NCBI RefSeq assembly: GCF_003425985.1
Contig: NZ_CP022985.1
Span: 2,145,501-2,209,500 of the forward strand
Source: Mariniflexile sp. TRM1-10
GTDB lineage: Bacteria; Bacteroidota; Bacteroidia; Flavobacteriales; Flavobacteriaceae
Direction: 5' to 3'
Length of the DNA: 64,000 bases
Positions 1 to 64,000 of the stretch are shown here, one piece after another. Each line of letters starts with the position of its first letter. Position 1 is the first letter of the stretch. The notes beneath the pieces were generated by a model. The model saw nothing but the letters and a program-made list of their open reading frames with translations. It ran no database searches and was not told the DNA's origin. The position numbers and the translations under genes were made by a program.

Positions 1-725
1 TGTAAAAACTTAGGACCTTTTACAGATTTTAAACGCTTTAATTCTGAAATAATTTTATCAATATCATGACCATCAATAGGTCCGGAATAATCAAAATTTA
101 AGGCTTTTATAATATTATTTTTTTTCTGAATCCCCTTTTTAACATTGGTTAAATACTGTTTTAAAGCACCCACGCTTGGATCGATTCCTATGGCATTATC
201 ATTTAAAATAACCAGTAAGTTGGCATCGGTGACGCCGGCATGGTTCAAGCCTTCAAAAGCCATACCGCTAGCAATAGAGGCATCACCAATAACAGCAATA
301 TGTTGCTTTTCTAAATCACCATGTAGTTTGGAAGCAATCGCCATACCCAAAGCTGCCGAAATAGAAGTAGAGGCATGCCCGACACCAAAAGCATCATAAA
401 CACTCTCATCGCGTTTTGGGAATCCACTCACGCCATGAATCTGTCTATTGGTATGAAAACAATCTTTTCTACCTGTTAGAATTTTATGTCCGTAAGCTTG
501 ATGACCCACATCCCAAATAAGCTGGTCTTCGGGCGTATTAAACACATAATGTAGTGCTATGGTTAATTCAACCACTCCCAAACTCGCTCCTAAATGCCCT
601 TCTTTGGTGGCGACAATGTTTATTATAAAGTCCCGCAATTCCTGGGCAAGTTGAGGTAATTCTTTTTGGTTTAAAAGACGAAGTTCTTTAGGGGAATGAA
701 TGGTATTTAAAAGGTTTTTTTGCAC
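1..725 (-). CDS. dxs: 1-deoxy-D-xylulose-5-phosphate synthase, N-terminal part
   Basis: Thiamine-diphosphate enzyme of the MEP isoprenoid pathway, condensing pyruvate and glyceraldehyde-3-phosphate. The reading frame runs off the left edge, so only about 241 residues of roughly 590 are present. Visible family blocks in order are EGHLGASLGVVELT, WDVGHQAYGHKIL, HGVSGFPKRDES, IGDASIASGMAFEG (ThDP/Mg site) and SGPIDGHD. I chose a GTG start at 723-725 because no in-frame ATG precedes the conserved start region, and a TAnnTTTG promoter box ends four bases upstream. This gives an essentially leaderless message. Family identification is certain; the start is inferred. Confidence 0.95.
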   Translation of the reverse strand, partial: MQKNLLNTIHSPKELRLLNQKELPQLAQELRDFIINIVATKEGHLGASLGVVELTIALHYVFNTPEDQLIWDVGHQAYGHKILTGRKDCFHTNRQIHGVSGFPKRDESVYDAFGVGHASTSISAALGMAIASKLHGDLEKQHIAVIGDASIASGMAFEGLNHAGVTDANLLVILNDNAIGIDPSVGALKQYLTNVKKGIQKKNNIIKALNFDYSGPIDGHDIDKIISELKRLKSVKGPKFL

Positions 726-729
726 GAAG

Positions 730-737
730 CAAAAGTA
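730..737 (-). promoter_or_regulatory. -7 promoter box of dxs
   Basis: Minus-strand TACTTTTG matches the Bacteroidota -7 consensus TAnnTTTG. Only four bases separate it from the GTG start, so the transcript would be leaderless. No good -33 TTG is seen. Confidence 0.5.
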
Positions 738-746
738 CAGATTTTA

Positions 747-1718
747 TTATTCTTCTACTTGAAAAATAATAGGCAAGGTATAGAGCATATCTATAGGTTT
801 ATTTGCTTGTTTTGCAGGGATGAATTGAGGCAAAAGTTTAAGTACTCGAATGGCTTCTTCTTCCAATTTTATATTTATTGCTCTAACCTTAATATCTGAA
901 ATGAAGCCGTTTTTGCCTATTTTGAATTGTGCATAAACTCTTTGTCTGCCTTTTAAATCTGAAGAAATTGATGTGTTAAAATTTTCAGAAATAATTTTTG
1001 ATATTTCTTTTGAGAAGTAATTTCTTTTTTCTTCCACGGTAAAGTTTTGTGGCGTATTTTTAAATTCAGGTGGAGACTGTACTGTAATCATTCCAAAAAG
1101 TATTTCTTCTTCTGTTTCTTTTTCAGGTGCAGGACAATAAGTTGGGGTAACGAGGTTTGTTGAATCAGGATTTTTTATCTTTTCAATAAATACAACATCT
1201 CCAACAGGTTCAATAATTAATTCACCATCAGTTGTAATATCGATATGGTTTATATTTTTAGAACTGGTATTACAATTTTTGTTTTGTAATGAATCTATCT
1301 CTGTTATTAATGATAATCCTCCAAGAACATCAATTGTAGTATTATTTATAGAATTTACAACTTCAATACTATCAATTTTTTGTTTACTACCATTTTTGTT
1401 AGTGCAATTCATTAGGGTCGTTCCCATAACAATAAGTAATGCTAATAAAAATGTTTTGTGAAAGCTTTTTCTAGCGGTTAAGACCTGTGACGGGATGTGA
1501 ATATTGATACTATCTAATTGGCTTTGTTTAAAATGTCCGCAAACACGGTTGCCTTTATTTTCATTTATAAAATCTTGAATTTCATAAGTGTCCATTTTTG
1601 TAAAATCAATGACTGTTTTAGAGCAAGAGTTACAGAATCTGCCTTTTTCTTTAGGAGTCATGGCATGCCAATCTTCATGGCAAGGTTTTGGAATGGAAAT
1701 AGAATAATATTTTTGCAT
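747..1718 (-). CDS. TonB C-terminal-domain protein with N-terminal Cys motif and one TM segment
   Basis: A 323-residue protein. Residues 12-35 carry a His/Cys cluster (PKPCHEDWHAMTP, then GRFCNSCSKTV) that looks like a small metal-binding knuckle facing the cytoplasm. A single hydrophobic segment follows at about 87-105, then a Ser/Thr/Asn-rich periplasmic linker. The C-terminal 60 residues resemble the TonB C-terminal fold (KNGFISDIKVRAIN, then EEEAIRVLKLLPQFIPAKQ). The architecture fits an atypical TonB-like energy transducer or a membrane sensor ending in a TonB fold. It stands alone between dxs and the divergent tadA. Which receptor it serves cannot be told. Confidence 0.7.
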   Translation of the reverse strand: MQKYYSISIPKPCHEDWHAMTPKEKGRFCNSCSKTVIDFTKMDTYEIQDFINENKGNRVCGHFKQSQLDSINIHIPSQVLTARKSFHKTFLLALLIVMGTTLMNCTNKNGSKQKIDSIEVVNSINNTTIDVLGGLSLITEIDSLQNKNCNTSSKNINHIDITTDGELIIEPVGDVVFIEKIKNPDSTNLVTPTYCPAPEKETEEEILFGMITVQSPPEFKNTPQNFTVEEKRNYFSKEISKIISENFNTSISSDLKGRQRVYAQFKIGKNGFISDIKVRAINIKLEEEAIRVLKLLPQFIPAKQANKPIDMLYTLPIIFQVEE

Positions 1719-1783
1719 AGTGGGAAGCTTTGGAATTATTTATCAAATTTCCTGCCGAAAGATTTTTAAATCGTTTGAAATTG

Positions 1784-1791
1784 TATTTTTG
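1784..1791 (+). promoter_or_regulatory. -7 promoter box of tadA
   Basis: TATTTTTG matches TAnnTTTG and lies five bases before the ATG at 1797, giving a near-leaderless start. Confidence 0.5.
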
Positions 1792-1796
1792 TTTTT

Positions 1797-2246
1797 ATGA
1801 TAGAACCTTTTGATGACACCTATTTTATGAAAAAAGCCTTGCAGGAAGCAGAAATGGCTTTTGAAAAAGGCGAAATTCCTGTAGGCGCTGTGGTTGTTAT
1901 TGATAACAGGGTTATAGCCCGCGGGCATAATTTAACGGAAACATTAACCGATGTTACGGCACATGCCGAAATGCAGGCTATTACAGCTGCGGCTAATTTT
2001 TTAGGAGGAAAATATTTAAAAAATTGCACGTTGTATGTAACGTTGGAGCCTTGCCAAATGTGTGCGGGTGCTTTATATTGGAGCCAAATATCGAATATTG
2101 TTTATGGCGCTAGGGATTTGGAACGAGGGTGTATTAATTTGAAAACCAAACTGCATCCTAAAACCGTTATGAAGGGTGGTGTTATGGAAACGGAAGCTGC
2201 TGAGTTATTGAAACGTTTTTTTATTGAAAGACGTAATTTGAATTAA
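1797..2246 (+). CDS. tadA: tRNA-specific adenosine deaminase
   Basis: 149 residues, the usual length for TadA, which deaminates A34 of tRNA-Arg(ACG) to inosine in the cytoplasm. The zinc-deaminase signature is complete: HAE at 56-58 (catalytic Glu58, zinc His56) and PCQMC with zinc cysteines 86 and 89. The ATG follows a TAnnTTTG box by five bases. It is a single gene, divergent from the TonB-like gene, with no visible partner. TadA and guanine deaminase share the fold; the sequence TLEPCQMCAGAL and the length favour TadA. Confidence 0.93.
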   Translation: MIEPFDDTYFMKKALQEAEMAFEKGEIPVGAVVVIDNRVIARGHNLTETLTDVTAHAEMQAITAAANFLGGKYLKNCTLYVTLEPCQMCAGALYWSQISNIVYGARDLERGCINLKTKLHPKTVMKGGVMETEAAELLKRFFIERRNLN

Positions 2247-2387
2247 TTGTTTCTCAGAGATTCACAGAGTTTAAAAAGAGATTCACAGAGTTTTTTTTGT
2301 GAATATTAATACTCTTTAACACCACTGATTACTGCAACTGATTACTGCGACTGAACACTGTGACTGAACACTGCCAACTGAACACTG
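2247..2387. repeat. short degenerate direct repeats
   Basis: Two copies of GAGATTCACAGAGTTT-like sequence are followed by about six degenerate copies of an ACTGATTACTGC / ACTGAACACTGC unit. No coding potential is seen. Such intergenic micro-repeats recur in this window (see 22813-23384 and 61181-61465). Confidence 0.75.
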
Positions 2388-2624
2388 CTAAATCTTCTTT
2401 TCTTTTTGATTTTCACGCATTTTGTCCAAATTTTCTTTAGTAAGCATATAATCTTTAACATCTTTATCTTTCCAGCGGTAATACGAAAACAGTGGAAATA
2501 CAATAAAAAATAGCCCCATAACGCCGAAGCCAATAAGTTTTTGGGAGTATTCAGATTCTACAAAATACCCAGTTAAAATACTTCCGAAAGAGGCTAAAAA
2601 CAAAAAAAGAATGAGATATTTCAT
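2388..2624 (-). CDS. small two-TM membrane protein
   Basis: 78 residues with two hydrophobic segments (about 3-20 and 30-47), followed by a charged lysine-rich tail (KENLDKMRENQKEKKI) that should lie in the cytoplasm. It starts 36 bases after the ClC gene ends, in the same direction, so the two are probably co-transcribed. I do not recognise a family. It might be an accessory subunit of the ClC protein, but only the position suggests this. Confidence 0.6.
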   Translation of the reverse strand: MKYLILFLFLASFGSILTGYFVESEYSQKLIGFGVMGLFFIVFPLFSYYRWKDKDVKDYMLTKENLDKMRENQKEKKI

Positions 2625-2660
2625 TTGTAGGGATAAGGATACTTAAATAACCTTTAGGTT

Positions 2661-4448
2661 TTATTTTGTAAAGTTAATTAATTGTCTTCGGTAAGCCGTT
2701 AATAGTTTTGATTTTGATATAAAACCAACATATTCGTCATTTTTCACTACGGGTAAATTCCATGCACTACTATCTTGAAATTTTCTCATAATGTCGGTCA
2801 TTTTATCTTTTTCGAGATCGATTATTTCGGGTGCTGGTTGCATAACATCTGTAGCCGTAATGTCATTGTATAATGATTGATCGAACATAACGGGGCGCAA
2901 ATCGTCCAACAAAATAACACCAAGTAGGGCGTTGTTTTTTTCATTCACTACAGGAAAAATATTTCGGTTTGATTTTATAACGGCTTCATGTACCATCTGA
3001 CCCAAATTCATTTTTGGATTTATAGTTATGAAATTATTCTCAATAACTTTATCTATATCCATTAAGGTTAATACAGCGTGGTCTTTGTCGTGGGTTATGA
3101 GTTCGCCTTTTCTACCCAATTCCATATTATAAACCGAATGTGAGCTAAAGTATTTCGTAATACCGAATGAAATGGTTGCCGTTAGCATTAAGGGTATAAA
3201 CAGTTCGTAGCCGCTGGTAAGTTCTGCAATTAAGAAAATAGCGGTTAACGGCGCATGTAAAACACCAGCAAGTAAACCAGCCATACCTACAAGGGTGAAA
3301 TTGCTTTCGGAAACAGGTGTATTGAACAAACCGCAGTTATTAATTATTTTGGCAATACAATTGCCCATAATGCTACCCATAAAAAGCGTTGGTGCAAAAA
3401 TACCACCGACACCACCAGCTCCAAAAGTGAGGGCACTGGCAATAATTTTAAAAAATACCAAACCAGCTAAAAGTAGAACGATGATCCAAATATTGGTTAA
3501 ATCCATTTGGAAGATATTGTTTTCCAAAGCTTTTTCTGGGTTGCCGGCAATAAGGTTATTGATAACATCAAATCCTTCGCCATAAAGTGGTGGAATGAAA
3601 TAAATTAAAATACCTAAAAGAATGCCACCAATTACTAAACGTTTTATGGGGGATTTTATTTTGTCGAAAAATTTTTGAAACTTGTCGTAAACTTGAGCAA
3701 AATAGATGGATGTTATAGCGGCGAAAACACCCAGAACCATATAAAAAGGGGCATCGGAAATAACAAATTTATCTTCAATTCTAAAGGGTAATAAAATATC
3801 GTCTCCAAAGAAAAAATAAGAAGTTAGAATGGCTGAAAGTGATGCCAATAAAAGGGGCAACATAGATGCAATGGTTAAGTCTAAACTAAACACTTCAATA
3901 GCAAAAATAATAGCGGCAATAGGAGCTTTGAAGATAGATGACATGGCGCCAGCGGCAGCACAACCAATCAATAAATTTCGAGTGGTTTGGTTCATGTGAA
4001 ACATTCTTGAAATGTTAGAACCAATAGCAGCTCCCGTAGCTACTGTAGGTCCTTCTAGTCCTACGGAACCACCAAAGCCAACCGTTAGAGGTGCCGTTAA
4101 AATAGAACCAAACATTTGGTATTGTTTCATAACACCTTTTCGTTTTGAAATAGCAAAAAGGGTCGAGGGGATACCATGGCTTACTTTGTTTCTAATAACA
4201 TATTTTATGATAAAATATACGATGGTTAAACCAATAATAGGAAACAAAAAATAAAAAGCATGATGGTAATATTTAATTAAATTACCTTCCAATAAATGTT
4301 GAAAAAAGTGCGTTAAATTTTTTAAAATCACCGCACCAACACCAGAGGTAAAACCAATAACAATACTTAATATATATACAAATTGTCTGTGAGAAATGTG
4401 TTTAGCTCTCCAGATGAGTACTTGTTTTAGAATGGTTTGTTTTGGCAT
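2661..4448 (-). CDS. ClC-family chloride channel/transporter with CBS pair
   Basis: An inner-membrane anion channel or Cl-/H+ exchanger of about 595 residues. The ClC selectivity motifs are present: GSVGLEGP (with the gating Glu), and GAGGVGGIFAPTLFMG in the second half. The C-terminal 140 residues contain two CBS domains (MDIDKVIENNFITINPK, then VMQPAPEIIDLEKDKM). In the motif FAIEV the residue aligned to Glu203 of the E. coli exchanger appears to be Val, as in several channel-type members, but I cannot assign channel or exchanger from this. I chose ATG at 4448 over an upstream in-frame TTG at 4475 because the TTG lies inside a hairpin (4464-4491). Confidence 0.92.
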   Translation of the reverse strand: MPKQTILKQVLIWRAKHISHRQFVYILSIVIGFTSGVGAVILKNLTHFFQHLLEGNLIKYYHHAFYFLFPIIGLTIVYFIIKYVIRNKVSHGIPSTLFAISKRKGVMKQYQMFGSILTAPLTVGFGGSVGLEGPTVATGAAIGSNISRMFHMNQTTRNLLIGCAAAGAMSSIFKAPIAAIIFAIEVFSLDLTIASMLPLLLASLSAILTSYFFFGDDILLPFRIEDKFVISDAPFYMVLGVFAAITSIYFAQVYDKFQKFFDKIKSPIKRLVIGGILLGILIYFIPPLYGEGFDVINNLIAGNPEKALENNIFQMDLTNIWIIVLLLAGLVFFKIIASALTFGAGGVGGIFAPTLFMGSIMGNCIAKIINNCGLFNTPVSESNFTLVGMAGLLAGVLHAPLTAIFLIAELTSGYELFIPLMLTATISFGITKYFSSHSVYNMELGRKGELITHDKDHAVLTLMDIDKVIENNFITINPKMNLGQMVHEAVIKSNRNIFPVVNEKNNALLGVILLDDLRPVMFDQSLYNDITATDVMQPAPEIIDLEKDKMTDIMRKFQDSSAWNLPVVKNDEYVGFISKSKLLTAYRRQLINFTK

Positions 4449-4463
4449 AGTTAAATCTACTAA

Positions 4464-4491
4464 AAAATCCTGCAAAAAGCAGGATTGATTT
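4464..4491. other. hairpin just upstream of the ClC gene
   Basis: AATCCTGC and GCAGGATT form an 8-bp stem around a short A-rich loop. It sits 16 bases before the ClC start codon and could act in the leader, or be the end of an upstream transcript. Confidence 0.4.
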
Positions 4492-4494
4492 TTA

Positions 4495-4653
4495 GAAACT
4501 GTTTAAGTTTTGTTTATTGATGCTTTTTTGAATTATTTTTGGATCAGATGAGGCGGATTTTTTTTTAATAGCAGAGCTATTAGAAAAAAATTCAACGAAA
4601 TATGGGTCAAAAAGAAACAAAAAATGGCTTTTAGATAAAACTTAAACAGTTTC
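4495..4653. mobile_element. 159-bp MITE-like inverted-repeat element
   Basis: Perfect 17-bp terminal inverted repeats, GAAACTGTTTAAGTTTT at 4495-4511 and its complement at 4637-4653, are flanked on both sides by TA, as expected for TA-targeting (Tc1/IS630-like) elements. There is no open reading frame inside. The right arm abuts the aspS stop codon, so the element supplies the 3' flank of aspS. Confidence 0.6.
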
Positions 4654-6407
4654 TATTGTTTTAAATTAAGTTTTAGGCTTAATTCGGTTAATTGTGCATC
4701 GTCTATGGTTGCAGGCGCATCAATCATAACGTCTCGACCTGCATTGTTTTTTGGGAACGCAATAAAATCACGAATGGTTTCTTGTCCGCCAAGAATAGCT
4801 ACCAATCTATCCAATCCAAAAGCTAAACCACCATGTGGCGGTGCGCCATACTGAAAGGCATCCATTAAGAACCCAAATTGTGCTTTTGCTTCTTCGGGTG
4901 TAAATCCTAAATAATCGAACATCAAGGATTGCGTTTCTTTATCGTGAATACGAATAGAACCACCACCAATTTCGTTTCCGTTCAGCACCAAATCGTACGC
5001 ATTGGCTTTTACTTCTCCAGGATTTGTTTTTAATAATTCCAACTGACCTGGTTTTGGTGATGTAAATGGATGGTGCATGGCGTGGTAACGTTTGGTTTCT
5101 TCATCCCATTCCAATAAAGGGAAATCCATAACCCAAAGTGGTGCAAATTCTTTTGGATTTCTAAGTCCTAAACGTTCTGCTAATTCCATACGTAAAGCAC
5201 TTAATTGGGTGCGTACTTTATTTTTATCACCAGAAAGCACACAGATTAAATCGCCTGCTTTGGCACCAGTTACTTCTGCCCATTTAGCTAAATCGGTCTC
5301 ATCGTAAAATTTATCTACAGACGATTTGAATGTGCCGTCTTCATTACAACGACAGTAAACCATTCCTAAAGCACCAATTTGTGGGCGTTTTACCCAATCA
5401 ATTAATTGGTCGATTTCTTTTCTGGTATAAGCGTTCCCACCGGGTACTGCAATACCAACTACCAATTCGGCATTATTAAATACACCAAAATCTTTATGTT
5501 GGGCAACCTCGTTTAATTCACCGAATACCATCCCAAAACGAATGTCTGGTTTGTCGTTTCCGTATAAACGCATGGCATCGTCATATAGCATTCTTGGGAA
5601 TTTTTCAATGTCAACACCATTGACTTCTTTTAGTAAATGACGGGTTAAACCTTCAAACGCATTTAAAATATCTTCTTGCTCAATAAACGCCATTTCACAA
5701 TCTATTTGTGTGAATTCCGGTTGTCTGTCGGCACGTAAATCTTCATCCCTAAAACATTTCACTATTTGGAAATATTTATCCATGCCACCAACCATAAGCA
5801 ATTGCTTAAAAGTTTGAGGCGATTGCGGAAGTGCATAAAATTGTCCTGCATTCATGCGCGAAGGCACTACGAAATCGCGTGCACCTTCGGGAGTCGATTT
5901 TATTAAGTAAGGTGTTTCAACTTCTATAAAACCTTCTTTAGACAGGTAGTTTCTAACTTCTTGGGTTACTTTATGTCTAAAAATCAAGCTGTTTTTTACA
6001 GGGTTACGACGAATATCCAGATAGCGATACTTCATACGCAGTTCTTCACCGCCATCGGTTTTATCTTCAATAGTGAAAGGCGGTAATAAGGCTTCGTTTA
6101 AAACGGTTAGTTCTGAGACCAAAATTTCAATATCGCCTGTTGGCATATTTGGGTTTTTGGATGTGCGTTCTATAACCAATCCTTTTACTTGAATGACAAA
6201 CTCACGACCTAAATTTTGTGCCTGTAATAGCATGTCCTTGGAGGTGCGCTCTTCATCAAAAACGAGTTGCGTCATGCCATATCGATCGCGTAAATCTACC
6301 CAAACAATAAAGCCTTTGTCTCTAGATTTTTGAACCCACCCAGCAAGTGTGACTTCTTTATTTATATGTGATGCATTTAATTCACCACAATTATGACTTC
6401 TGTACAT
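4653..6407 (-). CDS. aspS: aspartyl-tRNA synthetase
   Basis: 584 residues, typical of bacterial-type AspRS. An N-terminal OB-fold anticodon-binding domain (about 1-105) is followed by class II motif 2 ([18 protein letters not shown]), the bacterial GAD insertion (about 290-410) and class II motif 3 ([14 protein letters not shown]). It charges tRNA-Asp in the cytoplasm. The ATG lies 17 bases after a TAAATTTG promoter box. The gene looks intact and monocistronic. Confidence 0.97.
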
Positions 6408-6424
6408 AGTTGAAATTTGAAGTG

Positions 6425-6432
6425 CAAATTTA
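6425..6432 (-). promoter_or_regulatory. -7 promoter box of aspS
   Basis: Minus-strand TAAATTTG matches TAnnTTTG, 17 bases before the aspS ATG. No clear -33 TTG is seen. Confidence 0.5.
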
Positions 6433-6449
6433 CATAACTTATGGGATTA

Positions 6450-6485
6450 TGAAACAAAAAGCCCCAACATATGTTAAGGCTTTTT
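6450..6485 (-). terminator. terminator of the RND efflux operon
   Basis: AAAAAGCC and GGCTTTTT form an 8-bp stem around the loop CCAACATATGTTAA. It is T-rich on both strands and lies 20 bases beyond the RND stop codon. Confidence 0.7.
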
Positions 6486-6504
6486 GTTTTTAATCCATTC
6501 TTTT

Positions 6505-9500
6505 TTAATCTATAATCTCTGGTTCTTGAATTATAGGTTCAGAACTTGTTTTACTTCTTATCCACATTTTTAATTGCATGGCTAAAAAGAATAATACAGG
6601 TACTACTATTAATGTTAAAAACGTTGCTACAAATAACCCGTAAATAACTGTCCAAGCCAAAGGACCCCAGAAAATAACGTTATCACCACCAAAATAGATA
6701 TGTGGATTAAACTCACTAAATAGGGTATAGAAATTAATGTTTAAACCAATGGCTAAAGGAATTAAACCTAATATAGTTGTAATGGCTGTTAGTAAAACAG
6801 GGCGTAAACGCGCTTTACCTGCTTGTACGATACTGTTGTATAAATCTTCTTTATCAAGATATTCTTCTTCATCTAAACCTCTGTCATATTTTTTTCTATC
6901 AATAAGAAGTTGGGCATAGTCTAAAAGAACCACCCCGTTATTTACAACAATACCTGCCAGTGATATGATACCCATCATGGTCATCATAATAACAAAAGCG
7001 CTACCCGTAATAACAATGCCACTAAACACACCAATTAAGCTTAAAAATATGGCAAGCATGATGATTGCTGGTTTAGAGAACGAATTAAACTGGAAGATAA
7101 GAATTAAAAATATTAAGAATAATCCAGTAAAGAATGCGCCCATTAAGAATGCCATTTGTTTGTTTTGTTCTTCAATTTGCCCAGTATAATCTATTTTAAT
7201 GTTTTTTGGCAATTCTTTAAACTCTTTCATGGCATGCTGCACTTGCGATACCACTGCACCGGCATCGGTATAACCTGGTGCTAAAGCGGAATATACCGTA
7301 ACAACACGCCTTACATCTCTGTGTTTTATGGCACTAAAGCCTGAAGTATTGGATTGTTTTGCAACAGCAGATACAGGAACTTCTTTAATTTGTCCAGAAG
7401 CCATATCCCTAAAAGTAATTTTCTGATTGAAAATGGCACTCGAATTATATCTGTTTTCTTCATTGAAACGTACATAAATATCATAATCGTCACCATCTTC
7501 TTTATAAACGCCTGCTTTGGCTCCAAAAATGGCATTTCTTAATTGTTGCCCTACTTGAGACGCACTGACGCCTAATTCTCCAGCTTTTTCTCTATCAACC
7601 ACCACTTGCATGGCTGGCTTGTCTTTGTTCACGTCTATTTTTAACTCATCGATACCTGCAATACTTCTGGAGTTGATAAAGTCGCGCATTTTTTCGGCAG
7701 TATTAATAAGCTCCGAGTAATCATCGCCTTCTAATTCAATGTTAATTGGTGCTCCTGCCGGTGGTCCGTTTTGGTCTTTTTCAACCGAAATTAATACTCC
7801 AGGATAAATGCCTACTAAGGCTTCTTGTACTTTTTGGCGCATCAATTCACTGTCTTCTCCTTCTCTAAATTTATATTCGCGCATCGAGGCGGTAATTTTA
7901 CCTTTATGGGGCATTTCGGCAGCTGAACCACCATCGGTTTGCGGATTTCCAGCACCTTCACCCACCTGCGATACCGCACTTTCTACCATAAAGTTATAGT
8001 CGCCTTTTCTATACATGTCTTCATTTAAAACACGATATACTTTTTTTTCTATTTCCTTGGTAATGGTATTGGTTTTTTCAATATCGGTACCTTCAGGGTA
8101 TTCAATATAGACTATAATTTGATTCGGTTTATTATCTGGGAAGAACTCTACTTTTGTTCTTTGTGTTCCCAAAGAAATTCCAAAAACTACAAATGAAATA
8201 ATGAGTAAAATAACAGTTCCTATACTTATAAAATAAGGACGTTTCCCTTTTAAGGCACTTTTTAAGGATTTTTCATAAAAGTTTTCAAGTTTTACAAGGC
8301 TTTTGTTTTGAAAGCGATTCGCCATTTTACGAAGTATCAAGCGATACACCCACAACATGATGGCTGTGAAAATCATAAGGGAACCTAGGGCTCTGTAATC
8401 GCCACCAATTATAAGGATGATAAAGCCTATAATGGAAATGGTTGCGGTGATGTATATGATACGTTTTAAAGGCATGTCTTTATCTTCAGTTGTCATGAAT
8501 TGAGAAACCAATACGGAGTTAAAAAAGATGGCAACAAATAAAGATGAACCTAAAACTACCGATAATGTTATTGGGAAATAGATCATAAATTGCCCCATAA
8601 GCCCAGGCCAAAGACCTAAAGGAATAAAGGCAGCGACCGTAGTTGCTGTTGAAATAATAATAGGATATGCAATTTCGCTAATGCCTTTTTTAGCAGCTTC
8701 TTTTCGGCTCATGCCTTCTTCGTCCATAAGGCGGTATACGTTTTCAACTACCACAATGCCGTTGTCTACCAACATACCAAGACCCATAATAAGCCCAAAG
8801 AGAATCATGGTATTCATGGTATAGCCTAATAAGTTTAAAATCATTAAAGACATAAACATAGACATAGGGATGGCAAACCCAACAAATAGGGCATTTTTAA
8901 ATCCTAAAAAGAACATTAAAACGGTTACAACGAGAATGATACCAAAAATAATGTTGTTCACTAAATCATCAACTTGTCCAATGGTCTTTGAAGATTGGTC
9001 GTTGGCGATAGTTACTTTCAGGTTTTTTGGAAATACGTTTTCAATGGCATCTTTTCTAATGAGTTCAATTTTTTCAGCAGCTTCGACCATGTTTTTACCA
9101 GAGCGTTTTTTTACGTCTAGCATCACAACAGGGTCTCCAAACTCGCGGGCATAGGTTGTTTTATCTTTTTCTTTGAAGCTTATATTGGCAATGTCTTTTA
9201 AATAAATGGGATTGTTATTTTCGGATTTAACCACAAAGTTTTTTAAATCGTTTGGATCTTCTATTTCACCAAGAATTCTAATGGTTCGACGCTGACCACT
9301 AGCAATGAAATTACCCGCAGACATGGTCATGTTTCCGCTATTTATGGCACTAATTACATCATCAAAACTCACTTGGGACGCCATCATTTTATAAATATCT
9401 ACGGCTACCTCAACTTCTTTTTCTTGAGCACCACGAATATCGACCTTTTTAATTTCGATTAAGTTTTCAATTTCATCTTGAAGATATTCGCCAAACTCTT

Positions 9501-10008
9501 TTAGTTTTTCAACCGGATAATCGCCAGAAATATTAATGTTAAGAATGGGCATTTCTTCAGACATGCTCAACTCGAACACATTAGGTTCTACTTTCGCACC
9601 GTTGAATGTTGGCCAATCTTCGCCCGAAGTTTCAGAATCTATTTCGTCTTTAACTTTTTGTTTTGCTTGATCTACGGTAATATCTTCATCAAACTCAACA
9701 ACTATCATTGAATAATCTTCTTGGGATGATGAGGTAATTTCTACCACATTACTTACTGTTTTAAGTTTGTCTTCAAGCGGATCGGTAATTAGTTTTTCAA
9801 TATCTTCGGCGGTATTTCCGAAAAACGGCGTGCTTATATAAATTTTAGTTTCTTTAATTTCTGGGAAACTTTCTCGGGGCATTTTAAAATATGCTGAACT
9901 ACCTAAAAAGAAAATCATAGCCATCATCATATAAATGGTGGTCTTATTATGTATCGCCCACGATGATAGTTTGAATTCTTTATCGACTTGTTTTTGTTGT
10001 TTCGTCAT
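6505..10008 (-). CDS. RND-family efflux pump, inner-membrane permease
   Basis: 1167 residues, somewhat longer than AcrB (about 1050). Two repeats each carry large periplasmic loops and TM bundles, and an N-terminal TM anchor (about 18-38) is present. The extra length sits between the halves, where two added hydrophobic stretches (about residues 510-555) replace the usual short linker. TM4 has GMLVDNGIVVVENVYR and TM10 has SLAGIVVNNGVVLLDYAQ. The Asp/Lys pair that relays protons in AcrB therefore reads Asn/Asn here, while the neighbouring Asp407 equivalent is kept. It is last in the operon tetR-tolC-fhb-MFP-RND and should form the tripartite pump. The substrate is unknown. Confidence 0.92.
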   Translation of the reverse strand: MTKQQKQVDKEFKLSSWAIHNKTTIYMMMAMIFFLGSSAYFKMPRESFPEIKETKIYISTPFFGNTAEDIEKLITDPLEDKLKTVSNVVEITSSSQEDYSMIVVEFDEDITVDQAKQKVKDEIDSETSGEDWPTFNGAKVEPNVFELSMSEEMPILNINISGDYPVEKLKEFGEYLQDEIENLIEIKKVDIRGAQEKEVEVAVDIYKMMASQVSFDDVISAINSGNMTMSAGNFIASGQRRTIRILGEIEDPNDLKNFVVKSENNNPIYLKDIANISFKEKDKTTYAREFGDPVVMLDVKKRSGKNMVEAAEKIELIRKDAIENVFPKNLKVTIANDQSSKTIGQVDDLVNNIIFGIILVVTVLMFFLGFKNALFVGFAIPMSMFMSLMILNLLGYTMNTMILFGLIMGLGMLVDNGIVVVENVYRLMDEEGMSRKEAAKKGISEIAYPIIISTATTVAAFIPLGLWPGLMGQFMIYFPITLSVVLGSSLFVAIFFNSVLVSQFMTTEDKDMPLKRIIYITATISIIGFIILIIGGDYRALGSLMIFTAIMLWVYRLILRKMANRFQNKSLVKLENFYEKSLKSALKGKRPYFISIGTVILLIISFVVFGISLGTQRTKVEFFPDNKPNQIIVYIEYPEGTDIEKTNTITKEIEKKVYRVLNEDMYRKGDYNFMVESAVSQVGEGAGNPQTDGGSAAEMPHKGKITASMREYKFREGEDSELMRQKVQEALVGIYPGVLISVEKDQNGPPAGAPINIELEGDDYSELINTAEKMRDFINSRSIAGIDELKIDVNKDKPAMQVVVDREKAGELGVSASQVGQQLRNAIFGAKAGVYKEDGDDYDIYVRFNEENRYNSSAIFNQKITFRDMASGQIKEVPVSAVAKQSNTSGFSAIKHRDVRRVVTVYSALAPGYTDAGAVVSQVQHAMKEFKELPKNIKIDYTGQIEEQNKQMAFLMGAFFTGLFLIFLILIFQFNSFSKPAIIMLAIFLSLIGVFSGIVITGSAFVIMMTMMGIISLAGIVVNNGVVLLDYAQLLIDRKKYDRGLDEEEYLDKEDLYNSIVQAGKARLRPVLLTAITTILGLIPLAIGLNINFYTLFSEFNPHIYFGGDNVIFWGPLAWTVIYGLFVATFLTLIVVPVLFFLAMQLKMWIRSKTSSEPIIQEPEIID

Positions 10009-10184
10009 GATTATTGGTCGTTAATATTTAGTCGTTAGACTTTAGACGTTAGTATTTATTTTGAGGTATTTTTGAAGACTTGTAATCCTTTATGGGGTGC
10101 TTCAAGTTTTTCTCTTAATTCTATTTCTTGTTCAATTATAACTTTTAAACTTCAGTCTTCTGACATCGCTCTTCTGTCATCTCT
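10009..10184. other. gap between MFP and RND genes with a possible coding relic
   Basis: The first 50 bases hold imperfect repeats of GTCGTTAGACTTTAGACGTTAG type. On the minus strand, 10060-10150 reads as a short open stretch (VIIEQEIELREKL, then HKGLQVFKNTSK and a stop) with no start codon. It may be the tail of a lost gene, but I do not recognise it. Confidence 0.3.
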
Positions 10185-11360
10185 CTAAAGATTATTGATT
10201 ACTTTAACAGTTTGACCGTCATTAACACTTCTGGCACCTTCTTCAATAATTTCGGCATTGTTTTCTAGTCCTTTGGTCACTTCTATGACATCACCTTGTG
10301 CCTTTCCTGTTTCGATAATGACGCGTTTGGCATTTCCTTCATTATCGGCATTTTTATTTTCAATAATGTATATGTATTGCTCGCCATCGGCATTTTCTGA
10401 AATGATACTTTGAGGAATTAAAATGGCATTTTCGTTTGTGTAATCGTTAATTTTAAGTTTTGCGGTTAAGTTTGGTTTAATGCTTTTGTCTTTATTAGGA
10501 ACCGCAACTTCTATTTTAAAGGTTCTGTTAGCTGGGTTTATAAAATTACCCGCTTGCCTAATTTTAGCATCGATGGATTTTCCTAAAATTGGAAACTCTA
10601 CTTTTACAGCTTTATTAGCAGTTATGCTAGAAATATAATTTTCCGGAACGTCGGTTTCAATATACATATCTTCTAAATTAACAATACGCATTAATTGCGA
10701 TTGCCCCGGCGCTACGACACTGCCTTGGTCTGTAATAACATCATCAATAACACCTGTAAACGGTGCTCTAACTGAGGTTTTTGCAAGTTGGCTTTTTAAC
10801 TGGCTTACGGCACGTTGTTGTGCTTCATAACTAGATTTAGCTTGCAGATATTGGATTTCGCTACCTATTTTTTGGTTCCACAAACGTTCTTGACGCTCGA
10901 AGGTTGTTTTGGCTAAATCAGCTTGAATTTGTAATTGTGCCACTTGTTGGCTTAAACCACCGTCATCAATGGTTGCAAGTAATTGCCCTTTGGTAACGTT
11001 TTGTCCTTCTTTTACATACACGCGTGTTAAGGTGCCTGCCATTTCAGGATAAATAACAAGGTTTTGTTTGGTTTTAACATTACCTTGTAGTTCTAAAAAG
11101 TGGTCGAATTTCTCAGATTTTGCCATTACTGTAGTCACCAATGGTAATCTTTTAACGGTATCCAATTCAGAAATTCTATTGTTAATGAGGCTTAACTGTG
11201 CGGCATATTCTTGTTGTTTAGCATCAATTTCCTCACGTTTTTGTTTTAATGCCTCTAAGTTATTTGAAGCAATTAGGTCTTCTAAAGATTTGCTTTTTTT
11301 TTCACCACTGCAGGCAGTTAAAAGAAGCGTAACGATTAATATGGCGGATATATTTTTCAT
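10185..11360 (-). CDS. RND efflux periplasmic adaptor (membrane fusion protein)
   Basis: 391-residue lipoprotein with a signal peptide ending in the lipobox LLTAC (Cys17). A coiled-coil region (about 30-60 and 140-180) flanks a lipoyl half-motif (YVKEGQNVTKGQLLATIDDGG) and its partner (SVRAPFTGVIDDVITDQGSVV). A beta-barrel and membrane-proximal domain follow. It links the RND permease at 6505 to the TolC-like channel at 11947. Confidence 0.93.
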   Translation of the reverse strand: MKNISAILIVTLLLTACSGEKKSKSLEDLIASNNLEALKQKREEIDAKQQEYAAQLSLINNRISELDTVKRLPLVTTVMAKSEKFDHFLELQGNVKTKQNLVIYPEMAGTLTRVYVKEGQNVTKGQLLATIDDGGLSQQVAQLQIQADLAKTTFERQERLWNQKIGSEIQYLQAKSSYEAQQRAVSQLKSQLAKTSVRAPFTGVIDDVITDQGSVVAPGQSQLMRIVNLEDMYIETDVPENYISSITANKAVKVEFPILGKSIDAKIRQAGNFINPANRTFKIEVAVPNKDKSIKPNLTAKLKINDYTNENAILIPQSIISENADGEQYIYIIENKNADNEGNAKRVIIETGKAQGDVIEVTKGLENNAEIIEEGARSVNDGQTVKVINNL

Positions 11361-11368
11361 TTTTTGAA

Positions 11369-11420
11369 TGGAGTTTATGAGTTTATTATTTTGAGTTTAT
11401 GAGTTTATTTGTTTATGAGT
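11369..11420. repeat. GAGTTTATx micro-repeats next to the four-helix-bundle gene
   Basis: At least four close copies of TGAGTTTATT / ATGAGTTTAT in a row. Related ATAAACTCATAA / AAACTAATAAAC sequence lies on the other side of the small gene (11787-11945), so that gene is framed by low-complexity repeats of similar composition. Confidence 0.7.
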
Positions 11421-11783
11421 TTATTGGCTGAGTTGGGATTTATGCAAACCATCTAGCATTGCTGTTATTTCTGTAATGTTTTCTCGAATTTGAGTATAAT
11501 TTTCGTTTGAAGTATATTCAAGGTCGTTTGATAGAATAAGCTGATTTAACAATTCTAAAGCAGATCCAAAAGCAATTTCCGTAAATGGTGCTTTATCTTT
11601 ATTGGTATGTCTTCCAGAGCCTTCAGCTATATTTGATGCCATGGAAATAGCACATCTCCTCATTTGGCTTGTTAAACCAAAACGCTCGTCATCTGGAAAT
11701 AACTTTGTTGTTTTATATATTGAAACAGACAAGGTTCTTGATTTTTGCCATACGATTAATTTTTCGAAAGAGAATTGCTTCAT
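11421..11783 (-). CDS. four-helix-bundle protein (23S rRNA intervening-sequence protein family)
   Basis: 120 residues with the family signatures FEKLIVWQKSRTLSVSIYK, LTSQMRRCAISMASNIAEGSGR and a helical C-terminus. This all-helical family was first seen in 23S rRNA intervening sequences, and relatives act as accessory proteins of diversity-generating retroelements. The molecular function is unknown. Here it interrupts an RND efflux operon and is flanked by low-complexity repeats on both sides, which suggests it arrived as an insert. There is no reverse transcriptase or rRNA nearby. Confidence 0.88.
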   Translation of the reverse strand: MKQFSFEKLIVWQKSRTLSVSIYKTTKLFPDDERFGLTSQMRRCAISMASNIAEGSGRHTNKDKAPFTEIAFGSALELLNQLILSNDLEYTSNENYTQIRENITEITAMLDGLHKSQLSQ

Positions 11784-11786
11784 ATT

Positions 11787-11945
11787 TTTAAAATTTAGGT
11801 TATTAGTTTATGTGTTTATAAGGTGTGAGGTTTATTGTTTGAATTTTAACCGTTTATTAGTTCTAAGCTTAATTATTTATGATAAACTCATAACCATTTA
11901 TAAACTAATAAACCCATAAACCTTTTCTATAACCTCTTTTCATAA
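11787..11945. repeat. TTTATxAxTTTAT-type repeats upstream of the four-helix-bundle gene
   Basis: Multiple degenerate copies of AAACTCATAA, AACTAATAAACC and their complements (for example TTATTAGTTTATGTGTTTAT). They mirror the repeats at 11369-11420. No coding potential. Confidence 0.6.
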
Positions 11946-11946
11946 A

Positions 11947-13287
11947 CTAATCAACTTTATTCAATATAGTTTCTAGCTCTGCTTTTTTGTTTATCACATC
12001 TAGCATGGCTTGTAAAAATTCTTGTTGTGCTGTATATAACTGCGTTTGTGCCTGTCTTAAATCGAAACTGGAAGCAATACCTTCAAAAAACTTGGTTTGG
12101 TTTTTTTGTTCAATGCGTTCAGCAAGATTTAAGTTTAGTTTTTTGTTATCGTAATCTTCAATGGCAAATTGATAATCGCTTTTTGCAGCAGCCGTTTGAA
12201 GTTGTAGTTTTTGTTCGGTTTCAATTAAATCGTCTTTCGCTTTTTCAAGATTTATTTTAGCACGTTGTGTAGCGGCACTTCTTCCTAAGGAACTGAAAAT
12301 AGGAATGTTTAAGTTAACGCCAAACAACGACGAACCAAACCACTTTTGGTCCTTGCTTGTAAAATTGAATTCATCGCTAAAAGCCGAATAACCACCGTTT
12401 ATAAATGCGTTTAAAGTTGGTAGCGCTTTGCTTTTTTCCAATTTTAGCAATAACGCTTTCGCTTTTTTATCGTTTTCGGCTATTTGGTAGTCTATGGCTT
12501 CTTCTAAATTTAAATCAGCATCAACCAATTCTAAAGATATATTTTGAACCGTTAAACTTTCAAGGTTATCTGTTAATACTGTAGGGTTATAAACATCTAG
12601 ACCTAAAGTGATGTTAAGCATTTGATAAGCCAATGTTTTTAATCGAACGGTGTTTTTTAACGAACTGTTTACACCCGATAATGTTATTTGAAGTTGCTCT
12701 ACACTTTCTTCTTCTTCCAAACCATTTTCAAACATTTTTGATAAATCGTATAGATTTTTTTCAAGAATGGCTTTGTTTTTTTCAAGAATGGCAACACTTT
12801 CTTCGGCAAGTAACACATTGCCGTAAGCGTTTATCACTGCCTTTCTAACTTCTAAATCGGTTTTGGTTTTAGCGTTTTTTGATATTTCTAAAAATACTTT
12901 GGCCGATTGTAAACCAACCAAGTAAGAGCCATCAAAAATTTTCTGGTTTAGTGTTGCCATGGCATTTACGCTTTGTTTGGTGCCAAAAGTAACTTCTTCA
13001 AATTCACCAGGATTACCACCAAAAAATTCTGCGGGAATTAAAGATACCTGTTGTTTTAAAAAGTTTTGATACCCAATTTCGGCTGAGATTTGTGGCAAAC
13101 CTGTAGCTGTCGTTTCCCATTTTTGCTGTCTGGCAGCTTCAATATCGCGTGTGGCATTTTTTGCTGTTCTGTTGTTCTGCAATGCAAAATCTATAGCTTG
13201 CTCTAAGCTGAGACTTTGCGGGTTTTCTTGAGAAAATCCTTTGATTGTAAGGAGTAAGCTAAAGACTAAAATTAGTACGTGCTTCAT
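11947..13287 (-). CDS. TolC-family outer-membrane efflux channel
   Basis: 446 residues with a Sec signal peptide ending near GFSQ (residue 20). Two OEP repeats follow with the usual pattern (LSLEQAIDFALQNN, GNVLLAEESVAILEKN, then LNLEEAIDYQIAENDKK and SSFDLRQAQTQLYTAQQ), rich in long helices. It is the outer-membrane exit duct of the tripartite pump encoded downstream and starts four bases after tetR. Confidence 0.93.
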   Translation of the reverse strand: MKHVLILVFSLLLTIKGFSQENPQSLSLEQAIDFALQNNRTAKNATRDIEAARQQKWETTATGLPQISAEIGYQNFLKQQVSLIPAEFFGGNPGEFEEVTFGTKQSVNAMATLNQKIFDGSYLVGLQSAKVFLEISKNAKTKTDLEVRKAVINAYGNVLLAEESVAILEKNKAILEKNLYDLSKMFENGLEEEESVEQLQITLSGVNSSLKNTVRLKTLAYQMLNITLGLDVYNPTVLTDNLESLTVQNISLELVDADLNLEEAIDYQIAENDKKAKALLLKLEKSKALPTLNAFINGGYSAFSDEFNFTSKDQKWFGSSLFGVNLNIPIFSSLGRSAATQRAKINLEKAKDDLIETEQKLQLQTAAAKSDYQFAIEDYDNKKLNLNLAERIEQKNQTKFFEGIASSFDLRQAQTQLYTAQQEFLQAMLDVINKKAELETILNKVD

Positions 13288-13290
13288 ATT

Positions 13291-13926
13291 TTATGATTGA
13301 TTGTTATTTAAGTATTGGGTTAAATGTTCAAGTCCTTTTGGGGTGCAAATGCCTCTTAAATGATATTCAATATAATTGTTCATCAAATCGTGCATAGAAA
13401 AATTATTTAAAGGAAACAGGTCTTTATCTTTTAAAGCCATCATGCACACAAAATATATTTTAGATACAAATTCGGTGTTTATGGTGTCTCTGTAGAGTCC
13501 TGTTTTTATACCAAGTTCTAGGTTGTGGGTTACACAATCATCCATTACGCAAACTTGTTTGGACTTTAACGATTCGTAAATTTTTGGATAATATTTTTGA
13601 AGTTGGTATTGTGGTGATGATTTTTCGTCTTTTAGATGCTTCATCAAAAAATGCTTTATCTCATAAATTTCTTCGATAGGGTTGTTCTCTTGAGCTACTA
13701 TTTCTTCAATTCCTTTCGAAATAAAATGAAACATGTATAATGTAGCCTCTTCTACGAGTACGTTTTTATTTTCAAAATATTGGTAAATGGTTTTTTTAGA
13801 CATGCCAAGGGCATTGGCAATATCGTCCATGGTGACACTCTTAAACCCATAGGTTAAGAATAAATCGACTGCTGTTTTTAAAATATCTTCTTTCAAATGG
13901 TGATACTTATTTTTTTTAAAGGACAT
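13291..13926 (-). CDS. TetR-family transcriptional regulator of the efflux operon
   Basis: 211 residues. The N-terminal TetR DNA-binding helix-turn-helix is clear (ILKTAVDLFLTYGFKSVTMD, then ALGMSKKTIYQYFENKN); the C-terminal ligand/dimer domain is divergent. It is first in the efflux operon, directly ahead of tolC, so it probably represses its own operon. A 28-bp palindrome covers its promoter (13992-14030). The inducing ligand cannot be predicted. Confidence 0.93.
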   Translation of the reverse strand: MSFKKNKYHHLKEDILKTAVDLFLTYGFKSVTMDDIANALGMSKKTIYQYFENKNVLVEEATLYMFHFISKGIEEIVAQENNPIEEIYEIKHFLMKHLKDEKSSPQYQLQKYYPKIYESLKSKQVCVMDDCVTHNLELGIKTGLYRDTINTEFVSKIYFVCMMALKDKDLFPLNNFSMHDLMNNYIEYHLRGICTPKGLEHLTQYLNNNQS

Positions 13927-13991
13927 TTGGTATCGCTTATAGTCCTAGTTTTTTTGTTGTTGATAGTATGGCGATTTCATAATTCGAGGCA

Positions 13992-14030
13992 AATGTACAA
14001 TAGGAAACTTTAAAAACAATAAAAGTTTCC
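13992..14030 (-). promoter_or_regulatory. tetR-efflux promoter with overlapping palindromic operator
   Basis: The minus strand has -7 box TACATTTG (13992-13999) and -33 TTG (14017-14019) with a 17-base gap. A palindrome GGAAACTTT-N10-AAAGTTTCC spans 14003-14030 with its centre on the -33 element. This is the expected place for autorepression by the adjacent TetR protein. Confidence 0.6.
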
Positions 14031-14066
14031 AAAGTTTTAACAATTTTTTAATATTGATTAAAGTTG

Positions 14067-14098
14067 TTGGATTAGTGATGGCAATTGCATTATTTTTG
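14067..14098 (+). promoter_or_regulatory. promoter of the polyprenyl synthetase gene
   Basis: TTG at 14067-14069 and TATTTTTG at 14091-14098, separated by 21 bases. The ATG follows four bases later, so the transcript would be leaderless. Confidence 0.45.
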
Positions 14099-14102
14099 TT
14101 TG

Positions 14103-15077
14103 ATGCAAAACGTACAATTTTATCAAGACGCATTTACTTCGCATTTAGAAGGGTTTACCCAAGACCGTGAACCGCTGTCTTTATATAGTCCTATAAACTA
14201 TATTCTGCAATTAGGAGGTAAACGCCTGCGCCCGGTTTTAACTTTAATGACTGCTGAAATTTTTAATGCCGATTATAAAATAGCACTCGATGCCGCTTTA
14301 AGTATTGAAGTGTTTCATAATTTTTCGTTGGTACATGACGATATCATGGATGATGCGCCTTTGCGACGTGGGTATCAAACGGTACATGAAAAATGGGATG
14401 TGAATACGGGCATCCTTTCGGGAGATGCGATGTTAATTATGGCGTATCAATTATTTGAGAATTATGAACCTGTCACTTTTCAAGCATTGGCTAAGTTGTT
14501 TAGTAAAACGGCATTGGAAGTTTGTGAAGGTCAGCAGTATGATGTAGATTTTGAAACGCGTGATGATGTTACTATTGGCGAATATTTAAAAATGATTGAA
14601 TATAAAACAGCTGTTTTGGTTGGTGCTGCCATGAAAATGGGAGCTATTGTAGCCAATGCATCCTTAGAAGATCAACATAGTATTTATGAATTTGGTAAAA
14701 ATTTGGGTATTGCGTTCCAACTACAAGATGATTATTTAGATGTCTTTGGCGATCCAAAAACTTTTGGAAAACAAGTAGGTGGCGATATTATTGAAAATAA
14801 AAAAACCTATTTGTACCTAAAGGCATTGGAATTTTCAAACGAAACGGATAGGTTTGAATTAACCCAATTATTTTCGTCAAACCCAGAAGACCTTTCAGCT
14901 AAAATAAATACTGCGAAACAAATTTTTGTATCCTCTGGTTCTGCCGAAGCTACAAAAAATGCCATTCAAGAATATACCCATAAAGCATTTAATGTTTTAA
15001 GTACTATTAATATTTCCGATGACAAAAAAGCGCTGCTAAAAGACTTTGGAAACAACCTTATGAATAGAAACGTTTAA
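14103..15077 (+). CDS. polyprenyl diphosphate synthase (trans-isoprenyl transferase)
   Basis: 324 residues. It elongates isoprenyl diphosphates, probably for menaquinone side chains or lipid carriers. Both aspartate-rich motifs are present: DDIMDDAPLRRG (first, DDxxD) and DDYLDVFGDPKTFGKQ (second), with the upstream LGGKRLRP substrate motif. I prefer ATG 14103 to an upstream in-frame TTG at 14085 because a TAnnTTTG box ends four bases before it. The final chain length cannot be read from sequence alone. It overlaps the following gene by one base (TAATG). Confidence 0.92.
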   Translation: MQNVQFYQDAFTSHLEGFTQDREPLSLYSPINYILQLGGKRLRPVLTLMTAEIFNADYKIALDAALSIEVFHNFSLVHDDIMDDAPLRRGYQTVHEKWDVNTGILSGDAMLIMAYQLFENYEPVTFQALAKLFSKTALEVCEGQQYDVDFETRDDVTIGEYLKMIEYKTAVLVGAAMKMGAIVANASLEDQHSIYEFGKNLGIAFQLQDDYLDVFGDPKTFGKQVGGDIIENKKTYLYLKALEFSNETDRFELTQLFSSNPEDLSAKINTAKQIFVSSGSAEATKNAIQEYTHKAFNVLSTINISDDKKALLKDFGNNLMNRNV

Positions 15078-15427
15078 TGAGTTTACCATCAACATTCGAG
15101 GATTTAGTTGAAGAAGCAAATAAGCTGGATTTGTATAAAAATTTAGTACGCCAACTGAATAAGGATTTTTTATTGGCTAATATCAATTTAGATTTTCATG
15201 AAGATGTTTTGCCTACCAGTTTAAAATTGTTACTTCACGAAACAATTTATAAACTTATCCAGGAAAAATTTACCGAATATTTAAACCTGCTTTATATTAT
15301 TGATGTTTCAGAAAAGCGAATAAAAGCTTTAAATGGCGAAGACATTCTCAAGCTATCTGAAGATGTCATGTTTTTAATTCTGCAACGTGAATGGCAAAAA
15401 GTGTGGTTTAGAAATAAGTACAAATAA
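15077..15427 (+). CDS. conserved small helical protein
   Basis: 116 residues, no signal peptide or TM segment, predominantly helical and charged. It starts on the last base of the polyprenyl synthase stop codon, so the two are translationally coupled. No recognised domain. A link with isoprenoid synthesis rests on position only. Confidence 0.7.
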   Translation: MSLPSTFEDLVEEANKLDLYKNLVRQLNKDFLLANINLDFHEDVLPTSLKLLLHETIYKLIQEKFTEYLNLLYIIDVSEKRIKALNGEDILKLSEDVMFLILQREWQKVWFRNKYK

Positions 15428-15435
15428 ATTAAATA

Positions 15436-15474
15436 AGATAAATTTGTCCTATTTAAAAATATATCTTATATTTG
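15436..15474 (+). promoter_or_regulatory. rrf2 promoter with degenerate GGATA-type box
   Basis: -33 TTG at 15444-15446 and -7 TATATTTG at 15467-15474, 20 bases apart. The sequence AGATAAATTTGTCC (15436-15449) covers the -33 element and differs at three positions from the GGATAAAATTATCC palindrome before ric. This is consistent with autoregulation. Confidence 0.5.
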
Positions 15475-15494
15475 TATCAAATTAAGTAATTATT

Positions 15495-15929
15495 ATGTTT
15501 TCAAAAGCTTGTGAGTATGGTATTAAAGCGTCTATTTTCATTGCGATAAATTCGTATGAAGGTAAACGTGTAAGCCCAAAAGAAATAGCTGAAGAAATCA
15601 ATTCTCCGCAAGCATTTACGGCAAAAATTTTGCAGGCATTGGTAAGGCATAAAGTTATTAATTCAGTAAAAGGCGCTTATGGCGGTTTTGAGGTTGATAA
15701 AAATGAGCTTAAATACATTAAGCTTTCGCAAATTGTAAAGGCCATTGATGGCGATAACATTTATAACGGATGTGGTTTGGGTTTAGAAAAGTGCGATGAA
15801 AACCATCCCTGTCCAGTGCATGATAAGTTTAAGGGCGTTAGGGATGAACTAAAACAAATGTTAGAGAACACCAGTTTGGAAGAACTTGCCCTGAACATAA
15901 AATCGGGCGCGTCTTTTTTAAAGGCTTAA
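15495..15929 (+). CDS. Rrf2-family regulator, NsrR-like (NO or Fe-S sensing)
   Basis: 144 residues. An N-terminal winged helix (SKACEYGIKASIFIAINS, SPKEIAEEINSPQAFTAKIL) is followed by the wing GAYGGF and the Fe-S cysteine cluster Cys93, Cys100 and Cys106. In NsrR and IscR these three cysteines hold an iron-sulfur cluster that reacts with NO or reports cluster status. Its gene precedes ric (Fe-S repair) and lies near nirK, and matching palindromes occur before ric and nirK. I infer an NO-responsive repressor. An IscR-like role is the alternative. Confidence 0.85.
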   Translation: MFSKACEYGIKASIFIAINSYEGKRVSPKEIAEEINSPQAFTAKILQALVRHKVINSVKGAYGGFEVDKNELKYIKLSQIVKAIDGDNIYNGCGLGLEKCDENHPCPVHDKFKGVRDELKQMLENTSLEELALNIKSGASFLKA

Positions 15930-15948
15930 AAAAATTTGAATATAAATA

Positions 15949-15962
15949 GGATAAAATTATCC
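15949..15962 (+). promoter_or_regulatory. palindrome upstream of ric, candidate Rrf2 operator
   Basis: GGATAA-AA-TTATCC has perfect 6-bp arms and lies 12 bases before the ric start. A 13-of-14 match occurs just downstream of the nirK -7 box (22627-22640). Confidence 0.55.
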
Positions 15963-15974
15963 GAAATAAATAAC

Positions 15975-16709
15975 ATGATGGAAACAATAAGTAAAAACAC
16001 CCAAAAACAAATAGGGCACTTTGTTGCCGAAGATTTTAGAACCGCAGCGGTATTTACAAAATATAAAATTGATTTTTGTTGCAATGGCAACAGAACCATT
16101 GAAGAGGCCTGCACTAAAAAAGGCATAGACAGTAATATGCTAATTGATGAACTTGAAACCGTTTTGAGCTCTAAAACAGACCAAACGATTGATTATAAAT
16201 CATGGCCTTTAGATTTATTGGCAGAATATATTGAGAAAAAGCATCACCGCTATGTGGAAGAAAAAATCCCCATTTTGCGTCAGTTTTTAGATAAATTGTG
16301 TAACGTTCATGGCGAAAGACATCCAGAATTGTTTGAAATTAATAAACTTTTTACAGCTTCAGCAGGTGAATTGACAGCTCACATGAGAAAAGAAGAATTG
16401 GTTCTTTTTCCTTTTGTGAAAAGAATGGTGAACGCAAAATTGGGACATACTACCATACAGCCGCCACCATTTGGAACAGTTGAGAACCCAATAGCTATGA
16501 TGATGCAAGAGCACGATAATGAAGGGGTACGCTTTAGACAAATTGCTGAGTTGACAAATAACTACACGCCACCTGCCGATGGTTGTAATACCTACATAGT
16601 TACCTTTGCCATGTTAAACGAGTTTGAACAGGATTTACATTTACACATTCATTTAGAGAATAATATTCTATTCCCCGAAGCTATTAAATTAGAACAACAA
16701 TTTGGTTAA
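15975..16709 (+). CDS. ric: iron-sulfur cluster repair di-iron protein (Ric/ScdA/YtfE)
   Basis: 244 residues. An N-terminal DUF542 domain with Cys35-Cys36 (FTKYKIDFCCNGNRTI) is followed by a hemerythrin-like domain with the metal-binding histidines (KKHHRYVEEK, HGERHPEL, AHMRKEELVLFPFV, QEHDNEGVRF, HLHIHLENNILFPE). Ric proteins restore Fe-S clusters damaged by NO or oxidants. I chose the ATG at 15975 (an in-frame TTG at 15936 lies before a plausible operator). It is co-oriented with the Rrf2 regulator 45 bases upstream. A strong terminator follows. Confidence 0.94.
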   Translation: MMETISKNTQKQIGHFVAEDFRTAAVFTKYKIDFCCNGNRTIEEACTKKGIDSNMLIDELETVLSSKTDQTIDYKSWPLDLLAEYIEKKHHRYVEEKIPILRQFLDKLCNVHGERHPELFEINKLFTASAGELTAHMRKEELVLFPFVKRMVNAKLGHTTIQPPPFGTVENPIAMMMQEHDNEGVRFRQIAELTNNYTPPADGCNTYIVTFAMLNEFEQDLHLHIHLENNILFPEAIKLEQQFG

Positions 16710-16726
16710 TAGCAATAGCTTCAATT

Positions 16727-16767
16727 AAAAAATCCAGAAAGACTTTTTGATTTTCTGGATTTTCTAT
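16727..16767 (+). terminator. terminator after ric
   Basis: AAATCCAGAAA and TTTCTGGATTT form an 11-bp stem around GACTTTTTGAT, followed by TCTATGTTT. Confidence 0.7.
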
Positions 16768-16800
16768 GTTTATTGGTACATCACTTAAAGATAATTTGTA

Positions 16801-18003
16801 ATGCCTAAAAAACTTGTTTTAGTATGCTTGCTTAACTTTTTTATAGCAGCTGTTTTTGGGTTATTATTGCGATATGCTTTTGTACAGCCAATGTCACTTA
16901 ACTATCGGTTTTTAACGCATGCCCATTCGCATGTTGCTATGTTAGGTTGGGTGTATTTAATGCTTTTTACGCTCATAGTCCACTATTTTATTCCTGATAA
17001 GAAGCCTATTTATAATCGGTTGTTTTGGGTCACCGAATTTGCCGTTGTTGGTATGTTGTTTAGTTTTCCTTTTCAGGGGTATGCAGCGGTTTCCATTGCG
17101 TTTTCAACATTACATATTTTTTGTAGTTACTATTTTGCTTACTTAATTTTCAAACATCATAAAACCAAAAACAAAGTTACAAGTCGTTTACTTAAATGGG
17201 CATTGGCTTTTATGCTACTATCAACTATTGGTGTGTGGTGTTTAGGACCCGCAGTTGTTATGCTTGGACAAGCATCGGCATTTTACCAAATAGCGATTCA
17301 GTTCTTTTTGCATTTTCAGTTTAATGGGTGGTTTTTGTTGGCTGTTATTGCTGTGTTTTTTCATAAATTACAACTTCAAGATTCGAAAGAGTTTCGATTA
17401 TTTTTTAAATTTTTAATCATAGCGACCATTCTCACTTTTGCATTGCCTGTAAACTGGTTTGCGCCACATCCTGTTTTGGTATGGATTAATGGTATTGGGG
17501 TTATTTGCCAGTTATTTGCTTTATACTATTTTATAATAATTATAAAACCGGCATTAAAAGCGTTCATTAAAACACAGGCCAGCGTTACTAAGTTCATGTA
17601 TGATTTTGCATTGGTTTGCTTTGTGCTTAAAATGCTGCTGCAATCGGCATCTTTAATTCCTGAAGTTTCAAACGTAGCATATCAACATAGAAATTTCGTC
17701 ATTGGGTTTATCCATTTAAGCATGTTGGGTGTTATTTCCGGGTTTTTATTTGCCTTTTTATTACAAAATAGTTTAATAAAGCATTCTAAAACACTAACTT
17801 TCGGGATGTATGCCTTTATCTTTGGTTTTGTATTAACGGAACTTATTTTATTAATTCAAGGAGGCTTTTTTTACTTTGGAATAGGTCTGTTACCAAATTA
17901 TTACTTAATACTATTCTTATGCAGTATCTTATTGCCTTTAGGTATTGGATGCTTCATTATCAACATTATAAACACTAGAAAAAATGTCGCAGAAACCACT
18001 TAA
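16801..18003 (+). CDS. polytopic membrane protein with heme-copper-oxidase/NnrS-like histidine motifs
   Basis: 400 residues with roughly 11-12 hydrophobic segments and no large soluble domain. Histidines lie in membrane motifs: THAHSHVAMLGW (His40, 42 and 44), FFLHFQFNGWFL near the middle, and GFIHLSMLGVISG near the C-terminus. These resemble the HxxxxxG patterns of NnrS and of subunit I of heme-copper oxidases, suggesting heme or copper binding. It lacks the full ligand set of cytochrome-type NO reductase, so I do not call it NorB. It lies between ric and a hemerythrin protein, which supports a role in NO response. The last 20 bases overlap the next gene. Confidence 0.6.
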   Translation: MPKKLVLVCLLNFFIAAVFGLLLRYAFVQPMSLNYRFLTHAHSHVAMLGWVYLMLFTLIVHYFIPDKKPIYNRLFWVTEFAVVGMLFSFPFQGYAAVSIAFSTLHIFCSYYFAYLIFKHHKTKNKVTSRLLKWALAFMLLSTIGVWCLGPAVVMLGQASAFYQIAIQFFLHFQFNGWFLLAVIAVFFHKLQLQDSKEFRLFFKFLIIATILTFALPVNWFAPHPVLVWINGIGVICQLFALYYFIIIIKPALKAFIKTQASVTKFMYDFALVCFVLKMLLQSASLIPEVSNVAYQHRNFVIGFIHLSMLGVISGFLFAFLLQNSLIKHSKTLTFGMYAFIFGFVLTELILLIQGGFFYFGIGLLPNYYLILFLCSILLPLGIGCFIINIINTRKNVAETT

Positions 18004-18442
18004 ACGTCACAAAGCGTTACAACCTTTAAGCAGAGAGCATCACCATGGTTTATTGCTATCATGGAAAATTAGAGCAGGATTCAGCAAAAATATTGAACCA
18101 GAACGCATCAAGGTGTATGCCGATTGGTTTTTTAAAACACATTTAATTCCGCATTTTGAAATGGAAGAACAGTTTGTTTTTCCGGTTTTGGAATCAAATA
18201 ATGAGCTTGTAAAAAAAGCACTAGAAGACCATACACTTTTAAAGCGTTTATTTGAAGATGACCATATAGAAATTGCTTTAAGCCAGATTGAAAAAGCACT
18301 AGATGAACATATTCGATTTGAAGAACGCGTTTTGTTTCCGGAAATTCAAAAAGCGGCTACCGAATTGGAATTACTGGAGATAGAAAAAATTCATCAGGAA
18401 ACGGATTTTGTGGATAAGCTTGATGATCAATTTTGGAAGTAA
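17984..18442 (+). CDS. hemerythrin-like (HHE) domain protein
   Basis: 152 residues, a single four-helix hemerythrin fold with metal-ligand motifs SREHHHGLLLSW, HLIPHFEMEEQFVFPVLE, EDHTLLKR and DEHIRFEERVLFPEI. Such di-iron proteins bind O2, NO or act in iron handling. It overlaps the upstream membrane-protein gene by 20 bases, so translation is probably coupled. The context with Ric and NirK suggests NO binding or protection. Confidence 0.85.
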   Translation: MSQKPLKRHKALQPLSREHHHGLLLSWKIRAGFSKNIEPERIKVYADWFFKTHLIPHFEMEEQFVFPVLESNNELVKKALEDHTLLKRLFEDDHIEIALSQIEKALDEHIRFEERVLFPEIQKAATELELLEIEKIHQETDFVDKLDDQFWK

Positions 18443-18460
18443 ATCTGGTATTGGCTAGGT

Positions 18461-19441
18461 TTAATCCCAATCCAATAATCTTTTTTCACCTTCAAGTTTT
18501 TGAATATCGGTTACATCCTGAGACATCTCAACAACACCTTTATATGTTTTGTTTTTATCCCGGATGGCAAAATACCGGATATGGATGATTCTTCCTTTAA
18601 AATTAAACCAAAATTCAGCAACATCTTTAGTGCCTAATCTGAATTCTTCAACAATACGTAACACCATATTAACGCTTTTTGGCGGATGGCAAAACCGTAC
18701 TTCTCGACCAATGATGCCTTTGCTTCTTGCAAAAACACGGTCGTTTCCTCGATTGTAGAAAATAACTTTATCGTTTTCGTCAACAAAGGTAATATCGACA
18801 GGTAAAAAACTTAAAAGTAAATTGACTTGTTCAGGTGTCATATAACCTTCATCGTAATGAAAGGTGTTTTCTAACGAAAATGATAAATCCCTCTGACTGT
18901 GATCTTGACTTGGATGAAGGTAGGCTTCTTCTTTTGCAACTGCAGGATAAGGTGTTGGTTTTTCTTTTAGCATCCAACCAATTTCCTCGTCACCTATATA
19001 AAAATCCTTCCATTCTTCTTCGGTTATCAGTTCCATGGCGTTTGGAAACAGTCTTATATCTTCAATAGTCAACAAGCGTTCGATGCCATTTAATAAATAG
19101 GGGATATTCTCAATAATTTTTTCAATATCTTTTTTAACGTTGTAGTTATTTAATAACTTTATTTGTTCCCGCAAATTATCATGAAACGACCACATGCCTT
19201 GACTGGGGCCTTCCCAACCATGCTTCTCTAAATAAGGAAATAATTGATTTTCTTTTCGTGCAAAACGTTTTTCAATGGTGGTTAATTGGTTGAAAATATT
19301 TAAATATTTCTGAAAATCTTCAATAGGATTGACGTCTTTTAATTCTAAAATTAAATCTTGTATTAAAGCGCTTTCAGTATAATAGACTTTTACGGGGTGT
19401 CCTTCTGTTAAGGTTTCAACAATGGGGTAAAATGAGTTCAC
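18461..19441 (-). CDS. hemerythrin-like plus PAS domain protein (DUF438 type)
   Basis: 326 residues. The N-terminal 160 residues are hemerythrin-like (EGHPVKVYYTESALIQDL, RKENQLFPYLEKHGW, MWSFHDNLRE, EDIRLFPNAMEL). A PAS domain follows at about 205-315 (DITFVDENDKVIFYNRGNDR, then FWFNFKGRIIHIRYFAIRDK). There is no kinase, cyclase or HTH output. The start must be GTG at 19441, since the in-frame codons before it meet a stop. It converges with the hemerythrin gene, leaving 18 bases between them. Likely a diatomic-gas or redox sensor of unknown output. Confidence 0.8.
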   Translation of the reverse strand: MNSFYPIVETLTEGHPVKVYYTESALIQDLILELKDVNPIEDFQKYLNIFNQLTTIEKRFARKENQLFPYLEKHGWEGPSQGMWSFHDNLREQIKLLNNYNVKKDIEKIIENIPYLLNGIERLLTIEDIRLFPNAMELITEEEWKDFYIGDEEIGWMLKEKPTPYPAVAKEEAYLHPSQDHSQRDLSFSLENTFHYDEGYMTPEQVNLLLSFLPVDITFVDENDKVIFYNRGNDRVFARSKGIIGREVRFCHPPKSVNMVLRIVEEFRLGTKDVAEFWFNFKGRIIHIRYFAIRDKNKTYKGVVEMSQDVTDIQKLEGEKRLLDWD

Positions 19442-19462
19442 TTTTTATGTTTTTTATTATGG

Positions 19463-19621
19463 AAGAGGCTGTCTAAAAAGTCCTTTAAATTTAATTTGTC
19501 AGGTTGAGCTTGTCGAAACCGATATTGATTATCAGTAAGTTAAAATATTTCGACAAAGCCTGTGCTGAGCTTGTCGAAGTGCTCAATATGACATAGAACT
19601 AGACTTTTTAGACAGCCTCTT
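19463..19621. mobile_element. 159-bp inverted-repeat element (MITE/REP-like)
   Basis: Perfect 19-bp terminal inverted repeats: AAGAGGCTGTCTAAAAAGT at 19463-19481, complement at 19603-19621. The interior holds opposed GTTGAGCTTGTCGAAA and GAGCTTGTCGAAG motifs. A diverged relative lies at 31476-31653 and interior fragments at 37195-37255. No coding sequence. Confidence 0.75.
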
Positions 19622-19638
19622 TATGATTAAATAATTTT

Positions 19639-20352
19639 TTAGGGTGTCATCTGTAAAATAGTTTCAATGGTGTCTTTATTGTCAACTCCCAGGCCTTCTT
19701 GTTGGTGCTTTAGTTCCCCTTGCGGATTGAATACAGATATGATGTTGGAATGTGAAAAATCTATAGGTGAAATTTCTTTGTATTTTACCGATAACACATT
19801 GGCGAACTCACGAACACCACTTTCGCTACCCTGCAAAAAAGTCCAATGTATGTCGTCCATAAGGTTTTCTTTGGCAAAGGCTTTTAGTTTTTCGGGGGTG
19901 TCGGTTTCTGGGTCGATGCTTACCATAACAAACTGAGTATTTTTTGTTTTTTCATCGGGAATTTGAGATTCAATGTGACGCATATCGGCAACCAATCGGG
20001 GACAAGCTGCTTTACATGAGGTATAAATCATGACCATTACCAAAGTTTTTCCTTTTAAATCTTTAAGTTGAATAGCCTTGCCTTCTTCAGTATGCCAAAT
20101 AGAAGTTAAATTGAATATGGATTCTTCTGAAATTCCACCATCCTCCACTAATTCTGAGTTGTTTTCAACAAGCGTTAAGTCCATCTTACAAATCGGGCAA
20201 CTTCCTTTTTCGCTATACGTTTTATCGCCTTCACATTGCATAGGACACTGATATACTTCAGTAATATCGTCTTTTGATTTTTTATCAGATTTACAGCTTT
20301 GAAATGCTAAAGTGGTTATTAAGACTAGAGATATGTATTTTAAATACTTCAT
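19639..20352 (-). CDS. SCO1/SenC copper chaperone with N-terminal heavy-metal-binding domain
   Basis: 237-residue lipoprotein (lipobox FQSC, Cys20). Residues 34-60 form a small metal-binding domain (YQCPMQC and CPICKMDL: Cys36, Cys40, Cys52, Cys55). The rest is an SCO thioredoxin fold with copper ligands Cys113-x3-Cys117 (TSCKAACPRL) and His201 (DFSHSNIISVF). SCO proteins deliver copper or reduce CuA-site thiols in the periplasm. It is third in the nirK operon, so copper supply to NirK (and perhaps to NosZ CuA) is the likely job. Confidence 0.92.
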   Translation of the reverse strand: MKYLKYISLVLITTLAFQSCKSDKKSKDDITEVYQCPMQCEGDKTYSEKGSCPICKMDLTLVENNSELVEDGGISEESIFNLTSIWHTEEGKAIQLKDLKGKTLVMVMIYTSCKAACPRLVADMRHIESQIPDEKTKNTQFVMVSIDPETDTPEKLKAFAKENLMDDIHWTFLQGSESGVREFANVLSVKYKEISPIDFSHSNIISVFNPQGELKHQQEGLGVDNKDTIETILQMTP

Positions 20353-20356
20353 GGTT

Positions 20357-21133
20357 TTATTTTAGATTGATATCTTTCACACAACGAAATCCTAAATTTT
20401 TCATAGAATATTTGGCTTTTAAGCTACCACGAATGGCATAACGCATAAAAGCAGCATAATTCATTAAATCGGTAGCATTTACTGCGGCACTACCACAAAA
20501 AAGATTGCTGTCCTTGTCAACGTCTTTTCTTGATTCTCCAGTAATTAAAACGGAGTTAAAGTCTAAAGTCCATTCCCAAACCAAACCATGTAAATCGTGT
20601 ACACCCCAAGCATTTTTTGGTGTGCGTCCAATGCTATTTTCATTAGATCGAGGGGCTTCATACCAAGCTAATATCTGTTTGTTGTATGAAGGCTTCACAC
20701 GCGCATCCTTGGTTGTTTCGTCAGCCATAGCCACATATTCCCATTCATCAACGGTTGGTAAACGCTTGCCTTGACATTCACAATAGTCTTTAGCAGCAAA
20801 CCAAGACACATAGGTAACAGGACTATCTGGTTTTTCTGAATCTTTAAGTTCTAAATCATTTTTCCAATTCGATAAATAGCTATCATCCACAAATAATTTG
20901 ATGCTTTTCGTTTTTTGCCACTTTGGATATTTCTTAACAAAAGCAACATATTCTGCATTTGTAACAGGATAGATGTCCATTTCGAAATCTTTTACTTCAA
21001 CAACGGTAGAATCTCTTCCGTATAGTGGGATATAACGATTCCCTTTTATGGAAACCATGCCTTTAGATTGTGCGAAAAGCATGGGCTGAAGCACTAATAA
21101 AGCAAGCAATATTCTAAAGGCATGGTATTTCAT
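20357..21133 (-). CDS. formylglycine-generating-enzyme-fold (SUMF1/PvdO type) secreted protein
   Basis: 258 residues with a signal peptide (to about residue 22, LFAQ). The body has the FGE-sulfatase fold signatures: FEMDIYPVTNAEYVAFV, PVTYVSWFAAKDYCECQGKRLPTVDEWEY, WGVHDLHGLVWEWTLDF and a C-terminal LGFRCVKD. The paired catalytic cysteines of true sulfatase-activating enzymes are not apparent. The ATG overlaps the nirK stop (TAATG), so translation is coupled to nirK. It may modify or stabilise NirK in the periplasm, but this is inferred from position only. Confidence 0.82.
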   Translation of the reverse strand: MKYHAFRILLALLVLQPMLFAQSKGMVSIKGNRYIPLYGRDSTVVEVKDFEMDIYPVTNAEYVAFVKKYPKWQKTKSIKLFVDDSYLSNWKNDLELKDSEKPDSPVTYVSWFAAKDYCECQGKRLPTVDEWEYVAMADETTKDARVKPSYNKQILAWYEAPRSNENSIGRTPKNAWGVHDLHGLVWEWTLDFNSVLITGESRKDVDKDSNLFCGSAAVNATDLMNYAAFMRYAIRGSLKAKYSMKNLGFRCVKDINLK

Positions 21134-22581
21134 TATTTCTTTTGTTTTACTTTATCTACCATAGCTTTAGTAACTATTTTTTTGGAGTTGCCCCAACTAT
21201 TATAGACATAGGTTAATACATTTGCAATCTCATCGGATGATAACATTTGCCGTGTCATAACGCTGTTGTATTTCTGACCATTTACGGTGATTTCTCCTGT
21301 TAGTCCGTTAAGTACAACCCCAATGGCTCTATCTACATCGGCATTTAAGTAATCGGATTTTGCCAATGGCGGGAAAGCGTTTGGAACGCCTTGTCCTTCA
21401 CCTTGGTGACAAGCAAAGCAAGTTTGCATATAGGCTTGTTTTCCAAATTCCATTTGTTCTTCAAACGATTTTGCAGGTACTTCTGAAGCTATAATTTCAC
21501 CAGTTGTTGGCATCGTTTGAATACCAGGGCCTTCAGGCAAATAAATGTCGTCGCGTATTTCTCCTGAGTATATTTTTTTGTCTTCTTCGCCTTCTACTTT
21601 CAGCATGCCTAAGGCTCCTTTGTTAAAGGCTCTAAAAATAGAGTGGTCCACTAGAATAAATGTTCCTGGTACGTCTACACGAAATTCTATCATAGCAGCA
21701 CCACCAGCAGGAATTAAAGTAGTTTGGACATTTTTATTAATTAAATCGCCACCTTCTATGTGTACGCGATCAAATATTTCTCCAATAACATGAAAAGACG
21801 ATACCAATCCTGGCCCACCGTTACCCACAAAGAGTCTAACGGTTTCGCCAACTTTGGCTGTTATGGCATTGTCGCCAGTAAGTGCACCAACTTTGCCATT
21901 AAAAACAACATAATCGGCATGTTCATCCACAGCTTTTTGCATATCGAAAGGCTGTAACCCACGTTCGCCATTAGCGCCTTTTGTATAAAAATCGCCTTGC
22001 ATAATATAGTATTCTTTATCTACTAGCGGTAAACCACCATCAGGTTCTACTAAAATTAAACCATACATACCGTTGGCAATGTGCATGCCAACAGGCGCCG
22101 TAGCGCAATGGTACACGTACAATCCTGGGTTTATGGTTTTGAACGAAAACACTTTTTCATGCCCAGGTGCCACAAATGATGATTCGGCACCACCTCCTGG
22201 TCCGGTAACGGCGTGTAAATCAATATTGTGTGGCAATTTATTATCTGGATGATTCTGTAAATGGAACTCTACTTCATCGCCAACACGTGTTCTAATAAAA
22301 CTGCCGGGCACAGTACCTCCAAAGGTCCAATATACATATCTCACGCCGTCGGTCATTTCTCCTTCTTTTTCAAGAATCTCCATTTTTATGATAAGCTTTT
22401 TTGCTTTTCTTTTTCCAACTGGCGTTGGCACATGGGGTGGCGATGTTAATTCCGCAATCATTTCTCTGTTTACAGGAATGTCTGCTGCGTTGTCGTAAAC
22501 CGTTTCTTTGTTATCGAAACAAGATGTTAAAAATAGCATACTGGCTACAGAAAACACAAGTGATAAATTTAAATGTTTCAT
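21133..22581 (-). CDS. nirK: copper nitrite reductase with C-terminal cytochrome c domain
   Basis: 482-residue lipoprotein (lipobox LTSC, Cys21) that reduces nitrite to NO in the periplasm. Cupredoxin domain 1 has the type 1 copper ligands His118, Cys159, His167 and Met172, and type 2 ligands His123 and His158. The catalytic Asp121 is present. Domain 2 supplies His264 (catalytic) and His313 (type 2 ligand). A fused cytochrome c follows, CxxCH at 388-392 ([12 protein letters not shown]), making it a three-domain NirK able to take electrons through its own heme. It heads the operon nirK-SUMF-sco. The promoter carries two candidate regulator sites. Confidence 0.96.
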
Positions 22582-22626
22582 TTTTAGTGTTTTAGTTTAT
22601 TGATAGTTTTCGTTGTTTATTATAAA

Positions 22627-22640
22627 GGATAAAAATATCC
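22627..22640 (-). promoter_or_regulatory. GGATA-N4-TATCC palindrome in the nirK promoter
   Basis: It begins nine bases downstream of the -7 box end, at about +5 to +18 of the predicted transcript, a position that suits a repressor. It differs at one of 14 positions from the palindrome before ric. Confidence 0.55.
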
Positions 22641-22648
22641 TCTTTGTT

Positions 22649-22656
22649 CAAAAATA
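22649..22656 (-). promoter_or_regulatory. -7 promoter box of nirK
   Basis: Minus-strand TATTTTTG matches TAnnTTTG, about 68 bases before the ATG. No -33 TTG is visible at the proper spacing, as expected for an activator-dependent promoter. Confidence 0.55.
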
Positions 22657-22671
22657 CGTGTAGAATTTGTT

Positions 22672-22699
22672 TGAGAATATGATATTTGTCAGATTCTCA
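22672..22699 (-). promoter_or_regulatory. CRP/FNR-like activator box of nirK inside a larger inverted repeat
   Basis: TATGAT-N4-GTCAGA (22678-22693) is nested in TGAGAAT-N14-ATTCTCA; both are centred at 22685.5. The centre is 29.5 bases upstream of the first base of the -7 box, the same as in the nos promoter, which places it near -41. Confidence 0.6.
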
Positions 22700-22776
22700 T
22701 AAATTTACGGAATTCGAATTTAATAGTTGAAATTTAACTATTATAAACTTACAAGATAGGCGAGATAGATTTTATT

Positions 22777-22812
22777 ACCAAATTATTGTAGTACAAAAGA
22801 TAGGTTTATATA
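22777..22812 (-). repeat. left copy of the direct repeat framing the accessory island
   Basis: About 36 bases match the 3' end of the TonB receptor gene at 29452-29488, with a 21-base exact core (22792-22812), one single-base gap and one three-base mismatch. Read on the minus strand it encodes YINLSFVLQ-stop, against YINLSFVWQ-stop in the receptor. It looks like a leftover or duplicated receptor 3' end. Confidence 0.65.
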
Positions 22813-23384
22813 CCTCCGCTATCGCGAGCATCTCGCTCGTGACGGCATGAGTGTCAGGTGATTGACGATTGACAATTTAGAATTCAGAATTCAGAATTAT
22901 GGATTCAGAATGTGGAATTGAGAGCACAAATCTTGAAGCAAGAACAGAACCCGAGAGGTTAAAAGATGTTTTAAAACGATGACAAGATACCTTTTACGAT
23001 TTCTGATTAACGATTGACGATTAACGATTAACGATTGACGATTCCCCTTTCACGATTAACGATTGACGATTGACAATTCCCCTTTCTCTAGACCTATCCC
23101 CAATCTAAAAATCTAAAAATCTAAAAAGTCTAACATTCTAAGAAGTCTAACAATCAGAACCCGAGAGGTTAAAAGATGTTTTAAAACGATGACAAGATGC
23201 TATTCCCGAATCTTTTCACGATTTCTGATTAACGATTGACGATTGACGATTCACGATTCCCCTTTCACGTTTCACGATTTGGACCTCCCTGATTATAGTT
23301 AACCGATTCACCAAAACCCAGAACCCAACACCCAAAACCTTGAACCTTGAACCGAAGAGGACACACCTGCCCAAAAATAGAGGG
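22813..23384. repeat. non-coding stretch of short and medium repeats at the island edge
   Basis: Contains a hairpin (GCGAG-cat-CTCGC), many heptad-like copies of ACGATTG/ACGATTA, runs of AATCTAAAA, and CCCAAAACCTTGAACC-type low complexity. A 44-base sequence occurs twice exactly (22945-22988 and 23155-23198). No coding potential and no CRISPR-like regular spacing. Confidence 0.75.
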
Positions 23385-23610
23385 GTTTTGTTCGAGTTTT
23401 GTTCGGGTTTTGTTCAGCTATGGTTCGGGGGTCTATTTTTTGGATGGGGGTTTGTCCGAACAAAGGGTGAACGAAACTAAACTAAGACGGCTGTCATGCC
23501 TACTTTACATTTTTAAAATATTCTTGTAAGTGGATTTTTATTATATTCGTAAACCTATAAACGATATAACTACAATGGGGATGGTGTTTGTTGTGGTTAT
23601 ACGATTGTTG
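23385..23610. repeat. long direct repeat, copy 1
   Basis: About 226 bases that recur at roughly 90 percent identity at 25439-25686. The left part has tandem GTTTTGTTCGAG / GTTTTGTTCGGG units and an opposed CCGAACAAAGG. The right part ends in the ATAACTACAA...TTGTGGTTAT hairpin that precedes each of three accessory genes. Confidence 0.85.
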
Positions 23611-23615
23611 TGTGT
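23566..23615 (+). repeat. attC-like hairpin and 5' boundary of accessory gene 1
   Basis: ATAACTACAA (23566-23575) pairs with TTGTGGTTAT (23591-23600) at 9 of 10 positions. TTGTTGTGTGT (23605-23615) is then repeated in inverted form after the gene (24342-24352). This is the arrangement of an integron-type cassette boundary, although the core is not the classic GTTRRRY. Confidence 0.5.
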
Positions 23616-23635
23616 CACCTTGAGTAGAGTGCAAA

Positions 23636-24334
23636 ATGATAAGTAAATCAGAAAACAAGATAATCCATATAACAGAAGAGTTTAACACATTAAAACTCAT
23701 TCTTTCCAGTAATTCGCTAAAATTATCATTTTGTAGTGAGGACTTTTACTATGATAATAAAGCAGCCTCAAAGGCAGCTCATCCTATGATTTCATTTTCA
23801 GAATATAACATTTCAACAATTGATAATGAAAGAATAACATATGGAAAATATGGCATTGGTTTTTCGAAGGATTGGGCAAAAAACAATAATGTTGGTCCAG
23901 TTTTATATGTTGGAACGACTTCTGTAGCAGCAAAAGGAATGAACATTTTACTTAAAGCAAGGCGAAAAACGAATAACGAAAAACTACCTGGAAAAATTCG
24001 ACTTGCAATAATGGAGGTGAAGACTTTCATGAAAAATGAAAAAGGGTATAACAGCAAATTTAAAGAAGAGAATTTTGACTTTAAGGCAGAAAACGAATGG
24101 AGATTTGTGCCAAGAAAATCGGATATTGATAATTATTTGATTTCACAGAATCAAAGGACCTATTTGAAAAACAGAGACAAGCATAATAAAATGCTGGAAA
24201 AATATCCACTTAGATTTAAACGAGAGGATATTCAAATTCTTTTTGTTTCGAATGCATCCGAAAAAGACGAACTAATAAATACTTTTGGATTAGATGTTGA
24301 AATAATTAAAATATCCAATTGGAGGATAAAATAA
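23636..24334 (+). CDS. AbiGi-like abortive-infection antitoxin family protein
   Basis: 232 residues, no signal or TM. The segment MISFSEYNISTID, then TYGKYGIGFSKDWAKNNNVGPVLY, then FKAENEWRFVPRK matches what I know of the AbiGi family (putative antitoxin of an abortive phage-resistance pair), including the ENEWR motif. In AbiG a toxic partner is normally adjacent; the next gene (24498) is unrelated to any toxin I recognise. The gene sits alone within inverted repeats. The assignment is from memory of the family pattern. Confidence 0.55.
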   Translation: MISKSENKIIHITEEFNTLKLILSSNSLKLSFCSEDFYYDNKAASKAAHPMISFSEYNISTIDNERITYGKYGIGFSKDWAKNNNVGPVLYVGTTSVAAKGMNILLKARRKTNNEKLPGKIRLAIMEVKTFMKNEKGYNSKFKEENFDFKAENEWRFVPRKSDIDNYLISQNQRTYLKNRDKHNKMLEKYPLRFKREDIQILFVSNASEKDELINTFGLDVEIIKISNWRIK

Positions 24335-24341
24335 AAGGCGA

Positions 24342-24476
24342 ACACACAACAATATGTATATTGCATAAGGGGTTCACTGGTTTTCGAGCGTTTTCGCTCG
24401 CATTAATTTATGGAGGTAAATTGATAGGTTTGAGCTCCGCAATCCCTTACGCAACATACATTTAACGTTGGCACCA
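24342..24476 (+). repeat. attC-like hairpin between accessory genes 1 and 2
   Basis: Arms TGTATATTGCATAAGGG (24355-24371) and CCCTTACGCAACATACA (24444-24460) pair over 17 bases with two wobble pairs. An inner hairpin is GAGCG-ttttc-GCTC. The left end ACACACAACAA closes gene 1, and the right end GTTGGCACCA opens gene 2. Confidence 0.6.
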
Positions 24477-24497
24477 ATTTAAAAAAAAACGAACTTA

Positions 24498-25367
24498 ATG
24501 AGTTTTGATTTAAACTTTTACAAAAAAGGAAATAATGAAGTAAGTATTTCAGAAATGGTTGAATTCTTAAATACTATTCCAATGTTGGAAAGTAAAAGCG
24601 AAGACCAAATAGTTTATGAAAATGAAACTACAGGAGTTTTTTGCTTATTTGAAACTTATGAATCAGAAGAAAGTGAAGTCGAAGATGAAAATGACTTTGA
24701 AGATTTAGAAGATACTAATTTATGTTTTAATATAAATTATGTTAGACCAGACTTTTTCGGAATTGAAAGTTTTGAATTAGTAGATAAGTTAATAGAAAAG
24801 TTTGACCTTTATGTTCTTGACCCACAAGCAGAAGCAGTACCAATAAAATATAAAAAAGGAGAATTATTAAAAAGCTGGTTAAAATCAAATGAAAAAATCA
24901 GTAAATCTTATTTTAAAGAATGGGAACTAAATTATTTAGAATTAGAGAAATCCAATTATTGTTGGGAATTCTGCTACAATAAAAACGAACTTCAAGAAAA
25001 ATTAACAGAAGAATACTTTGTCCCAAATATTTTCTACCTAAATAAAAATGGAACTGAAAACGTAGAAACTTTATGTGTTTGGCCTGAACATATTCCGTTT
25101 GTTTTACCAAAAGTAGATTTTGTTTTAATTCAAAAAAGAATCAAAAAATTATTTAGAACAAAAGAAGAAAGTGGTTTAGTAAAATATGAAACAATTATTG
25201 AGAAATTAGGAGAATATTTTGAAAACGAAAATGATTATAAAATTATTCATCCAAAAAATGAAGAAAAAATAAAACCGATTTTTAACTCACTTGAAATTTT
25301 TACAACAATAGAAAAATATGGAAAAGGAATTTCAGTAGATAAAATAGTGAATTATAAAAACGAATAA
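24498..25367 (+). CDS. unknown acidic cytoplasmic protein (accessory gene 2)
   Basis: 289 residues, no signal peptide or TM segment, strongly acidic in the N-terminal third (ESEESEVEDENDFEDLED). I do not recognise a family. The start MSFDLNFYKKG resembles small immunity-type proteins, a weak resemblance. It is bounded by GTTGGCACCA (24467-24476) and TGGTGCCAAC (25373-25382), a perfect 10-bp inverted repeat, so it looks like a self-contained cassette. Confidence 0.65.
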   Translation: MSFDLNFYKKGNNEVSISEMVEFLNTIPMLESKSEDQIVYENETTGVFCLFETYESEESEVEDENDFEDLEDTNLCFNINYVRPDFFGIESFELVDKLIEKFDLYVLDPQAEAVPIKYKKGELLKSWLKSNEKISKSYFKEWELNYLELEKSNYCWEFCYNKNELQEKLTEEYFVPNIFYLNKNGTENVETLCVWPEHIPFVLPKVDFVLIQKRIKKLFRTKEESGLVKYETIIEKLGEYFENENDYKIIHPKNEEKIKPIFNSLEIFTTIEKYGKGISVDKIVNYKNE

Positions 25368-25372
25368 AAAAC

Positions 25373-25694
25373 TGGTGCCAACAATGGCACTGCTTTTTGG
25401 TAAACTTCAAATACTTTTTAACGTTATAAGCAACAGCGGTTTTGTTCGAGTTTTGTTCGGGTTTTGTTCGAGTTTTGTTCGGGTTTTGTTCAGCTATGGT
25501 TCGGGGGTCTATTTTTTGGATGGGGGTTTGCCTGAACAAAGGGCGAACGAAACTAAACCAGGACTGCTGTCATGCCTACTTTACATTTTAAAATGTTTTT
25601 TGTAGGTGGTTTTTTATTATATTCGTAAACCTATAAAAGATATAACTACAATGGGGATGGTGTTTGTTGTGGTTATACAATTGTTACCACACAT
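25373..25694 (+). repeat. boundary between accessory genes 2 and 3
   Basis: Starts with TGGTGCCAAC closing gene 2, contains long-repeat copy 2, and ends in the ATAACTACAA...TTGTGGTTAT hairpin followed by TTGTTACCACACAT. That last motif recurs inverted after gene 3 (26275-26288, one mismatch) and after gene 4 (26553-26564, 12 bp perfect). Confidence 0.5.
25439..25686. repeat. long direct repeat, copy 2
   Basis: Close copy of 23385-23610, with about 21 extra bases from an added GTTTTGTTCGAG/GTTTTGTTCGGG unit. Together the copies frame 23611-25438, i.e. accessory genes 1 and 2. Confidence 0.85.
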
Positions 25695-25706
25695 TTGAAC
25701 TCACTC

Positions 25707-26228
25707 ATGCTAATAAACATAAATAGAAAAAGACATAAGACTTTAAAACTGTTGTCTGACAGCTTTATAAAATTCAATAGTGACCAAACTGATTCTAATT
25801 TTGTGTTCGGAGTGAGTTTTAGTGACTTACAATCTGAATTAAAATGCGACCGAAATAAATTAGAACTTATTATTGGAACTTTATATCTAAATGAAGAGGT
25901 TAAATATACCAATGTTGATATAGAGGGTTTAATCTCTACACTAAAAGGTTTTAATTCATTTTCGGATAAAAAATATTTAAAAGAGAATGATAAAATCATA
26001 ATAAATTGGTTAAAAAACTTTGTTCAAATAGTTATTCCTGTTTTAGCTTTAGTAATTGCTTATGTTTCACTTACATCAAAATTGGACAATCTAAAAACGC
26101 TATCCGATAAAGAATTACAAGAAGTAAAAAACACAATGGAAAAACAAAAAGAGCGTATAGAATTGTTGGAAAAAAGAACTGAAATTCTTCCCAATCATAA
26201 AAAAAACGACTCTTTAAAAATTGAATAA
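25707..26228 (+). CDS. unknown protein with C-terminal TM and coiled coil (accessory gene 3)
   Basis: 173 residues from the ATG at 25707 (a TTG at 25695 is also in frame but falls in the boundary repeat). A soluble N-terminal domain of about 110 residues is followed by one TM segment (WLKNFVQIVIPVLALVIAYV). A charged coiled coil then ends the protein (KELQEVKNTMEKQKERIELL). No known family. It may work with the small membrane gene that follows. Confidence 0.6.
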   Translation: MLININRKRHKTLKLLSDSFIKFNSDQTDSNFVFGVSFSDLQSELKCDRNKLELIIGTLYLNEEVKYTNVDIEGLISTLKGFNSFSDKKYLKENDKIIINWLKNFVQIVIPVLALVIAYVSLTSKLDNLKTLSDKELQEVKNTMEKQKERIELLEKRTEILPNHKKNDSLKIE

Positions 26229-26274
26229 ATTTTGACATAGTATTTGATTTAAAAATTAATAATCTGATTAAAAA

Positions 26275-26289
26275 ATGTGTGCTAACAAT
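26275..26289 (+). repeat. internal cassette-like boundary between accessory genes 3 and 4
   Basis: ATGTGTGCTAACAAT is the inverted form of the boundary before gene 3 with one mismatch, yet no large hairpin follows. It may be a degenerate or deleted site, leaving genes 3 and 4 fused into one unit. Confidence 0.45.
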
Positions 26290-26309
26290 CAATAACTCAA
26301 TAAAACCTT

Positions 26310-26546
26310 ATGGAAAATATTAAAAATGTTAATGACATTGAACTAAACGAATTTGAGAAATACAGCAAATACAAAAAGCTTTCGGAATTACGAGCAATGG
26401 ACGAAAAAGAATTGTTGATTTTAAACAATCTAAACCAATTCCGACTTTTAAAAACACAGAATATCTCGAAAAACATTTTTATATTCTTTTTAGTTGTTGC
26501 GATTTTGTCTATTCTATTGCAAATTGTAGTTGCTTTTATAATCTAA
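26310..26546 (+). CDS. small C-terminally anchored membrane protein (accessory gene 4)
   Basis: 78 residues: a charged helical N-terminus (NVNDIELNEFEKYSKYKKL), then one TM segment at the extreme C-terminus (IFIFFLVVAILSILLQIVVA). No known family. It shares an outer inverted repeat with gene 3, so the two may travel together. Confidence 0.55.
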   Translation: MENIKNVNDIELNEFEKYSKYKKLSELRAMDEKELLILNNLNQFRLLKTQNISKNIFIFFLVVAILSILLQIVVAFII

Positions 26547-26552
26547 AAAAAC

Positions 26553-26689
26553 GTGTGGTAACAACGTATATAATTTAGTGCTAGTTCTAGCTTGCTTACG
26601 AAAATCCTCGAGGATTTTCTATTCAGTTTGCACTTGTTAAATTCATTGCTTTACCACGCACCAAAGCATATACAAACCGTTGGCAGTAA
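26553..26689 (+). repeat. attC-like hairpin between accessory genes 4 and 5
   Basis: GTGTGGTAACAA closes genes 3-4 and GTTGGCAGTAA opens gene 5. Inside, CGTATAT pairs with GCATATAC near the outer ends, and a perfect 20-base palindrome GAAAATCCTCGAGGATTTTC (26600-26619) marks the middle. Overall size about 135 bases, within the known attC range. Confidence 0.55.
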
Positions 26690-26696
26690 TTAGAGA

Positions 26697-27545
26697 ATGG
26701 ACGAGAAATTAGGAATATTAACACAGAATGTTGCAAATACAGCATTACAAGTTACACCGATATTAAGTGTTCCCAATCCACCTTCTGCAATTCCATTAGG
26801 TTGTGGAATCTTTCTGAAAATAAATGATGATAGATATTTGATAAGTGCTGGACATTTATTGAATTTAGAAGATTGGCCAAATTTAATAGTTCCTGGAGCT
26901 AACAAAAAAATGGTGTGGCTAAATGGAATAGTTATAACATCATACAAAGATTCAAAAACCAACAATCCAATAGACTTTGGCATTTTAAAATTTTCTGCAC
27001 GACAGAACAAAAATTTTATTGGAGGAAATTTAGGGTTTTGTAATCCATCTGACATTATAGTTAACCATAAAGTTCAAAAAGGTGGATATTATGTAATTGC
27101 AGGATATCCAGTTTCTGGAGTAAAAAAAACAAGTGGAAAAGCGGAATTCAAACCTATTCCAGTTAAGTTTTTGACTTACCCAATAGAAACTGACAAATAC
27201 GAAAAGTACGGATTTAATCCTGACCATTTTATTTTAGTAAAATATCAAAGAAAAGTTGCACCCTTTGGCTCTAATGAAAAACAAATCACAAAGGAATTGA
27301 GAGGAATTAGTGGAAGCGGACTCTGGTATGTGCCCAATTGGAATGATAGAAAAAAGGGAGTGCCAAAATTTTATTTAGTTGGAATTATGGTAGAGAATTA
27401 TAAAGACAAAGGATTTGTTGCAGCATTAAGAATTGATTTTGCGACCGAAGTAATTAAACAGTTTTTTATCTATTCACCGTTTGAACACACTAAATTTGAC
27501 TTCGGAGATAACGTTAAGAATTTATATGGTTCGGAAATAAAATAA
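26697..27545 (+). CDS. trypsin-like serine peptidase (accessory gene 5)
   Basis: 282 residues without a signal peptide, so probably cytoplasmic. The chymotrypsin-fold triad is visible: His53 in LISAGHLL, Asp93 in NPIDFGIL, and Ser205 in RGISGSGLW. The spacing is normal for S1-like folds. Stand-alone cytoplasmic trypsin-like proteins of this kind occur in defence and other accessory gene sets, where they may cleave a partner. No partner is obvious here. It is bounded by TTGGCAGTA (26681-26689) and TACTACCAA (27547-27555), 8 of 9 complementary. Confidence 0.7.
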   Translation: MDEKLGILTQNVANTALQVTPILSVPNPPSAIPLGCGIFLKINDDRYLISAGHLLNLEDWPNLIVPGANKKMVWLNGIVITSYKDSKTNNPIDFGILKFSARQNKNFIGGNLGFCNPSDIIVNHKVQKGGYYVIAGYPVSGVKKTSGKAEFKPIPVKFLTYPIETDKYEKYGFNPDHFILVKYQRKVAPFGSNEKQITKELRGISGSGLWYVPNWNDRKKGVPKFYLVGIMVENYKDKGFVAALRIDFATEVIKQFFIYSPFEHTKFDFGDNVKNLYGSEIK

Positions 27546-27546
27546 C

Positions 27547-27751
27547 TACTACCAATAACTAGCGTTCGTGTGGTCGGTACGACCCAACATGAACGCCCTG
27601 TTGACTGAACCGGTTCTTAGCCCGTTAGAACAGCTCTTGAAGTCAGTGACTTCGTAGCAATATTAAAGAAAAAGTAATATATTGCGTATATAAAGAATAT
27701 AACTACAATAGTGCTACTGTTTGTTGTGGTTATACAATTGTTAGGCACAAG
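27547..27751 (+). repeat. boundary between accessory genes 5 and 6 with canonical core
   Basis: Begins with TACTACCAA and ends with a third copy of the ATAACTACAA...TTGTGGTTAT hairpin (27699-27733). TTGTTAGGCACAA follows, where GTTAGGC (27740-27746) fits the integron core GTTRRRY exactly. Confidence 0.5.
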
Positions 27752-27759
27752 TAAAAAAT

Positions 27760-28536
27760 ATGGAATTCGATTTAAATAGAAATGCATCCAATTTTATAAA
27801 TGAATCTCTTCATTGTGCAAGAAGAGCATCTAAAGAAAGTGATAAGTATCCAATTGCAATTGTCCTATTAATACAAGGTCTAGAATTGACTTTGAAATTT
27901 CTTTTATCAAAAGAAAATGAAATGCTTGTTTATGACAATGTTGATAACCCTAATATTAATAAGACAGTTGGTATATCTGCAGCTTTAAATAGACTAGTAA
28001 GTTTTAAAGTTATCGATTTAGAACCTTCAGATAAATTAAGACTAGAGAAAACTATTAAAATTCGCAATCAAATAACCCATTTTCAATTTAATCTAAACCC
28101 AAAGCAAGCGCATAGTTATTACTTAAGACTATTTGAGTTTATTCACTATTTCTATTCAAAATACCTTAGCAAAGACCTTCATGACATAATTCAAAAAGAA
28201 TATTGGGCGTTTGAAGCAGAACTTTTAAGTGAAATAAAAAAGTCAGAATATGTTCACTACCATGGAATTACGGTACATAAAAATCACCCTAAAGACATTA
28301 TTGAATCTCAACAATATGACGGTTTAGAAATAGACAATGAAATATTTGATAGAATCCCATTCGGTAGTGAAACAACTTTCAAAATTGGAAATAGTGACCT
28401 ATGTGGCGATTGTGGGGTTATTAAAGGATTTTATCACACTGACAATTGTGATCATGAACAATGCCCGAAATGTGGGGAACAATTAATTGGATTTCATAAA
28501 TGTGAACATACAGCTTATGTTACTATAGAAAAATAA
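27760..28536 (+). CDS. HEPN-like protein with C-terminal zinc ribbon (accessory gene 6)
   Basis: 258 residues. The N-terminal 150 residues are helical and HEPN-like, with the RNase signature R-x4-H at Arg102-His107 (IRNQITHF). The C-terminal 60 residues hold two cysteine pairs, DLCGDCG and EQCPKCG, with further Cys/His residues (HTDNCDHE, HKCEHT) consistent with one or two zinc ribbons. HEPN proteins are often toxic RNases in abortive defence. No MNT-type antitoxin is adjacent. The catalytic motif is seen; activity is inferred. Confidence 0.6.
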   Translation: MEFDLNRNASNFINESLHCARRASKESDKYPIAIVLLIQGLELTLKFLLSKENEMLVYDNVDNPNINKTVGISAALNRLVSFKVIDLEPSDKLRLEKTIKIRNQITHFQFNLNPKQAHSYYLRLFEFIHYFYSKYLSKDLHDIIQKEYWAFEAELLSEIKKSEYVHYHGITVHKNHPKDIIESQQYDGLEIDNEIFDRIPFGSETTFKIGNSDLCGDCGVIKGFYHTDNCDHEQCPKCGEQLIGFHKCEHTAYVTIEK

Positions 28537-28538
28537 AA

Positions 28539-28960
28539 CCTGTGCAACACCGTTCTAAATGTTAGCAAATATTAAAACCAAACTATTAAAAAGATTTTTT
28601 TTGAAGTCCCTCTTTATAAGAAAATAACCATTCACGAAACCGAAGATGAAACGACCATGACCAAAACTTTGTACACCCAAGGAAATGATTATAGGCGTTC
28701 CATGTGTCCTTTGAAAAACAAATAAATATAAACACATGAAAAGTTAGATAGAGTTGTTGATTTTTACTTATAATTCCCAACCTTATAAGTTGCCTAAAAC
28801 AACCTATAGCAGCGATTTTAAACTAAAGGAAACCACCACTTTGAGTGCGTCTATGCAGTTGTTTTATAAGGCTAAAATAAAATTCCCTTTAAAAACATTC
28901 CTATTGCAGCTAGAAACATATAAAAAGGTTAAATAATTTAACAATTAACTTCTTCTGGTA
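28539..28960. pseudogene. island right flank: degenerate boundary and decayed coding relics
   Basis: CCTGTGCAACA (28539-28549) resembles the closing boundary of gene 6 but no full hairpin follows. Beyond it, 28600-28720 on the plus strand reads KKITIHETEDETTMTKTLYT, then MCPLKNK-stop without a start. A second frame at about 28754-28936 reads LPKTTYSSDFKLKETTTLS, ending QLETYKKVK-stop. These look like pieces of one or two broken genes that I do not recognise. Confidence 0.4.
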
Positions 28961-29374
28961 TTATTTATTGAGCAGTTTTTCCAAATACTCAATTTTATCC
29001 TGTTCAGATTTTAAAAGACGTTCGTAGAGTTTTTTGTTTTCTTCGTGCGCTTCTAATAGTTTATCGAGAGGATTAAATGTGCAATGGTGATTTATTGTAG
29101 GTCCAGCATGGATTACGGAACCATCATAATTATTCTGAATATTGTTAAATACAGCTTCATCACTATAATTTTCGATTGCTTCCTTTGTAACCCCAAGCAC
29201 CTTTGCAATCTGTTCCAGTTTACCATCCTCAATGGTTTCAGATTGCTCAATTTTGGACACAGCTTGTTGGCTGATGCCCAGTTCTTCGGCTAGTGTTTCC
29301 TGTTTCATGCCTCTTAGCTCCCTGATACGGCTAATCTTTCTGCCTATGTGGTTTGGTTTTGTTGCTGTTTCCAT
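28961..29374 (-). CDS. XRE-family (Cro/C1) HTH regulator
   Basis: 137 residues. The helix-turn-helix lies at about 10-65 (IGRKISRIRELRGMKQETLA, SQQAVSKIEQ). The middle is a short linker and the C-terminus a coiled coil (KKLYERLLKSEQDKIEYLEK), probably for oligomerisation. It is at the right edge of the accessory island, opposite in direction to the cassette genes. Its target is unknown. Confidence 0.88.
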   Translation of the reverse strand: METATKPNHIGRKISRIRELRGMKQETLAEELGISQQAVSKIEQSETIEDGKLEQIAKVLGVTKEAIENYSDEAVFNNIQNNYDGSVIHAGPTINHHCTFNPLDKLLEAHEENKKLYERLLKSEQDKIEYLEKLLNK

Positions 29375-29451
29375 GAACCAAATATAAGATTTTTTGTGAA
29401 ATTTACCACACTTGTAAAAAACAAATTCGATTTGGTTTTATACAACCTCTA

Positions 29452-29488
29452 ACCAATATTATTGCCATACAAAAGATAGGTTTATATA
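29452..29488 (-). repeat. right copy of the direct repeat framing the accessory island
   Basis: 3' end of the TonB receptor gene, matching 22777-22812 (exact core 29468-29488). If this is an integration target, the gene keeps an intact coding end here. Confidence 0.65.
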
Positions 29489-31462
29489 TAGATTCCTGCC
29501 TTGTCTTGGTATGTTATTCCAATCGGCATAGGTTGAATAGTTGGTGTCGAATATATTTTCAATACCATATTTAAGTACGGTTTTATGGTGGTTTATATAA
29601 AATATATTTCCAAGATTTAAATTTAAAACGGCGTATTGTGGTGTTTCGTCTTCACCATAAAAACGGCTGTACTTACTTTGGTTTCCGTTTCCTTCAAGTT
29701 GAATGGCTGCATTAAAACTGGATGTGTTATAATTTATTTCAGCTAAATAAGAAAACGGTTTTATAAGTGGTAACAGTTCTTTGTTACTCCCTTTTCCGTA
29801 GTTATAACCAACCGTTGCATTAACTGAGAATGTTTTTGAAAGTTGGTAAGAAGAGTTTAAATAGACATCAAAAATAGTGGCATTATTTAAATGCGTGTAC
29901 ACTTGCACACCATTAGCGCCAATAGTCATGGGGCTTAATGTCGCATCAATTTCACCAATAATATAATCCATAATATGAAAATAGGAGGATTCAATACCCA
30001 CATGGAATTTTTTAAAATGATAATTGGTTTTCAAATTGGCTTCTATAGCTTTTTCATTTTTTAAAGTGGGGTTGCCTATATAATCGTAATTATCAAAACT
30101 GTTGAAAAGGAAAAAACCGTAACCTTCACTAACTGTTGGTGCTCTTTCACCATATCCCAGACCAAATGTTACATCGAACCTGTGTTTTTTTATCTCATAA
30201 TTTGATGACATGCTGGTTAGAAACCGACTTTTAGACGCATCAATTTCAGGATAGAATATTTGAAGACTTTCCAAACCTGTTTTTTTTGCAATCCTGTTTT
30301 TATGAAAACCAAAACGAAGTGATGTTGAAAGGGTTTCATTTTCATTAAAACGGTAGCTGTCTTTTGCATAAACACCTGTATAAAGTGTTCTGATATCTGG
30401 CCATGTGTACATAAACATATCTGGTTGATTGGTGTCGTTTGGGTACATGGTCATTTCTGCCAAAGACCTGTTGTAAAATCCGTTAAAATTAAAAATAACG
30501 TCATGCTTATTTTTTTTAATACTTGCTTTACTGTAAAATCCATAGGTGTCGCTCCATCCAGGCATATCCATACGAATAGGCACGATGGGACGTTTAGAGT
30601 CATCCATAATATGGGTTATCGTATTAAAGTATATTTTTGTTTCTAAGGATTTTATAAACGTTGAATCGTTTGCGTAATTGTGTGTAAACGAAGTGATTAA
30701 TGCTTCTGCCAACGAAACATCCATGGGCAAGGCAGGGTAACCGATATTGGTAGCTTTATCGTAAATGACATTGGCATCTAAAGATTCATGTTCGCTTAGT
30801 TTATAGCCGCTTTGTAATGAAATGTTATATTTTTCAAATTGGGAGTAGAGCACTTCTTTGTTTCCTCCGGCTTTATAATTATCGGATTTTCTATAAATTC
30901 CATCAGCGTTTAAATAGAATTTATGGTTGGAATATTCCATGTCTAATCCCGTAGTTTTATAGTTGCCATTGGTTTCATAACCCACATCCATACTTGTTTT
31001 TAACCCTGAAACCCCAAAGGTGGCTTGTGGTAATTGCAAGTCGATACCACCACCAACACAATGACCATGTTCGGTACCTTCTTGTCCTGAGCCAACACTT
31101 ACTTTTTCCAGATTTGAAACATCAACATACGATGTAATAGGATCCATTTTATCCGTACAGGCTCCAAAAATTTGCATGCCATCGATAGTTATAGATAGCC
31201 TGTTGCTATTCATATTATTTAAAGAAGCTTCCCAAGCATAATTTCCACGCTTGATCATGGTGATTTTGTTGGATTTTTCTAAAAAATCATCAATACTGGA
31301 TAGTGTTTTTTCCTGACGGTAGTTGCTTAGCTTATGTCTTCCAACCACCATAATTTCATTTAAATTAATAGTGTCCTTTTTTTCAAGGTGGTTTTCTATG
31401 TCTTGAGCGTATGTTAGTGTAGCAAATAACAAACTAACGCCCCATATGATATACTTTTTCAT
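29459..31462 (-). CDS. TonB-dependent outer-membrane receptor of the nos cluster (NosA/OprC-like role)
   Basis: 667 residues from ATG 31462 (a TTG six bases earlier is unlikely). A signal peptide ends near TYAQ. A plug domain (about 30-160: EIMVVGRHKLSN, GGGIDLQLPQ) precedes a 22-strand-type barrel ending in LYINLSFVWQ. The plug has a Cys/His-rich stretch (FGACTDKMDP, EGTEHGHCVGGG) suggestive of metal binding. It follows a His/Met-containing lipoprotein and the nosDFYL genes. In Pseudomonas the TonB receptor NosA/OprC imports copper for N2O reductase, so copper is the likely substrate here. That role is inferred. Confidence 0.82.
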   Translation of the reverse strand: MKKYIIWGVSLLFATLTYAQDIENHLEKKDTINLNEIMVVGRHKLSNYRQEKTLSSIDDFLEKSNKITMIKRGNYAWEASLNNMNSNRLSITIDGMQIFGACTDKMDPITSYVDVSNLEKVSVGSGQEGTEHGHCVGGGIDLQLPQATFGVSGLKTSMDVGYETNGNYKTTGLDMEYSNHKFYLNADGIYRKSDNYKAGGNKEVLYSQFEKYNISLQSGYKLSEHESLDANVIYDKATNIGYPALPMDVSLAEALITSFTHNYANDSTFIKSLETKIYFNTITHIMDDSKRPIVPIRMDMPGWSDTYGFYSKASIKKNKHDVIFNFNGFYNRSLAEMTMYPNDTNQPDMFMYTWPDIRTLYTGVYAKDSYRFNENETLSTSLRFGFHKNRIAKKTGLESLQIFYPEIDASKSRFLTSMSSNYEIKKHRFDVTFGLGYGERAPTVSEGYGFFLFNSFDNYDYIGNPTLKNEKAIEANLKTNYHFKKFHVGIESSYFHIMDYIIGEIDATLSPMTIGANGVQVYTHLNNATIFDVYLNSSYQLSKTFSVNATVGYNYGKGSNKELLPLIKPFSYLAEINYNTSSFNAAIQLEGNGNQSKYSRFYGEDETPQYAVLNLNLGNIFYINHHKTVLKYGIENIFDTNYSTYADWNNIPRQGRNLYINLSFVWQ

Positions 31463-31475
31463 TGGCAAAACTTTG

Positions 31476-31653
31476 TGAGACTGTCTAAAAAGTAAACTTT
31501 TATGTCAGTTTGAGCGCAGTCGAAAACCTTATAAGTCAGAATACCAATGCATTTCGCAAGCTGCGCTTTTATCTTCAAATAAAAATATATTTTCATTTTC
31601 GATAATGCTCAATGTGACAATTTGCTTCTAAATAGTCTTTTTAGACAACCTCA
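31476..31653. mobile_element. 178-bp imperfect inverted-repeat element
   Basis: TGAGACTGTCTAAAAAG at 31476-31492 and its near-complement CTTTTTAGACAACCTCA at 31637-31653 resemble the ends of the element at 19463-19621. The inside again carries a TTTGAGCGCAGTCGAAAA motif. It separates the receptor from the lipoprotein gene. Confidence 0.6.
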
Positions 31654-31673
31654 TATTAAATGTTTGTTTAAGC

Positions 31674-32519
31674 TTAAAATTCCAACTCTAAATAAAGCGA
31701 GCTTTGGGTGTTTTCGGTTGTGACATCTTCACCTTTTAATACCTCGTTTTCAGTATTTAGTAACTTTAAATTAAGCACCCAATACCCTGTCATGGTAAGT
31801 GATAAATTGCCATGATACATAGCATCCTCTGTATTGAAAGTTAAATCTGTGTTGTTGGGTGAACTGTGATTTCCCATCCCTGGCATGCGGGGGTCTAGGG
31901 TGATTTTATAGTTTTCAACAACAGGAAAAGACATCATGGTTTCCATTTTAAACAAACCAATTTTTAAATTGTTAATAGCGATTTTTGGTGTTTTTGGTTC
32001 AATGAGAGCCATGACATAACGATTGTTATCGCTCCCCATAAAACTGGTTACATGTTGTTTAGCATTCTGTATGACGGTTATAGTATCTGTTATGGAATAT
32101 TCAACGCCATTTATAGAATAATTTACAGTCAACGACCATCCAGAACCATCCATACCGGTCATTTGATAAATAATAAATCCTTCATAGACTGTTTCTTTTC
32201 CTAAAGCTTTTCCGATAACAGATTTAGGACAAGAATGCTGCATGGTAGGCATTTGCATTATTGGATTCCAAGATACGGTGGCATTTTCTATATAGGTGTT
32301 GGACGTATTGTCTTTAATGCGAATACTTACTGCATTGTATCCTGTTTTAAATTGCCCTGTAGCATTATATAATTCAATGGTATGGGTACTGTTTGAAAGG
32401 TCTTGGATTTTAACAAGTCCTTCAATCTCATTAATCGTTATTTCGTCATCATTGTCGGTTGAGCAAGATGTTGCTAGTATAGCAATGAACACTATCTGTA
32501 AAATATATTTTAATTTCAT
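31674..32519 (-). CDS. periplasmic lipoprotein with His/Met-rich segments, nos cluster
   Basis: 281 residues, lipobox LATSC (Cys19). Two immunoglobulin-like or YtkA-like beta domains are suggested by spaced strands. Potential copper ligands cluster in MQMPTMQHSCPK, YQMTGMDGSGW, MSFPVV and RMPGMGNHSSPN. It lies between nosY/small Cys protein and the TonB receptor, so it could bind incoming copper at the outer membrane. The family name is uncertain; metal binding is inferred from composition and position. Confidence 0.65.
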   Translation of the reverse strand: MKLKYILQIVFIAILATSCSTDNDDEITINEIEGLVKIQDLSNSTHTIELYNATGQFKTGYNAVSIRIKDNTSNTYIENATVSWNPIMQMPTMQHSCPKSVIGKALGKETVYEGFIIYQMTGMDGSGWSLTVNYSINGVEYSITDTITVIQNAKQHVTSFMGSDNNRYVMALIEPKTPKIAINNLKIGLFKMETMMSFPVVENYKITLDPRMPGMGNHSSPNNTDLTFNTEDAMYHGNLSLTMTGYWVLNLKLLNTENEVLKGEDVTTENTQSSLYLELEF

Positions 32520-32832
32520 CTGTTAATATTTAGCCCCCTAACCCCAAGCCTCCCCAACCCCTCCGAAGGAGGGACTTAACAAAGGTTACTCATATTGGTT
32601 TTAAGGGTTTTGTTTGTTATTTTAATTCTGGTTAATTGTTAATCCTTAACCCGTGGTTAGACTCTTAACTCATAACTCTTAACTCATAACTCCTTCAGTT
32701 ATGGACATTTCATCTGTATTGTTTTTTAAATTTCGCGTAGCATGACAAACCACACATTTTTTTGTAATGCATAATACCGCATGCTCGCTTAGGTTATAAG
32801 CCAGAAAAGGGTCATTAATAAGCTGTAAAAAA
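32520..32832. other. intergenic stretch with repeats and a possible CxxCH fragment
   Basis: Includes a hairpin CCCTCC-gaa-GGAGGG (about 32558-32573) and tandem TCTTAACTCATAAC units (32660-32690). On the minus strand an open frame (32679 to about 32820) contains CITKKCVVCHATRN, which has a heme-type CVVCH motif, but it lacks a separate start and overlaps the gene upstream in another frame. I cannot support it as a gene. Confidence 0.35.
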
Positions 32833-33228
32833 CTAGATGAATATGGGAGGTGGCGTATCGATATCGAAATACGTGTGAAGTAGATTTTGTGAATATGGGC
32901 TAAACCCAATTTGGTATGCTTTATTTACAAAATTTAGATGTTCTGAGGAATTAATTTTATAAAGACAAAATGCATCTAACGAGAAACGTTTTGTCTCTTG
33001 CACAGGTATCGTTGTATTTGATTCCGGTGCACTTTCCTTTAATTCCTTCATTAAATGACATTTACCGTTACACCCTTGTTGGTTGTCTTTTTGAATACAC
33101 AAGGTTTTTGCAATGAAGTCCTGATTAATAACGAAATCGCCAATAATAGCCAGTGTGTTTACATTATGTGCAAATAATATAAACACTAAAACAAATGCTG
33201 TTATTTTATTAGCGATTGTTGAAATCAT
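32833..33228 (-). CDS. small exported or membrane-anchored Cys protein of the nos cluster
   Basis: 131 residues. The N-terminal hydrophobic segment (8-28) is a signal peptide or anchor, followed by TLCIQKDNQQGCNGKCHLMK, where four Cys and one His-Met suggest metal binding. The C-terminus is Ser/Pro-rich and ends PPPIFI. Similar small proteins accompany copper uptake genes in Bacteroidota as I recall, but the family is unnamed. A TAAATTTG box lies four bases before the ATG, so it may be transcribed separately from nosY. Confidence 0.65.
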   Translation of the reverse strand: MISTIANKITAFVLVFILFAHNVNTLAIIGDFVINQDFIAKTLCIQKDNQQGCNGKCHLMKELKESAPESNTTIPVQETKRFSLDAFCLYKINSSEHLNFVNKAYQIGFSPYSQNLLHTYFDIDTPPPIFI

Positions 33229-33232
33229 GGGT

Positions 33233-33240
33233 CAAATTTA
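33233..33240 (-). promoter_or_regulatory. -7 box before the small Cys protein gene
   Basis: Minus-strand TAAATTTG, four bases before the ATG at 33228. It suggests a separate leaderless promoter inside the nos cluster. Confidence 0.45.
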
Positions 33241-33278
33241 CTGAACTCTTTTAAACTTAATATGATATTTTGAAATAA

Positions 33279-34061
33279 TTAAAAATCCTTCTTTTTTGCC
33301 TTAAAAATGATGCTTAAAACGGGTAAAATCACCCAAAGGGATAGGGCTGTAAATGAAACAATTAACCCGAAACTAGTTCCGAAAAATTGTTTAAAAATAG
33401 CGCCTGTATATCCCAATAATGCCGAGATATCAAGTTTTAAAAGAATGAGTGTTCTCGATAAATCTATTGGATTTAGCATCGTTCCTATTAATGACATTTT
33501 ATCTAATGGATACGCTTCAAATAATATTAATGACATTAAAAAGATGCCATCGTAAATAATGCCCAAAAACAACCATAGCAGAATGGCATATCCAAAGCCT
33601 TTAATTTTGTTTTCATTAGATAAGGCAATATTAAACGCCAATGCTGTAAATATTAAGGTTAAAAAAGTGCCAGTGATAAGCAATAATGAAAAATCCCAAA
33701 TGGCATGGCTTTTAAATAATCCGTAAAAAATAAATGGCAATCCTAAGCCTAAAATTAAACTCATAGACAAAGACAAGGCAACACCTAGATATTGACCTAA
33801 AAATATGGAAGAGCGTTTTATGGGTTGTGCTAAAAGAAGCTCGGTAAATTCTTTGGAATTGTAATAATACATAACACCAAAAATGGTTCCGATTAGTGGT
33901 ACTAATATGATGATCACATTCATTAAAGTAATGACCGCTTTAGATAAATCATTGTTTAAAAAAAGGAGGACAATCCCAAGCATTAAATAAAAAGCGAAAT
34001 ACACATAACTCCAGCGGCTTCGCATTAAATCGTAAAAACTATATTTTAATATTTTAAGCAT
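33279..34061 (-). CDS. nosY: NosY-type ABC transporter permease
   Basis: 260 residues with six TM segments and almost no loops, as in NosY. With NosF it forms the ABC transporter NosFY that works with periplasmic NosD to build the CuZ [4Cu:2S] centre of N2O reductase. The frame overlaps nosF by 8 bases. The identification rests on gene order nosL-nosD-nosF-nosY as well as topology. Confidence 0.9.
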   Translation of the reverse strand: MLKILKYSFYDLMRSRWSYVYFAFYLMLGIVLLFLNNDLSKAVITLMNVIIILVPLIGTIFGVMYYYNSKEFTELLLAQPIKRSSIFLGQYLGVALSLSMSLILGLGLPFIFYGLFKSHAIWDFSLLLITGTFLTLIFTALAFNIALSNENKIKGFGYAILLWLFLGIIYDGIFLMSLILFEAYPLDKMSLIGTMLNPIDLSRTLILLKLDISALLGYTGAIFKQFFGTSFGLIVSFTALSLWVILPVLSIIFKAKKKDF

Positions 34062-34761
34062 GGTTCTCGGTTAAAATGGATGCAATGGCATGTTCGAAAT
34101 CGGGCTGATTTGTTTTTGTTTTCAATTCTGAAATACGACCTTTAAAGTAAATTTTCCCTTCTAATAGAAATACGACTTCATCGGAAACTTCTTCAACAAA
34201 ACTCATGATGTGCGAGGTTATTAAAATGGTTTTCCCTTTAGCCTTTTCTACTTGAATTAAATCTTTTAGTCTAATAAGTGATATGGGATCGAGTCCAGAT
34301 GTGGGTTCATCCAAAATAATAAGCGGACTATCAAACATAAAGGTTAAAACCAGATTCACTTTTTGCTTGGTTCCGCCAGAAAGTGTTCCTAATTTTTTAT
34401 CTAAAAACGGATTTAGTTTGAATAAATCAATAAGACGTTCGTCGTCACTGGTTTTACCACGCAGATCCTTAATCATTTTAATAAGCTCTTTTACTTTTAA
34501 ATTGCTAGGGAAGTTGGCGATTTGTGGTAAATAATCAATGTTATAGCGGTAATCCGAATTGTTTTTTATGTTTTGACCATAAACCGATATGGTACCTTTG
34601 TTGGGAATTACCATACCTAATATAGATTTTATCAACGTGGTTTTTCCAGAGCCGTTAGGTCCAAGTACTGCAAAAATGCCCCCTTCTTTAATAGATAGAT
34701 CGACGCCACTTAGCACGGGGTTTTTTCCAAACTTTTTATGTAAATTTTGAATACTTACCAT
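34054..34761 (-). CDS. nosF: NosF ABC transporter ATPase
   Basis: 235 residues. Walker A GPNGSGKTTLIKS (about 34-46), Q-loop near 80, signature LSGGTKQKVN, Walker B LIILDEPTSGLDP and switch His in ILITSHIMSF are all present. It energises NosY for maturation of the NosZ copper cluster. It overlaps nosD by 7 bases and nosY by 8, indicating tight coupling. Confidence 0.93.
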   Translation of the reverse strand: MVSIQNLHKKFGKNPVLSGVDLSIKEGGIFAVLGPNGSGKTTLIKSILGMVIPNKGTISVYGQNIKNNSDYRYNIDYLPQIANFPSNLKVKELIKMIKDLRGKTSDDERLIDLFKLNPFLDKKLGTLSGGTKQKVNLVLTFMFDSPLIILDEPTSGLDPISLIRLKDLIQVEKAKGKTILITSHIMSFVEEVSDEVVFLLEGKIYFKGRISELKTKTNQPDFEHAIASILTENHA

Positions 34762-35990
34762 GAGATTTTTTTTGTTACAGGATTGTTGTCTAATAGATTA
34801 TCGGGTGTAAATACGGGTGATACTTTTTCGGAAAAATCTATAATATCAATAAACAAACTTCGCAATAGAATGATGGTTTCCGGTGTGCGGTTTACAATGT
34901 ATGAAAACAGCTTGACCGGCCTGTAAGGTACATCGCCAATGCCATCTTTATTCAAATCGTAACCTGTGTAGTTACTCCAATAATTTTTGTCAAAAACATT
35001 GTCGTTTATATTGCTGTTGTATGAAACATCGAAAGAATTGTACAGAAAATTATTTTCAAGAAAACTGTTGGTATAACAGGCACCACGAACCTTAATTGCC
35101 CATCCGTTATTGATGAAATCGTTGTTTTTATAAACAATTCTGTTCGAGCCTTCTATATTGATGCCTACGGTGTTTTCTTCAAAGGTATTCCCAATAATTT
35201 CAGCATCATTTATTTCTTTTAAAAGTATGCCGTATGATGCAGTACCCCAATTTTCTTTAAACGTATTGTTGAACATTTTTATCTTTTTTGAAAACATAAC
35301 CGCCACACCAGCACCATTGCTTTGGAACGTATTGCCTTGATAGGTGTCGTTATTGCTGAACATGAAATGCAACCCATAACGTAAGTTCTGTACGCTTACA
35401 TTATTCTTGATGAGGCAATCGTCTGAAAACTCTAAATAAATCCCATCGCGAACATGTTCGATATAATTATGTTCAATTTCTATATGATTACTGTACCATA
35501 ATTGGATGCCATTTCCGGAATTGTATTCCTGTACCGCATCGCCAATTATTTTGTTGTGATAAATTTTTCCGTAGCTCGATTTTTCTATATAAATACCAAA
35601 AAACAACTTTTCCAAGACGAGGTTTTTGATAACAAAATGTTTGCTTCGCTTAACACGAATTGCGGCATAATCCTCGGTATAACTAGTGCCAACATTTATA
35701 ATGAACAAGCCATCAATCGTTACATGGTCTGAAATAATGGTGAAAATTTCACCTTTTTTTTCGCCATCTATAATGGGGTGATTTTCGCCAATAATTGTGA
35801 GAGGTTTATTTACTAAAATTTTATGCGCTTTATAAGTCCCTTTTTTTACTATAATTGTATCATAATCCTTGGCTTGAGCTATGGCTTTTTTTAATGAAGT
35901 AATAGCACAAGAGTGGCATACTTCAATTTTTTGAGCATAACTGGAGTAAGCCATTAAAATGACCAGTAAAAAAATGACTGTTTTGTACAT
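34755..35990 (-). CDS. nosD: NosD periplasmic copper-cluster maturation protein
   Basis: 411 residues with a Sec signal peptide (to about SYAQ, residue 20). The body is a right-handed beta-helix of about ten pectate-lyase-like turns, with repeated Asn/Gly ladder motifs (NKIIGDAVQEYNSGNGIQLW, SDDCLIKNN, NRIVYKNNDF). NosD works with NosFY in the periplasm to assemble CuZ in NosZ. The gene starts five bases after nosL ends. Confidence 0.94.
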   Translation of the reverse strand: MYKTVIFLLVILMAYSSYAQKIEVCHSCAITSLKKAIAQAKDYDTIIVKKGTYKAHKILVNKPLTIIGENHPIIDGEKKGEIFTIISDHVTIDGLFIINVGTSYTEDYAAIRVKRSKHFVIKNLVLEKLFFGIYIEKSSYGKIYHNKIIGDAVQEYNSGNGIQLWYSNHIEIEHNYIEHVRDGIYLEFSDDCLIKNNVSVQNLRYGLHFMFSNNDTYQGNTFQSNGAGVAVMFSKKIKMFNNTFKENWGTASYGILLKEINDAEIIGNTFEENTVGINIEGSNRIVYKNNDFINNGWAIKVRGACYTNSFLENNFLYNSFDVSYNSNINDNVFDKNYWSNYTGYDLNKDGIGDVPYRPVKLFSYIVNRTPETIILLRSLFIDIIDFSEKVSPVFTPDNLLDNNPVTKKISW

Positions 35991-35994
35991 GATA

Positions 35995-36432
35995 CTAGTT
36001 TTTTAAATGTTCTAGTAGTTGGTTCCAGGAATACAGCATCCCGCCTTTTTCCGATTGGAATTTTTGTGCTTCTCCTTCAGTTTTAAAGGCCGATAAAAAC
36101 GCTCCCATAGGACTCGGAATATTTTTACTTATTAAAAAAGTAGCTTTGGTTGCGTCTATAAGAGCTTCAGGTTCTGTGTAGTTATTTGAAAGGTATAGTT
36201 CAATTTCGGCATTGTCGAATTCATTCATAAAATGAATCATACATTCGGTTGAATCAAATTTATATAGTTTGCCTTTTTTAGTAACAATTTCGGCTGCGTG
36301 AACTTTGTCTACAATGGTCATTTTACAAAAATGACAACCATCGCTACCATAGTTTATGGCTTTTGGAGATACATTACAGCCATAAAATAACAGCAATAAT
36401 GAGCCTATTAATAATTGTTTTAGTGTTTGCAT
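35995..36432 (-). CDS. nosL: NosL copper-binding lipoprotein
   Basis: 145 residues, lipobox FYGC (Cys19). The Cu(I)-binding motif GCHFCKMTI (Cys33, Cys36, Met38) is typical of NosL, which delivers copper to NosZ/NosD. A second candidate metal residue set is ECMIHFM. It is followed immediately by nosD. Confidence 0.94.
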   Translation of the reverse strand: MQTLKQLLIGSLLLLFYGCNVSPKAINYGSDGCHFCKMTIVDKVHAAEIVTKKGKLYKFDSTECMIHFMNEFDNAEIELYLSNNYTEPEALIDATKATFLISKNIPSPMGAFLSAFKTEGEAQKFQSEKGGMLYSWNQLLEHLKN

Positions 36433-36500
36433 GTCATAGTGTTTTAGTGTTTTTTGAGATTTTTTTCTACATAGCTTTTGTTTTTTTAATCGAAAAGAAT

Positions 36501-36523
36501 TCCTCGACGCTCTGCCTCGAGGA
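36501..36523. other. hairpin between the 197-aa membrane gene and nosL
   Basis: TCCTCGA and TCGAGGA pair around CGCTCTGCC. No long U-tract follows on the minus strand, so partial termination or RNA processing are both possible. Confidence 0.4.
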
Positions 36524-36532
36524 TAGTTCGTT

Positions 36533-37126
36533 TCAAGAAATTATTTTATTGGTTTTTTTCCCAACCAGATAAGCAATAAATGAGGCTGCAATACCTAACC
36601 CTAAAAACAAAGAGCCTAATCTTGGGTACGAATGTGCCGTAAAATTTAAGATGTGTTTAGTGCCAAATAAAGGCGGTTGAAAGCCCATTACCGAACCATC
36701 CGGATTGGTGAATTTCATAATCGCTTTGGGGTCTAAATCATGACCATAATCGTGCTCCCATAAATAAAAATCGTATAGTCCAGCTGTACTTAAAACGATC
36801 ATCAATATGAACCAGGACAAGAACCATTTGTAGTTGCCTTTAAATGCAATTATAAGTCCCAATATAGTCGTTATCAATATGCCCGCAGGGAAAATTTTGA
36901 ATTCAGGAATGGCATCCGGAATATATTTCATTCCCACATAGTGATTCATTAAATTGATGTTTTTAATATCAAAAGGGTTCACATCTGAAAAATCATTAAT
37001 ATGAATGTACATTCCCAAAGGAGTTGGATATTGAGGCGCTTCTAAAGTAATTTTCCAAAGTGGAAAAAGAAACAATCCTAAAGGCAATAAAGCCGCAATA
37101 AGCATTATGATGTTTGACTTTTTCAT
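36533..37126 (-). CDS. nos-cluster membrane protein
   Basis: 197 residues with about four TM segments (6-26, 80-98, 104-120, 170-188). Between the first two lies a conserved-looking extracytoplasmic loop (LGMYIHINDF, then NLMNHYVGMKYIPDAIPEFK). Another loop contains YLWEHDYGHDLDPKA with several His and Asp. I know similar proteins from clade II nos operons of Bacteroidota, with no assigned function. A role in electron transfer or copper handling is plausible. Confidence 0.7.
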   Translation of the reverse strand: MKKSNIIMLIAALLPLGLFLFPLWKITLEAPQYPTPLGMYIHINDFSDVNPFDIKNINLMNHYVGMKYIPDAIPEFKIFPAGILITTILGLIIAFKGNYKWFLSWFILMIVLSTAGLYDFYLWEHDYGHDLDPKAIMKFTNPDGSVMGFQPPLFGTKHILNFTAHSYPRLGSLFLGLGIAASFIAYLVGKKTNKIIS

Positions 37127-37423
37127 CTGTTTGTATTTAATTGTTTTAACTCGTTGGGTATAATTGCTTTATCAATACTAATTTTTATATAAATTGTCAC
37201 ATTGAGCTTGTCGAAATGTATCTTCTAGTGTCTTCGACAGGCTCAGACTGACACTTGAGTGCTAAATTGACTTATAAATTATAATCAAAATTCGTTATAA
37301 ATTAAATTTTCTTAATTTCACCCAACGGATTTGTTTTAATGTTTTAAAAGAAAGGCGAGAGCGACAATTCAACTCTCGCCTTATATGGGAAATAAACACT
37401 AAATAAAATTCCCCAATACTATA
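37127..37423. other. nosZ-downstream gap with REP-like hairpins
   Basis: 37195-37255 holds opposed copies of TGAGCTTGTCGAA and TTCGACAGGCTCA framed by TGTCACA/TGACACT, a relative of the inner part of the 19463-19621 element. A second hairpin, AAGGCGAGAG...CTCTCGCCTT (37351-37381), is a candidate terminator just after nosZ. No coding potential. Confidence 0.6.
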
Positions 37424-39382
37424 TTAGTCTCCTAAAGACCAAGATAAAGGTATACTAGATGATGCAGGAGATACGCGAACATACCCTTGCATTTCTTGAT
37501 GTAACGCAGAACAGAAATCTGTACAATAAAATGGCCATACACCCACTTGTTTTGGTTCCCAAACAAACGTTTCGGTTTGCCCTGGCATTATTAGTAATTC
37601 AGACGTATTGGCTCCTATTATGGCGATACCATGAGGAACATCATAATCTTGTTCTAAATTGGTGACATGAAAATATACTTTATCGCCTACTTTAATACCT
37701 TCAATATTATCAGGTGAAAAATGACTGCGTATCATGGTCATTTGTACATGAACTTCTTTACCATTTCTGGTCACTTTAGTGTCGGCATCACTTTTAGCAG
37801 CATAGGGATGTTTGTTTTCTGCCAGTTTATAGAGTTTTTTAGAATTGGCTTTAATTAACGATGCAGGGCAACCAGCGGCATAATGCGGTTCGCCAATAGT
37901 TGGGAAATCTAAAAGCAGTTCCATTTTATCGCCAGAGATATCATACAGCTGCGCCGATTGTGTTACTTCAGGACCCGTTGGTAAATAACGGTCTTTAGTA
38001 ATTTTATTCATGGCAAGCACATATTTGCCAAAAGGTTTTGCTGAATTTCCTCCAGGAATCATTAAATGCCCTACGGAATAGTATGTTGGTTTTCTATCAA
38101 TAACTTCCCAAGTGCCTAATTTCCATTTTACAACTTCCGAAGAAATAAAGAAAGTGGTATAGGCATTGCCTTTGCCATCAAATTCGGTATGTAATGGTCC
38201 TAATCCGGATTGTTTTACGGTACCTGCAAGTACATCTTCAAATCTTAAAATTGGAATGCCGTAAGCTTCGCCATCATGTTTTTTGTTGGCAATAGCATCA
38301 AGCATTTTGGTAAATGAATGTACTGTGAGGTCCGCTGAAAGTTTTCCGTTGCCAACAATATATTCTCCACTTGGATCTACATCACAACCATGAGGTGATT
38401 TTGGTGTTGGTAAAAAGTATATGGCACCAGGAACATCTAATGGGTTAACTGTTAAAACCTCTTTGATCATAGTAGATGTTGCAGAATGTGTTTCTTCACT
38501 ATATAAATTATGTGCATAATTAGTGGGCATTTTGGTGCCACCTCCATTATTTACATATTCTTCAATTTTTTTCCAGTTAATGGCTGCAATAAAATCTTTA
38601 TCATTTTGTGAGGCATTAACTTCTAAAAGCGAACTAGCTTCCTCGGTATTATAAGTAGTAAAGAAGAACCATCCATGAGACTTTCCACGTCCTGGGTGTG
38701 ATAGGTCATAATTAAATCCGGGCATTAATATTTGAAATTTTATAGACATTTCACCATTGTCTGGATTTACTTTAAGGAATGACAAGGCGCCTTTAAAGTT
38801 TCCTTTATAGTCTTTTATAGGCATGTCTTTTTGGGGAATAGGTACAGAAAAACGAGTTCCTGCCACCACATATTCCGTGTTTTCGGTTACAAACGAAGAA
38901 CTGTGATTTCCTGCACTGTTTGGAATTTCAATGATCTCTGTAGTTTCAAATGTTGTTAAATCTATTTTTGCAATACGAGGTGTATTGTTTGCATTAATAT
39001 ATACATACCTGCCATCTAATTCCCCTTTAGTTTGGGAAATGTCTGGATGGTGTGAATCATCCCAAGGAATAAATCCATGAGATGTATTTAACATAGGTTT
39101 GGTTTCTTCATTATAGCCATAAGCTTTTTCTGCATCTTGGGAGAAAACGGGAATAACTTTAAAAAGGCGTCCCGATGGCAAACCATAAACAGATAATTGT
39201 CCGCTAAAACCACCAGAAATAAAAGCATAAAATTCATCATGCTCCCCAGGGGCAACATATACTTTTTCGGCAGCATTTGAGCTTAATGCGCCGTTAGATT
39301 TTGAAGATTCTCCATTATTGCAACTTGTAAAAGTGAAGGCAATAATTAAAAACCCAATGGAAATATTTAATATTTTTTTCAT
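37424..39382 (-). CDS. nosZ: nitrous-oxide reductase, clade II
   Basis: 652 residues; reduces N2O to N2 in the periplasm. The signal is Sec/lipoprotein type (lipobox FTSC, Cys20) rather than twin-arginine, as expected for clade II NosZ. The beta-propeller domain carries CuZ histidine motifs (DDSHHPDI, GNHSSSFV, ETHSATSTM, SPHGCDVDP, GPLHTEFDG, GEPHYAAGC). The C-terminal cupredoxin holds the CuA site (YCTDFCSALHQEMQG). It follows cytochrome c and fasciclin genes. The only regulatory site seen upstream of these is the FNR-like box at 40667. Confidence 0.97.
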   Translation of the reverse strand: MKKILNISIGFLIIAFTFTSCNNGESSKSNGALSSNAAEKVYVAPGEHDEFYAFISGGFSGQLSVYGLPSGRLFKVIPVFSQDAEKAYGYNEETKPMLNTSHGFIPWDDSHHPDISQTKGELDGRYVYINANNTPRIAKIDLTTFETTEIIEIPNSAGNHSSSFVTENTEYVVAGTRFSVPIPQKDMPIKDYKGNFKGALSFLKVNPDNGEMSIKFQILMPGFNYDLSHPGRGKSHGWFFFTTYNTEEASSLLEVNASQNDKDFIAAINWKKIEEYVNNGGGTKMPTNYAHNLYSEETHSATSTMIKEVLTVNPLDVPGAIYFLPTPKSPHGCDVDPSGEYIVGNGKLSADLTVHSFTKMLDAIANKKHDGEAYGIPILRFEDVLAGTVKQSGLGPLHTEFDGKGNAYTTFFISSEVVKWKLGTWEVIDRKPTYYSVGHLMIPGGNSAKPFGKYVLAMNKITKDRYLPTGPEVTQSAQLYDISGDKMELLLDFPTIGEPHYAAGCPASLIKANSKKLYKLAENKHPYAAKSDADTKVTRNGKEVHVQMTMIRSHFSPDNIEGIKVGDKVYFHVTNLEQDYDVPHGIAIIGANTSELLIMPGQTETFVWEPKQVGVWPFYCTDFCSALHQEMQGYVRVSPASSSIPLSWSLGD

Positions 39383-39536
39383 ATGTAGATAATTATTTAT
39401 TTTTTAAAGGTCATATGGTATCGCTTTAATCTTCATTGGTGTTTATCTCACAAATTTTATTTTCATTGGTGTTCGATGATTATCAATTGTGTTTCCAAAT
39501 CATGGCGATTTCATAATGTTTTTTTGTTTAAAATGT

Positions 39537-40109
39537 TTAGTTTTCTGGTAAAATGACTTTGTCAACTACATGTACAATACCATTACCGGCAGATACACTA
39601 GCAATTATTTTGGCACCTCCAACAAATACATCGTCGCCAATAACTTCCACTTCTATGTTTTGATTATTGGCCTGACCTAATTTTTTGAATTTTTTAAGAA
39701 AGTCTTTTGAGTAGTTGCCCGGAGTCACATGGTTCAATAAAATATTGGCCAAAGTAGCTTTGTTCTCTGGTTTTAATAAATCTTCAACCGTTCCTGTGGG
39801 TAACGCAGCAAAAGCTTCGTTCGTAGGCGCAAAAACCATTAACGGACCTGCATTTACCAAGGCATTCTCCAATTCGGCAGCTTGAACAGCAGCCACAAGT
39901 GTTGTGTGGTCTTTGGAGCCAATGGCTATTTGCAATACGTTAGGTGTGGAACCATCATCTGCTATAAAGGCTTGTCCTTGTTTTTCAACAGTTGATGTTG
40001 TAGCGGTGTTGTTTGTGGATGTTTCTACGGAAGTTTCTTTATTATTTTTACAATTAAAAAAGAAGACAACAAGTAAAACAGTAAATAAAATGCTTAAGTT
40101 GGTTTTCAT
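39537..40109 (-). CDS. fasciclin (FAS1) domain lipoprotein in the nos operon
   Basis: 190 residues, lipobox FFNC (Cys20). One FAS1 domain at about 58-188 with both hallmark motifs (ENALVNAGPLMVFAPTNEAF and NGIVHVVDKVILP). FAS1 domains mediate adhesion or protein contacts in the envelope. Its place between the cytochrome c gene and nosZ suggests a scaffold or a role in stability of NosZ, but this is inference. The start is seven bases after the cytochrome c stop. Confidence 0.88.
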   Translation of the reverse strand: MKTNLSILFTVLLVVFFFNCKNNKETSVETSTNNTATTSTVEKQGQAFIADDGSTPNVLQIAIGSKDHTTLVAAVQAAELENALVNAGPLMVFAPTNEAFAALPTGTVEDLLKPENKATLANILLNHVTPGNYSKDFLKKFKKLGQANNQNIEVEVIGDDVFVGGAKIIASVSAGNGIVHVVDKVILPEN

Positions 40110-40116
40110 CTGAATT

Positions 40117-40614
40117 TTATTTTAATGTTCTAAAGTATTCAAGTACAGCTCTGGCTTCGGCTTCCGTAAGATTTTGGTTAGCCATAGGAGCGCCATTAAA
40201 TTCGGTTAATAAGTCTTTAGCTAAAGCGTTGTTTTGAATCATTTCTTCTGGGTTTAAAATCATATTCATAACCCATTCAGGAGTTCTGCGTTCTAAAATT
40301 CCAGTTGGGGCAGGTCCAATAAATTTTTTGTCTGCTCTGTGGCATGCTGTACACATTTTTGTATATATATCTTCACCATGAGTCGCCATTGCTTGGTCTA
40401 TTTCGGGCGCTAACTCCAGCGATTTTATAGGGCCAATACCTTTGTCGCTTAAGTCGACTCTTTTTGATGCAGGAACAGATTCTACCACAGGAGCAGTTTG
40501 TTCTGTAGGCTCTGTTTTTTCATAAGAAAAATTCTCTTTTTTCTTTTCTTTTCCACCACAACTTATAAATATGGTTATGGCGAGAAGTATTAATAATTTT
40601 GATGCTTGTCTCAT
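40117..40614 (-). CDS. lipoprotein c-type cytochrome, probable electron donor to NosZ
   Basis: 165 residues, lipobox FISC (Cys19), a Lys/Glu-rich linker, then one class I cytochrome c domain with Cys88-x2-Cys91-His92 (MCTACHRADK) and axial Met in NGAPMANQNL. It is first in the nos operon. A membrane- or outer-leaflet-anchored heme next to a lipoprotein NosZ is a sensible direct donor. It could also feed NirK. Confidence 0.93.
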   Translation of the reverse strand: MRQASKLLILLAITIFISCGGKEKKKENFSYEKTEPTEQTAPVVESVPASKRVDLSDKGIGPIKSLELAPEIDQAMATHGEDIYTKMCTACHRADKKFIGPAPTGILERRTPEWVMNMILNPEEMIQNNALAKDLLTEFNGAPMANQNLTEAEARAVLEYFRTLK

Positions 40615-40637
40615 AATATGAATTAAATTAAGTCAAG

Positions 40638-40645
40638 CAAATTTA
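40638..40645 (-). promoter_or_regulatory. -7 promoter box of the nos operon
   Basis: Minus-strand TAAATTTG matches TAnnTTTG, 23 bases before the cytochrome c ATG. The -33 region lacks TTG, consistent with activator dependence. Confidence 0.55.
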
Positions 40646-40666
40646 GGTACCTTATTAAGGAAATAA

Positions 40667-40682
40667 TATGACAAAAGTCATA
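40667..40682 (-). promoter_or_regulatory. CRP/FNR-like activator box of the nos operon
   Basis: Perfect palindrome TATGAC-AAAA-GTCATA, centre 40674.5, 29.5 bases upstream of the first base of the -7 box. This matches the nirK box (TATGAT-N4-GTCAGA) in sequence and in position. Confidence 0.65.
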
Positions 40683-40703
40683 AAAGGACTTTTTTGTCCT
40701 TTT
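40682..40703. promoter_or_regulatory. second palindrome upstream of the nos operon
   Basis: AAAAGGAC-TTTTTT-GTCCTTTT, perfect 8-bp arms, directly abutting the FNR-like box. It could be a second regulator site, or a terminator for a transcript from the right. Confidence 0.45.
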
Positions 40704-40850
40704 TGTTTGTAACATTATTAAATGATGTGATTTTGTGAATACTTGCGTATACTAATTTGAAGGCATACCAAAAAGGTTATTACAGGAATTAAGAAAAGCT
40801 AATAGATAACCTTAAGTAAGTTTTAAGCTGTTATTTTTAAAGTTGGGTTT

Positions 40851-41381
40851 TTAAAAATAAAACCTAACAAATGGCGCCCAAGCATTGGCATAAATACTTT
40901 TGTCTTTATCGTACAGCATATCGTATCTAATACCAAATGTTACGTTGCCACTTCTGTAACCTATACCTAAGAATAAGGCAGGAGACCAATAAATGTCGTT
41001 TTCTAAATTTAAACGACTCTCGTAGCGTCTGTTAACGTGGAGTTCTTCAAATTCGGCAGATAGTTGAATCTCATTAATAGGGCTAAATAAGCCTATTAAA
41101 CTACCTCCCAAAATGGTAGATTTGTAAAAGTCTTTTTGTGTATTATAAGTTCCATTTAATCCAAACCCTAAAGCTACTTGGTTGTTAAACTCATAAATAG
41201 CACTTGGAGCCAATGTGCCACTAAAAAAGCCATCACCAAAACTCAATCCAATACCGCCGCCAAAGCGTACGGAATCCCAGAAATTATCTTGGCTTTGTTG
41301 GGCGTTTAAAGTACTTACAGAACTAAGAATTATGAAGAAAAACAGCAACGTGATTTTAATGATTAAATAAAATCTATTCAT
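40851..41381 (-). CDS. outer-membrane beta-barrel protein
   Basis: 176 residues with a signal peptide (to about LNAQ, residue 27) and alternating beta strands ending in APFVRFYF, a typical outer-membrane C-terminal aromatic. An eight-stranded small barrel is likely. It lies divergent from odhA. No function is assigned. Confidence 0.75.
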   Translation of the reverse strand: MNRFYLIIKITLLFFFIILSSVSTLNAQQSQDNFWDSVRFGGGIGLSFGDGFFSGTLAPSAIYEFNNQVALGFGLNGTYNTQKDFYKSTILGGSLIGLFSPINEIQLSAEFEELHVNRRYESRLNLENDIYWSPALFLGIGYRSGNVTFGIRYDMLYDKDKSIYANAWAPFVRFYF

Positions 41382-41490
41382 ATAATTGGAAATATTTAAA
41401 AAATTAACATAAAAAAATAATTTATCAATATTACGGTTGTAATTAGCTTATAAATATAGCAAAAGAAACATCTGTTTTTGGTAAAAGTTG

Positions 41491-41498
41491 TACTTTTG
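41491..41498 (+). promoter_or_regulatory. -7 promoter box of odhA
   Basis: TACTTTTG matches TAnnTTTG, 38 bases before the ATG. No good -33 TTG. Confidence 0.45.
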
Positions 41499-41536
41499 CA
41501 GGAAATTTGATTTAAATTAAGTGTATCAATACTATA

Positions 41537-44278
41537 ATGGATAAATTTTCTTTTTTAAACGCAGCACATACATCGTATTTTGCCGATTTATATGATCAAT
41601 ATTTACAAAGTCCAGATTCAGTAGAACCGAGTTGGAGGGCCTTTTTTCAGGGGTATGATTTTGGTAGTGAAAATTATGGATTACAAAGTGAAAATATTGA
41701 AAGTGTTTCAACTCAAATGCCAGAATCTCTTCAAAAGGAGTTTCAAGTAGTAAAGCTTATTGATGGCTATAGAATGCGAGGACATTTGTTTACCAAAACA
41801 AATCCTGTACGCGAACGAAGAACTTATGAGCCATCATTGGCAATCGAAAATTTCGGACTTAGCACAAACGATTTAGATACCGTTTTTAGTGCAGGTGAGA
41901 TTTTAGGTATTGGTACTCAGACTTTACGGAAAATTTTAATTCATTTAGATAAAATTTATTGCAGCTCCATCGGGGTTGAATACATGTACTTGCGTAATCC
42001 AGAAGTTATTGGGTGGTGGCAAAGTCAATTGAATATTAATGATAACCAGCCTAATTTTAACGAAGATTCTAAAAAATATATTCTTTCTAAATTAAATCAA
42101 GCGGTTACTTTCGAGAATTTTTTACAGACCAAATATGTGGGTCAGAAACGATTTTCGTTAGAAGGTGGTGAGTCGCTTATCCCGGCATTAAGCAATACAT
42201 TGTATATTTCGGTTGAAAAATATGGCGTAAAAGAATGCGTATTAGGAATGGCACACCGTGGTCGTTTAAGCACTTTGGTTAATATTTTTAGAAAGCCAGT
42301 TCACGAACTTTTTAGCGAGTTTGATGGTAAAGATTTTGAGGAATTGGATTTTGATGGCGATGTTAAATACCATTTAGGTTTAACACTCGATAAAACGTAC
42401 CAAAACGGGAAAACCATTAAGATGAATTTGGTGCCAAATCCTTCGCATTTAGAAACTGTTGCTTCTGTTGCCGAAGGTATTACACGTGCTAAAATTGATG
42501 CCGATTATAATGGTGATGACTCTAAAATATTACCAATAATTATACATGGAGATGCCGCTATTGCAGGTCAAGGTATTGTGTATGAGGTGGCGCAAATGAG
42601 CCAACTAAATGGTTACAAAACCGGAGGAACACTTCATATTGTGGTAAATAACCAAATTGGGTTTACTACCAACTATTTAGATGCACGTTCTAGTACGTAT
42701 TGTACAGATGTTGCTAAAGTAACATTATCTCCAGTATTGCATGTGAATGCAGACGATGCCGAAGCCGTAGTACATGCAGTGGAATTAGCATTGGCATACA
42801 GAATGCGATATAAAAAAGATGTGTATATTGATTTATTAGGTTATAGAAAATACGGGCACAATGAAGGTGACGAGCCCCGTTTTACACAACCAAAATTATA
42901 TAAAGAAATAGCTAAACACGATAATCCATTTAAAATATATTCTGATAAGTTAATTGCTGAAAAAACAATTGACCAAGCATATACCGATGGTATTGTAGAG
43001 GAATTTAAAAATGTTTTAGAAACAGCTTACGATAAATCTAAAGATGAAAAATCTTCTAAGGTTAGAGAGTTTATGATTGAACGATGGAACGGTTTTAGTC
43101 GTAAAGGTTTAGAAGCTATACTTAAACCTGAAAACACATCGTATCCAAAAGATAATTTAGAAGGCATTGCTAAGGTAGTGTCAACCGTTCCAGAGGGTGT
43201 GAAGTTTGTTCGCAAAGCAGAGCGGATTTTAGAAGGTAGAGCCTCCATGGTTTTTGAAACTGATACCCTAGATTGGGGAATGGCTGAAACACTAGCTTAT
43301 GGAACTTTACTAGAAGAAGGTTATAATATTCGTATTTCTGGACAAGATGTAGAACGTGGTACATTCAGCCATCGTCATGCTATTTTACGTGATGAAATTT
43401 CTGAAGACCGTATAAATTTACTAAATACAAACCCAAAAAATAAAGGTAAAATGGATATCTATAACTCCTTTTTATCTGAATATGGCGTACTTGGTTTTGA
43501 TTATGGTTATGCCATGGCAAACCCAAATACATTAACCATTTGGGAAGCCCAGTTTGGTGATTTTAGTAATGGCGCTCAAATTATTTTCGACCAGTATTTA
43601 TCGGCTGCTGAAGATAAATGGAAAGCTCAAAATGGTATTGTGGTATTATTGCCTCATGGCTACGAAGGTCAAGGTTCTGAGCACTCATCTGCAAGAATGG
43701 AGCGTTATTTACAATTATGTGCTGATGATAATATGATTGTAGCCGATTGTACAACGCCAGCTAACTTTTACCATTTATTGCGTCGTCAAATGAAATGGGA
43801 TTTTAGAAAACCTTTAATTGTATTTACACCAAAAAGTTTATTACGTCATCCAAAAGCGGTTTCATCATTAAATGAATTAGCAACTGGAGAATTCCGAGAA
43901 GTTATAGACGATACTTTAAATCCAGAGCAAGTTACTAAACTTGTTTTCTGTACAGGTAAATTCTATTACGATTTATTGGCACAACGTGAAAAATTAGAGA
44001 ATAATAGTATCGCTTTAGTTCGAATTGAACAATTGTTTCCACTTCACGAAGACAAGATAAAACAAGTAATTGCGAAGTATCCTAATGCGAAAAATTATGT
44101 TTGGGCGCAGGAAGAACCTAAGAACATGGGTGCTTGGAGTCATGTGGTACAACGCTTGGATTTTGTTAAACTAGAAGTTATGTCAAGACCATACAGTTCT
44201 GTTCCTGCACCAGGTTCTAGTACAAGAGACAAGAGAAGACAACAAAGAGTTATTGACCAAGTATTTGATATAGTATAA
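41537..44278 (+). CDS. sucA: 2-oxoglutarate dehydrogenase E1 component
   Basis: 913 residues, normal length. TCA-cycle enzyme that decarboxylates 2-oxoglutarate with ThDP and acetylates E2 with succinyl. The N-terminal domain SFLNAAHTSYFADLYDQYLQ and the dehydrogenase core (GMAHRGRLSTLVN, GDAAIAGQGIVYEVAQMS, NNQIGFTT) are clear. The transketolase-like half (GQDVERGTFSHRHA, LPHGYEGQGSEHSSARMER) follows. The E2 gene follows after 47 bases. Confidence 0.97.
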   Translation: MDKFSFLNAAHTSYFADLYDQYLQSPDSVEPSWRAFFQGYDFGSENYGLQSENIESVSTQMPESLQKEFQVVKLIDGYRMRGHLFTKTNPVRERRTYEPSLAIENFGLSTNDLDTVFSAGEILGIGTQTLRKILIHLDKIYCSSIGVEYMYLRNPEVIGWWQSQLNINDNQPNFNEDSKKYILSKLNQAVTFENFLQTKYVGQKRFSLEGGESLIPALSNTLYISVEKYGVKECVLGMAHRGRLSTLVNIFRKPVHELFSEFDGKDFEELDFDGDVKYHLGLTLDKTYQNGKTIKMNLVPNPSHLETVASVAEGITRAKIDADYNGDDSKILPIIIHGDAAIAGQGIVYEVAQMSQLNGYKTGGTLHIVVNNQIGFTTNYLDARSSTYCTDVAKVTLSPVLHVNADDAEAVVHAVELALAYRMRYKKDVYIDLLGYRKYGHNEGDEPRFTQPKLYKEIAKHDNPFKIYSDKLIAEKTIDQAYTDGIVEEFKNVLETAYDKSKDEKSSKVREFMIERWNGFSRKGLEAILKPENTSYPKDNLEGIAKVVSTVPEGVKFVRKAERILEGRASMVFETDTLDWGMAETLAYGTLLEEGYNIRISGQDVERGTFSHRHAILRDEISEDRINLLNTNPKNKGKMDIYNSFLSEYGVLGFDYGYAMANPNTLTIWEAQFGDFSNGAQIIFDQYLSAAEDKWKAQNGIVVLLPHGYEGQGSEHSSARMERYLQLCADDNMIVADCTTPANFYHLLRRQMKWDFRKPLIVFTPKSLLRHPKAVSSLNELATGEFREVIDDTLNPEQVTKLVFCTGKFYYDLLAQREKLENNSIALVRIEQLFPLHEDKIKQVIAKYPNAKNYVWAQEEPKNMGAWSHVVQRLDFVKLEVMSRPYSSVPAPGSSTRDKRRQQRVIDQVFDIV

Positions 44279-44325
44279 CATATAAGTTGAGTTGAAAAAC
44301 TCGTAAAACATTTAAAATAAGAAGA

Positions 44326-45540
44326 ATGATTTTAGAAATGAAAGTGCCTTCACCAGGCGAGTCTATAAAAGAAGTTGAAATAGCAACTTGGTTAGTTCAA
44401 GACGGCGATTATGTTGAAAAAGATCAAGCTATTGCTGAAGTGGACAGTGATAAAGCAACATTGGAACTTCCAGCAGAAGCAAGTGGTATCATTACCCTTA
44501 AAGCAGAAGAAGGTGATGCCGTGGCTGTAGGTGCTGTAGTATGCTTAATTGATACTAGCGCAGCAAAACCAGAAGGTGGAGCAGAAGCACCAAAACAAGA
44601 AAAGAAAGAAGAAGCTCCAAAAGCTGAGGCTCCTAAACCAGCCGCAGTAGAAACAAAAACATACGCAACAGGAACAGCAAGTCCTGCAGCTAAAAAGATT
44701 TTAGCCGAGAAAGGTATGGAAGCTTCATCAATTTCAGGAACAGGAAAAGATGGACGTGTAACCAAAGAAGATGCTATAAGTGCTGTCCCATCTATGGGAA
44801 CACCAACAGGTGGTAGCCGTGGTGCTTCAAGAAGTAAAATGTCTATGTTGCGTCGTAAAGTTGCAGAGCGTTTAGTGGAAGCTAAAAATACGACGGCGAT
44901 GCTTACGACTTTTAATGAAGTTGATATGTCCCCAATTTTCGCTTTGCGTGATGAATATAAAGAAGTATTTAAAACAAAACATGGCGTTGGTTTAGGGTTT
45001 ATGAGTTTCTTCACACTTGCTGTTGTAAGAGCATTAAAAATGTATCCTGCTGTAAACTCTATGATTGATGGAAACGAAATGGTTTCTTATGATTTTTATG
45101 ATATTAGTATTGCGGTTTCAGGACCAAAAGGATTAATGGTTCCAGTAATTCGTAATGCTGAAAATTTAAGTTTTAGAGGCGTTGAATCTGAAGTTAAACG
45201 ATTAGCGCTTCGTGCAAGAGATGGCCAAATTACTATTGATGAAATGACCGGAGGAACATTCACTATTACCAATGGAGGTGTTTTTGGTAGTATGCTATCG
45301 ACTCCAATTATTAACCCTCCTCAAAGTGGTATTTTAGGAATGCACAACATCGTAGAACGTCCAGTTGCCATTAATGGTAAGGTTGAAATACGCCCTATTA
45401 TGTATGTCGCATTATCTTATGACCATAGAATCATTGATGGAAAAGAAAGTGTTGGCTTTTTAGTAGCTGTAAAAGAAGCTTTAGAAAACCCTACAGAGCT
45501 GTTAATGAATAATGATGTGAAAAAAGCTTTAGAACTTTAA
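44326..45540 (+). CDS. sucB: 2-oxoglutarate dehydrogenase E2 (dihydrolipoyl succinyltransferase)
   Basis: 404 residues. An N-terminal lipoyl domain with the lipoylated lysine in [11 protein letters not shown] (about Lys43) is followed by an Ala/Pro/Glu/Lys linker. A subunit-binding domain ([25 protein letters not shown]) and the catalytic domain come next, ending with the active-site motif [14 protein letters not shown]. It is the second gene of the sucAB operon; a terminator follows. Confidence 0.96.
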
Positions 45541-45561
45541 TAGAGTAGGCTTAATTAAATA

Positions 45562-45608
45562 AAAAAGTGCTAACAACGTTTTTTAATGTGTTAGCACTTT
45601 TTGTTTTT
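45562..45608. terminator. bidirectional terminator after sucB
   Basis: AAAAAGTGCTAACA and TGTTAGCACTTTTT make a 14-bp stem around ACGTTTTTTAATG. T-runs on both strands also serve the small gene converging from the right. Confidence 0.8.
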
Positions 45609-45718
45609 TAAAAAGCGACCCCTATACAATAAACAATGTTTATGGTTATTACAATAACAACTAACATAACTAATCCAATTATAAAATATTTATCTAGATA
45701 ACTATTATCTTTTCCCAT
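45608..45718 (-). CDS. 36-residue single-TM membrane peptide
   Basis: ATG at 45716-45718 and stop at 45608-45610. MGKDNSYLDK is followed by one strongly hydrophobic segment (FIIGLVMLVVIVITINIVY). The frame ends on the arm of the sucB terminator. No family known. A second tiny TM frame occurs at 52558-52647, on the other side of the CHAT/response-regulator neighbourhood. Confidence 0.45.
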   Translation of the reverse strand: MGKDNSYLDKYFIIGLVMLVVIVITINIVYCIGVAF

Positions 45719-45847
45719 GGTTTTACTTTTTGGATATTTGAATAACATTAATAAACTCTCTACGCTAAAGCGCGTAGAGAATTTATATAGATCATCCCTT
45801 AAATGATTAATTAATAGCGGTGTAAAGGTATATTTTGAGTAAGTAAA
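45719..45847. other. short gap with one imperfect hairpin
   Basis: CTCTACGC-taaa-GCGTAGAG (about 45757-45776) is a perfect 8-bp stem just upstream of the small membrane gene, followed on the minus strand by TTTATTAATG. No coding potential. Confidence 0.5.
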
Positions 45848-46826
45848 AAAAAATACGCACTTCTACGTATTTTTTGTTTAAGATTGACTGATAGAAAACA
45901 AAGAAGGCTCTAAACATGATGTCTAAAGCCTCCAATAATTCTCCTATAAGAACAGATTAATAGCACTGTAAAAGTAATGTGTGTGATTGATAAAAAAAAT
46001 ACGCACTTCTACGTATTTTTTTAAATCATTGTGGCCCGATAAAACTTTTACAATTCACTGCAAACACAGTGATAATGACTTTTAAAGAGATTAATTGATT
46101 TGTAGGCTTGTTTTTTTTTGCAATAATAAGTTACTTAGCGATTATAAAAACAGAAAAGTAAATCAATTTGTTATCATTTAGTCTTCTATTGTCTATATAA
46201 TCTATAGTCTATATTCTCTTGTCTATTTTCTTTATTCTATTTTCTTTTAGAAAAGCGGTCTTGAATCTTGGATCTTGAATCTTTTTAATACCATTTCAAA
46301 AATCAAACGGTATAAGATTGATAAAAACAAAGAAGGCTCTAAACATGACGTCTAAAGCCTTCAATAATTCTCCCTAAGAACTTATTATTAATACTGTAAA
46401 GATAATATGCGTAATTGATGAAAAAAATACGCACTTCTACTTATTTTTTATTAAATCATTGTGGTCCGATAAAACTTTTGCAATTCACTGCAAACACAGT
46501 GATAATGGCTTTTAAAGAGATTATTGATTTGTGGGCTTGTTTTTTGTGATAATAAGTTACTTAACGATTATAAAAGCAGGGAAGTAAATCAATTTGTTAT
46601 CATTTAGCCTGTCTCTTGTCTATTTTCTTTTAGCAAAGCGGTCTTGAATCTTGAATCTTTTTTAATGCCATTTCAAAAATTAAACAGCATAAAATTGATA
46701 GAAACAAAGAAAGCTTTAAACATGACGTTTAAAGCCTTCAATAATTCTCCCTAAAAACTGATTAATAGCTCTGTAAAAGTAATGTGTGTAATTGATAAAA
46801 AAAATACGCACTTCTACGTATTTTTT
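45848..46826. repeat. large tandem repeats with four copies of a TACG...CGTA hairpin
   Basis: Two near-full units (about 45880-46313 and 46314-46689) and a third partial (46690-46826) share more than 80 percent sequence. Each carries AAAAAATACG-cacttcta-CGTATTTTTT hairpins (45848-45875, 45994-46021, 46422-46449 with one change, 46799-46826). They also share a CACTG...CAGTG hairpin and an element GGCTTTAGACRTCATGTTTAGAGCC. That last element pairs fully as minus-strand RNA (two G-U wobbles in units 1 and 2, perfect in unit 3). The last hairpin ends at the stop of the response regulator gene. Confidence 0.85.
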
Positions 46827-47454
46827 AAAGATGCTGCTTGTTAAGGTTGGCCCAAATTGAAAGAGATGTTGGCTTATTGTCTAAACCTAATTTATTAACA
46901 ATATTGCTTCGGTGTTTATCAACTGTGCGAACCGATATGGAAAGTTCTTCGGCTACATCAAGACTTGTTTTATTTTCGGAAATAAGTTTTACAATTTTCA
47001 ATTCAGCCTTGGTAAGTAACTCTAATTTTGCTGGTTTATTATTTGAATTAGGATTTAAATACGAAGCTATCTCACTACTAAAATAAGCTTTATTGTTTAC
47101 AACATGCTCTATACACGTTTCAATTTCTTCAACAGCAAATTCTTTTAAAATATAGCCATACACATTAAATTCCATAGCTTTATCATATAATTCTTCTTCT
47201 TTATCAAAAGTGATAAGAATAACTTTTGTTGAAAGATTATTTTTTTTACAAGCTTCGGCAATTTCTAAACCTGTTTGGTGGGGCATTCTAATATCAAGAA
47301 TGGCAATTTCTGGCTTGAGCTTTACAATAAGATTGTAAGCGGTATTACCATCTTGCGCACTTCCAACAATGTTAAAGCCTTTAGCGGTCAAAAAATCGGT
47401 AAGACCGCGAAGCATCAACGGATGATCGTCTGCAATTACAATTGAAGTGTTCAT
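46825..47454 (-). CDS. NarL/FixJ-type (LuxR) response regulator
   Basis: 209 residues. A receiver domain (1-120) with phosphoacceptor Asp in AILDIRMPHQTGLE and a conserved Lys in YGYILKEFA precedes a LuxR-type HTH (LTKAELKIVKLISENKTSLD, SVRTVDKHRSNIVNKL). No histidine kinase is adjacent, so the kinase is elsewhere or replaced. It is downstream of the aspartic protease and CHAT genes in the same direction with 46 bases between, so it may belong to that operon. Confidence 0.92.
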   Translation of the reverse strand: MNTSIVIADDHPLMLRGLTDFLTAKGFNIVGSAQDGNTAYNLIVKLKPEIAILDIRMPHQTGLEIAEACKKNNLSTKVILITFDKEEELYDKAMEFNVYGYILKEFAVEEIETCIEHVVNNKAYFSSEIASYLNPNSNNKPAKLELLTKAELKIVKLISENKTSLDVAEELSISVRTVDKHRSNIVNKLGLDNKPTSLSIWANLNKQHL

Positions 47455-47500
47455 TAGAGGGAGTTAAATGCTATTAATTTATGGTATAAATATAAGGATA

Positions 47501-47944
47501 TTAAAGTTTTAAGTACAGATATTTCTTCTCATAGTCTATCACAGCATTCGATTTTTTTAAAATATCGGCACCAATAATGCCATCAACAGGTTTTGATTTA
47601 TGATTTATGAGCGCCGTATTTACATGGGTAAGATTAAATAAAACCAAAATAACTTTATTTGTTTCCCATTTGCCGATTTTAACTTTGTTTTTTTTGGACA
47701 TTTTAGTTTCCATATTACTGGCACCAGCTCCAGCTGCCAAAATATTGGAATCTTTTACTTTTAAATTAAAATGATCTACTGCTTCAAAACCAACACACGA
47801 ATTTGAGGCGCCAGTATCCAATATAAAACGTCCTTTAACGCCATTTAAAGTCGCTTTAATTTCGAAGTGATTGGTTTTGGTAAGGCGTAACTTTACCCTA
47901 ATATAGCCTTTGTTAAGAAGAAATTCTTCTAGTGTTTCTGTCAT
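47501..47944 (-). CDS. retropepsin-like aspartic protease
   Basis: 147 residues, one lobe of a pepsin-type fold. The catalytic motif is ILDTGASNSCVG with Asp43, and the conserved hydrophobic-Gly pair is DGIIGADILKK. One copy of the lobe means the active enzyme is a homodimer. No signal peptide. The start overlaps the CHAT gene end by 32 bases, so expression is coupled. Substrates are unknown; the neighbouring CHAT protein and the regulator are candidates. Confidence 0.86.
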   Translation of the reverse strand: MTETLEEFLLNKGYIRVKLRLTKTNHFEIKATLNGVKGRFILDTGASNSCVGFEAVDHFNLKVKDSNILAAGAGASNMETKMSKKNKVKIGKWETNKVILVLFNLTHVNTALINHKSKPVDGIIGADILKKSNAVIDYEKKYLYLKL

Positions 47945-50498
47945 GTTTTTTAAATTTCAAAATTAAAAGTAACACAATGCTTGCTATAAATATGCTAAAA
48001 ATTATATAAAATGTGGTGTTGTCTGATTTTGCTGGCTCAAGTGTTCCGTAATAGACAAAAGCACTCCAGTAATAAGGTGATTTTTTTGCATTGCTAATGG
48101 CTTCATTTTCTAAGTAGTCTATTTTTGATTGGTGATTAGCTAAATATGCCGATTCCGATGTATTGTAATTTTCATAAAAAGATTGCATGATTTGAGAGGT
48201 CGATAAATCATTAATTTGCCAAAGTGAAAACAGTAAGTTTTCTGCACCCGCATATTGAAATCCTCTAGCAATACTCATAGCGCCTTCGCCTTTATAGAGT
48301 TTGCCTATACCCGTTTCGCAGGCACTTAAAACCACTAAATCGGGCTTTAAGTCTAAACTGTATAATTCGTTCAAAATTATTACGTCGTCATAACACGAAA
48401 TGTTAGCAGGGTTTATAAAATCGCCACTACTGGCATGGGTAGATAAATGTAGAATACCATATTTAGAAGCATTTTTAAGAAAGTTGGTTTTTGAAGCTTT
48501 GGAATTCATGAAAATATCTGAATTCATTTTTTCTTTAATGACTTCTGCTTCATCAATAGAGTAAGTAAGCTTTTGATTGGTGTTTTCAAACACAGGAAAA
48601 AAACCAAGCAGGTCTTTGTTTTTATGTTCTTGATTTTTGGTTAAATAAAGTGTTGCACTCGAATTATAAATAATATGTTGACTTTTAATTATAAAAGGCA
48701 TTTTTGAGAATGATGTGGTGGTGGTTTTAGAAGTAAGTAGCGCTTCGAATGGTATAAAATTTAATAATCCATCGGGAATTATCACCACATTTTTATAGGG
48801 AGAAAGCTTATTAAAGTTTAGTAATTTAAAGATAGTAAAAGCTTGATTGGTGTAGTTGTTTATATCGTTATTTATTATGGAAGCACTATTAAATAAATGA
48901 ATAAAGCTTACGATTCTTTTTTTGATTTCTTCGGTTAGTTGAATGCCTTCAATGGCGATGTCTTTTTCTGAAATCACGAATTGGTATAAGGTGTTTTTTC
49001 CGAAGAAGTATGCAACCAAAACAGCTTTATCCTTTGCTAATTTGCTTTGAAAACTTTCTAAAGTATATGATTTGTTGCTTTCTGGATACTTTTTTGAAAT
49101 GGCTGTTTTTAATGTTTTTAATTGAAGGCTAATAGCACTTAATTTTTCACTTAAATGGTTTACAGCTGAAGCTTTATTGGCACCAAGTTGTTCTTTTATT
49201 AATAGGCCAGTATAATATTCTTGGGTTTTTAGAAGATGAAGTTCCTTAGCTAGTAAACTGTCGTTAGGAAACTGTTGCAAGCGTATTTTTTTTAGGTTCA
49301 GATCCTTTATAATCGAAGCTTTATTGTTTTCTGAATATTGAAAGGCTTCAAACAAAAGTGATTTTTTTTTGGTTTGTTTATAGATGTTATAAAGAATATC
49401 GATGCAGAGCTCACTCCTAATTCGGTTCGAGGCTTCGTTAAAAATTTTGGTTTCTTGCGACGTCCAGTTTTCTTGTAATAAATCAGAAACATAAAAACTT
49501 AAATCGTAACTTTTTAATGCTTTCCTGGGATTGTTTTGAATAGTAGCATACAAGTCGAAAATATCTATAAATGTATTTTCTGGGTACAAATCTTTTTTGT
49601 TGGGCAACCCTTTTTCATTAAAATTTGGCAACAATATTTTGATGGCCTGTTGCAAACTCTTTAAAGCTTCATTTGGCTGTTCAAGTAAATAGTGCAATTG
49701 CGCTTCTTCAACATAAAACTTCGCCAGATCTCTTGCAGGTAAATTTATTTCAGAAAGATATTCCTTTGCTTTGTTGAACGCATTTAAAGCTTCTGGGTAA
49801 TTGTCTTTTTGAAGTTCTATTATATAATCGTTCTTATATTTTTCAAAGTTTAAGAAAGTTGAAGCGTTATTTAATAGTGAAGCGGCTTCGTAATTATTTA
49901 AAGCCGCTAAACTATTCGTTTTTATATTTTGAAGCAATGCTTTTTGATGGCTGTTTATATTAGGAAATTTAAGAGCATCATTAACAATTTTTAATACCGT
50001 TTCGTGCTTATCAAGGGTTCGGTATAGGATGGCTAAATTGATAGCACCGCTAATTTGATGCTTGGTATTTTTATTTTTTTCAGCTAAAAAAATGTATTGG
50101 TTTATGGTACTAACTGCGTTGGTGTAATCGCCAGTTTTGGTATATAAATTACCCAAAGGTTTTAAGCAACTTTCAATGATGTCAAAATCTGAAAGTTTTG
50201 AAAGCTCGTTGTTGTTGAATCGTTTTAGGGCATCTTCATACGTGGCAAGGGCTTCTTTTAATTTGGAATGCTCATCTAAATAATAACCTTTGTGGCACTG
50301 TAAAAAAACGAGTGCTAATTGCTCGTCTTTAGTTTTTACATGAGTTTTAAATGAAGATTCTTGCTGATTTAAAAGTTTTAATGACGCATCATTTTTATTG
50401 CTAATAAATGTTTCGACAGCAGTATAAATGGCTTCTTCCAAATTTTGTGAAAAAGAGATTCCAGAGATTAAAAAGAATAGAAAAAATATTTTTTTCAT
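47913..50498 (-). CDS. TPR and CHAT (caspase-like) peptidase domain protein
   Basis: 861 residues from ATG 50498 (an upstream in-frame ATG overlaps the neighbouring gene). The signal peptide MKKIFFLFFLISGISFSQ exports it. About ten TPR repeats fill residues 30-420 (for example NYTNAVSTINQY, LGNLYTKTGD). A CHAT domain follows (about 550-800) with catalytic His in GILHLSTHASSGD and Cys in LVVLSACETGIGKL. A C-terminal TM (FYIIFSIFIASIVLLLIL) anchors it, so the protease faces the periplasm. It overlaps the aspartic-protease gene. Confidence 0.92.
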   Translation of the reverse strand: MKKIFFLFFLISGISFSQNLEEAIYTAVETFISNKNDASLKLLNQQESSFKTHVKTKDEQLALVFLQCHKGYYLDEHSKLKEALATYEDALKRFNNNELSKLSDFDIIESCLKPLGNLYTKTGDYTNAVSTINQYIFLAEKNKNTKHQISGAINLAILYRTLDKHETVLKIVNDALKFPNINSHQKALLQNIKTNSLAALNNYEAASLLNNASTFLNFEKYKNDYIIELQKDNYPEALNAFNKAKEYLSEINLPARDLAKFYVEEAQLHYLLEQPNEALKSLQQAIKILLPNFNEKGLPNKKDLYPENTFIDIFDLYATIQNNPRKALKSYDLSFYVSDLLQENWTSQETKIFNEASNRIRSELCIDILYNIYKQTKKKSLLFEAFQYSENNKASIIKDLNLKKIRLQQFPNDSLLAKELHLLKTQEYYTGLLIKEQLGANKASAVNHLSEKLSAISLQLKTLKTAISKKYPESNKSYTLESFQSKLAKDKAVLVAYFFGKNTLYQFVISEKDIAIEGIQLTEEIKKRIVSFIHLFNSASIINNDINNYTNQAFTIFKLLNFNKLSPYKNVVIIPDGLLNFIPFEALLTSKTTTTSFSKMPFIIKSQHIIYNSSATLYLTKNQEHKNKDLLGFFPVFENTNQKLTYSIDEAEVIKEKMNSDIFMNSKASKTNFLKNASKYGILHLSTHASSGDFINPANISCYDDVIILNELYSLDLKPDLVVLSACETGIGKLYKGEGAMSIARGFQYAGAENLLFSLWQINDLSTSQIMQSFYENYNTSESAYLANHQSKIDYLENEAISNAKKSPYYWSAFVYYGTLEPAKSDNTTFYIIFSIFIASIVLLLILKFKKHDRNTRRISS

Positions 50499-50527
50499 TT
50501 GAGTGAGATACCAAAAGAGCCTTAGGC

Positions 50528-52483
50528 TCAAAACTTCCAAATGGCATAGAATTGCCAATAATTAAAATCGTTTTCAAAATTCATAATATAGCGTGCACCT
50601 AAACTGGGGCCGATTCTTGCAAAACCTGCGGTGGCTTCAAATAACAAGCCGGTTCTTAAATTGGTAAATGAATTGGTCGTTTTTACAGATTCTTCTTTGG
50701 AATCTATAATAGGCCCGTCTGCTGTATCGCCTTCGAACCGCTCGGTTAAAATCGATTGTTCTTGTTTTTCGCTAAGTGACACAGTGTTTTGTAAGCCTGC
50801 CCCAAGACCGATGTAATTATTCATATTATAACGAATTAAAATGGGTACGTCCCAATCGATATTTTCAAAAGAATTTCGGGTTGTGGTACGCTGTAAAAAA
50901 CGAATGCCCTGTGCATCTTGAACAAATTCTTCGGTGACATTGGTGTTGGCATCATAATTATGAAAATTATTCATCAATTCAACTTGCCAATACCAACGGT
51001 ACGATTTGTATGGTGATAGGGTAGCCCCAAAAAAGTAGCTTTCAGAATTATTTAAATCTGAAAAAGAATTAACCCCAACTTTGGCACCAATAGAAATTCC
51101 CGGTAAAAAACGTGTGGTGGAATAGTTGGTGATTATCGGGTCGTTTTTATCGAAGATAATAGCAGTTCTGCTTTTGGTTTTTTGTTTATGAAAATCTTTG
51201 GCAAACTTGATGCTATACTTTACGAAGCCTTTGGTAGAATCGTATTCTTTCACATTCTTTTGCTCGCTTCCGGGTAGGTAGATGTTTTTAAATGTGAATA
51301 TAGCCTGAGTGTCTGTAAACATGGTGTCTAAGCAGCTATACAGTACTTCTTTTTTGGGACATATATCACATTTGGGATACATATCCAAAACTTTCAGTGT
51401 CGATTTGTCCAGCATTTCAGGGATATCGGTTTCCAAGCGAATGGTGCGTGCAGGCCCTTCACCGTTGTTTTGAAATTTAATTTTATATTTCAAAGTTTTA
51501 AAACGTACCAATCTGTAATTTAAGAACGTGCCGTTTGATGACATTTTATTAGGATCGTGGGAGGTTACGATTTCCATTTCCATATCCTTTACTTTATGGT
51601 TATCGTAATTGGCATCAGGTACATAAATACCTCTTATCGAAATAATGGCACTGGTGTCTTTAAGCATTTCGGGAGTGGTTTTTAAACTGAAAAAAAGATT
51701 GCGTTCTTCTTGAGGTTTCATATTATCAAACTCCAAAAGACTCCAGTTTTTGTAAAAGGCTTTAGAGTTTGCAATGGTTAAAGGCAGGTTGGTTTTTTCG
51801 GTAGAATCTTGCGAAAAAGTGCGCGCTTCAATAAACTCATTATTAGAAGATGCTAAATAAGTGCCATCGTCATCAATATGATGTGTGAAAGCAAATCCAT
51901 CTGCCGAAACATTTTTTTCGTTGTGATAAGTTCGAGTATCTATTAATTCAAAATTATTGGCTTTGTATTGGTGCTCGTTATAAAACAAATACAATTTCCC
52001 ATTAGTAGTATAATCTTTTGGGTTTTTATAACTAACAATGACCACCATTTCTTCGTCGGGTACGGGTTCCCTATTGCGTTTTAATATGAAATCCTCTTCC
52101 ATGCTTGCAACGTCGTCATACGCTGTTGTTATGTCGCTTATGGCAATTTTTTTAGGACGTGTTGTGGGCGGTTTACCTGTGTCATAATTGTTGGTTGCCC
52201 AAAGCTTTACTTCGTATTCCCCGGTTTTTTTATAAACGTGTTTTGGTTTTTCTTCGGTGCTATAATGGCCATCACCAAATTCCCAGTAATGGGTATAAAA
52301 TGCTTTGGGCGCTCCTGCTATTTGATTTAATGTGGGCGTTTCAGGAGTGAACAAAACGGCATTGCCATGGGTTGTATTTTTTATGGTTGCAACTCTTGTT
52401 AGCGTATCGTTAACAATTAGTTTTTGAGCATAACTGCAAACGCCAATTAAAAATAAACATAGAAAAGAAAACCGTTTGTTCAT
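50528..52483 (-). CDS. secreted PKD-domain protein with C-terminal outer-membrane barrel
   Basis: 651 residues, signal peptide to about SYAQ. A PKD domain lies near 60-105 (HYWEFGDGHYSTEEKPKHVY). A beta-rich middle (DUF11-like RTIRLETDIPEML) and a C-terminal segment with barrel strands ending NYWQFYAIWKF follow. It probably sits in the outer membrane with the PKD domain outside. It is 29 bases upstream of the CHAT gene on the same strand and may be its envelope partner. Confidence 0.75.
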   Translation of the reverse strand: MNKRFSFLCLFLIGVCSYAQKLIVNDTLTRVATIKNTTHGNAVLFTPETPTLNQIAGAPKAFYTHYWEFGDGHYSTEEKPKHVYKKTGEYEVKLWATNNYDTGKPPTTRPKKIAISDITTAYDDVASMEEDFILKRNREPVPDEEMVVIVSYKNPKDYTTNGKLYLFYNEHQYKANNFELIDTRTYHNEKNVSADGFAFTHHIDDDGTYLASSNNEFIEARTFSQDSTEKTNLPLTIANSKAFYKNWSLLEFDNMKPQEERNLFFSLKTTPEMLKDTSAIISIRGIYVPDANYDNHKVKDMEMEIVTSHDPNKMSSNGTFLNYRLVRFKTLKYKIKFQNNGEGPARTIRLETDIPEMLDKSTLKVLDMYPKCDICPKKEVLYSCLDTMFTDTQAIFTFKNIYLPGSEQKNVKEYDSTKGFVKYSIKFAKDFHKQKTKSRTAIIFDKNDPIITNYSTTRFLPGISIGAKVGVNSFSDLNNSESYFFGATLSPYKSYRWYWQVELMNNFHNYDANTNVTEEFVQDAQGIRFLQRTTTRNSFENIDWDVPILIRYNMNNYIGLGAGLQNTVSLSEKQEQSILTERFEGDTADGPIIDSKEESVKTTNSFTNLRTGLLFEATAGFARIGPSLGARYIMNFENDFNYWQFYAIWKF

Positions 52484-52557
52484 GATAAAGAGGTTTAAAT
52501 AGATTTTAAATATACAAAAAGTGGCATTTATAAAGCTGTTTTTAATGGGTATCGTTT

Positions 52558-52647
52558 TTATAAGTTAGATAATATGATAGAAATGTTAGCGCCAATTACG
52601 AATAATATGATGCAGACTATAATGAATATAAAAACAAACTTTTTCAT
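52558..52647 (-). CDS. 29-residue single-TM peptide
   Basis: ATG at 52645-52647, stop at 52558-52560. The whole frame is one TM segment (MKKFVFIFIIVCIILFVI, then GANISIILSNL). Similar in size and make-up to 45608-45718. Unrecognised; could be chance, but the AT-rich frame keeps a hydrophobic code throughout. Confidence 0.4.
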   Translation of the reverse strand: MKKFVFIFIIVCIILFVIGANISIILSNL

Positions 52648-52845
52648 GATGTGTTCTGTATACCATTATATCAATAAAGTTGGTATTTTGTTACCCTTTT
52701 TTCTAAATGAAGAAGACCTCACAGGTTTTTAAAACCTGTGAGGTCTAAAAAATCCCAGAAACGAAGTGTCTCTGGGATAAAAAAAGCAGGTTAAGAATTG
52801 TGGCAAACCATGATTTTTAAGTAGGTCATTAAAATGAGTAGCTGT
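52648..52845. other. gap with palindromic repeat and terminator
   Basis: 52715-52745 is a 15-bp stem (GACCTCACAGGTTTT and its complement around one T), a repeat type also seen in pieces at 55886-56000. The rest is non-coding. Confidence 0.6.
52745..52780 (-). terminator. terminator of the 324-residue lipoprotein gene
   Basis: ATCCCAGA...TCTGGGAT stem (52752-52778), followed on the minus strand by TTTTTTAG. Confidence 0.65.
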
Positions 52846-53820
52846 TTATGGTAAACCATTTATAATTGTTGTAAGTTGTGCTTCGGTAGCTATAGATGTT
52901 TCACCTTCTGTAAATGTGATAACACCGTTTTCAACAATGGTTACCGCTTTTATAGCGTATTTCCAGTTGTCATCTTCTTCGGTTGCGAAAATAACGTGAC
53001 ATTCCAGTCCAACGGGGATTTGTCCGTAATGCTCGCTGAATAATCCCGTTTGCGAGTCATAAGTGTCTAAGTTGGCAAGACCAGAATCTTCACCATCGTA
53101 AGATAAATATACTGAGCTATTTGTGTTGTCGTATCCTGTTGGAACACCAACTAAAATAGTTGTTTTTGGTCGTGGGTCACTGTAAAATCTATCAACGTTA
53201 GACCATCCAAACGATTGGAAAAAACCGTAGTATTGGTTGCCTTCTGCAAATACACCACCTTCACCGTTGGCACCATCACGTTTGTCTTCAGCCCAAGCAA
53301 GATCTCCGTTATCATCAATAATACCATTCCAAAGTATCATATCGTTATCTATACCACCTGTTAAATCAGCAGGAATTAACATTTGGAATCCGCAGTTGGT
53401 ATCTAAAGCAACACCGTTTTGGGTAGCTTGTACAAAAAACTCGCCACCAGAAATCAATAAGGCCTTGTCACCGCTTGGTAAAATACCCATTGTAGGTTTG
53501 TTTGTTGTAAGCATGTTGCCTTTATCAAATAATTCAACAAATTCTAGTTCTACGGCACCGGTTACGGCGTCCCCGTTTTTGGTTAAACAGGCGCCATTAA
53601 TGTAGATTTCAACACCTTTATCAGATGTAAAGTTTACCGAGCCATCTTCGGCATTAAATTGAAATGTTTGGGTTAAAGCGGTTAAAGCTTCTTCTCTTAA
53701 AGCATCAAATTCTTGAGCTGTTGCGGGGATTACTAAATCCTCATTGTCGTTTTTTGAACAGCTAGTAAATATTAAAGCCGTTAATAAAAGTGTTCCTAAA
53801 ATGTGTTTTGTAATTTTCAT
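52846..53820 (-). CDS. secreted lipoprotein of unknown function
   Basis: 324 residues, lipobox IFTSC (Cys21). A Ser/Thr- and Asp/Gly-rich beta protein (DKGVEIYINGACLTKNGDAV, ETFGKQ-like motifs absent), probably a single or double beta-sandwich. No catalytic motif recognised. It is separated from the sigma-factor genes by another secreted gene at 53900. Confidence 0.65.
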   Translation of the reverse strand: MKITKHILGTLLLTALIFTSCSKNDNEDLVIPATAQEFDALREEALTALTQTFQFNAEDGSVNFTSDKGVEIYINGACLTKNGDAVTGAVELEFVELFDKGNMLTTNKPTMGILPSGDKALLISGGEFFVQATQNGVALDTNCGFQMLIPADLTGGIDNDMILWNGIIDDNGDLAWAEDKRDGANGEGGVFAEGNQYYGFFQSFGWSNVDRFYSDPRPKTTILVGVPTGYDNTNSSVYLSYDGEDSGLANLDTYDSQTGLFSEHYGQIPVGLECHVIFATEEDDNWKYAIKAVTIVENGVITFTEGETSIATEAQLTTIINGLP

Positions 53821-53899
53821 GATTATTGGGTTTTAAAGTTATTATTCATTGTTATATAAACAGGGCAACTATTTTGTTACCCTGTTTTGGTAATTATTT

Positions 53900-54337
53900 T
53901 TATTGTTGAGGTTGACTGATGATTATTTTAGAGATTACAGCATCACCAGAGGCTACTAATTGTATCATTTTGTTGGCATAATCTTCAGAAGATGCATAAC
54001 CTTTTGCAGAACCTGTAGCTGTTTCAACTTCCCAGAAATAATTTCTACTAGTATTGATTTCAGATTTTAGAACCAAGTAACTTTGAATTTCGGTTCCTAA
54101 AACAATTTCTCCAGAGCTAGATAAGGCAATCATTTCTTTAGCGTTTTCAAGAGAAAGGGAAGTTCCTGAATAGCTGCCTTTATCGGTTTCTACTTTCCAG
54201 TCAAATACTTGAGCAATGTTTTCTTTTGTAAAGCTTACAACTTCATTTGAAGTGTTAAGGATCGATTTTTCATTTGTAGCGTTTATGTTTATTATTGAAA
54301 AAGCTACTGTTGCGATAATTAAAATTGATTTCTTCAT
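53900..54337 (-). CDS. secreted protein with two tandem repeats
   Basis: 145 residues with a signal peptide (to about INA, residue 20). Two internal copies of a roughly 45-residue module: WKVETDKGSYSGTSLSLENA...GEIVLGTEI and WEVETATGSAKGYASSEDYA...GDAVISKII. The modules share W-x-VET-x-G-S-x-G and a following helix. Family not recognised. The gene is divergent from the ECF sigma factor, so it could be a target of that sigma. Confidence 0.6.
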   Translation of the reverse strand: MKKSILIIATVAFSIININATNEKSILNTSNEVVSFTKENIAQVFDWKVETDKGSYSGTSLSLENAKEMIALSSSGEIVLGTEIQSYLVLKSEINTSRNYFWEVETATGSAKGYASSEDYANKMIQLVASGDAVISKIIISQPQQ

Positions 54338-54473
54338 GATTTCTAAATTTTTATGGATTAATTAAAATTTTTGTTTTAGCATTTTGCTGTTACACCCTTA
54401 TATCAAAACCATTTAAAAATTGTTACCCATTTATTTTAAAGTTTTTTTAAATTAGCAGTAAATACAAGGGTTA

Positions 54474-55055
54474 ATGAGCGAAAAAAAAATACATGAAGAC
54501 CAAAAATATATTGATGGTTTGCTGAAAAACAATTCCTTTATCATACAAGCAATCTATGATAAATTCGTGCCTAAGGTTATTAATTACATCAAGCAGAACA
54601 GTGGGGATGTAGACCAAGCGCAAGATGTGGTACAGGACACATTAATAACCATATATAATCAGGCAAGCGAAAAGAAATTGGAGCTTACATGTCCGTTTGA
54701 TGCTTATTTCTTTTTATTGTGTAAACGCAAATGGTTAAATGAACTGAAAAAAATAGCTCATAAAGAGGTAACAATTAATGAGGAAGTTTTATATAAAGAT
54801 GACGACGCTCAAGAACTAGCATTTGAAACCGATGTGTTTGGCGAAAAACAAGCCTTATTTACCGAAATGTTTCAAAAACTAGGAACTGCTTGTAAAGAAT
54901 TATTGACCGCTACTTTTAAAATAAAATCGATGGAAGAAGTAGCCTCAAGTTTAGGTGTAACATACGCTTATGCCCGAAAAAAGAAATCTTTATGTATTGG
55001 TAAACTAACAGAGTTGGTTCAAGGGTCGCCAAAATTTAACCTACTTAATAAGTAA
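54474..55055 (+). CDS. ECF-type RNA polymerase sigma factor
   Basis: 193 residues with sigma region 2 (FIIQAIYDKFVPKVINYIKQ, then QDVVQDTLITIYNQ) and region 4 (CKELLTATFKIKSMEEVASS, VTYAYARKKKSLCIGKL). The anti-sigma-like membrane TPR protein follows. This sigma factor plus neighbouring secreted, CHAT and aspartic-protease genes suggests an envelope-stress circuit. The target promoter motif cannot be derived here. Confidence 0.88.
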   Translation: MSEKKIHEDQKYIDGLLKNNSFIIQAIYDKFVPKVINYIKQNSGDVDQAQDVVQDTLITIYNQASEKKLELTCPFDAYFFLLCKRKWLNELKKIAHKEVTINEEVLYKDDDAQELAFETDVFGEKQALFTEMFQKLGTACKELLTATFKIKSMEEVASSLGVTYAYARKKKSLCIGKLTELVQGSPKFNLLNK

Positions 55056-55150
55056 CCATTATGAAACATCTATAACTAAATCTTTAATGCTATAACAAAA
55101 GATTAAATAGATGTAGCATGTGACTGCTAAAAAACAATAAAATTGAACAC

Positions 55151-55885
55151 ATGAATGAGCAAGACTACATATTGTTTGAAAACTACCTTTTAGGAGACCT
55201 TTCTGAAACTGAAAAAAGTGCTTTTGAAGCCCGATTGAAAGTAGATCCAAAATTCAAAGACAGTTTCAATACCTATAAAGAACTTTCCTCTTTTTTAGAA
55301 CATAAGCTTGGTAACGAGGAAGCTTCAACAGCATTTCAAAATAATTTAAAAAATATTTCAAAAACTTATTTTGAAAAACTAGACGCTCCTAAAAAAGTGG
55401 TTCGTTTTAAAATTTGGAAATATGCCGTGGCGGCAAGTGTTGTTTTATTAATTGGTATAACCGTGTTTAATAATTTTTCAAGTCCGGTTTATGAGGATTT
55501 TGCAAATTATAACAGTATTAGTTTAACCGTGAGAGGCGAACAAGATGCTTTATTAAAAACGGCCGAAAACGCTTTTAACACTAAAGATTTCGCTAAAGCG
55601 GAAGAAGCTTTTAAAAGTTTAATGCTAATGGATAAAGACAATGCTGAATTACAATTTTATAGAGCTGTAGCCAATGTAGAATTAAACAAATTTGAAACGG
55701 CTGAACGTTTATTGATTAGTTTGAGTAAAGGGCAATCGGCATATAAAAATAAAGCTATTTGGTATTTGGCATTAAGTCATTTAAAACAAAAAGACTACGA
55801 TGCGTCTTTGGAAATTTTAAAGACCATTCCAGAAGATGCTGATGATTATGACAAAGCCCAAAAACTTATAAAAAAGTTAGAGTAA
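55151..55885 (+). CDS. membrane-anchored TPR protein, probable anti-sigma partner
   Basis: 244 residues. The N-terminal cytoplasmic segment (EQDYILFENYLLGDLSETEK) resembles anti-sigma N-termini of Bacteroidota but lacks a zinc motif. One TM (about 94-112) is followed by 3-4 TPR motifs in the periplasm (ENAFNTKDFAKAEEAFKSLM, AIWYLALSHLKQKDYDASLE). It lies 95 bases after the sigma gene. It could bind the sigma factor inside and sense TPR ligands outside. Confidence 0.72.
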   Translation: MNEQDYILFENYLLGDLSETEKSAFEARLKVDPKFKDSFNTYKELSSFLEHKLGNEEASTAFQNNLKNISKTYFEKLDAPKKVVRFKIWKYAVAASVVLLIGITVFNNFSSPVYEDFANYNSISLTVRGEQDALLKTAENAFNTKDFAKAEEAFKSLMLMDKDNAELQFYRAVANVELNKFETAERLLISLSKGQSAYKNKAIWYLALSHLKQKDYDASLEILKTIPEDADDYDKAQKLIKKLE

Positions 55886-56020
55886 TGCTTTGCCTGCAAG
55901 GTTGAGTAATGATTTACCTGCAAGGTTTCCAAAACCCACCTGCAAGGTTTCCAAAACCTTGTAGGTATTAACAAAACCTCTAAGGTCTTTGTTTATTAAA
56001 ATACTTCTTATTTTTACCGA
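55886..56020. repeat. ACCTGCAAGGT repeats
   Basis: Five copies or partial copies of a CCTGCAAGGTTTCCAAAAC unit ending in CTTGTAGGT. They resemble half of the palindrome at 52715-52745 and are common intergenic repeats. Confidence 0.7.
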
Positions 56021-56788
56021 ATGATAATTACCGATACCCATACCCATTTATATAGCGACGCTTTTGATGAAGATAGAAATGCCATGATAACCCGTGCATT
56101 AAATGAAGGCGTTTCACGTTTTTTTATTCCAGCCATCGATTCTACATATACAGAATCCATGCTTCAACTTGAAAAGGATTATCCTAGTAATGTGTTTTTA
56201 ATGATGGGCTTGCATCCAACGCACGTAAAAGATAATTATAAGGACGAGTTAAAGTTTGTTGAAGCCATGCTTGCAAAACGAAAATTTTATGCAGTGGGTG
56301 AAATTGGTATTGATTTGTATTGGGATAAGTCAACACTCGGTATTCAGCAAGAAGCGTTTAAACATCAAATTCAATTAGCTAAAACATATAAGTTGCCCAT
56401 AGTTATTCATTGCAGGGAAGCTTTTAATGAAATCTTTGAAGTTTTAGAAACAGAAAAGAGTGATGATTTGTATGGGGTTTTTCATTGCTTCACAGGCACT
56501 TTAGAACAGGCGCATCAAGCGATGTCCTATAATATGAAATTAGGAATAGGAGGTGTTGCAACTTTTAAAAATGGGAAAATCGATCAGTTTTTAAATCAGA
56601 TAGACTTAAATCATATTGTATTAGAAACCGATTCGCCTTATTTAGCACCGGCACCATACAGAGGTAAGCGGAATGAAAGTGTCTATATATTAAAGGTGTT
56701 GGAAAAATTATCAGAAATATATGGTGTATCTTTAGAAGCAATAGCCAAAATAACCACCCAGAATTCTAAAGATGTATTTGGAATTTAA
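56021..56788 (+). CDS. TatD-family metal-dependent DNase
   Basis: 255 residues, a TIM-barrel hydrolase. Metal ligands are DTHTHL (His7, His9), Glu in AVGEIGIDL, His in VIHCREA, His in FHCFTGT, and Asp in LETDSPYLAP. TatD-type enzymes act as 3'-5' DNA exonucleases. The gene precedes an asparaginase by 13 bases, likely one operon. Confidence 0.93.
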   Translation: MIITDTHTHLYSDAFDEDRNAMITRALNEGVSRFFIPAIDSTYTESMLQLEKDYPSNVFLMMGLHPTHVKDNYKDELKFVEAMLAKRKFYAVGEIGIDLYWDKSTLGIQQEAFKHQIQLAKTYKLPIVIHCREAFNEIFEVLETEKSDDLYGVFHCFTGTLEQAHQAMSYNMKLGIGGVATFKNGKIDQFLNQIDLNHIVLETDSPYLAPAPYRGKRNESVYILKVLEKLSEIYGVSLEAIAKITTQNSKDVFGI

Positions 56789-56801
56789 ATTGTAAATCAA
56801 A

Positions 56802-57833
56802 ATGAGTAAATTAAAACCAAACATATTACTTATATACACAGGCGGTACTATTGGTATGATTAAAGATTTTAAAACCGGTGTATTGAAGGCTTTCGATTTT
56901 AAAAATCTTTTAGATAAAATTCCAGAGCTTCAATTGTTAGACTGCCATATTGAAACGGTTTCTTTTGAAAAACCCATCGATTCAAGTAATATGAATCCGG
57001 TGTATTGGATTCAAATTGCTGAAATAATAGAAACCCATTATAATAAATTTGATGGATTTGTTGTATTACATGGAAGCGATACCATGAGCTACACAGCATC
57101 GGCATTAAGCTTTATTTTGGAAAATTTAGTAAAACCAGTAGTGTTTACAGGCTCGCAATTGCCCATTGGTGATTTAAGAACCGATGCCAAAGAGAATCTA
57201 ATCACCTCAATTCAAATGGCTTCTTTGCAAGAAAACGGGAAGCCTTTGATTAAGGAAGTCTGTTTGTATTTTGAGTATAAATTGTACAGAGCTAATAGAA
57301 CGACGAAACTAAATGCCGAAAATTTTAAAGCATTTGCATCATTAAATTATCCCGAATTAGCAGAATCTGGGGTGCATTTAAAAGTAAACCAAGATTATTT
57401 ATTGAAGCCAGATTCAAAAAAAACGTTAATAGTCCATAAAAATTTAGACACCAACATAGCGCTTGTTAAACTGTTTCCAGGCATATCTGAGACGTTTTTA
57501 AAGAGTGTATTAGCTACGCCAAGCTTAAAAGCAGTTGTTTTGGAGACTTATGGCGCTGGAAATTGCACAACAGAAGCATGGTTTATCGATCTTTTGCAAG
57601 AAACGATTAAGCGCGGTGTGCATATTATAAATGTAACGCAATGCGTAGGCGGAAGTGTGATGATGGGGCATTATGAAACCAGTAACCATTTGAAAACCAT
57701 AGGAGTTGTTTCAGGTAAAGACATGACAACCGAGGCTGCAATTTGCAAATTAATGTACCTGTTGGGTGAAAATATACCCTTTAAAACATTCAAAATGACC
57801 TTCGAAAAAGCATTACGAGGTGAATTGTCTTAA
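56802..57833 (+). CDS. ansA: type I L-asparaginase
   Basis: 343 residues, no signal peptide, hence the cytoplasmic type I enzyme. Catalytic motifs are YTGGTIGM (nucleophile Thr16) and HGSDTMSYTASALSF (Asp93, Thr94). It hydrolyses asparagine to aspartate and ammonia. It follows tatD-family gene by 13 bases; the pairing is common in flavobacteria. Confidence 0.93.
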   Translation: MSKLKPNILLIYTGGTIGMIKDFKTGVLKAFDFKNLLDKIPELQLLDCHIETVSFEKPIDSSNMNPVYWIQIAEIIETHYNKFDGFVVLHGSDTMSYTASALSFILENLVKPVVFTGSQLPIGDLRTDAKENLITSIQMASLQENGKPLIKEVCLYFEYKLYRANRTTKLNAENFKAFASLNYPELAESGVHLKVNQDYLLKPDSKKTLIVHKNLDTNIALVKLFPGISETFLKSVLATPSLKAVVLETYGAGNCTTEAWFIDLLQETIKRGVHIINVTQCVGGSVMMGHYETSNHLKTIGVVSGKDMTTEAAICKLMYLLGENIPFKTFKMTFEKALRGELS

Positions 57834-57911
57834 AATTAACTTATAAAATTTTAAGGTTCAAAGTTTTTTTTGTTATTTGCCCACCCATAAAAAAGTATAA
57901 TAAAAAAACAA

Positions 57912-57999
57912 AGGGAGGTGGCCGAGTGGTCGAAGGCGCACGCCTGGAAAGTGTGTATACCTCAAAAGGGTATCGAGGGTTCGAATCCCTTCCTCTCTG
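57912..57999 (+). tRNA. tRNA-Ser(GGA)
   Basis: 88 bases with a long variable arm. Acceptor AGGGAGG pairs with CCTCTCT (one G-U), T-arm GAGGG-TTCGAAT-CCCTT, anticodon loop CTGGAAA giving anticodon GGA. Discriminator G at 57999 is typical of tRNA-Ser. CCA is not encoded. It stands alone 78 bases before the exbB gene. Confidence 0.93.
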
Positions 58000-58077
58000 C
58001 TGTTATTTTTATTTTTTTATTGTATTTTTTTTATATCTTTAACACATTAATTAACTAATAAAATTAAGATTTAGAAC

Positions 58078-58854
58078 ATGAAAAGATTATTTTCTATCCT
58101 TGCCATTGCTGGAATGATGGCTTTTGGAACTGTTAATGCAACAACAAATGCAAACACAAGCACAGTTGCAACAACTGTAGCAAGTATGGCACAAGATGAA
58201 GACACTGCTGAACCAGCAGAAGAACTTGGTTTTCATCAAGAATTAAAAAAGAGATTTATTGAAGGTGGTCCTGGATTTATGGGGATTGTATTATTATGTT
58301 TGATTCTTGGATTAGCCATAGCTATAGAAAGAATTATCTTTTTAAATCTTTCAACTACAAACACAAAAAAATTAACTCAAGAGGTTGAAGAAGCACTTGC
58401 TTCTGGAGGCGTTGAAGCTGCAAAAGAAGTTTGCAGAAACACAAAAGGTCCTGTTGCTTCTATTTACTATCAAGGTTTAGATAGAACGGACGAAGGTTTA
58501 GACGCTGTTGAAAAAGCTGTTGTAGCTTACGGTGGTGTTCAAATGGGACAATTAGAGAAAAACGTATCTTGGATTTCATTGTTTATTGCTTTAGCACCAA
58601 TGTTAGGGTTCATGGGAACAGTAATTGGGATGATTCAAGCGTTCGATAAAATTGAGGCTGCTGGAGATATGCAACCATCACTTGTTGCTGGAGGTATTAA
58701 AGTAGCACTTTTAACAACAGTATTTGGACTTGTTGTAGCGATGATTCTTCAAGTTTTTTACAATTACATTATTGCTAAAATTGATAGTATCGTTAATGAT
58801 ATGGAAGATGCTTCTATTACGTTAATGGATCTATTAATTAGAAATAAAAAGTAA
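58078..58854 (+). CDS. MotA/TolQ/ExbB-family proton channel
   Basis: 258 residues: an N-terminal hydrophobic segment (possibly signal or TM), an Ala/Thr/Glu-rich stretch, then the ExbB core with three TMs. The signature APMLGFMGTVIGMIQAFDKI and VALLTTVFGLVVAMILQVFYN mark the pore-lining part. It energises an outer-membrane system through ExbD using the proton gradient. It starts a four-gene operon with a small membrane protein and two ExbD genes. Confidence 0.9.
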   Translation: MKRLFSILAIAGMMAFGTVNATTNANTSTVATTVASMAQDEDTAEPAEELGFHQELKKRFIEGGPGFMGIVLLCLILGLAIAIERIIFLNLSTTNTKKLTQEVEEALASGGVEAAKEVCRNTKGPVASIYYQGLDRTDEGLDAVEKAVVAYGGVQMGQLEKNVSWISLFIALAPMLGFMGTVIGMIQAFDKIEAAGDMQPSLVAGGIKVALLTTVFGLVVAMILQVFYNYIIAKIDSIVNDMEDASITLMDLLIRNKK

Positions 58855-58872
58855 TAATTAAAACTAAAAATC

Positions 58873-59295
58873 ATGAATTTATATAAAATACTCAAGTATT
58901 TAGCTTTTGCTCTTGGTATTATTGGAACCGTTTTTGCATTGTTATTAATGACAACAGATTCTGATAGTATGATAGACAATATATTAGTGGTTACTTATAT
59001 TGTTCTATTTATAGTAATAGCTTTAATACTTATATATGTGCTTAAAGGCATATTTGCAGGAAACATTAAAAAAACGCTAACCACCGTAGGATTGTTTTTG
59101 GCAGTTATTCTAATATCTTACCTTATATCATCTGGTACAGATTTAGATTTAAAGCAATTTAACGATAAAGGTTTGGGCATTACAGAAGGGATCTCTAAGA
59201 ATGTAGGGGCAGGTTTATATGCTTTTTACTTTCTTGCAGTAATAGCAATAGTTGCTACCTTTCTTTCAAGTGCAAAAAAACTATTAAATAAATAA
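58873..59295 (+). CDS. small membrane protein of the ExbB/ExbD operon
   Basis: 140 residues with four TM segments (about 8-26, 36-56, 68-84, 112-132) and a short soluble loop (GTDLDLKQFNDKGL). It sits between exbB and the first exbD with 18 and 3 base gaps. Unnamed; co-conserved with this operon type. Confidence 0.7.
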   Translation: MNLYKILKYLAFALGIIGTVFALLLMTTDSDSMIDNILVVTYIVLFIVIALILIYVLKGIFAGNIKKTLTTVGLFLAVILISYLISSGTDLDLKQFNDKGLGITEGISKNVGAGLYAFYFLAVIAIVATFLSSAKKLLNK

Positions 59296-59298
59296 ATT

Positions 59299-59889
59299 AT
59301 GGCAAAAAGAGCAGCACCAGAAGTAAATGCAGGCTCCATGGCCGACATCGCGTTCTTACTATTGATATTTTTCTTAGTAACAACCACTATTGAAACGGAT
59401 TCTGGATTAAACAGAAAGCTACCTCCTATTGAAGATAACGTAGAACCACCTGTTATTAAACAAAAAAATATTTTTACCGTACTTTTAAATGGTAAAGATC
59501 AATTACTTGTTGAGGACGAGTTAATGGAACTTAAAGATTTAAGAAAGGCGGCCACAGAGTTTTTAGACAATGGTGGAGATGGTACTTGTGATTATTGTAA
59601 TGGTGATAAAGATCCTGAATCTTCTGATAATCCAGATAAGGCTGTAATATCATTAAAGAATGAGCGTGAAACAACTTATAAAACGTATATAGCGGTTCAA
59701 AATGAATTAGTAGCTGCATACAACGATTTAAGGAATATTAGAGCGCAGTCGCTATATGGAAAATCTTTTGTTGAAATGGAAGCGAACCTTAATGATGTTA
59801 ATTGGCCAGGAAATAAAACGAAGCTAAAAGAGCAACTCGAGAAAATAAAAATAGAGTATCCTCAAAAGCTTTCGGAAGTACAAAATTAA
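59299..59889 (+). CDS. ExbD-like biopolymer transporter subunit 1
   Basis: 196 residues. One N-terminal TM with the essential Asp (SMADIAFLLLIFFLVTTTI), then a periplasmic domain. A CDYCNG segment in the middle is unusual for ExbD. It is paired with ExbD-like subunit 2, 16 bases downstream; two distinct ExbD proteins per operon are usual in this group. Confidence 0.86.
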   Translation: MAKRAAPEVNAGSMADIAFLLLIFFLVTTTIETDSGLNRKLPPIEDNVEPPVIKQKNIFTVLLNGKDQLLVEDELMELKDLRKAATEFLDNGGDGTCDYCNGDKDPESSDNPDKAVISLKNERETTYKTYIAVQNELVAAYNDLRNIRAQSLYGKSFVEMEANLNDVNWPGNKTKLKEQLEKIKIEYPQKLSEVQN

Positions 59890-59905
59890 AATTTAACACA
59901 TTATT

Positions 59906-60382
59906 ATGGCTAAATTTAAAAAGAAACAAGGCGGCGAAATGCCAGCAATATCAACGGCATCATTACCAGATATTGTGTTTATGTTATTATTCTTTTTTAT
60001 GGTGGCAACTGTTATGAGACAGAACACTTTGAAAGTAGAAAATAATTTACCATTTGCAGATCAAGTTGAAAAATTAGATAAGAAAGATTTGGTTATGTAT
60101 ATATATGCAGGTAAACCAAGTGCGAATTATAGAAATTATGGTACTGAAACCAGAATTCAACTTAACGATGATTTTGCCGATGTTAATGATATAGCTGCTT
60201 TTATTGCTGCAGAACGCGCTTCTAAAAGAGAAGAATTAGTTCCGTTTTTAACTACTGCTTTAAAAGTAGATAAAGATGCTAATATGGGATTAATTGGTGA
60301 TATTAAGCAAGAATTACGAAAAGTAAATGCGCTTAAAATAAATTACACTACTAAAAAAGGTAGTGTATTAGAAAATAACTAA
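59906..60382 (+). CDS. ExbD-like biopolymer transporter subunit 2
   Basis: 158 residues with an N-terminal TM carrying the Asp motif (ASLPDIVFMLLFFFMVATVM) and a short periplasmic domain. Last gene of the exbB-orf-exbD-exbD operon, followed by a strong terminator. Confidence 0.88.
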   Translation: MAKFKKKQGGEMPAISTASLPDIVFMLLFFFMVATVMRQNTLKVENNLPFADQVEKLDKKDLVMYIYAGKPSANYRNYGTETRIQLNDDFADVNDIAAFIAAERASKREELVPFLTTALKVDKDANMGLIGDIKQELRKVNALKINYTTKKGSVLENN

Positions 60383-60402
60383 TTTCTATATTCTTAATTT
60401 TA

Positions 60403-60441
60403 TATAAAAGGCGTTTTGAAATTTCAAAACGCCTTTTTATT
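60403..60441 (+). terminator. terminator of the ExbB/ExbD operon
   Basis: AAAAGGCGTTTTGAAA and TTTCAAAACGCCTTTT form a 16-bp stem with almost no loop, followed by a T-run. Confidence 0.85.
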
Positions 60442-60487
60442 TTTAATAATTATGGTATGTTTGTATAATGAATTATAACTGCTAAAG

Positions 60488-61180
60488 ATGAAATTTTCAT
60501 ACGGAATCCTACTTATTTTGTTTAGTGTTCATTTATGTTATTCACAAGAGGATAGTATTAGCAGCGTTGATAATTTTTATAAAGAAGACCAATTTTACAT
60601 AGGTGCCACATATAACTTATTAGGTAAAAAGCCAAAAGATTTATCGCAAAGTGGGTTTTCAAGTGGTATTCATTTTGGTATTATAAAGGACATGCCTTTA
60701 AATGAAGAACGAAATATTGCTCTTGGCATTGGTTTAGGATATTCGTTAAATTCATTCATTCAAAATTTACTTATTAATAAAGATAGTAATGGTAACATAA
60801 CCTATACTATTTTAGAGGGTGCTGCGACCTATTCAAAAAATAAGTACACAAACCAATTAATAGAACTTCCCATTGAGTTTAGATGGCGGACATCAACACC
60901 CACCGAATACAAGTTTTGGCGTATCTATACTGGTTTTAAATTAGGTTACTTGGTTACCAGTACAACAAAGTTTAAAGGAGACTTAGGATCTTTTAAACAC
61001 CGTAATATTAGCGACTTTAATAAGCTTCAGTATGGCTTGACCCTTAGTGTAGGTTATAATACTTGGAATTTTTATATGTATTATGGTTTATCTCCCATTT
61101 TTTCAGACAAGGCTATATTGAATGGTAATGATATAAAAACAAATACCATAAAAGTAGGGTTGATGTTTTATATTTTATAG
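60488..61180 (+). CDS. PorT/porin-like outer-membrane protein
   Basis: 230 residues, signal peptide ending near CYSQ. Beta-strand-rich with aromatic-capped strands (QFYIGATYNLLG, RNIALGIGLGYSL, YGLTLSVGYNTWNFYMYYGL) and a C-terminal KVGLMFYIL. Likely an eight-stranded barrel of the PorT/OMP_b-brl_2 type. It follows the ExbB/ExbD operon beyond a terminator, so its own transcription is likely. Confidence 0.78.
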   Translation: MKFSYGILLILFSVHLCYSQEDSISSVDNFYKEDQFYIGATYNLLGKKPKDLSQSGFSSGIHFGIIKDMPLNEERNIALGIGLGYSLNSFIQNLLINKDSNGNITYTILEGAATYSKNKYTNQLIELPIEFRWRTSTPTEYKFWRIYTGFKLGYLVTSTTKFKGDLGSFKHRNISDFNKLQYGLTLSVGYNTWNFYMYYGLSPIFSDKAILNGNDIKTNTIKVGLMFYIL

Positions 61181-61465
61181 TTTTTAACTTGAGTTCGATA
61201 TAAATTTTAACGAAGTTAGATGTTAAAAGTACACTATTGGAAGTACAAAGTACAAAGTTAAAAGTTAAAAGTTCAGAATGTAATGTACCGATGGAGTTTG
61301 TGTAAACGATTCAACGATTACACGGTTAAACTGTTAAAAGTTACAGGGTATGTTTATCAACCAGAACTCAGGTTTTGTAATGATTATCGTTTTTTATTTA
61401 TATAACTATTTAAACACTTGAATATCAGATTACATTATATCGAATTTAGCTTTTTAAGCAATAAA
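61181..61465. repeat. non-coding stretch with AAGTACAAAG / TTAAAAGTT repeats
   Basis: Tandem AAGTACAAAGT, TTAAAAGTTAAAAGTT and CGATT/TTAAA copies between 61220 and 61345. Otherwise nothing recognisable. It separates convergent genes, so it should hold terminators, but no clear stem is seen. Confidence 0.6.
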
Positions 61466-62074
61466 CTAATTCAACCAATAATTCACTAAGATTAACTGAG
61501 GCATCACGCCAATAAAAAAGCCCATAATTAACTCTTTATTGTTATGTGCTTTTAAATGCAGTCTAGAAGTAGCTACGGCACCCATTATGATACACATTAA
61601 AGCCAGTATTTCGTTAATGTTTATACTAAAATGTATGCTTAAAACAATAAAAAACATAAAAAGTCCCGATACAGCAATCATATGAATACTCGCTTTGAAT
61701 TTCAAAATGGCTAATATTAAACACGTCATCGTTGAAATTAAAATACCAACAAAAAAGAAATAGAGTTCTATAAATTGCGTTTGGGTTAAAATACGTAGCA
61801 ATACAATTAGGACAATAACACAATTCAAAACTAAAGGTAAAATGCGTTCAGTAGTTGTTTTTAAATAGACAGATTGTACCTTACCTAAAGTTTTTAATAA
61901 AAAGTATATTAAAACAGGTAATATAATAGTCAGTATAGCTAAAGAAATAAGTTTAGCATATATTACTTCTTTAGGGGTAAAGCGAGGAGATACTAAAAAA
62001 TAAAAAGCAACCCCCATAAACGGTATAAGTAATGGGTGGAAAATAAACGAGATGCTTTTTAAAATTCTATCCAT
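61466..62074 (-). CDS. conserved six-TM membrane protein
   Basis: 202 residues, about six TM segments covering almost the whole chain. It has a conserved-looking HPLLIPFMGVAFYFLVSPRF near the start and HLKAHNNKELIMGFFIGVMPQ near the end, a pattern that I associate with PAP2-like membrane families, without the phosphatase signature. Its ATG overlaps the rpoN stop by one base, so it belongs to the rpoN operon. Confidence 0.65.
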   Translation of the reverse strand: MDRILKSISFIFHPLLIPFMGVAFYFLVSPRFTPKEVIYAKLISLAILTIILPVLIYFLLKTLGKVQSVYLKTTTERILPLVLNCVIVLIVLLRILTQTQFIELYFFFVGILISTMTCLILAILKFKASIHMIAVSGLFMFFIVLSIHFSININEILALMCIIMGAVATSRLHLKAHNNKELIMGFFIGVMPQLILVNYWLN

Positions 62075-63534
62075 TATATTTTTTTTCGTAATCGGGCTAC
62101 AGGAACATCTAATTGTTCTCTGTATTTAGCAACAGTACGTCGTGCTATAGGGTAGCCTTTCTCTTTTAAAATCAAAGCCAAAGTTTCATCGGTTAAAGGT
62201 TTTCTCTTATCTTCTTCTTCAATAACAGTTTCTAAAATTTTCTTTATTTCTCTTGTTGAAACATCTTCACCTTGATCGTTTTTCATTGATTCTGAAAAGA
62301 ACTCTTTAATCAATTTGGTTCCATAAGGAGTGTCAACATATTTACTATTGGCAACTCTTGAAACGGTAGAGACATCCATAGAAATTTCATCGGCTATATC
62401 TTTTAGAATCATCGGTTTTAAGTTGCGTTCATCGCCTGTTAAAAAATACTCTTCCTGATAGTTCATAATGGCACTCATGGTAATGAATAAGGTTTGTTGG
62501 CGCTGTTTGATAGCTTCAATAAACCATTTCGCGGCATCTAGCTTTTGTTTTATAAAAATAACGGCATCTTTTTGGGACTTCGATTTGTCTTTCGACTCTT
62601 TATAACCTTTAAGCATGTTGTTATATTCTCTAGATACATGAAGTTCGGGAGCATTGCGCCCATTAAGCGTTAATTCTAATTCGCCATCAACTATTTTAAT
62701 GGCAAAATCTGGAACTACGTGCTCTACAATTCTATTATTGCCTGCATAAGACCCACCGGGTTTTGGATTTAAATGTTCAATTTCGTGAATGGCATCTTTT
62801 AATTGAATTTCTGAAATATCAAACTTTTGAATAAGTTTATCGTAATGCTTCTTAGTGAATTGCTCGAATGCAGTATCAATAATTTCAATAGCCAATTCGG
62901 TATCGGGCGTTTTTTCTTTTCTATGCAGTTGAATGCTTAAGCATTCTTGTAAATTTCTAGCACCAACACCTGCAGGATCCAACTGATGTACAATTTTAAG
63001 AACTTTACCTATTTTTTCTTCGGTAGTATAAACACTTTGTGTAAAGGCCAGATCGTCCATGATGTCAGATAGAGAACGACGTATATAACCGCTTTCATCA
63101 ACGCTACCAACTAAAAACTCAGCGATTTCGTACTCTTCGTCATCTAACCTATAGGTATTCAACTGATTTATTAAATGCTGTGTAAATGAGGTTCCTGCGG
63201 CATAAGGCATCGTTTTTTCTTCGTCGTCACTGCTATAATTATTGGCCTGGGTACGGTAATCTGGAATTTCGTCATCACTCAGATATTCATCCACATTAAT
63301 GTCATCGTCCCCAATAGATTCGCTATCATTAAAATCGTCATTTGAATTGTCCAAATCAGAATCAAAATCGTTTTCTAATTCTTCTTTACCGGCTTCTAAT
63401 GCAGGGTTTTCTTCTAATTCTTGTTTTAAACGTTGCTCAAATGCTTGCGTAGGCAACTGTATCAATTTCATTAACTGAATTTGTTGCGGTGACAGCTTTT
63501 GTGATAATTTGAATTGTAAATGTTGTTTGAGCAT
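62074..63534 (-). CDS. rpoN: RNA polymerase sigma-54 factor
   Basis: 486 residues. Region I (LKLSQKLSPQQIQLMKLIQL) contacts activators. Region II is acidic and long. The core-binding and HTH region precede the RpoN box ARRTVAKYREQL near the C-terminus (IARRTVAKYREQLDV), which reads the -24 promoter element. No enhancer-binding activator is in the window. It follows asnS with 70 bases between them. Confidence 0.96.
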   Translation of the reverse strand: MLKQHLQFKLSQKLSPQQIQLMKLIQLPTQAFEQRLKQELEENPALEAGKEELENDFDSDLDNSNDDFNDSESIGDDDINVDEYLSDDEIPDYRTQANNYSSDDEEKTMPYAAGTSFTQHLINQLNTYRLDDEEYEIAEFLVGSVDESGYIRRSLSDIMDDLAFTQSVYTTEEKIGKVLKIVHQLDPAGVGARNLQECLSIQLHRKEKTPDTELAIEIIDTAFEQFTKKHYDKLIQKFDISEIQLKDAIHEIEHLNPKPGGSYAGNNRIVEHVVPDFAIKIVDGELELTLNGRNAPELHVSREYNNMLKGYKESKDKSKSQKDAVIFIKQKLDAAKWFIEAIKQRQQTLFITMSAIMNYQEEYFLTGDERNLKPMILKDIADEISMDVSTVSRVANSKYVDTPYGTKLIKEFFSESMKNDQGEDVSTREIKKILETVIEEEDKRKPLTDETLALILKEKGYPIARRTVAKYREQLDVPVARLRKKI

Positions 63535-63604
63535 ACTTCGATTTGGTTTAAAATAATAGTAAAATAACTTTTTTACTAATTTGTTACCAAGATACTAATG
63601 TTTT

Positions 63605-64000
63605 TTAAAATTCGGCGTTTTGTGGTGTTCTTGGAAACGGAATAACGTCTCTAATATTGCTCATGCCTGTAGCAAACATTACCAAACGTTCAAATCCAAG
63701 ACCAAAACCGGCATGAACAGCGGTACCAAACTTGCGTAAGTCTAAATACCACCAAAGTTCTTCTTCAGGAATATTGATGGCTGCCATTTTTTGTTTCAGA
63801 ACCTCTAAACGTTCTTCACGTTGTGCTCCACCCACAATTTCGCCAATACCAGGGAATAAAATGTCCATAGCGCGAACTGTTTTTCCATCGTCATTCAAAC
63901 GCATATAAAACGCTTTGATGTTTGCAGGATAGTCGAACAAAATAACAGGACATTTAAAGTGTTTTTCAACAAGAAAGCGTTCGTGTTCACTTTGTAAATC
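63605..64000 (-). CDS. asnS: asparaginyl-tRNA synthetase, C-terminal part
   Basis: The frame continues off the right edge; only about 131 C-terminal residues are visible. Class II synthetase motif 3 is [15 protein letters not shown], preceded by [20 protein letters not shown] and ending [10 protein letters not shown], which is typical for AsnRS rather than AspRS. It charges tRNA-Asn. rpoN and a membrane protein follow in the same direction. Confidence 0.95.

Follow-up and report, generated by a model that had tools for sequence, protein, structure and literature searches.

What controls the genes for nitrite and nitrous oxide (N2O) reduction in a flavobacterium such as Mariniflexile sp. TRM1-10? 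Bacteria with clade II nosZ, which include flavobacteria, count as important sinks of N2O. Passages of PMC6264515 describe the regulation of clade II nosZ bacteria as little documented, above all outside Proteobacteria. The whole stretch of DNA analysed here, a window of 64 kb, contains both nirK and a nos operon, as well as a candidate regulator:

21133..22581, minus strand: nirK, copper nitrite reductase (TIGR02376, 347.7 bits, above cut-off)
40117..40614, minus strand: first nos-operon gene, c-type cytochrome (PF00034)
39537..40109, minus strand: gene of a fasciclin-domain protein, situated between the cytochrome c gene and nosZ (PF02469)
37424..39382, minus strand: nosZ, Sec-type (clade II) N2O reductase (TIGR04246, 942.8 bits)
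34755..35990, minus strand: nosD maturation protein (TIGR04247)
15495..15929, plus strand: Rrf2-family regulator with Cys93, Cys100 and Cys106, to which the second palindrome described below is proposed to belong
15936..16709, plus strand: ric/scdA/ytfE-type iron-centre repair protein, adjoining the Rrf2 gene (TIGR03652)

The original prediction for this locus was that the nirK and nos promoters share a CRP/FNR-like activator box at identical spacing. The elements concerned are the following:

22678..22693, minus strand: FNR-like box of nirK, TCTGACAAATATCATA (minus strand), centre at about -41.5
22649..22656, minus strand: nirK -7 box TATTTTTG, read from the sequence
40667..40682, minus strand: FNR-like box of the nos operon, TATGACTTTTGTCATA, centre at about -41.5
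40638..40645, minus strand: nos -7 box TAAATTTG, read from the sequence

On the minus strand, the nirK box reads TCTGAC-AAAT-ATCATA (22693..22678) and is followed, after 21 nt, by TATTTTTG (22656..22649); the nos box reads TATGAC-TTTT-GTCATA (40682..40667), followed after 21 nt by TAAATTTG (40645..40638). Common to both promoters is a TGAY-N4-RTCA box centred 29.5 bases 5' of a TAnnTTTG -7 box, and the predicted boxes and distance were reproduced exact to the base. Passages of PMC9723704 place TAnnTTTG at -12 to -5 in F. psychrophilum; the start site, and hence a box centre of -41.5 at both nirK and nos, was inferred from this placement and agrees with the class II position near -41 proposed originally. 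The -33 TTG was likewise found to be missing: neither 21-nt spacer contains TTG, and a TTG 20-24 upstream is present in 0/75 nos promoters versus 17/26 rrf2 promoters.

Is this similarity a signal? With up to one mismatch, the box alone was observed to be only slightly enriched in the genome (115+122 matches versus 90+97 for the reversed control), and the composite pattern of box plus -7 element gave 62+63 versus 46+47 matches at up to three mismatches. The strict composite pattern has only three perfect matches in the genome, namely nirK, nos and a UspA-fnr operon. Ten of 22 core/-7 pairs in the 4.86-Mb genome fall at this single spacing out of the 31 tested (Poisson P ~2e-11), and the reversed control of the same genome contains 0+4 such pairs in total. 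The signal is carried by good matches at the right spacing, not by the box alone.

Conservation in relatives, which the original prediction had called for, was also observed. Of 76 usable flavobacterial nos loci, 73 have the box/-7 pair upstream and 3 are without it; of 55 nirK loci, 34 have it, with three further loci at one mismatch, and at that tolerance the pair was not found at 18. At three of these (L181, L185 and L190) the region directly upstream of nirK appears to be coding. At the nirK loci, 34 of 42 core/-7 pairs lie at one spacing. Box and spacing are conserved and most of the spacer is at near-zero information, the conservation of those columns that the search pattern requires being by construction. 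Chance similarity among AT-rich promoters, a refutation already named with the original prediction and favoured by the marginal enrichment of the box alone and of the loose composite, is rejected as exceedingly improbable because the pairs concentrate at one spacing, in this genome as at the nirK loci, and the box is kept across many genera while the spacers drift. On the opposing side, passages of PMC8510549 report no evidence of CRP/FNR denitrification control in Flavobacteriales and other metagenome-assembled genomes, with other search matrices.

The same promoter type was also found upstream of ccoNO (cbb3 oxidase), hemN, pta, UspA genes and the UspA-fnr operon. An FNR box before norB, named originally as expected support, was looked for upstream of norB in this genome and none was found; the identity of norB was checked, NCBIfam giving no family at 1e-8. 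Since genes such as ccoNO, hemN and pta share this promoter, a denitrification-only activator (DNR/NnrR-like) was rejected; norB is also without the box. A global FNR-type oxygen regulator is the likelier activator. What stands of the single activator proposed originally is a class II-type CRP/FNR box common to nirK and nos that replaces the -33 element; its restriction to denitrification does not. Upstream of nirK and nos the box resembles those of DNR/NnrR activators in passages of PMC1274295, and it differs from them in also occurring at general low-oxygen genes and in being absent at norB of this genome.

As originally stated, the activator is not encoded in the window: none of the genome's 13 cNMP-binding (CRP/FNR-type) matches lies within it. 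The best candidate is a six-cysteine FNR-like protein (L023; G000:429974-430645), which has its own UspA-fnr operon with the same promoter. L023 contains a cNMP-binding fold, a Crp-type helix-turn-helix (HTH) and an FNR-like recognition helix. Its six cysteines are invariant in 30/30 proteins of its type; in an alignment with FNR, the CxxC and the later cysteine align and the third canonical cysteine does not, and the NCBIfam Fnr score is 94.2 bits against a cut-off of 228. The box-UspA-fnr arrangement is seen at only 7 of 30 L023-type loci, this genome's included. At E<=1e-30, L023 has matches in 195/299 genomes, cross-matches included, and an L023-type FNR was not found in 11 of 56 nirK genomes.

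Much less probably, the activator of the -41.5 box is L021, an FNR-like protein near norB (3.865 Mb), or one of the response-regulator-CRP fusions L022 and L024, in which case the signal at nirK and nos may differ from that at hemN and ccoN. The ExxIR recognition-helix pattern is the same in all four proteins (L021-L024); L021 is encoded some 8.5 kb away from norB and its type has conserved cysteines (five columns, in 23, 26, 28, 30 and 30 of 30), and L022, with REC, cNMP and HTH domains, is encoded directly upstream of the UspA-fnr operon. However, close L021-type matches (E<=3e-80) occur in only 49/299 genomes, compared with the 195/299 of L023, for a box that is near-universal at the examined nos loci, and the boxes of nirK, nos and ccoNO resemble one another.

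The class II promoters of E. coli FNR and Pseudomonas Anr share several features with those described here: a palindromic TGAY-N4-RTCA core centred at -41.5, the lack of a -35/-33 element, hemN and cbb3 oxidase among the targets, and FNR-like proteins with conserved cysteines. Unlike in those systems, the half-site is TATGAY rather than TTGAT, the -7 box is the Bacteroidota TAnnTTTG, and the recognition helix carries, according to the alignment, Ile where FNR has Ser. CRP/FNR-family control of clade II nosZ has similarly been suggested, in PMC11539149, for the distant thermophile Nitrosophilus labii.

A second palindrome, ARGAY-N6-RTCYT (16-mer AARGAY-N6-RTCYTT), absent from the original prediction, was found in the nirK and nos promoters and also upstream of norB. 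Within the window it occurs as follows:

22626..22641, minus strand: second palindrome (proposed Rrf2 operator) of nirK, AGGATATTTTTATCCT, at about +4 to +19
40685..40700, minus strand: second palindrome (proposed Rrf2 operator) of nos, AGGACAAAAAAGTCCT, separated by 2 bp from the FNR box, at about -67 to -52
15435..15450, plus strand: second palindrome of the rrf2-ric promoter, AAGATAAATTTGTCCT, at about -44 to -29, spanning a -33 TTG
15467..15474, plus strand: rrf2-ric -7 box TATATTTG

The three palindromes are the only perfect 16-mers of the window, where the loose pattern occurs about as often as expected by chance (5 matches versus 4.2 expected). Genome-wide, the loose pattern (up to one mismatch) has fewer matches than its reversed control (344 versus 574 per strand), and the match list omits the perfect nos site found in the window; for both reasons no genome-wide number is used, and the support for this site is positional. 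It is present at 74/75 nos loci (57 perfect and 17 with one mismatch), compared with 14/1480 shuffles reaching one mismatch and 0/74 in the region -90..-62. At nirK, 29/55 loci have a perfect site versus 7/550 shuffles; it was not found at 17/55 with up to one mismatch, a looseness at which 119/550 shuffles match. Upstream of rrf2, 28 of 30 loci, this genome's included, have the site (21 perfect; shuffles perfect 1/600), and 18 of 26 site/-7 pairs there are 16 nt apart. Among 30 norB loci, the site lies within 400 bp as a perfect match in 8 and with one mismatch in 7. At nos the palindrome is found 5' of the FNR box, which is not a classic repressor place.

Judged from sequence, the likely owner of this palindrome is the Rrf2 protein of the window, which the original prediction does not mention either. 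Its fold is recognized by PF02082 and TIGR00738, both above cut-off. Cys93, Cys100 and Cys106, the putative counterparts of the three NsrR cluster cysteines, are conserved in 29/30 A-type and 36/36 nos-adjacent Rrf2 proteins (38 less two without a clean open reading frame). Rrf2 (E<=1e-15) occurs in 54/56 nirK genomes versus 112/243 others, and at least 12 of 31 norB genomes have a same-strand Rrf2 gene no more than 1.3 kb upstream of norB. At 38/80 nos loci an Rrf2 gene stands divergently beside nos; this genome has no nos-adjacent copy.

It is unlikely, though worth weighing, that Rrf2 responds to a signal other than nitric oxide (NO), such as iron-sulfur status (IscR-like), copper or redox. 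The protein falls short of the NCBIfam model for NsrR (NF008240, 29.4 bits, cut-off 182) and scores nearer to the SUF regulator (55.2 bits) and IscR (53.0 bits), all of these being below cut-off; moreover, NirK and NosZ are copper enzymes. Against such a signal, the ric/ytfE neighbour and the norB and nirK targets are among the NsrR targets given in passages of PMC1274295, and Rrf2 is statistically linked with nirK and norB genomes.

Still less probable is that the palindrome belongs to a non-Rrf2 regulator, or is an upstream activator site at nos, where its position is about -60 and not on the promoter itself. The link between Rrf2 and the palindrome is one of association, but the palindrome is near-fixed over the -33 region of the rrf2 genes themselves and is kept at nos both with a neighbouring rrf2 (37/37) and without (37/38). 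More weakly, the two Rrf2-less nirK genomes (G016 and G031) lack the nirK palindrome, as do 15 other nirK loci.

An NsrR-like Rrf2 repressor would have precedents. In passages of PMC1274295, Proteobacterial NsrR targets include ric (dnrN/ytfE), norB and nirK, and at nirK of Neisseria and C. violaceum NsrR goes together with an FNR or DNR site; the Rrf2 protein family and the pairing with an FNR-family site at nirK are likewise seen here, and the same genes are predicted targets. The operator differs, being AARGAY-N6-RTCYTT instead of gATGyAT-N5-ATrCATc. Further unlike Proteobacterial NsrR, nos would be a main target, the protein scores below the NsrR model cut-off, and there are two Rrf2 subtypes, one of them divergent from nos. 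On coastal-sediment scaffolds, PMC6264515 reported Rrf2 genes next to clade II nosZ; its passages give the gene neighbourhood and no operator or promoter. No flavobacterial description of these sites was found among the titles and abstract openings examined, most subscription journals being outside this search.

With good confidence, nirK and nos are proposed to have two-input promoters that combine FNR-like activation at low oxygen with NsrR-like release by NO. At low oxygen, an FNR-type dimer would bind TATGAY-N4-RTCATA, which at -41.5 takes the place of a -33 element, and would serve as a class II activator for RNA polymerase on the TAnnTTTG box; it would also drive general low-oxygen functions, namely cbb3 oxidase, hemN, pta and UspA-fnr. 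The input for NO or nitrosative stress would be the NsrR-like Rrf2 protein (15495-15929), which likely carries an Fe-S cluster and would bind AARGAY-N6-RTCYTT at its own operon as well as at nirK, nos and norB. It would presumably act as a repressor, releasing DNA once NO reaches the cluster.

Flavobacterial nitrite- and N2O-reduction genes often have this site pair, of which one member probably answers to low oxygen and the other to nitric oxide. On a broader reading, for and against which the balance is about even, Flavobacteria, and perhaps other Bacteroidota, would have their own denitrification cis-code, in which a global class II box of FNR type is coupled with the operator of an undescribed Rrf2 NO-regulon with two subtypes (with ric/norB, and divergent from nos). 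N2O reductase would then be made only when low oxygen and NO coincide, and here the single Rrf2 of the window would serve the nos operator. With a fixed site pair and a named candidate regulator, it becomes testable whether flavobacterial N2O reduction needs NO besides low oxygen, and the sites offer a simple sequence test of this regulation for metagenome-assembled genomes.

The identities of nirK and nosZ were both confirmed with family models, and the predicted CRP/FNR-type boxes (core TGAY-N4-RTCA; FNR boxes hereafter) were found exactly where the original prediction had placed them. The two promoters read as follows in the direction of transcription:

nirK promoter, minus strand: TCTGACAAATATCATA, 21 nt, TATTTTTG
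nos promoter, minus strand: TATGACTTTTGTCATA, 21 nt, TAAATTTG

If TAnnTTTG spans −12 to −5, the position mapped for it in Flavobacterium psychrophilum (PMC9723704), both boxes are centred at −41.5. Random occurrence of the motif was one of the objections foreseen. The box alone is common in the genome (115+122 matches at up to one mismatch vs 90+97 for the reversed pattern), but perfect matches that include the spacing exceed chance. The strict composite pattern has three of these in the entire genome, ahead of nirK, nos and a UspA gene preceding an FNR-like gene. When the spacing was left free (31 values), 22 core/−7 pairs were found, 10 of them at the nirK/nos spacing; the reversed control gave 4 pairs in total over the same 31 spacings.

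Box and spacing are also kept in relatives, as had been expected. The nos set comprised named loci with a close nosZ (the best 80 of at least 578 confirmed), of which 76 had at least 1.5 kb of upstream sequence and 3 too little. The FNR box was observed at the exact spacing to a TAnnTTT[GA] −7 box in 73 of these 76 loci and also at L118, which has under 1.5 kb upstream; the pair was not found at the other three of the 76 (L104, L106 and L115). Beyond its first few bases, the 21-nt spacer shows almost complete drift, and flanking bases outside the pattern's demands are conserved. For nirK, 58 matches in 299 family genomes left 55 loci after three fragments were dropped (two in G293, one in G291). 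The pair, with TAnnTT[CT][AG] as −7 box, is present in 34 of the 55 and with one mismatch in 3 more, and was not found at up to one mismatch in 18. Core/−7 pairs at nirK have the one spacing in 34/42 cases. Four nirK promoters (L164, L165, L170 and L189) carry TAnnTTCG rather than TAnnTTTG.

Promoters of this type also stand ahead of ccoNO, hemN, pta, the UspA-fnr operon and other genes (TTTG form), and ahead of PFOR, pyruvate phosphate dikinase, UspA and a 2-oxoacid:acceptor oxidoreductase-like gene that scores below its model's cut-off (TTTA form). The first box therefore looks, from sequence, like the mark of an FNR-type regulon for low oxygen rather than one confined to denitrification. 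Of the proposed single activator for nitrite and N2O reduction, the box common to nirK and nos stands, but this type of promoter is also found before ccoNO, hemN, pta and UspA-fnr. A match before norB had been predicted as well; no FNR box was found upstream of norB in this genome. Oxygen limitation in F. psychrophilum is reported to induce cbb3 oxidase and heme synthesis (PMC9723704).

Among 13 cNMP-binding matches in the genome, two, L023 of the UspA-fnr operon and L021 near norB, are FNR-like with conserved cysteines. Two further candidates combine a response-regulator receiver with a CRP/FNR DNA-binding unit:

L022, genome positions 431661-432716: receiver-CRP fusion, found by domain search
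L024, genome positions 3825321-3826370: receiver-CRP fusion, found by reading the sequence

One of these fusion genes lies directly upstream of the UspA-fnr operon. The recognition helix is similar in all four proteins, any of which may be the activator at nirK and nos. L023, encoded in the operon downstream of the third perfect composite match (UspA), can be aligned with solved FNR structures; six cysteines are invariant in 30/30 L023-type loci, and the box-UspA-fnr arrangement recurs in 7 of the 30, the present genome counted. An island at 3790000-3870000 (L067-L070) contains a receiver-CRP fusion gene together with some 25 boxes resembling ACTGATATATATCATT; several of these lie 21 nt from TAnnTTTA, the spacing seen at nirK and nos, ahead of UspA and other genes.

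Alignment of the nos promoters on the first box made a second palindrome, ARGAY-N6-RTCYT, visible directly upstream. Among the best 80 of at least 578 nosZ loci, 74 of 75 nos promoters carry it (17 of them with one mismatch, 57 with a perfect copy), and its commonest distance from the FNR box is 3 bp (52/74); controls at one mismatch gave 14/1480 for shuffled sequence and 0/74 for the region further upstream. L121 is the sole one of these 75 promoters with the FNR box and without the palindrome at up to one mismatch. As for the three nos loci without an FNR box, the second site is perfect at L104; at L115 it has one mismatch and lies shortly ahead of a TAnnTTTG box, and at L106 a two-mismatch copy lies ahead of the rrf2 gene. 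At nirK, 29/55 loci have a perfect site vs 7/550 shuffles, and 9 more have one with one mismatch (shuffles at up to one mismatch, 119/550); none was found at that level in 17/55. A perfect FNR pair is combined with a second site at up to one mismatch in 29 nirK loci; in 21 of them this site starts 15-25 bases past the −7 box's first base, in 5 it abuts the FNR box as at nos and in 3 it lies elsewhere. The norB gene, 1.69 Mb away and coding for a NO reductase of the quinol type by its best solved relatives, has one perfect copy upstream and, by reading of the sequence, one single-mismatch copy 16 nt ahead of a TAATTTTG box.

The window holds exactly three perfect copies: at nirK, at nos and upstream of the gene pair at 15495-16709, whose products are an Rrf2 regulator and RIC/YtfE, a protein of iron-centre repair. 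This Rrf2 regulator is, judged from sequence, the likely owner of the second palindrome, which covers the −33 element of the rrf2-ric promoter. The site lies within 250 bp upstream in 28/30 rrf2 loci, the present genome counted (21 perfect and 7 one-mismatch, one of the latter far off), typically 16 nt ahead of the −7 box. Rrf2 at E≤1e-15, a threshold that includes paralogues, occurs in 54/56 nirK genomes vs 112/243 others and in 29/31 norB genomes vs 137/268 others; by reading of match lists, at least 12 of the 31 norB genomes have an Rrf2 gene within 1.3 kb upstream of norB. In the best 80 of at least 578 nos loci, rrf2 is divergent from nos in 38, mostly as a second Rrf2 subtype, and the second site is kept in 37/37 with and 37/38 without this neighbor. 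Three cysteines are invariant or almost so in both Rrf2 sets (rrf2-locus type and nos-adjacent). Neither of the two nirK genomes without Rrf2 has the second site at nirK; as evidence this is weak, since 15 other nirK loci also lack it.

At 17984-19441, in the interval from the rrf2-ric pair to the nirK operon, are genes with hemerythrin domains, one of them also with a PAS domain. Immediately after nirK, at 19639-21133, come SCO1/SenC-type and EgtB-like genes that are likely part of the nirK operon. Between nirK and nos there is an AbiGi-like phage-defence antitoxin gene (PF10899; 23636-24334), surrounded by several genes without a Pfam match.

Control of nirK by FNR or DNR plus NsrR has been reported in Neisseria and Chromobacterium violaceum (PMC1274295), and Rrf2 genes near clade II nos in sediment metagenomes (PMC6264515). 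The Rrf2 protein described here is called NsrR-like, not NsrR, because its proposed operator differs from the NsrR consensus and NCBIfam does not call it NsrR. PMC8510549 reports, with matrices from other groups, no sign of CRP/FNR control of denitrification in MAGs of Flavobacteriales, Ignavibacteria and Saprospiraceae; a search of titles and abstract openings found no description of either site in flavobacteria.

The best reading is that the nirK and nos promoters are AND-like: low oxygen would let an FNR-type protein activate from −41.5, and NO would remove an NsrR-like repressor from the second site. At nos, this repressor would presumably get in the way of the FNR dimer or, upstream of that dimer, of the contacts made by polymerase alpha; the second site there may instead have an activating role. 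On this AND-like reading, ric, norB and rrf2, with the −33 element retained inside the operator, would use the second input only, and nirK and nos would use both.
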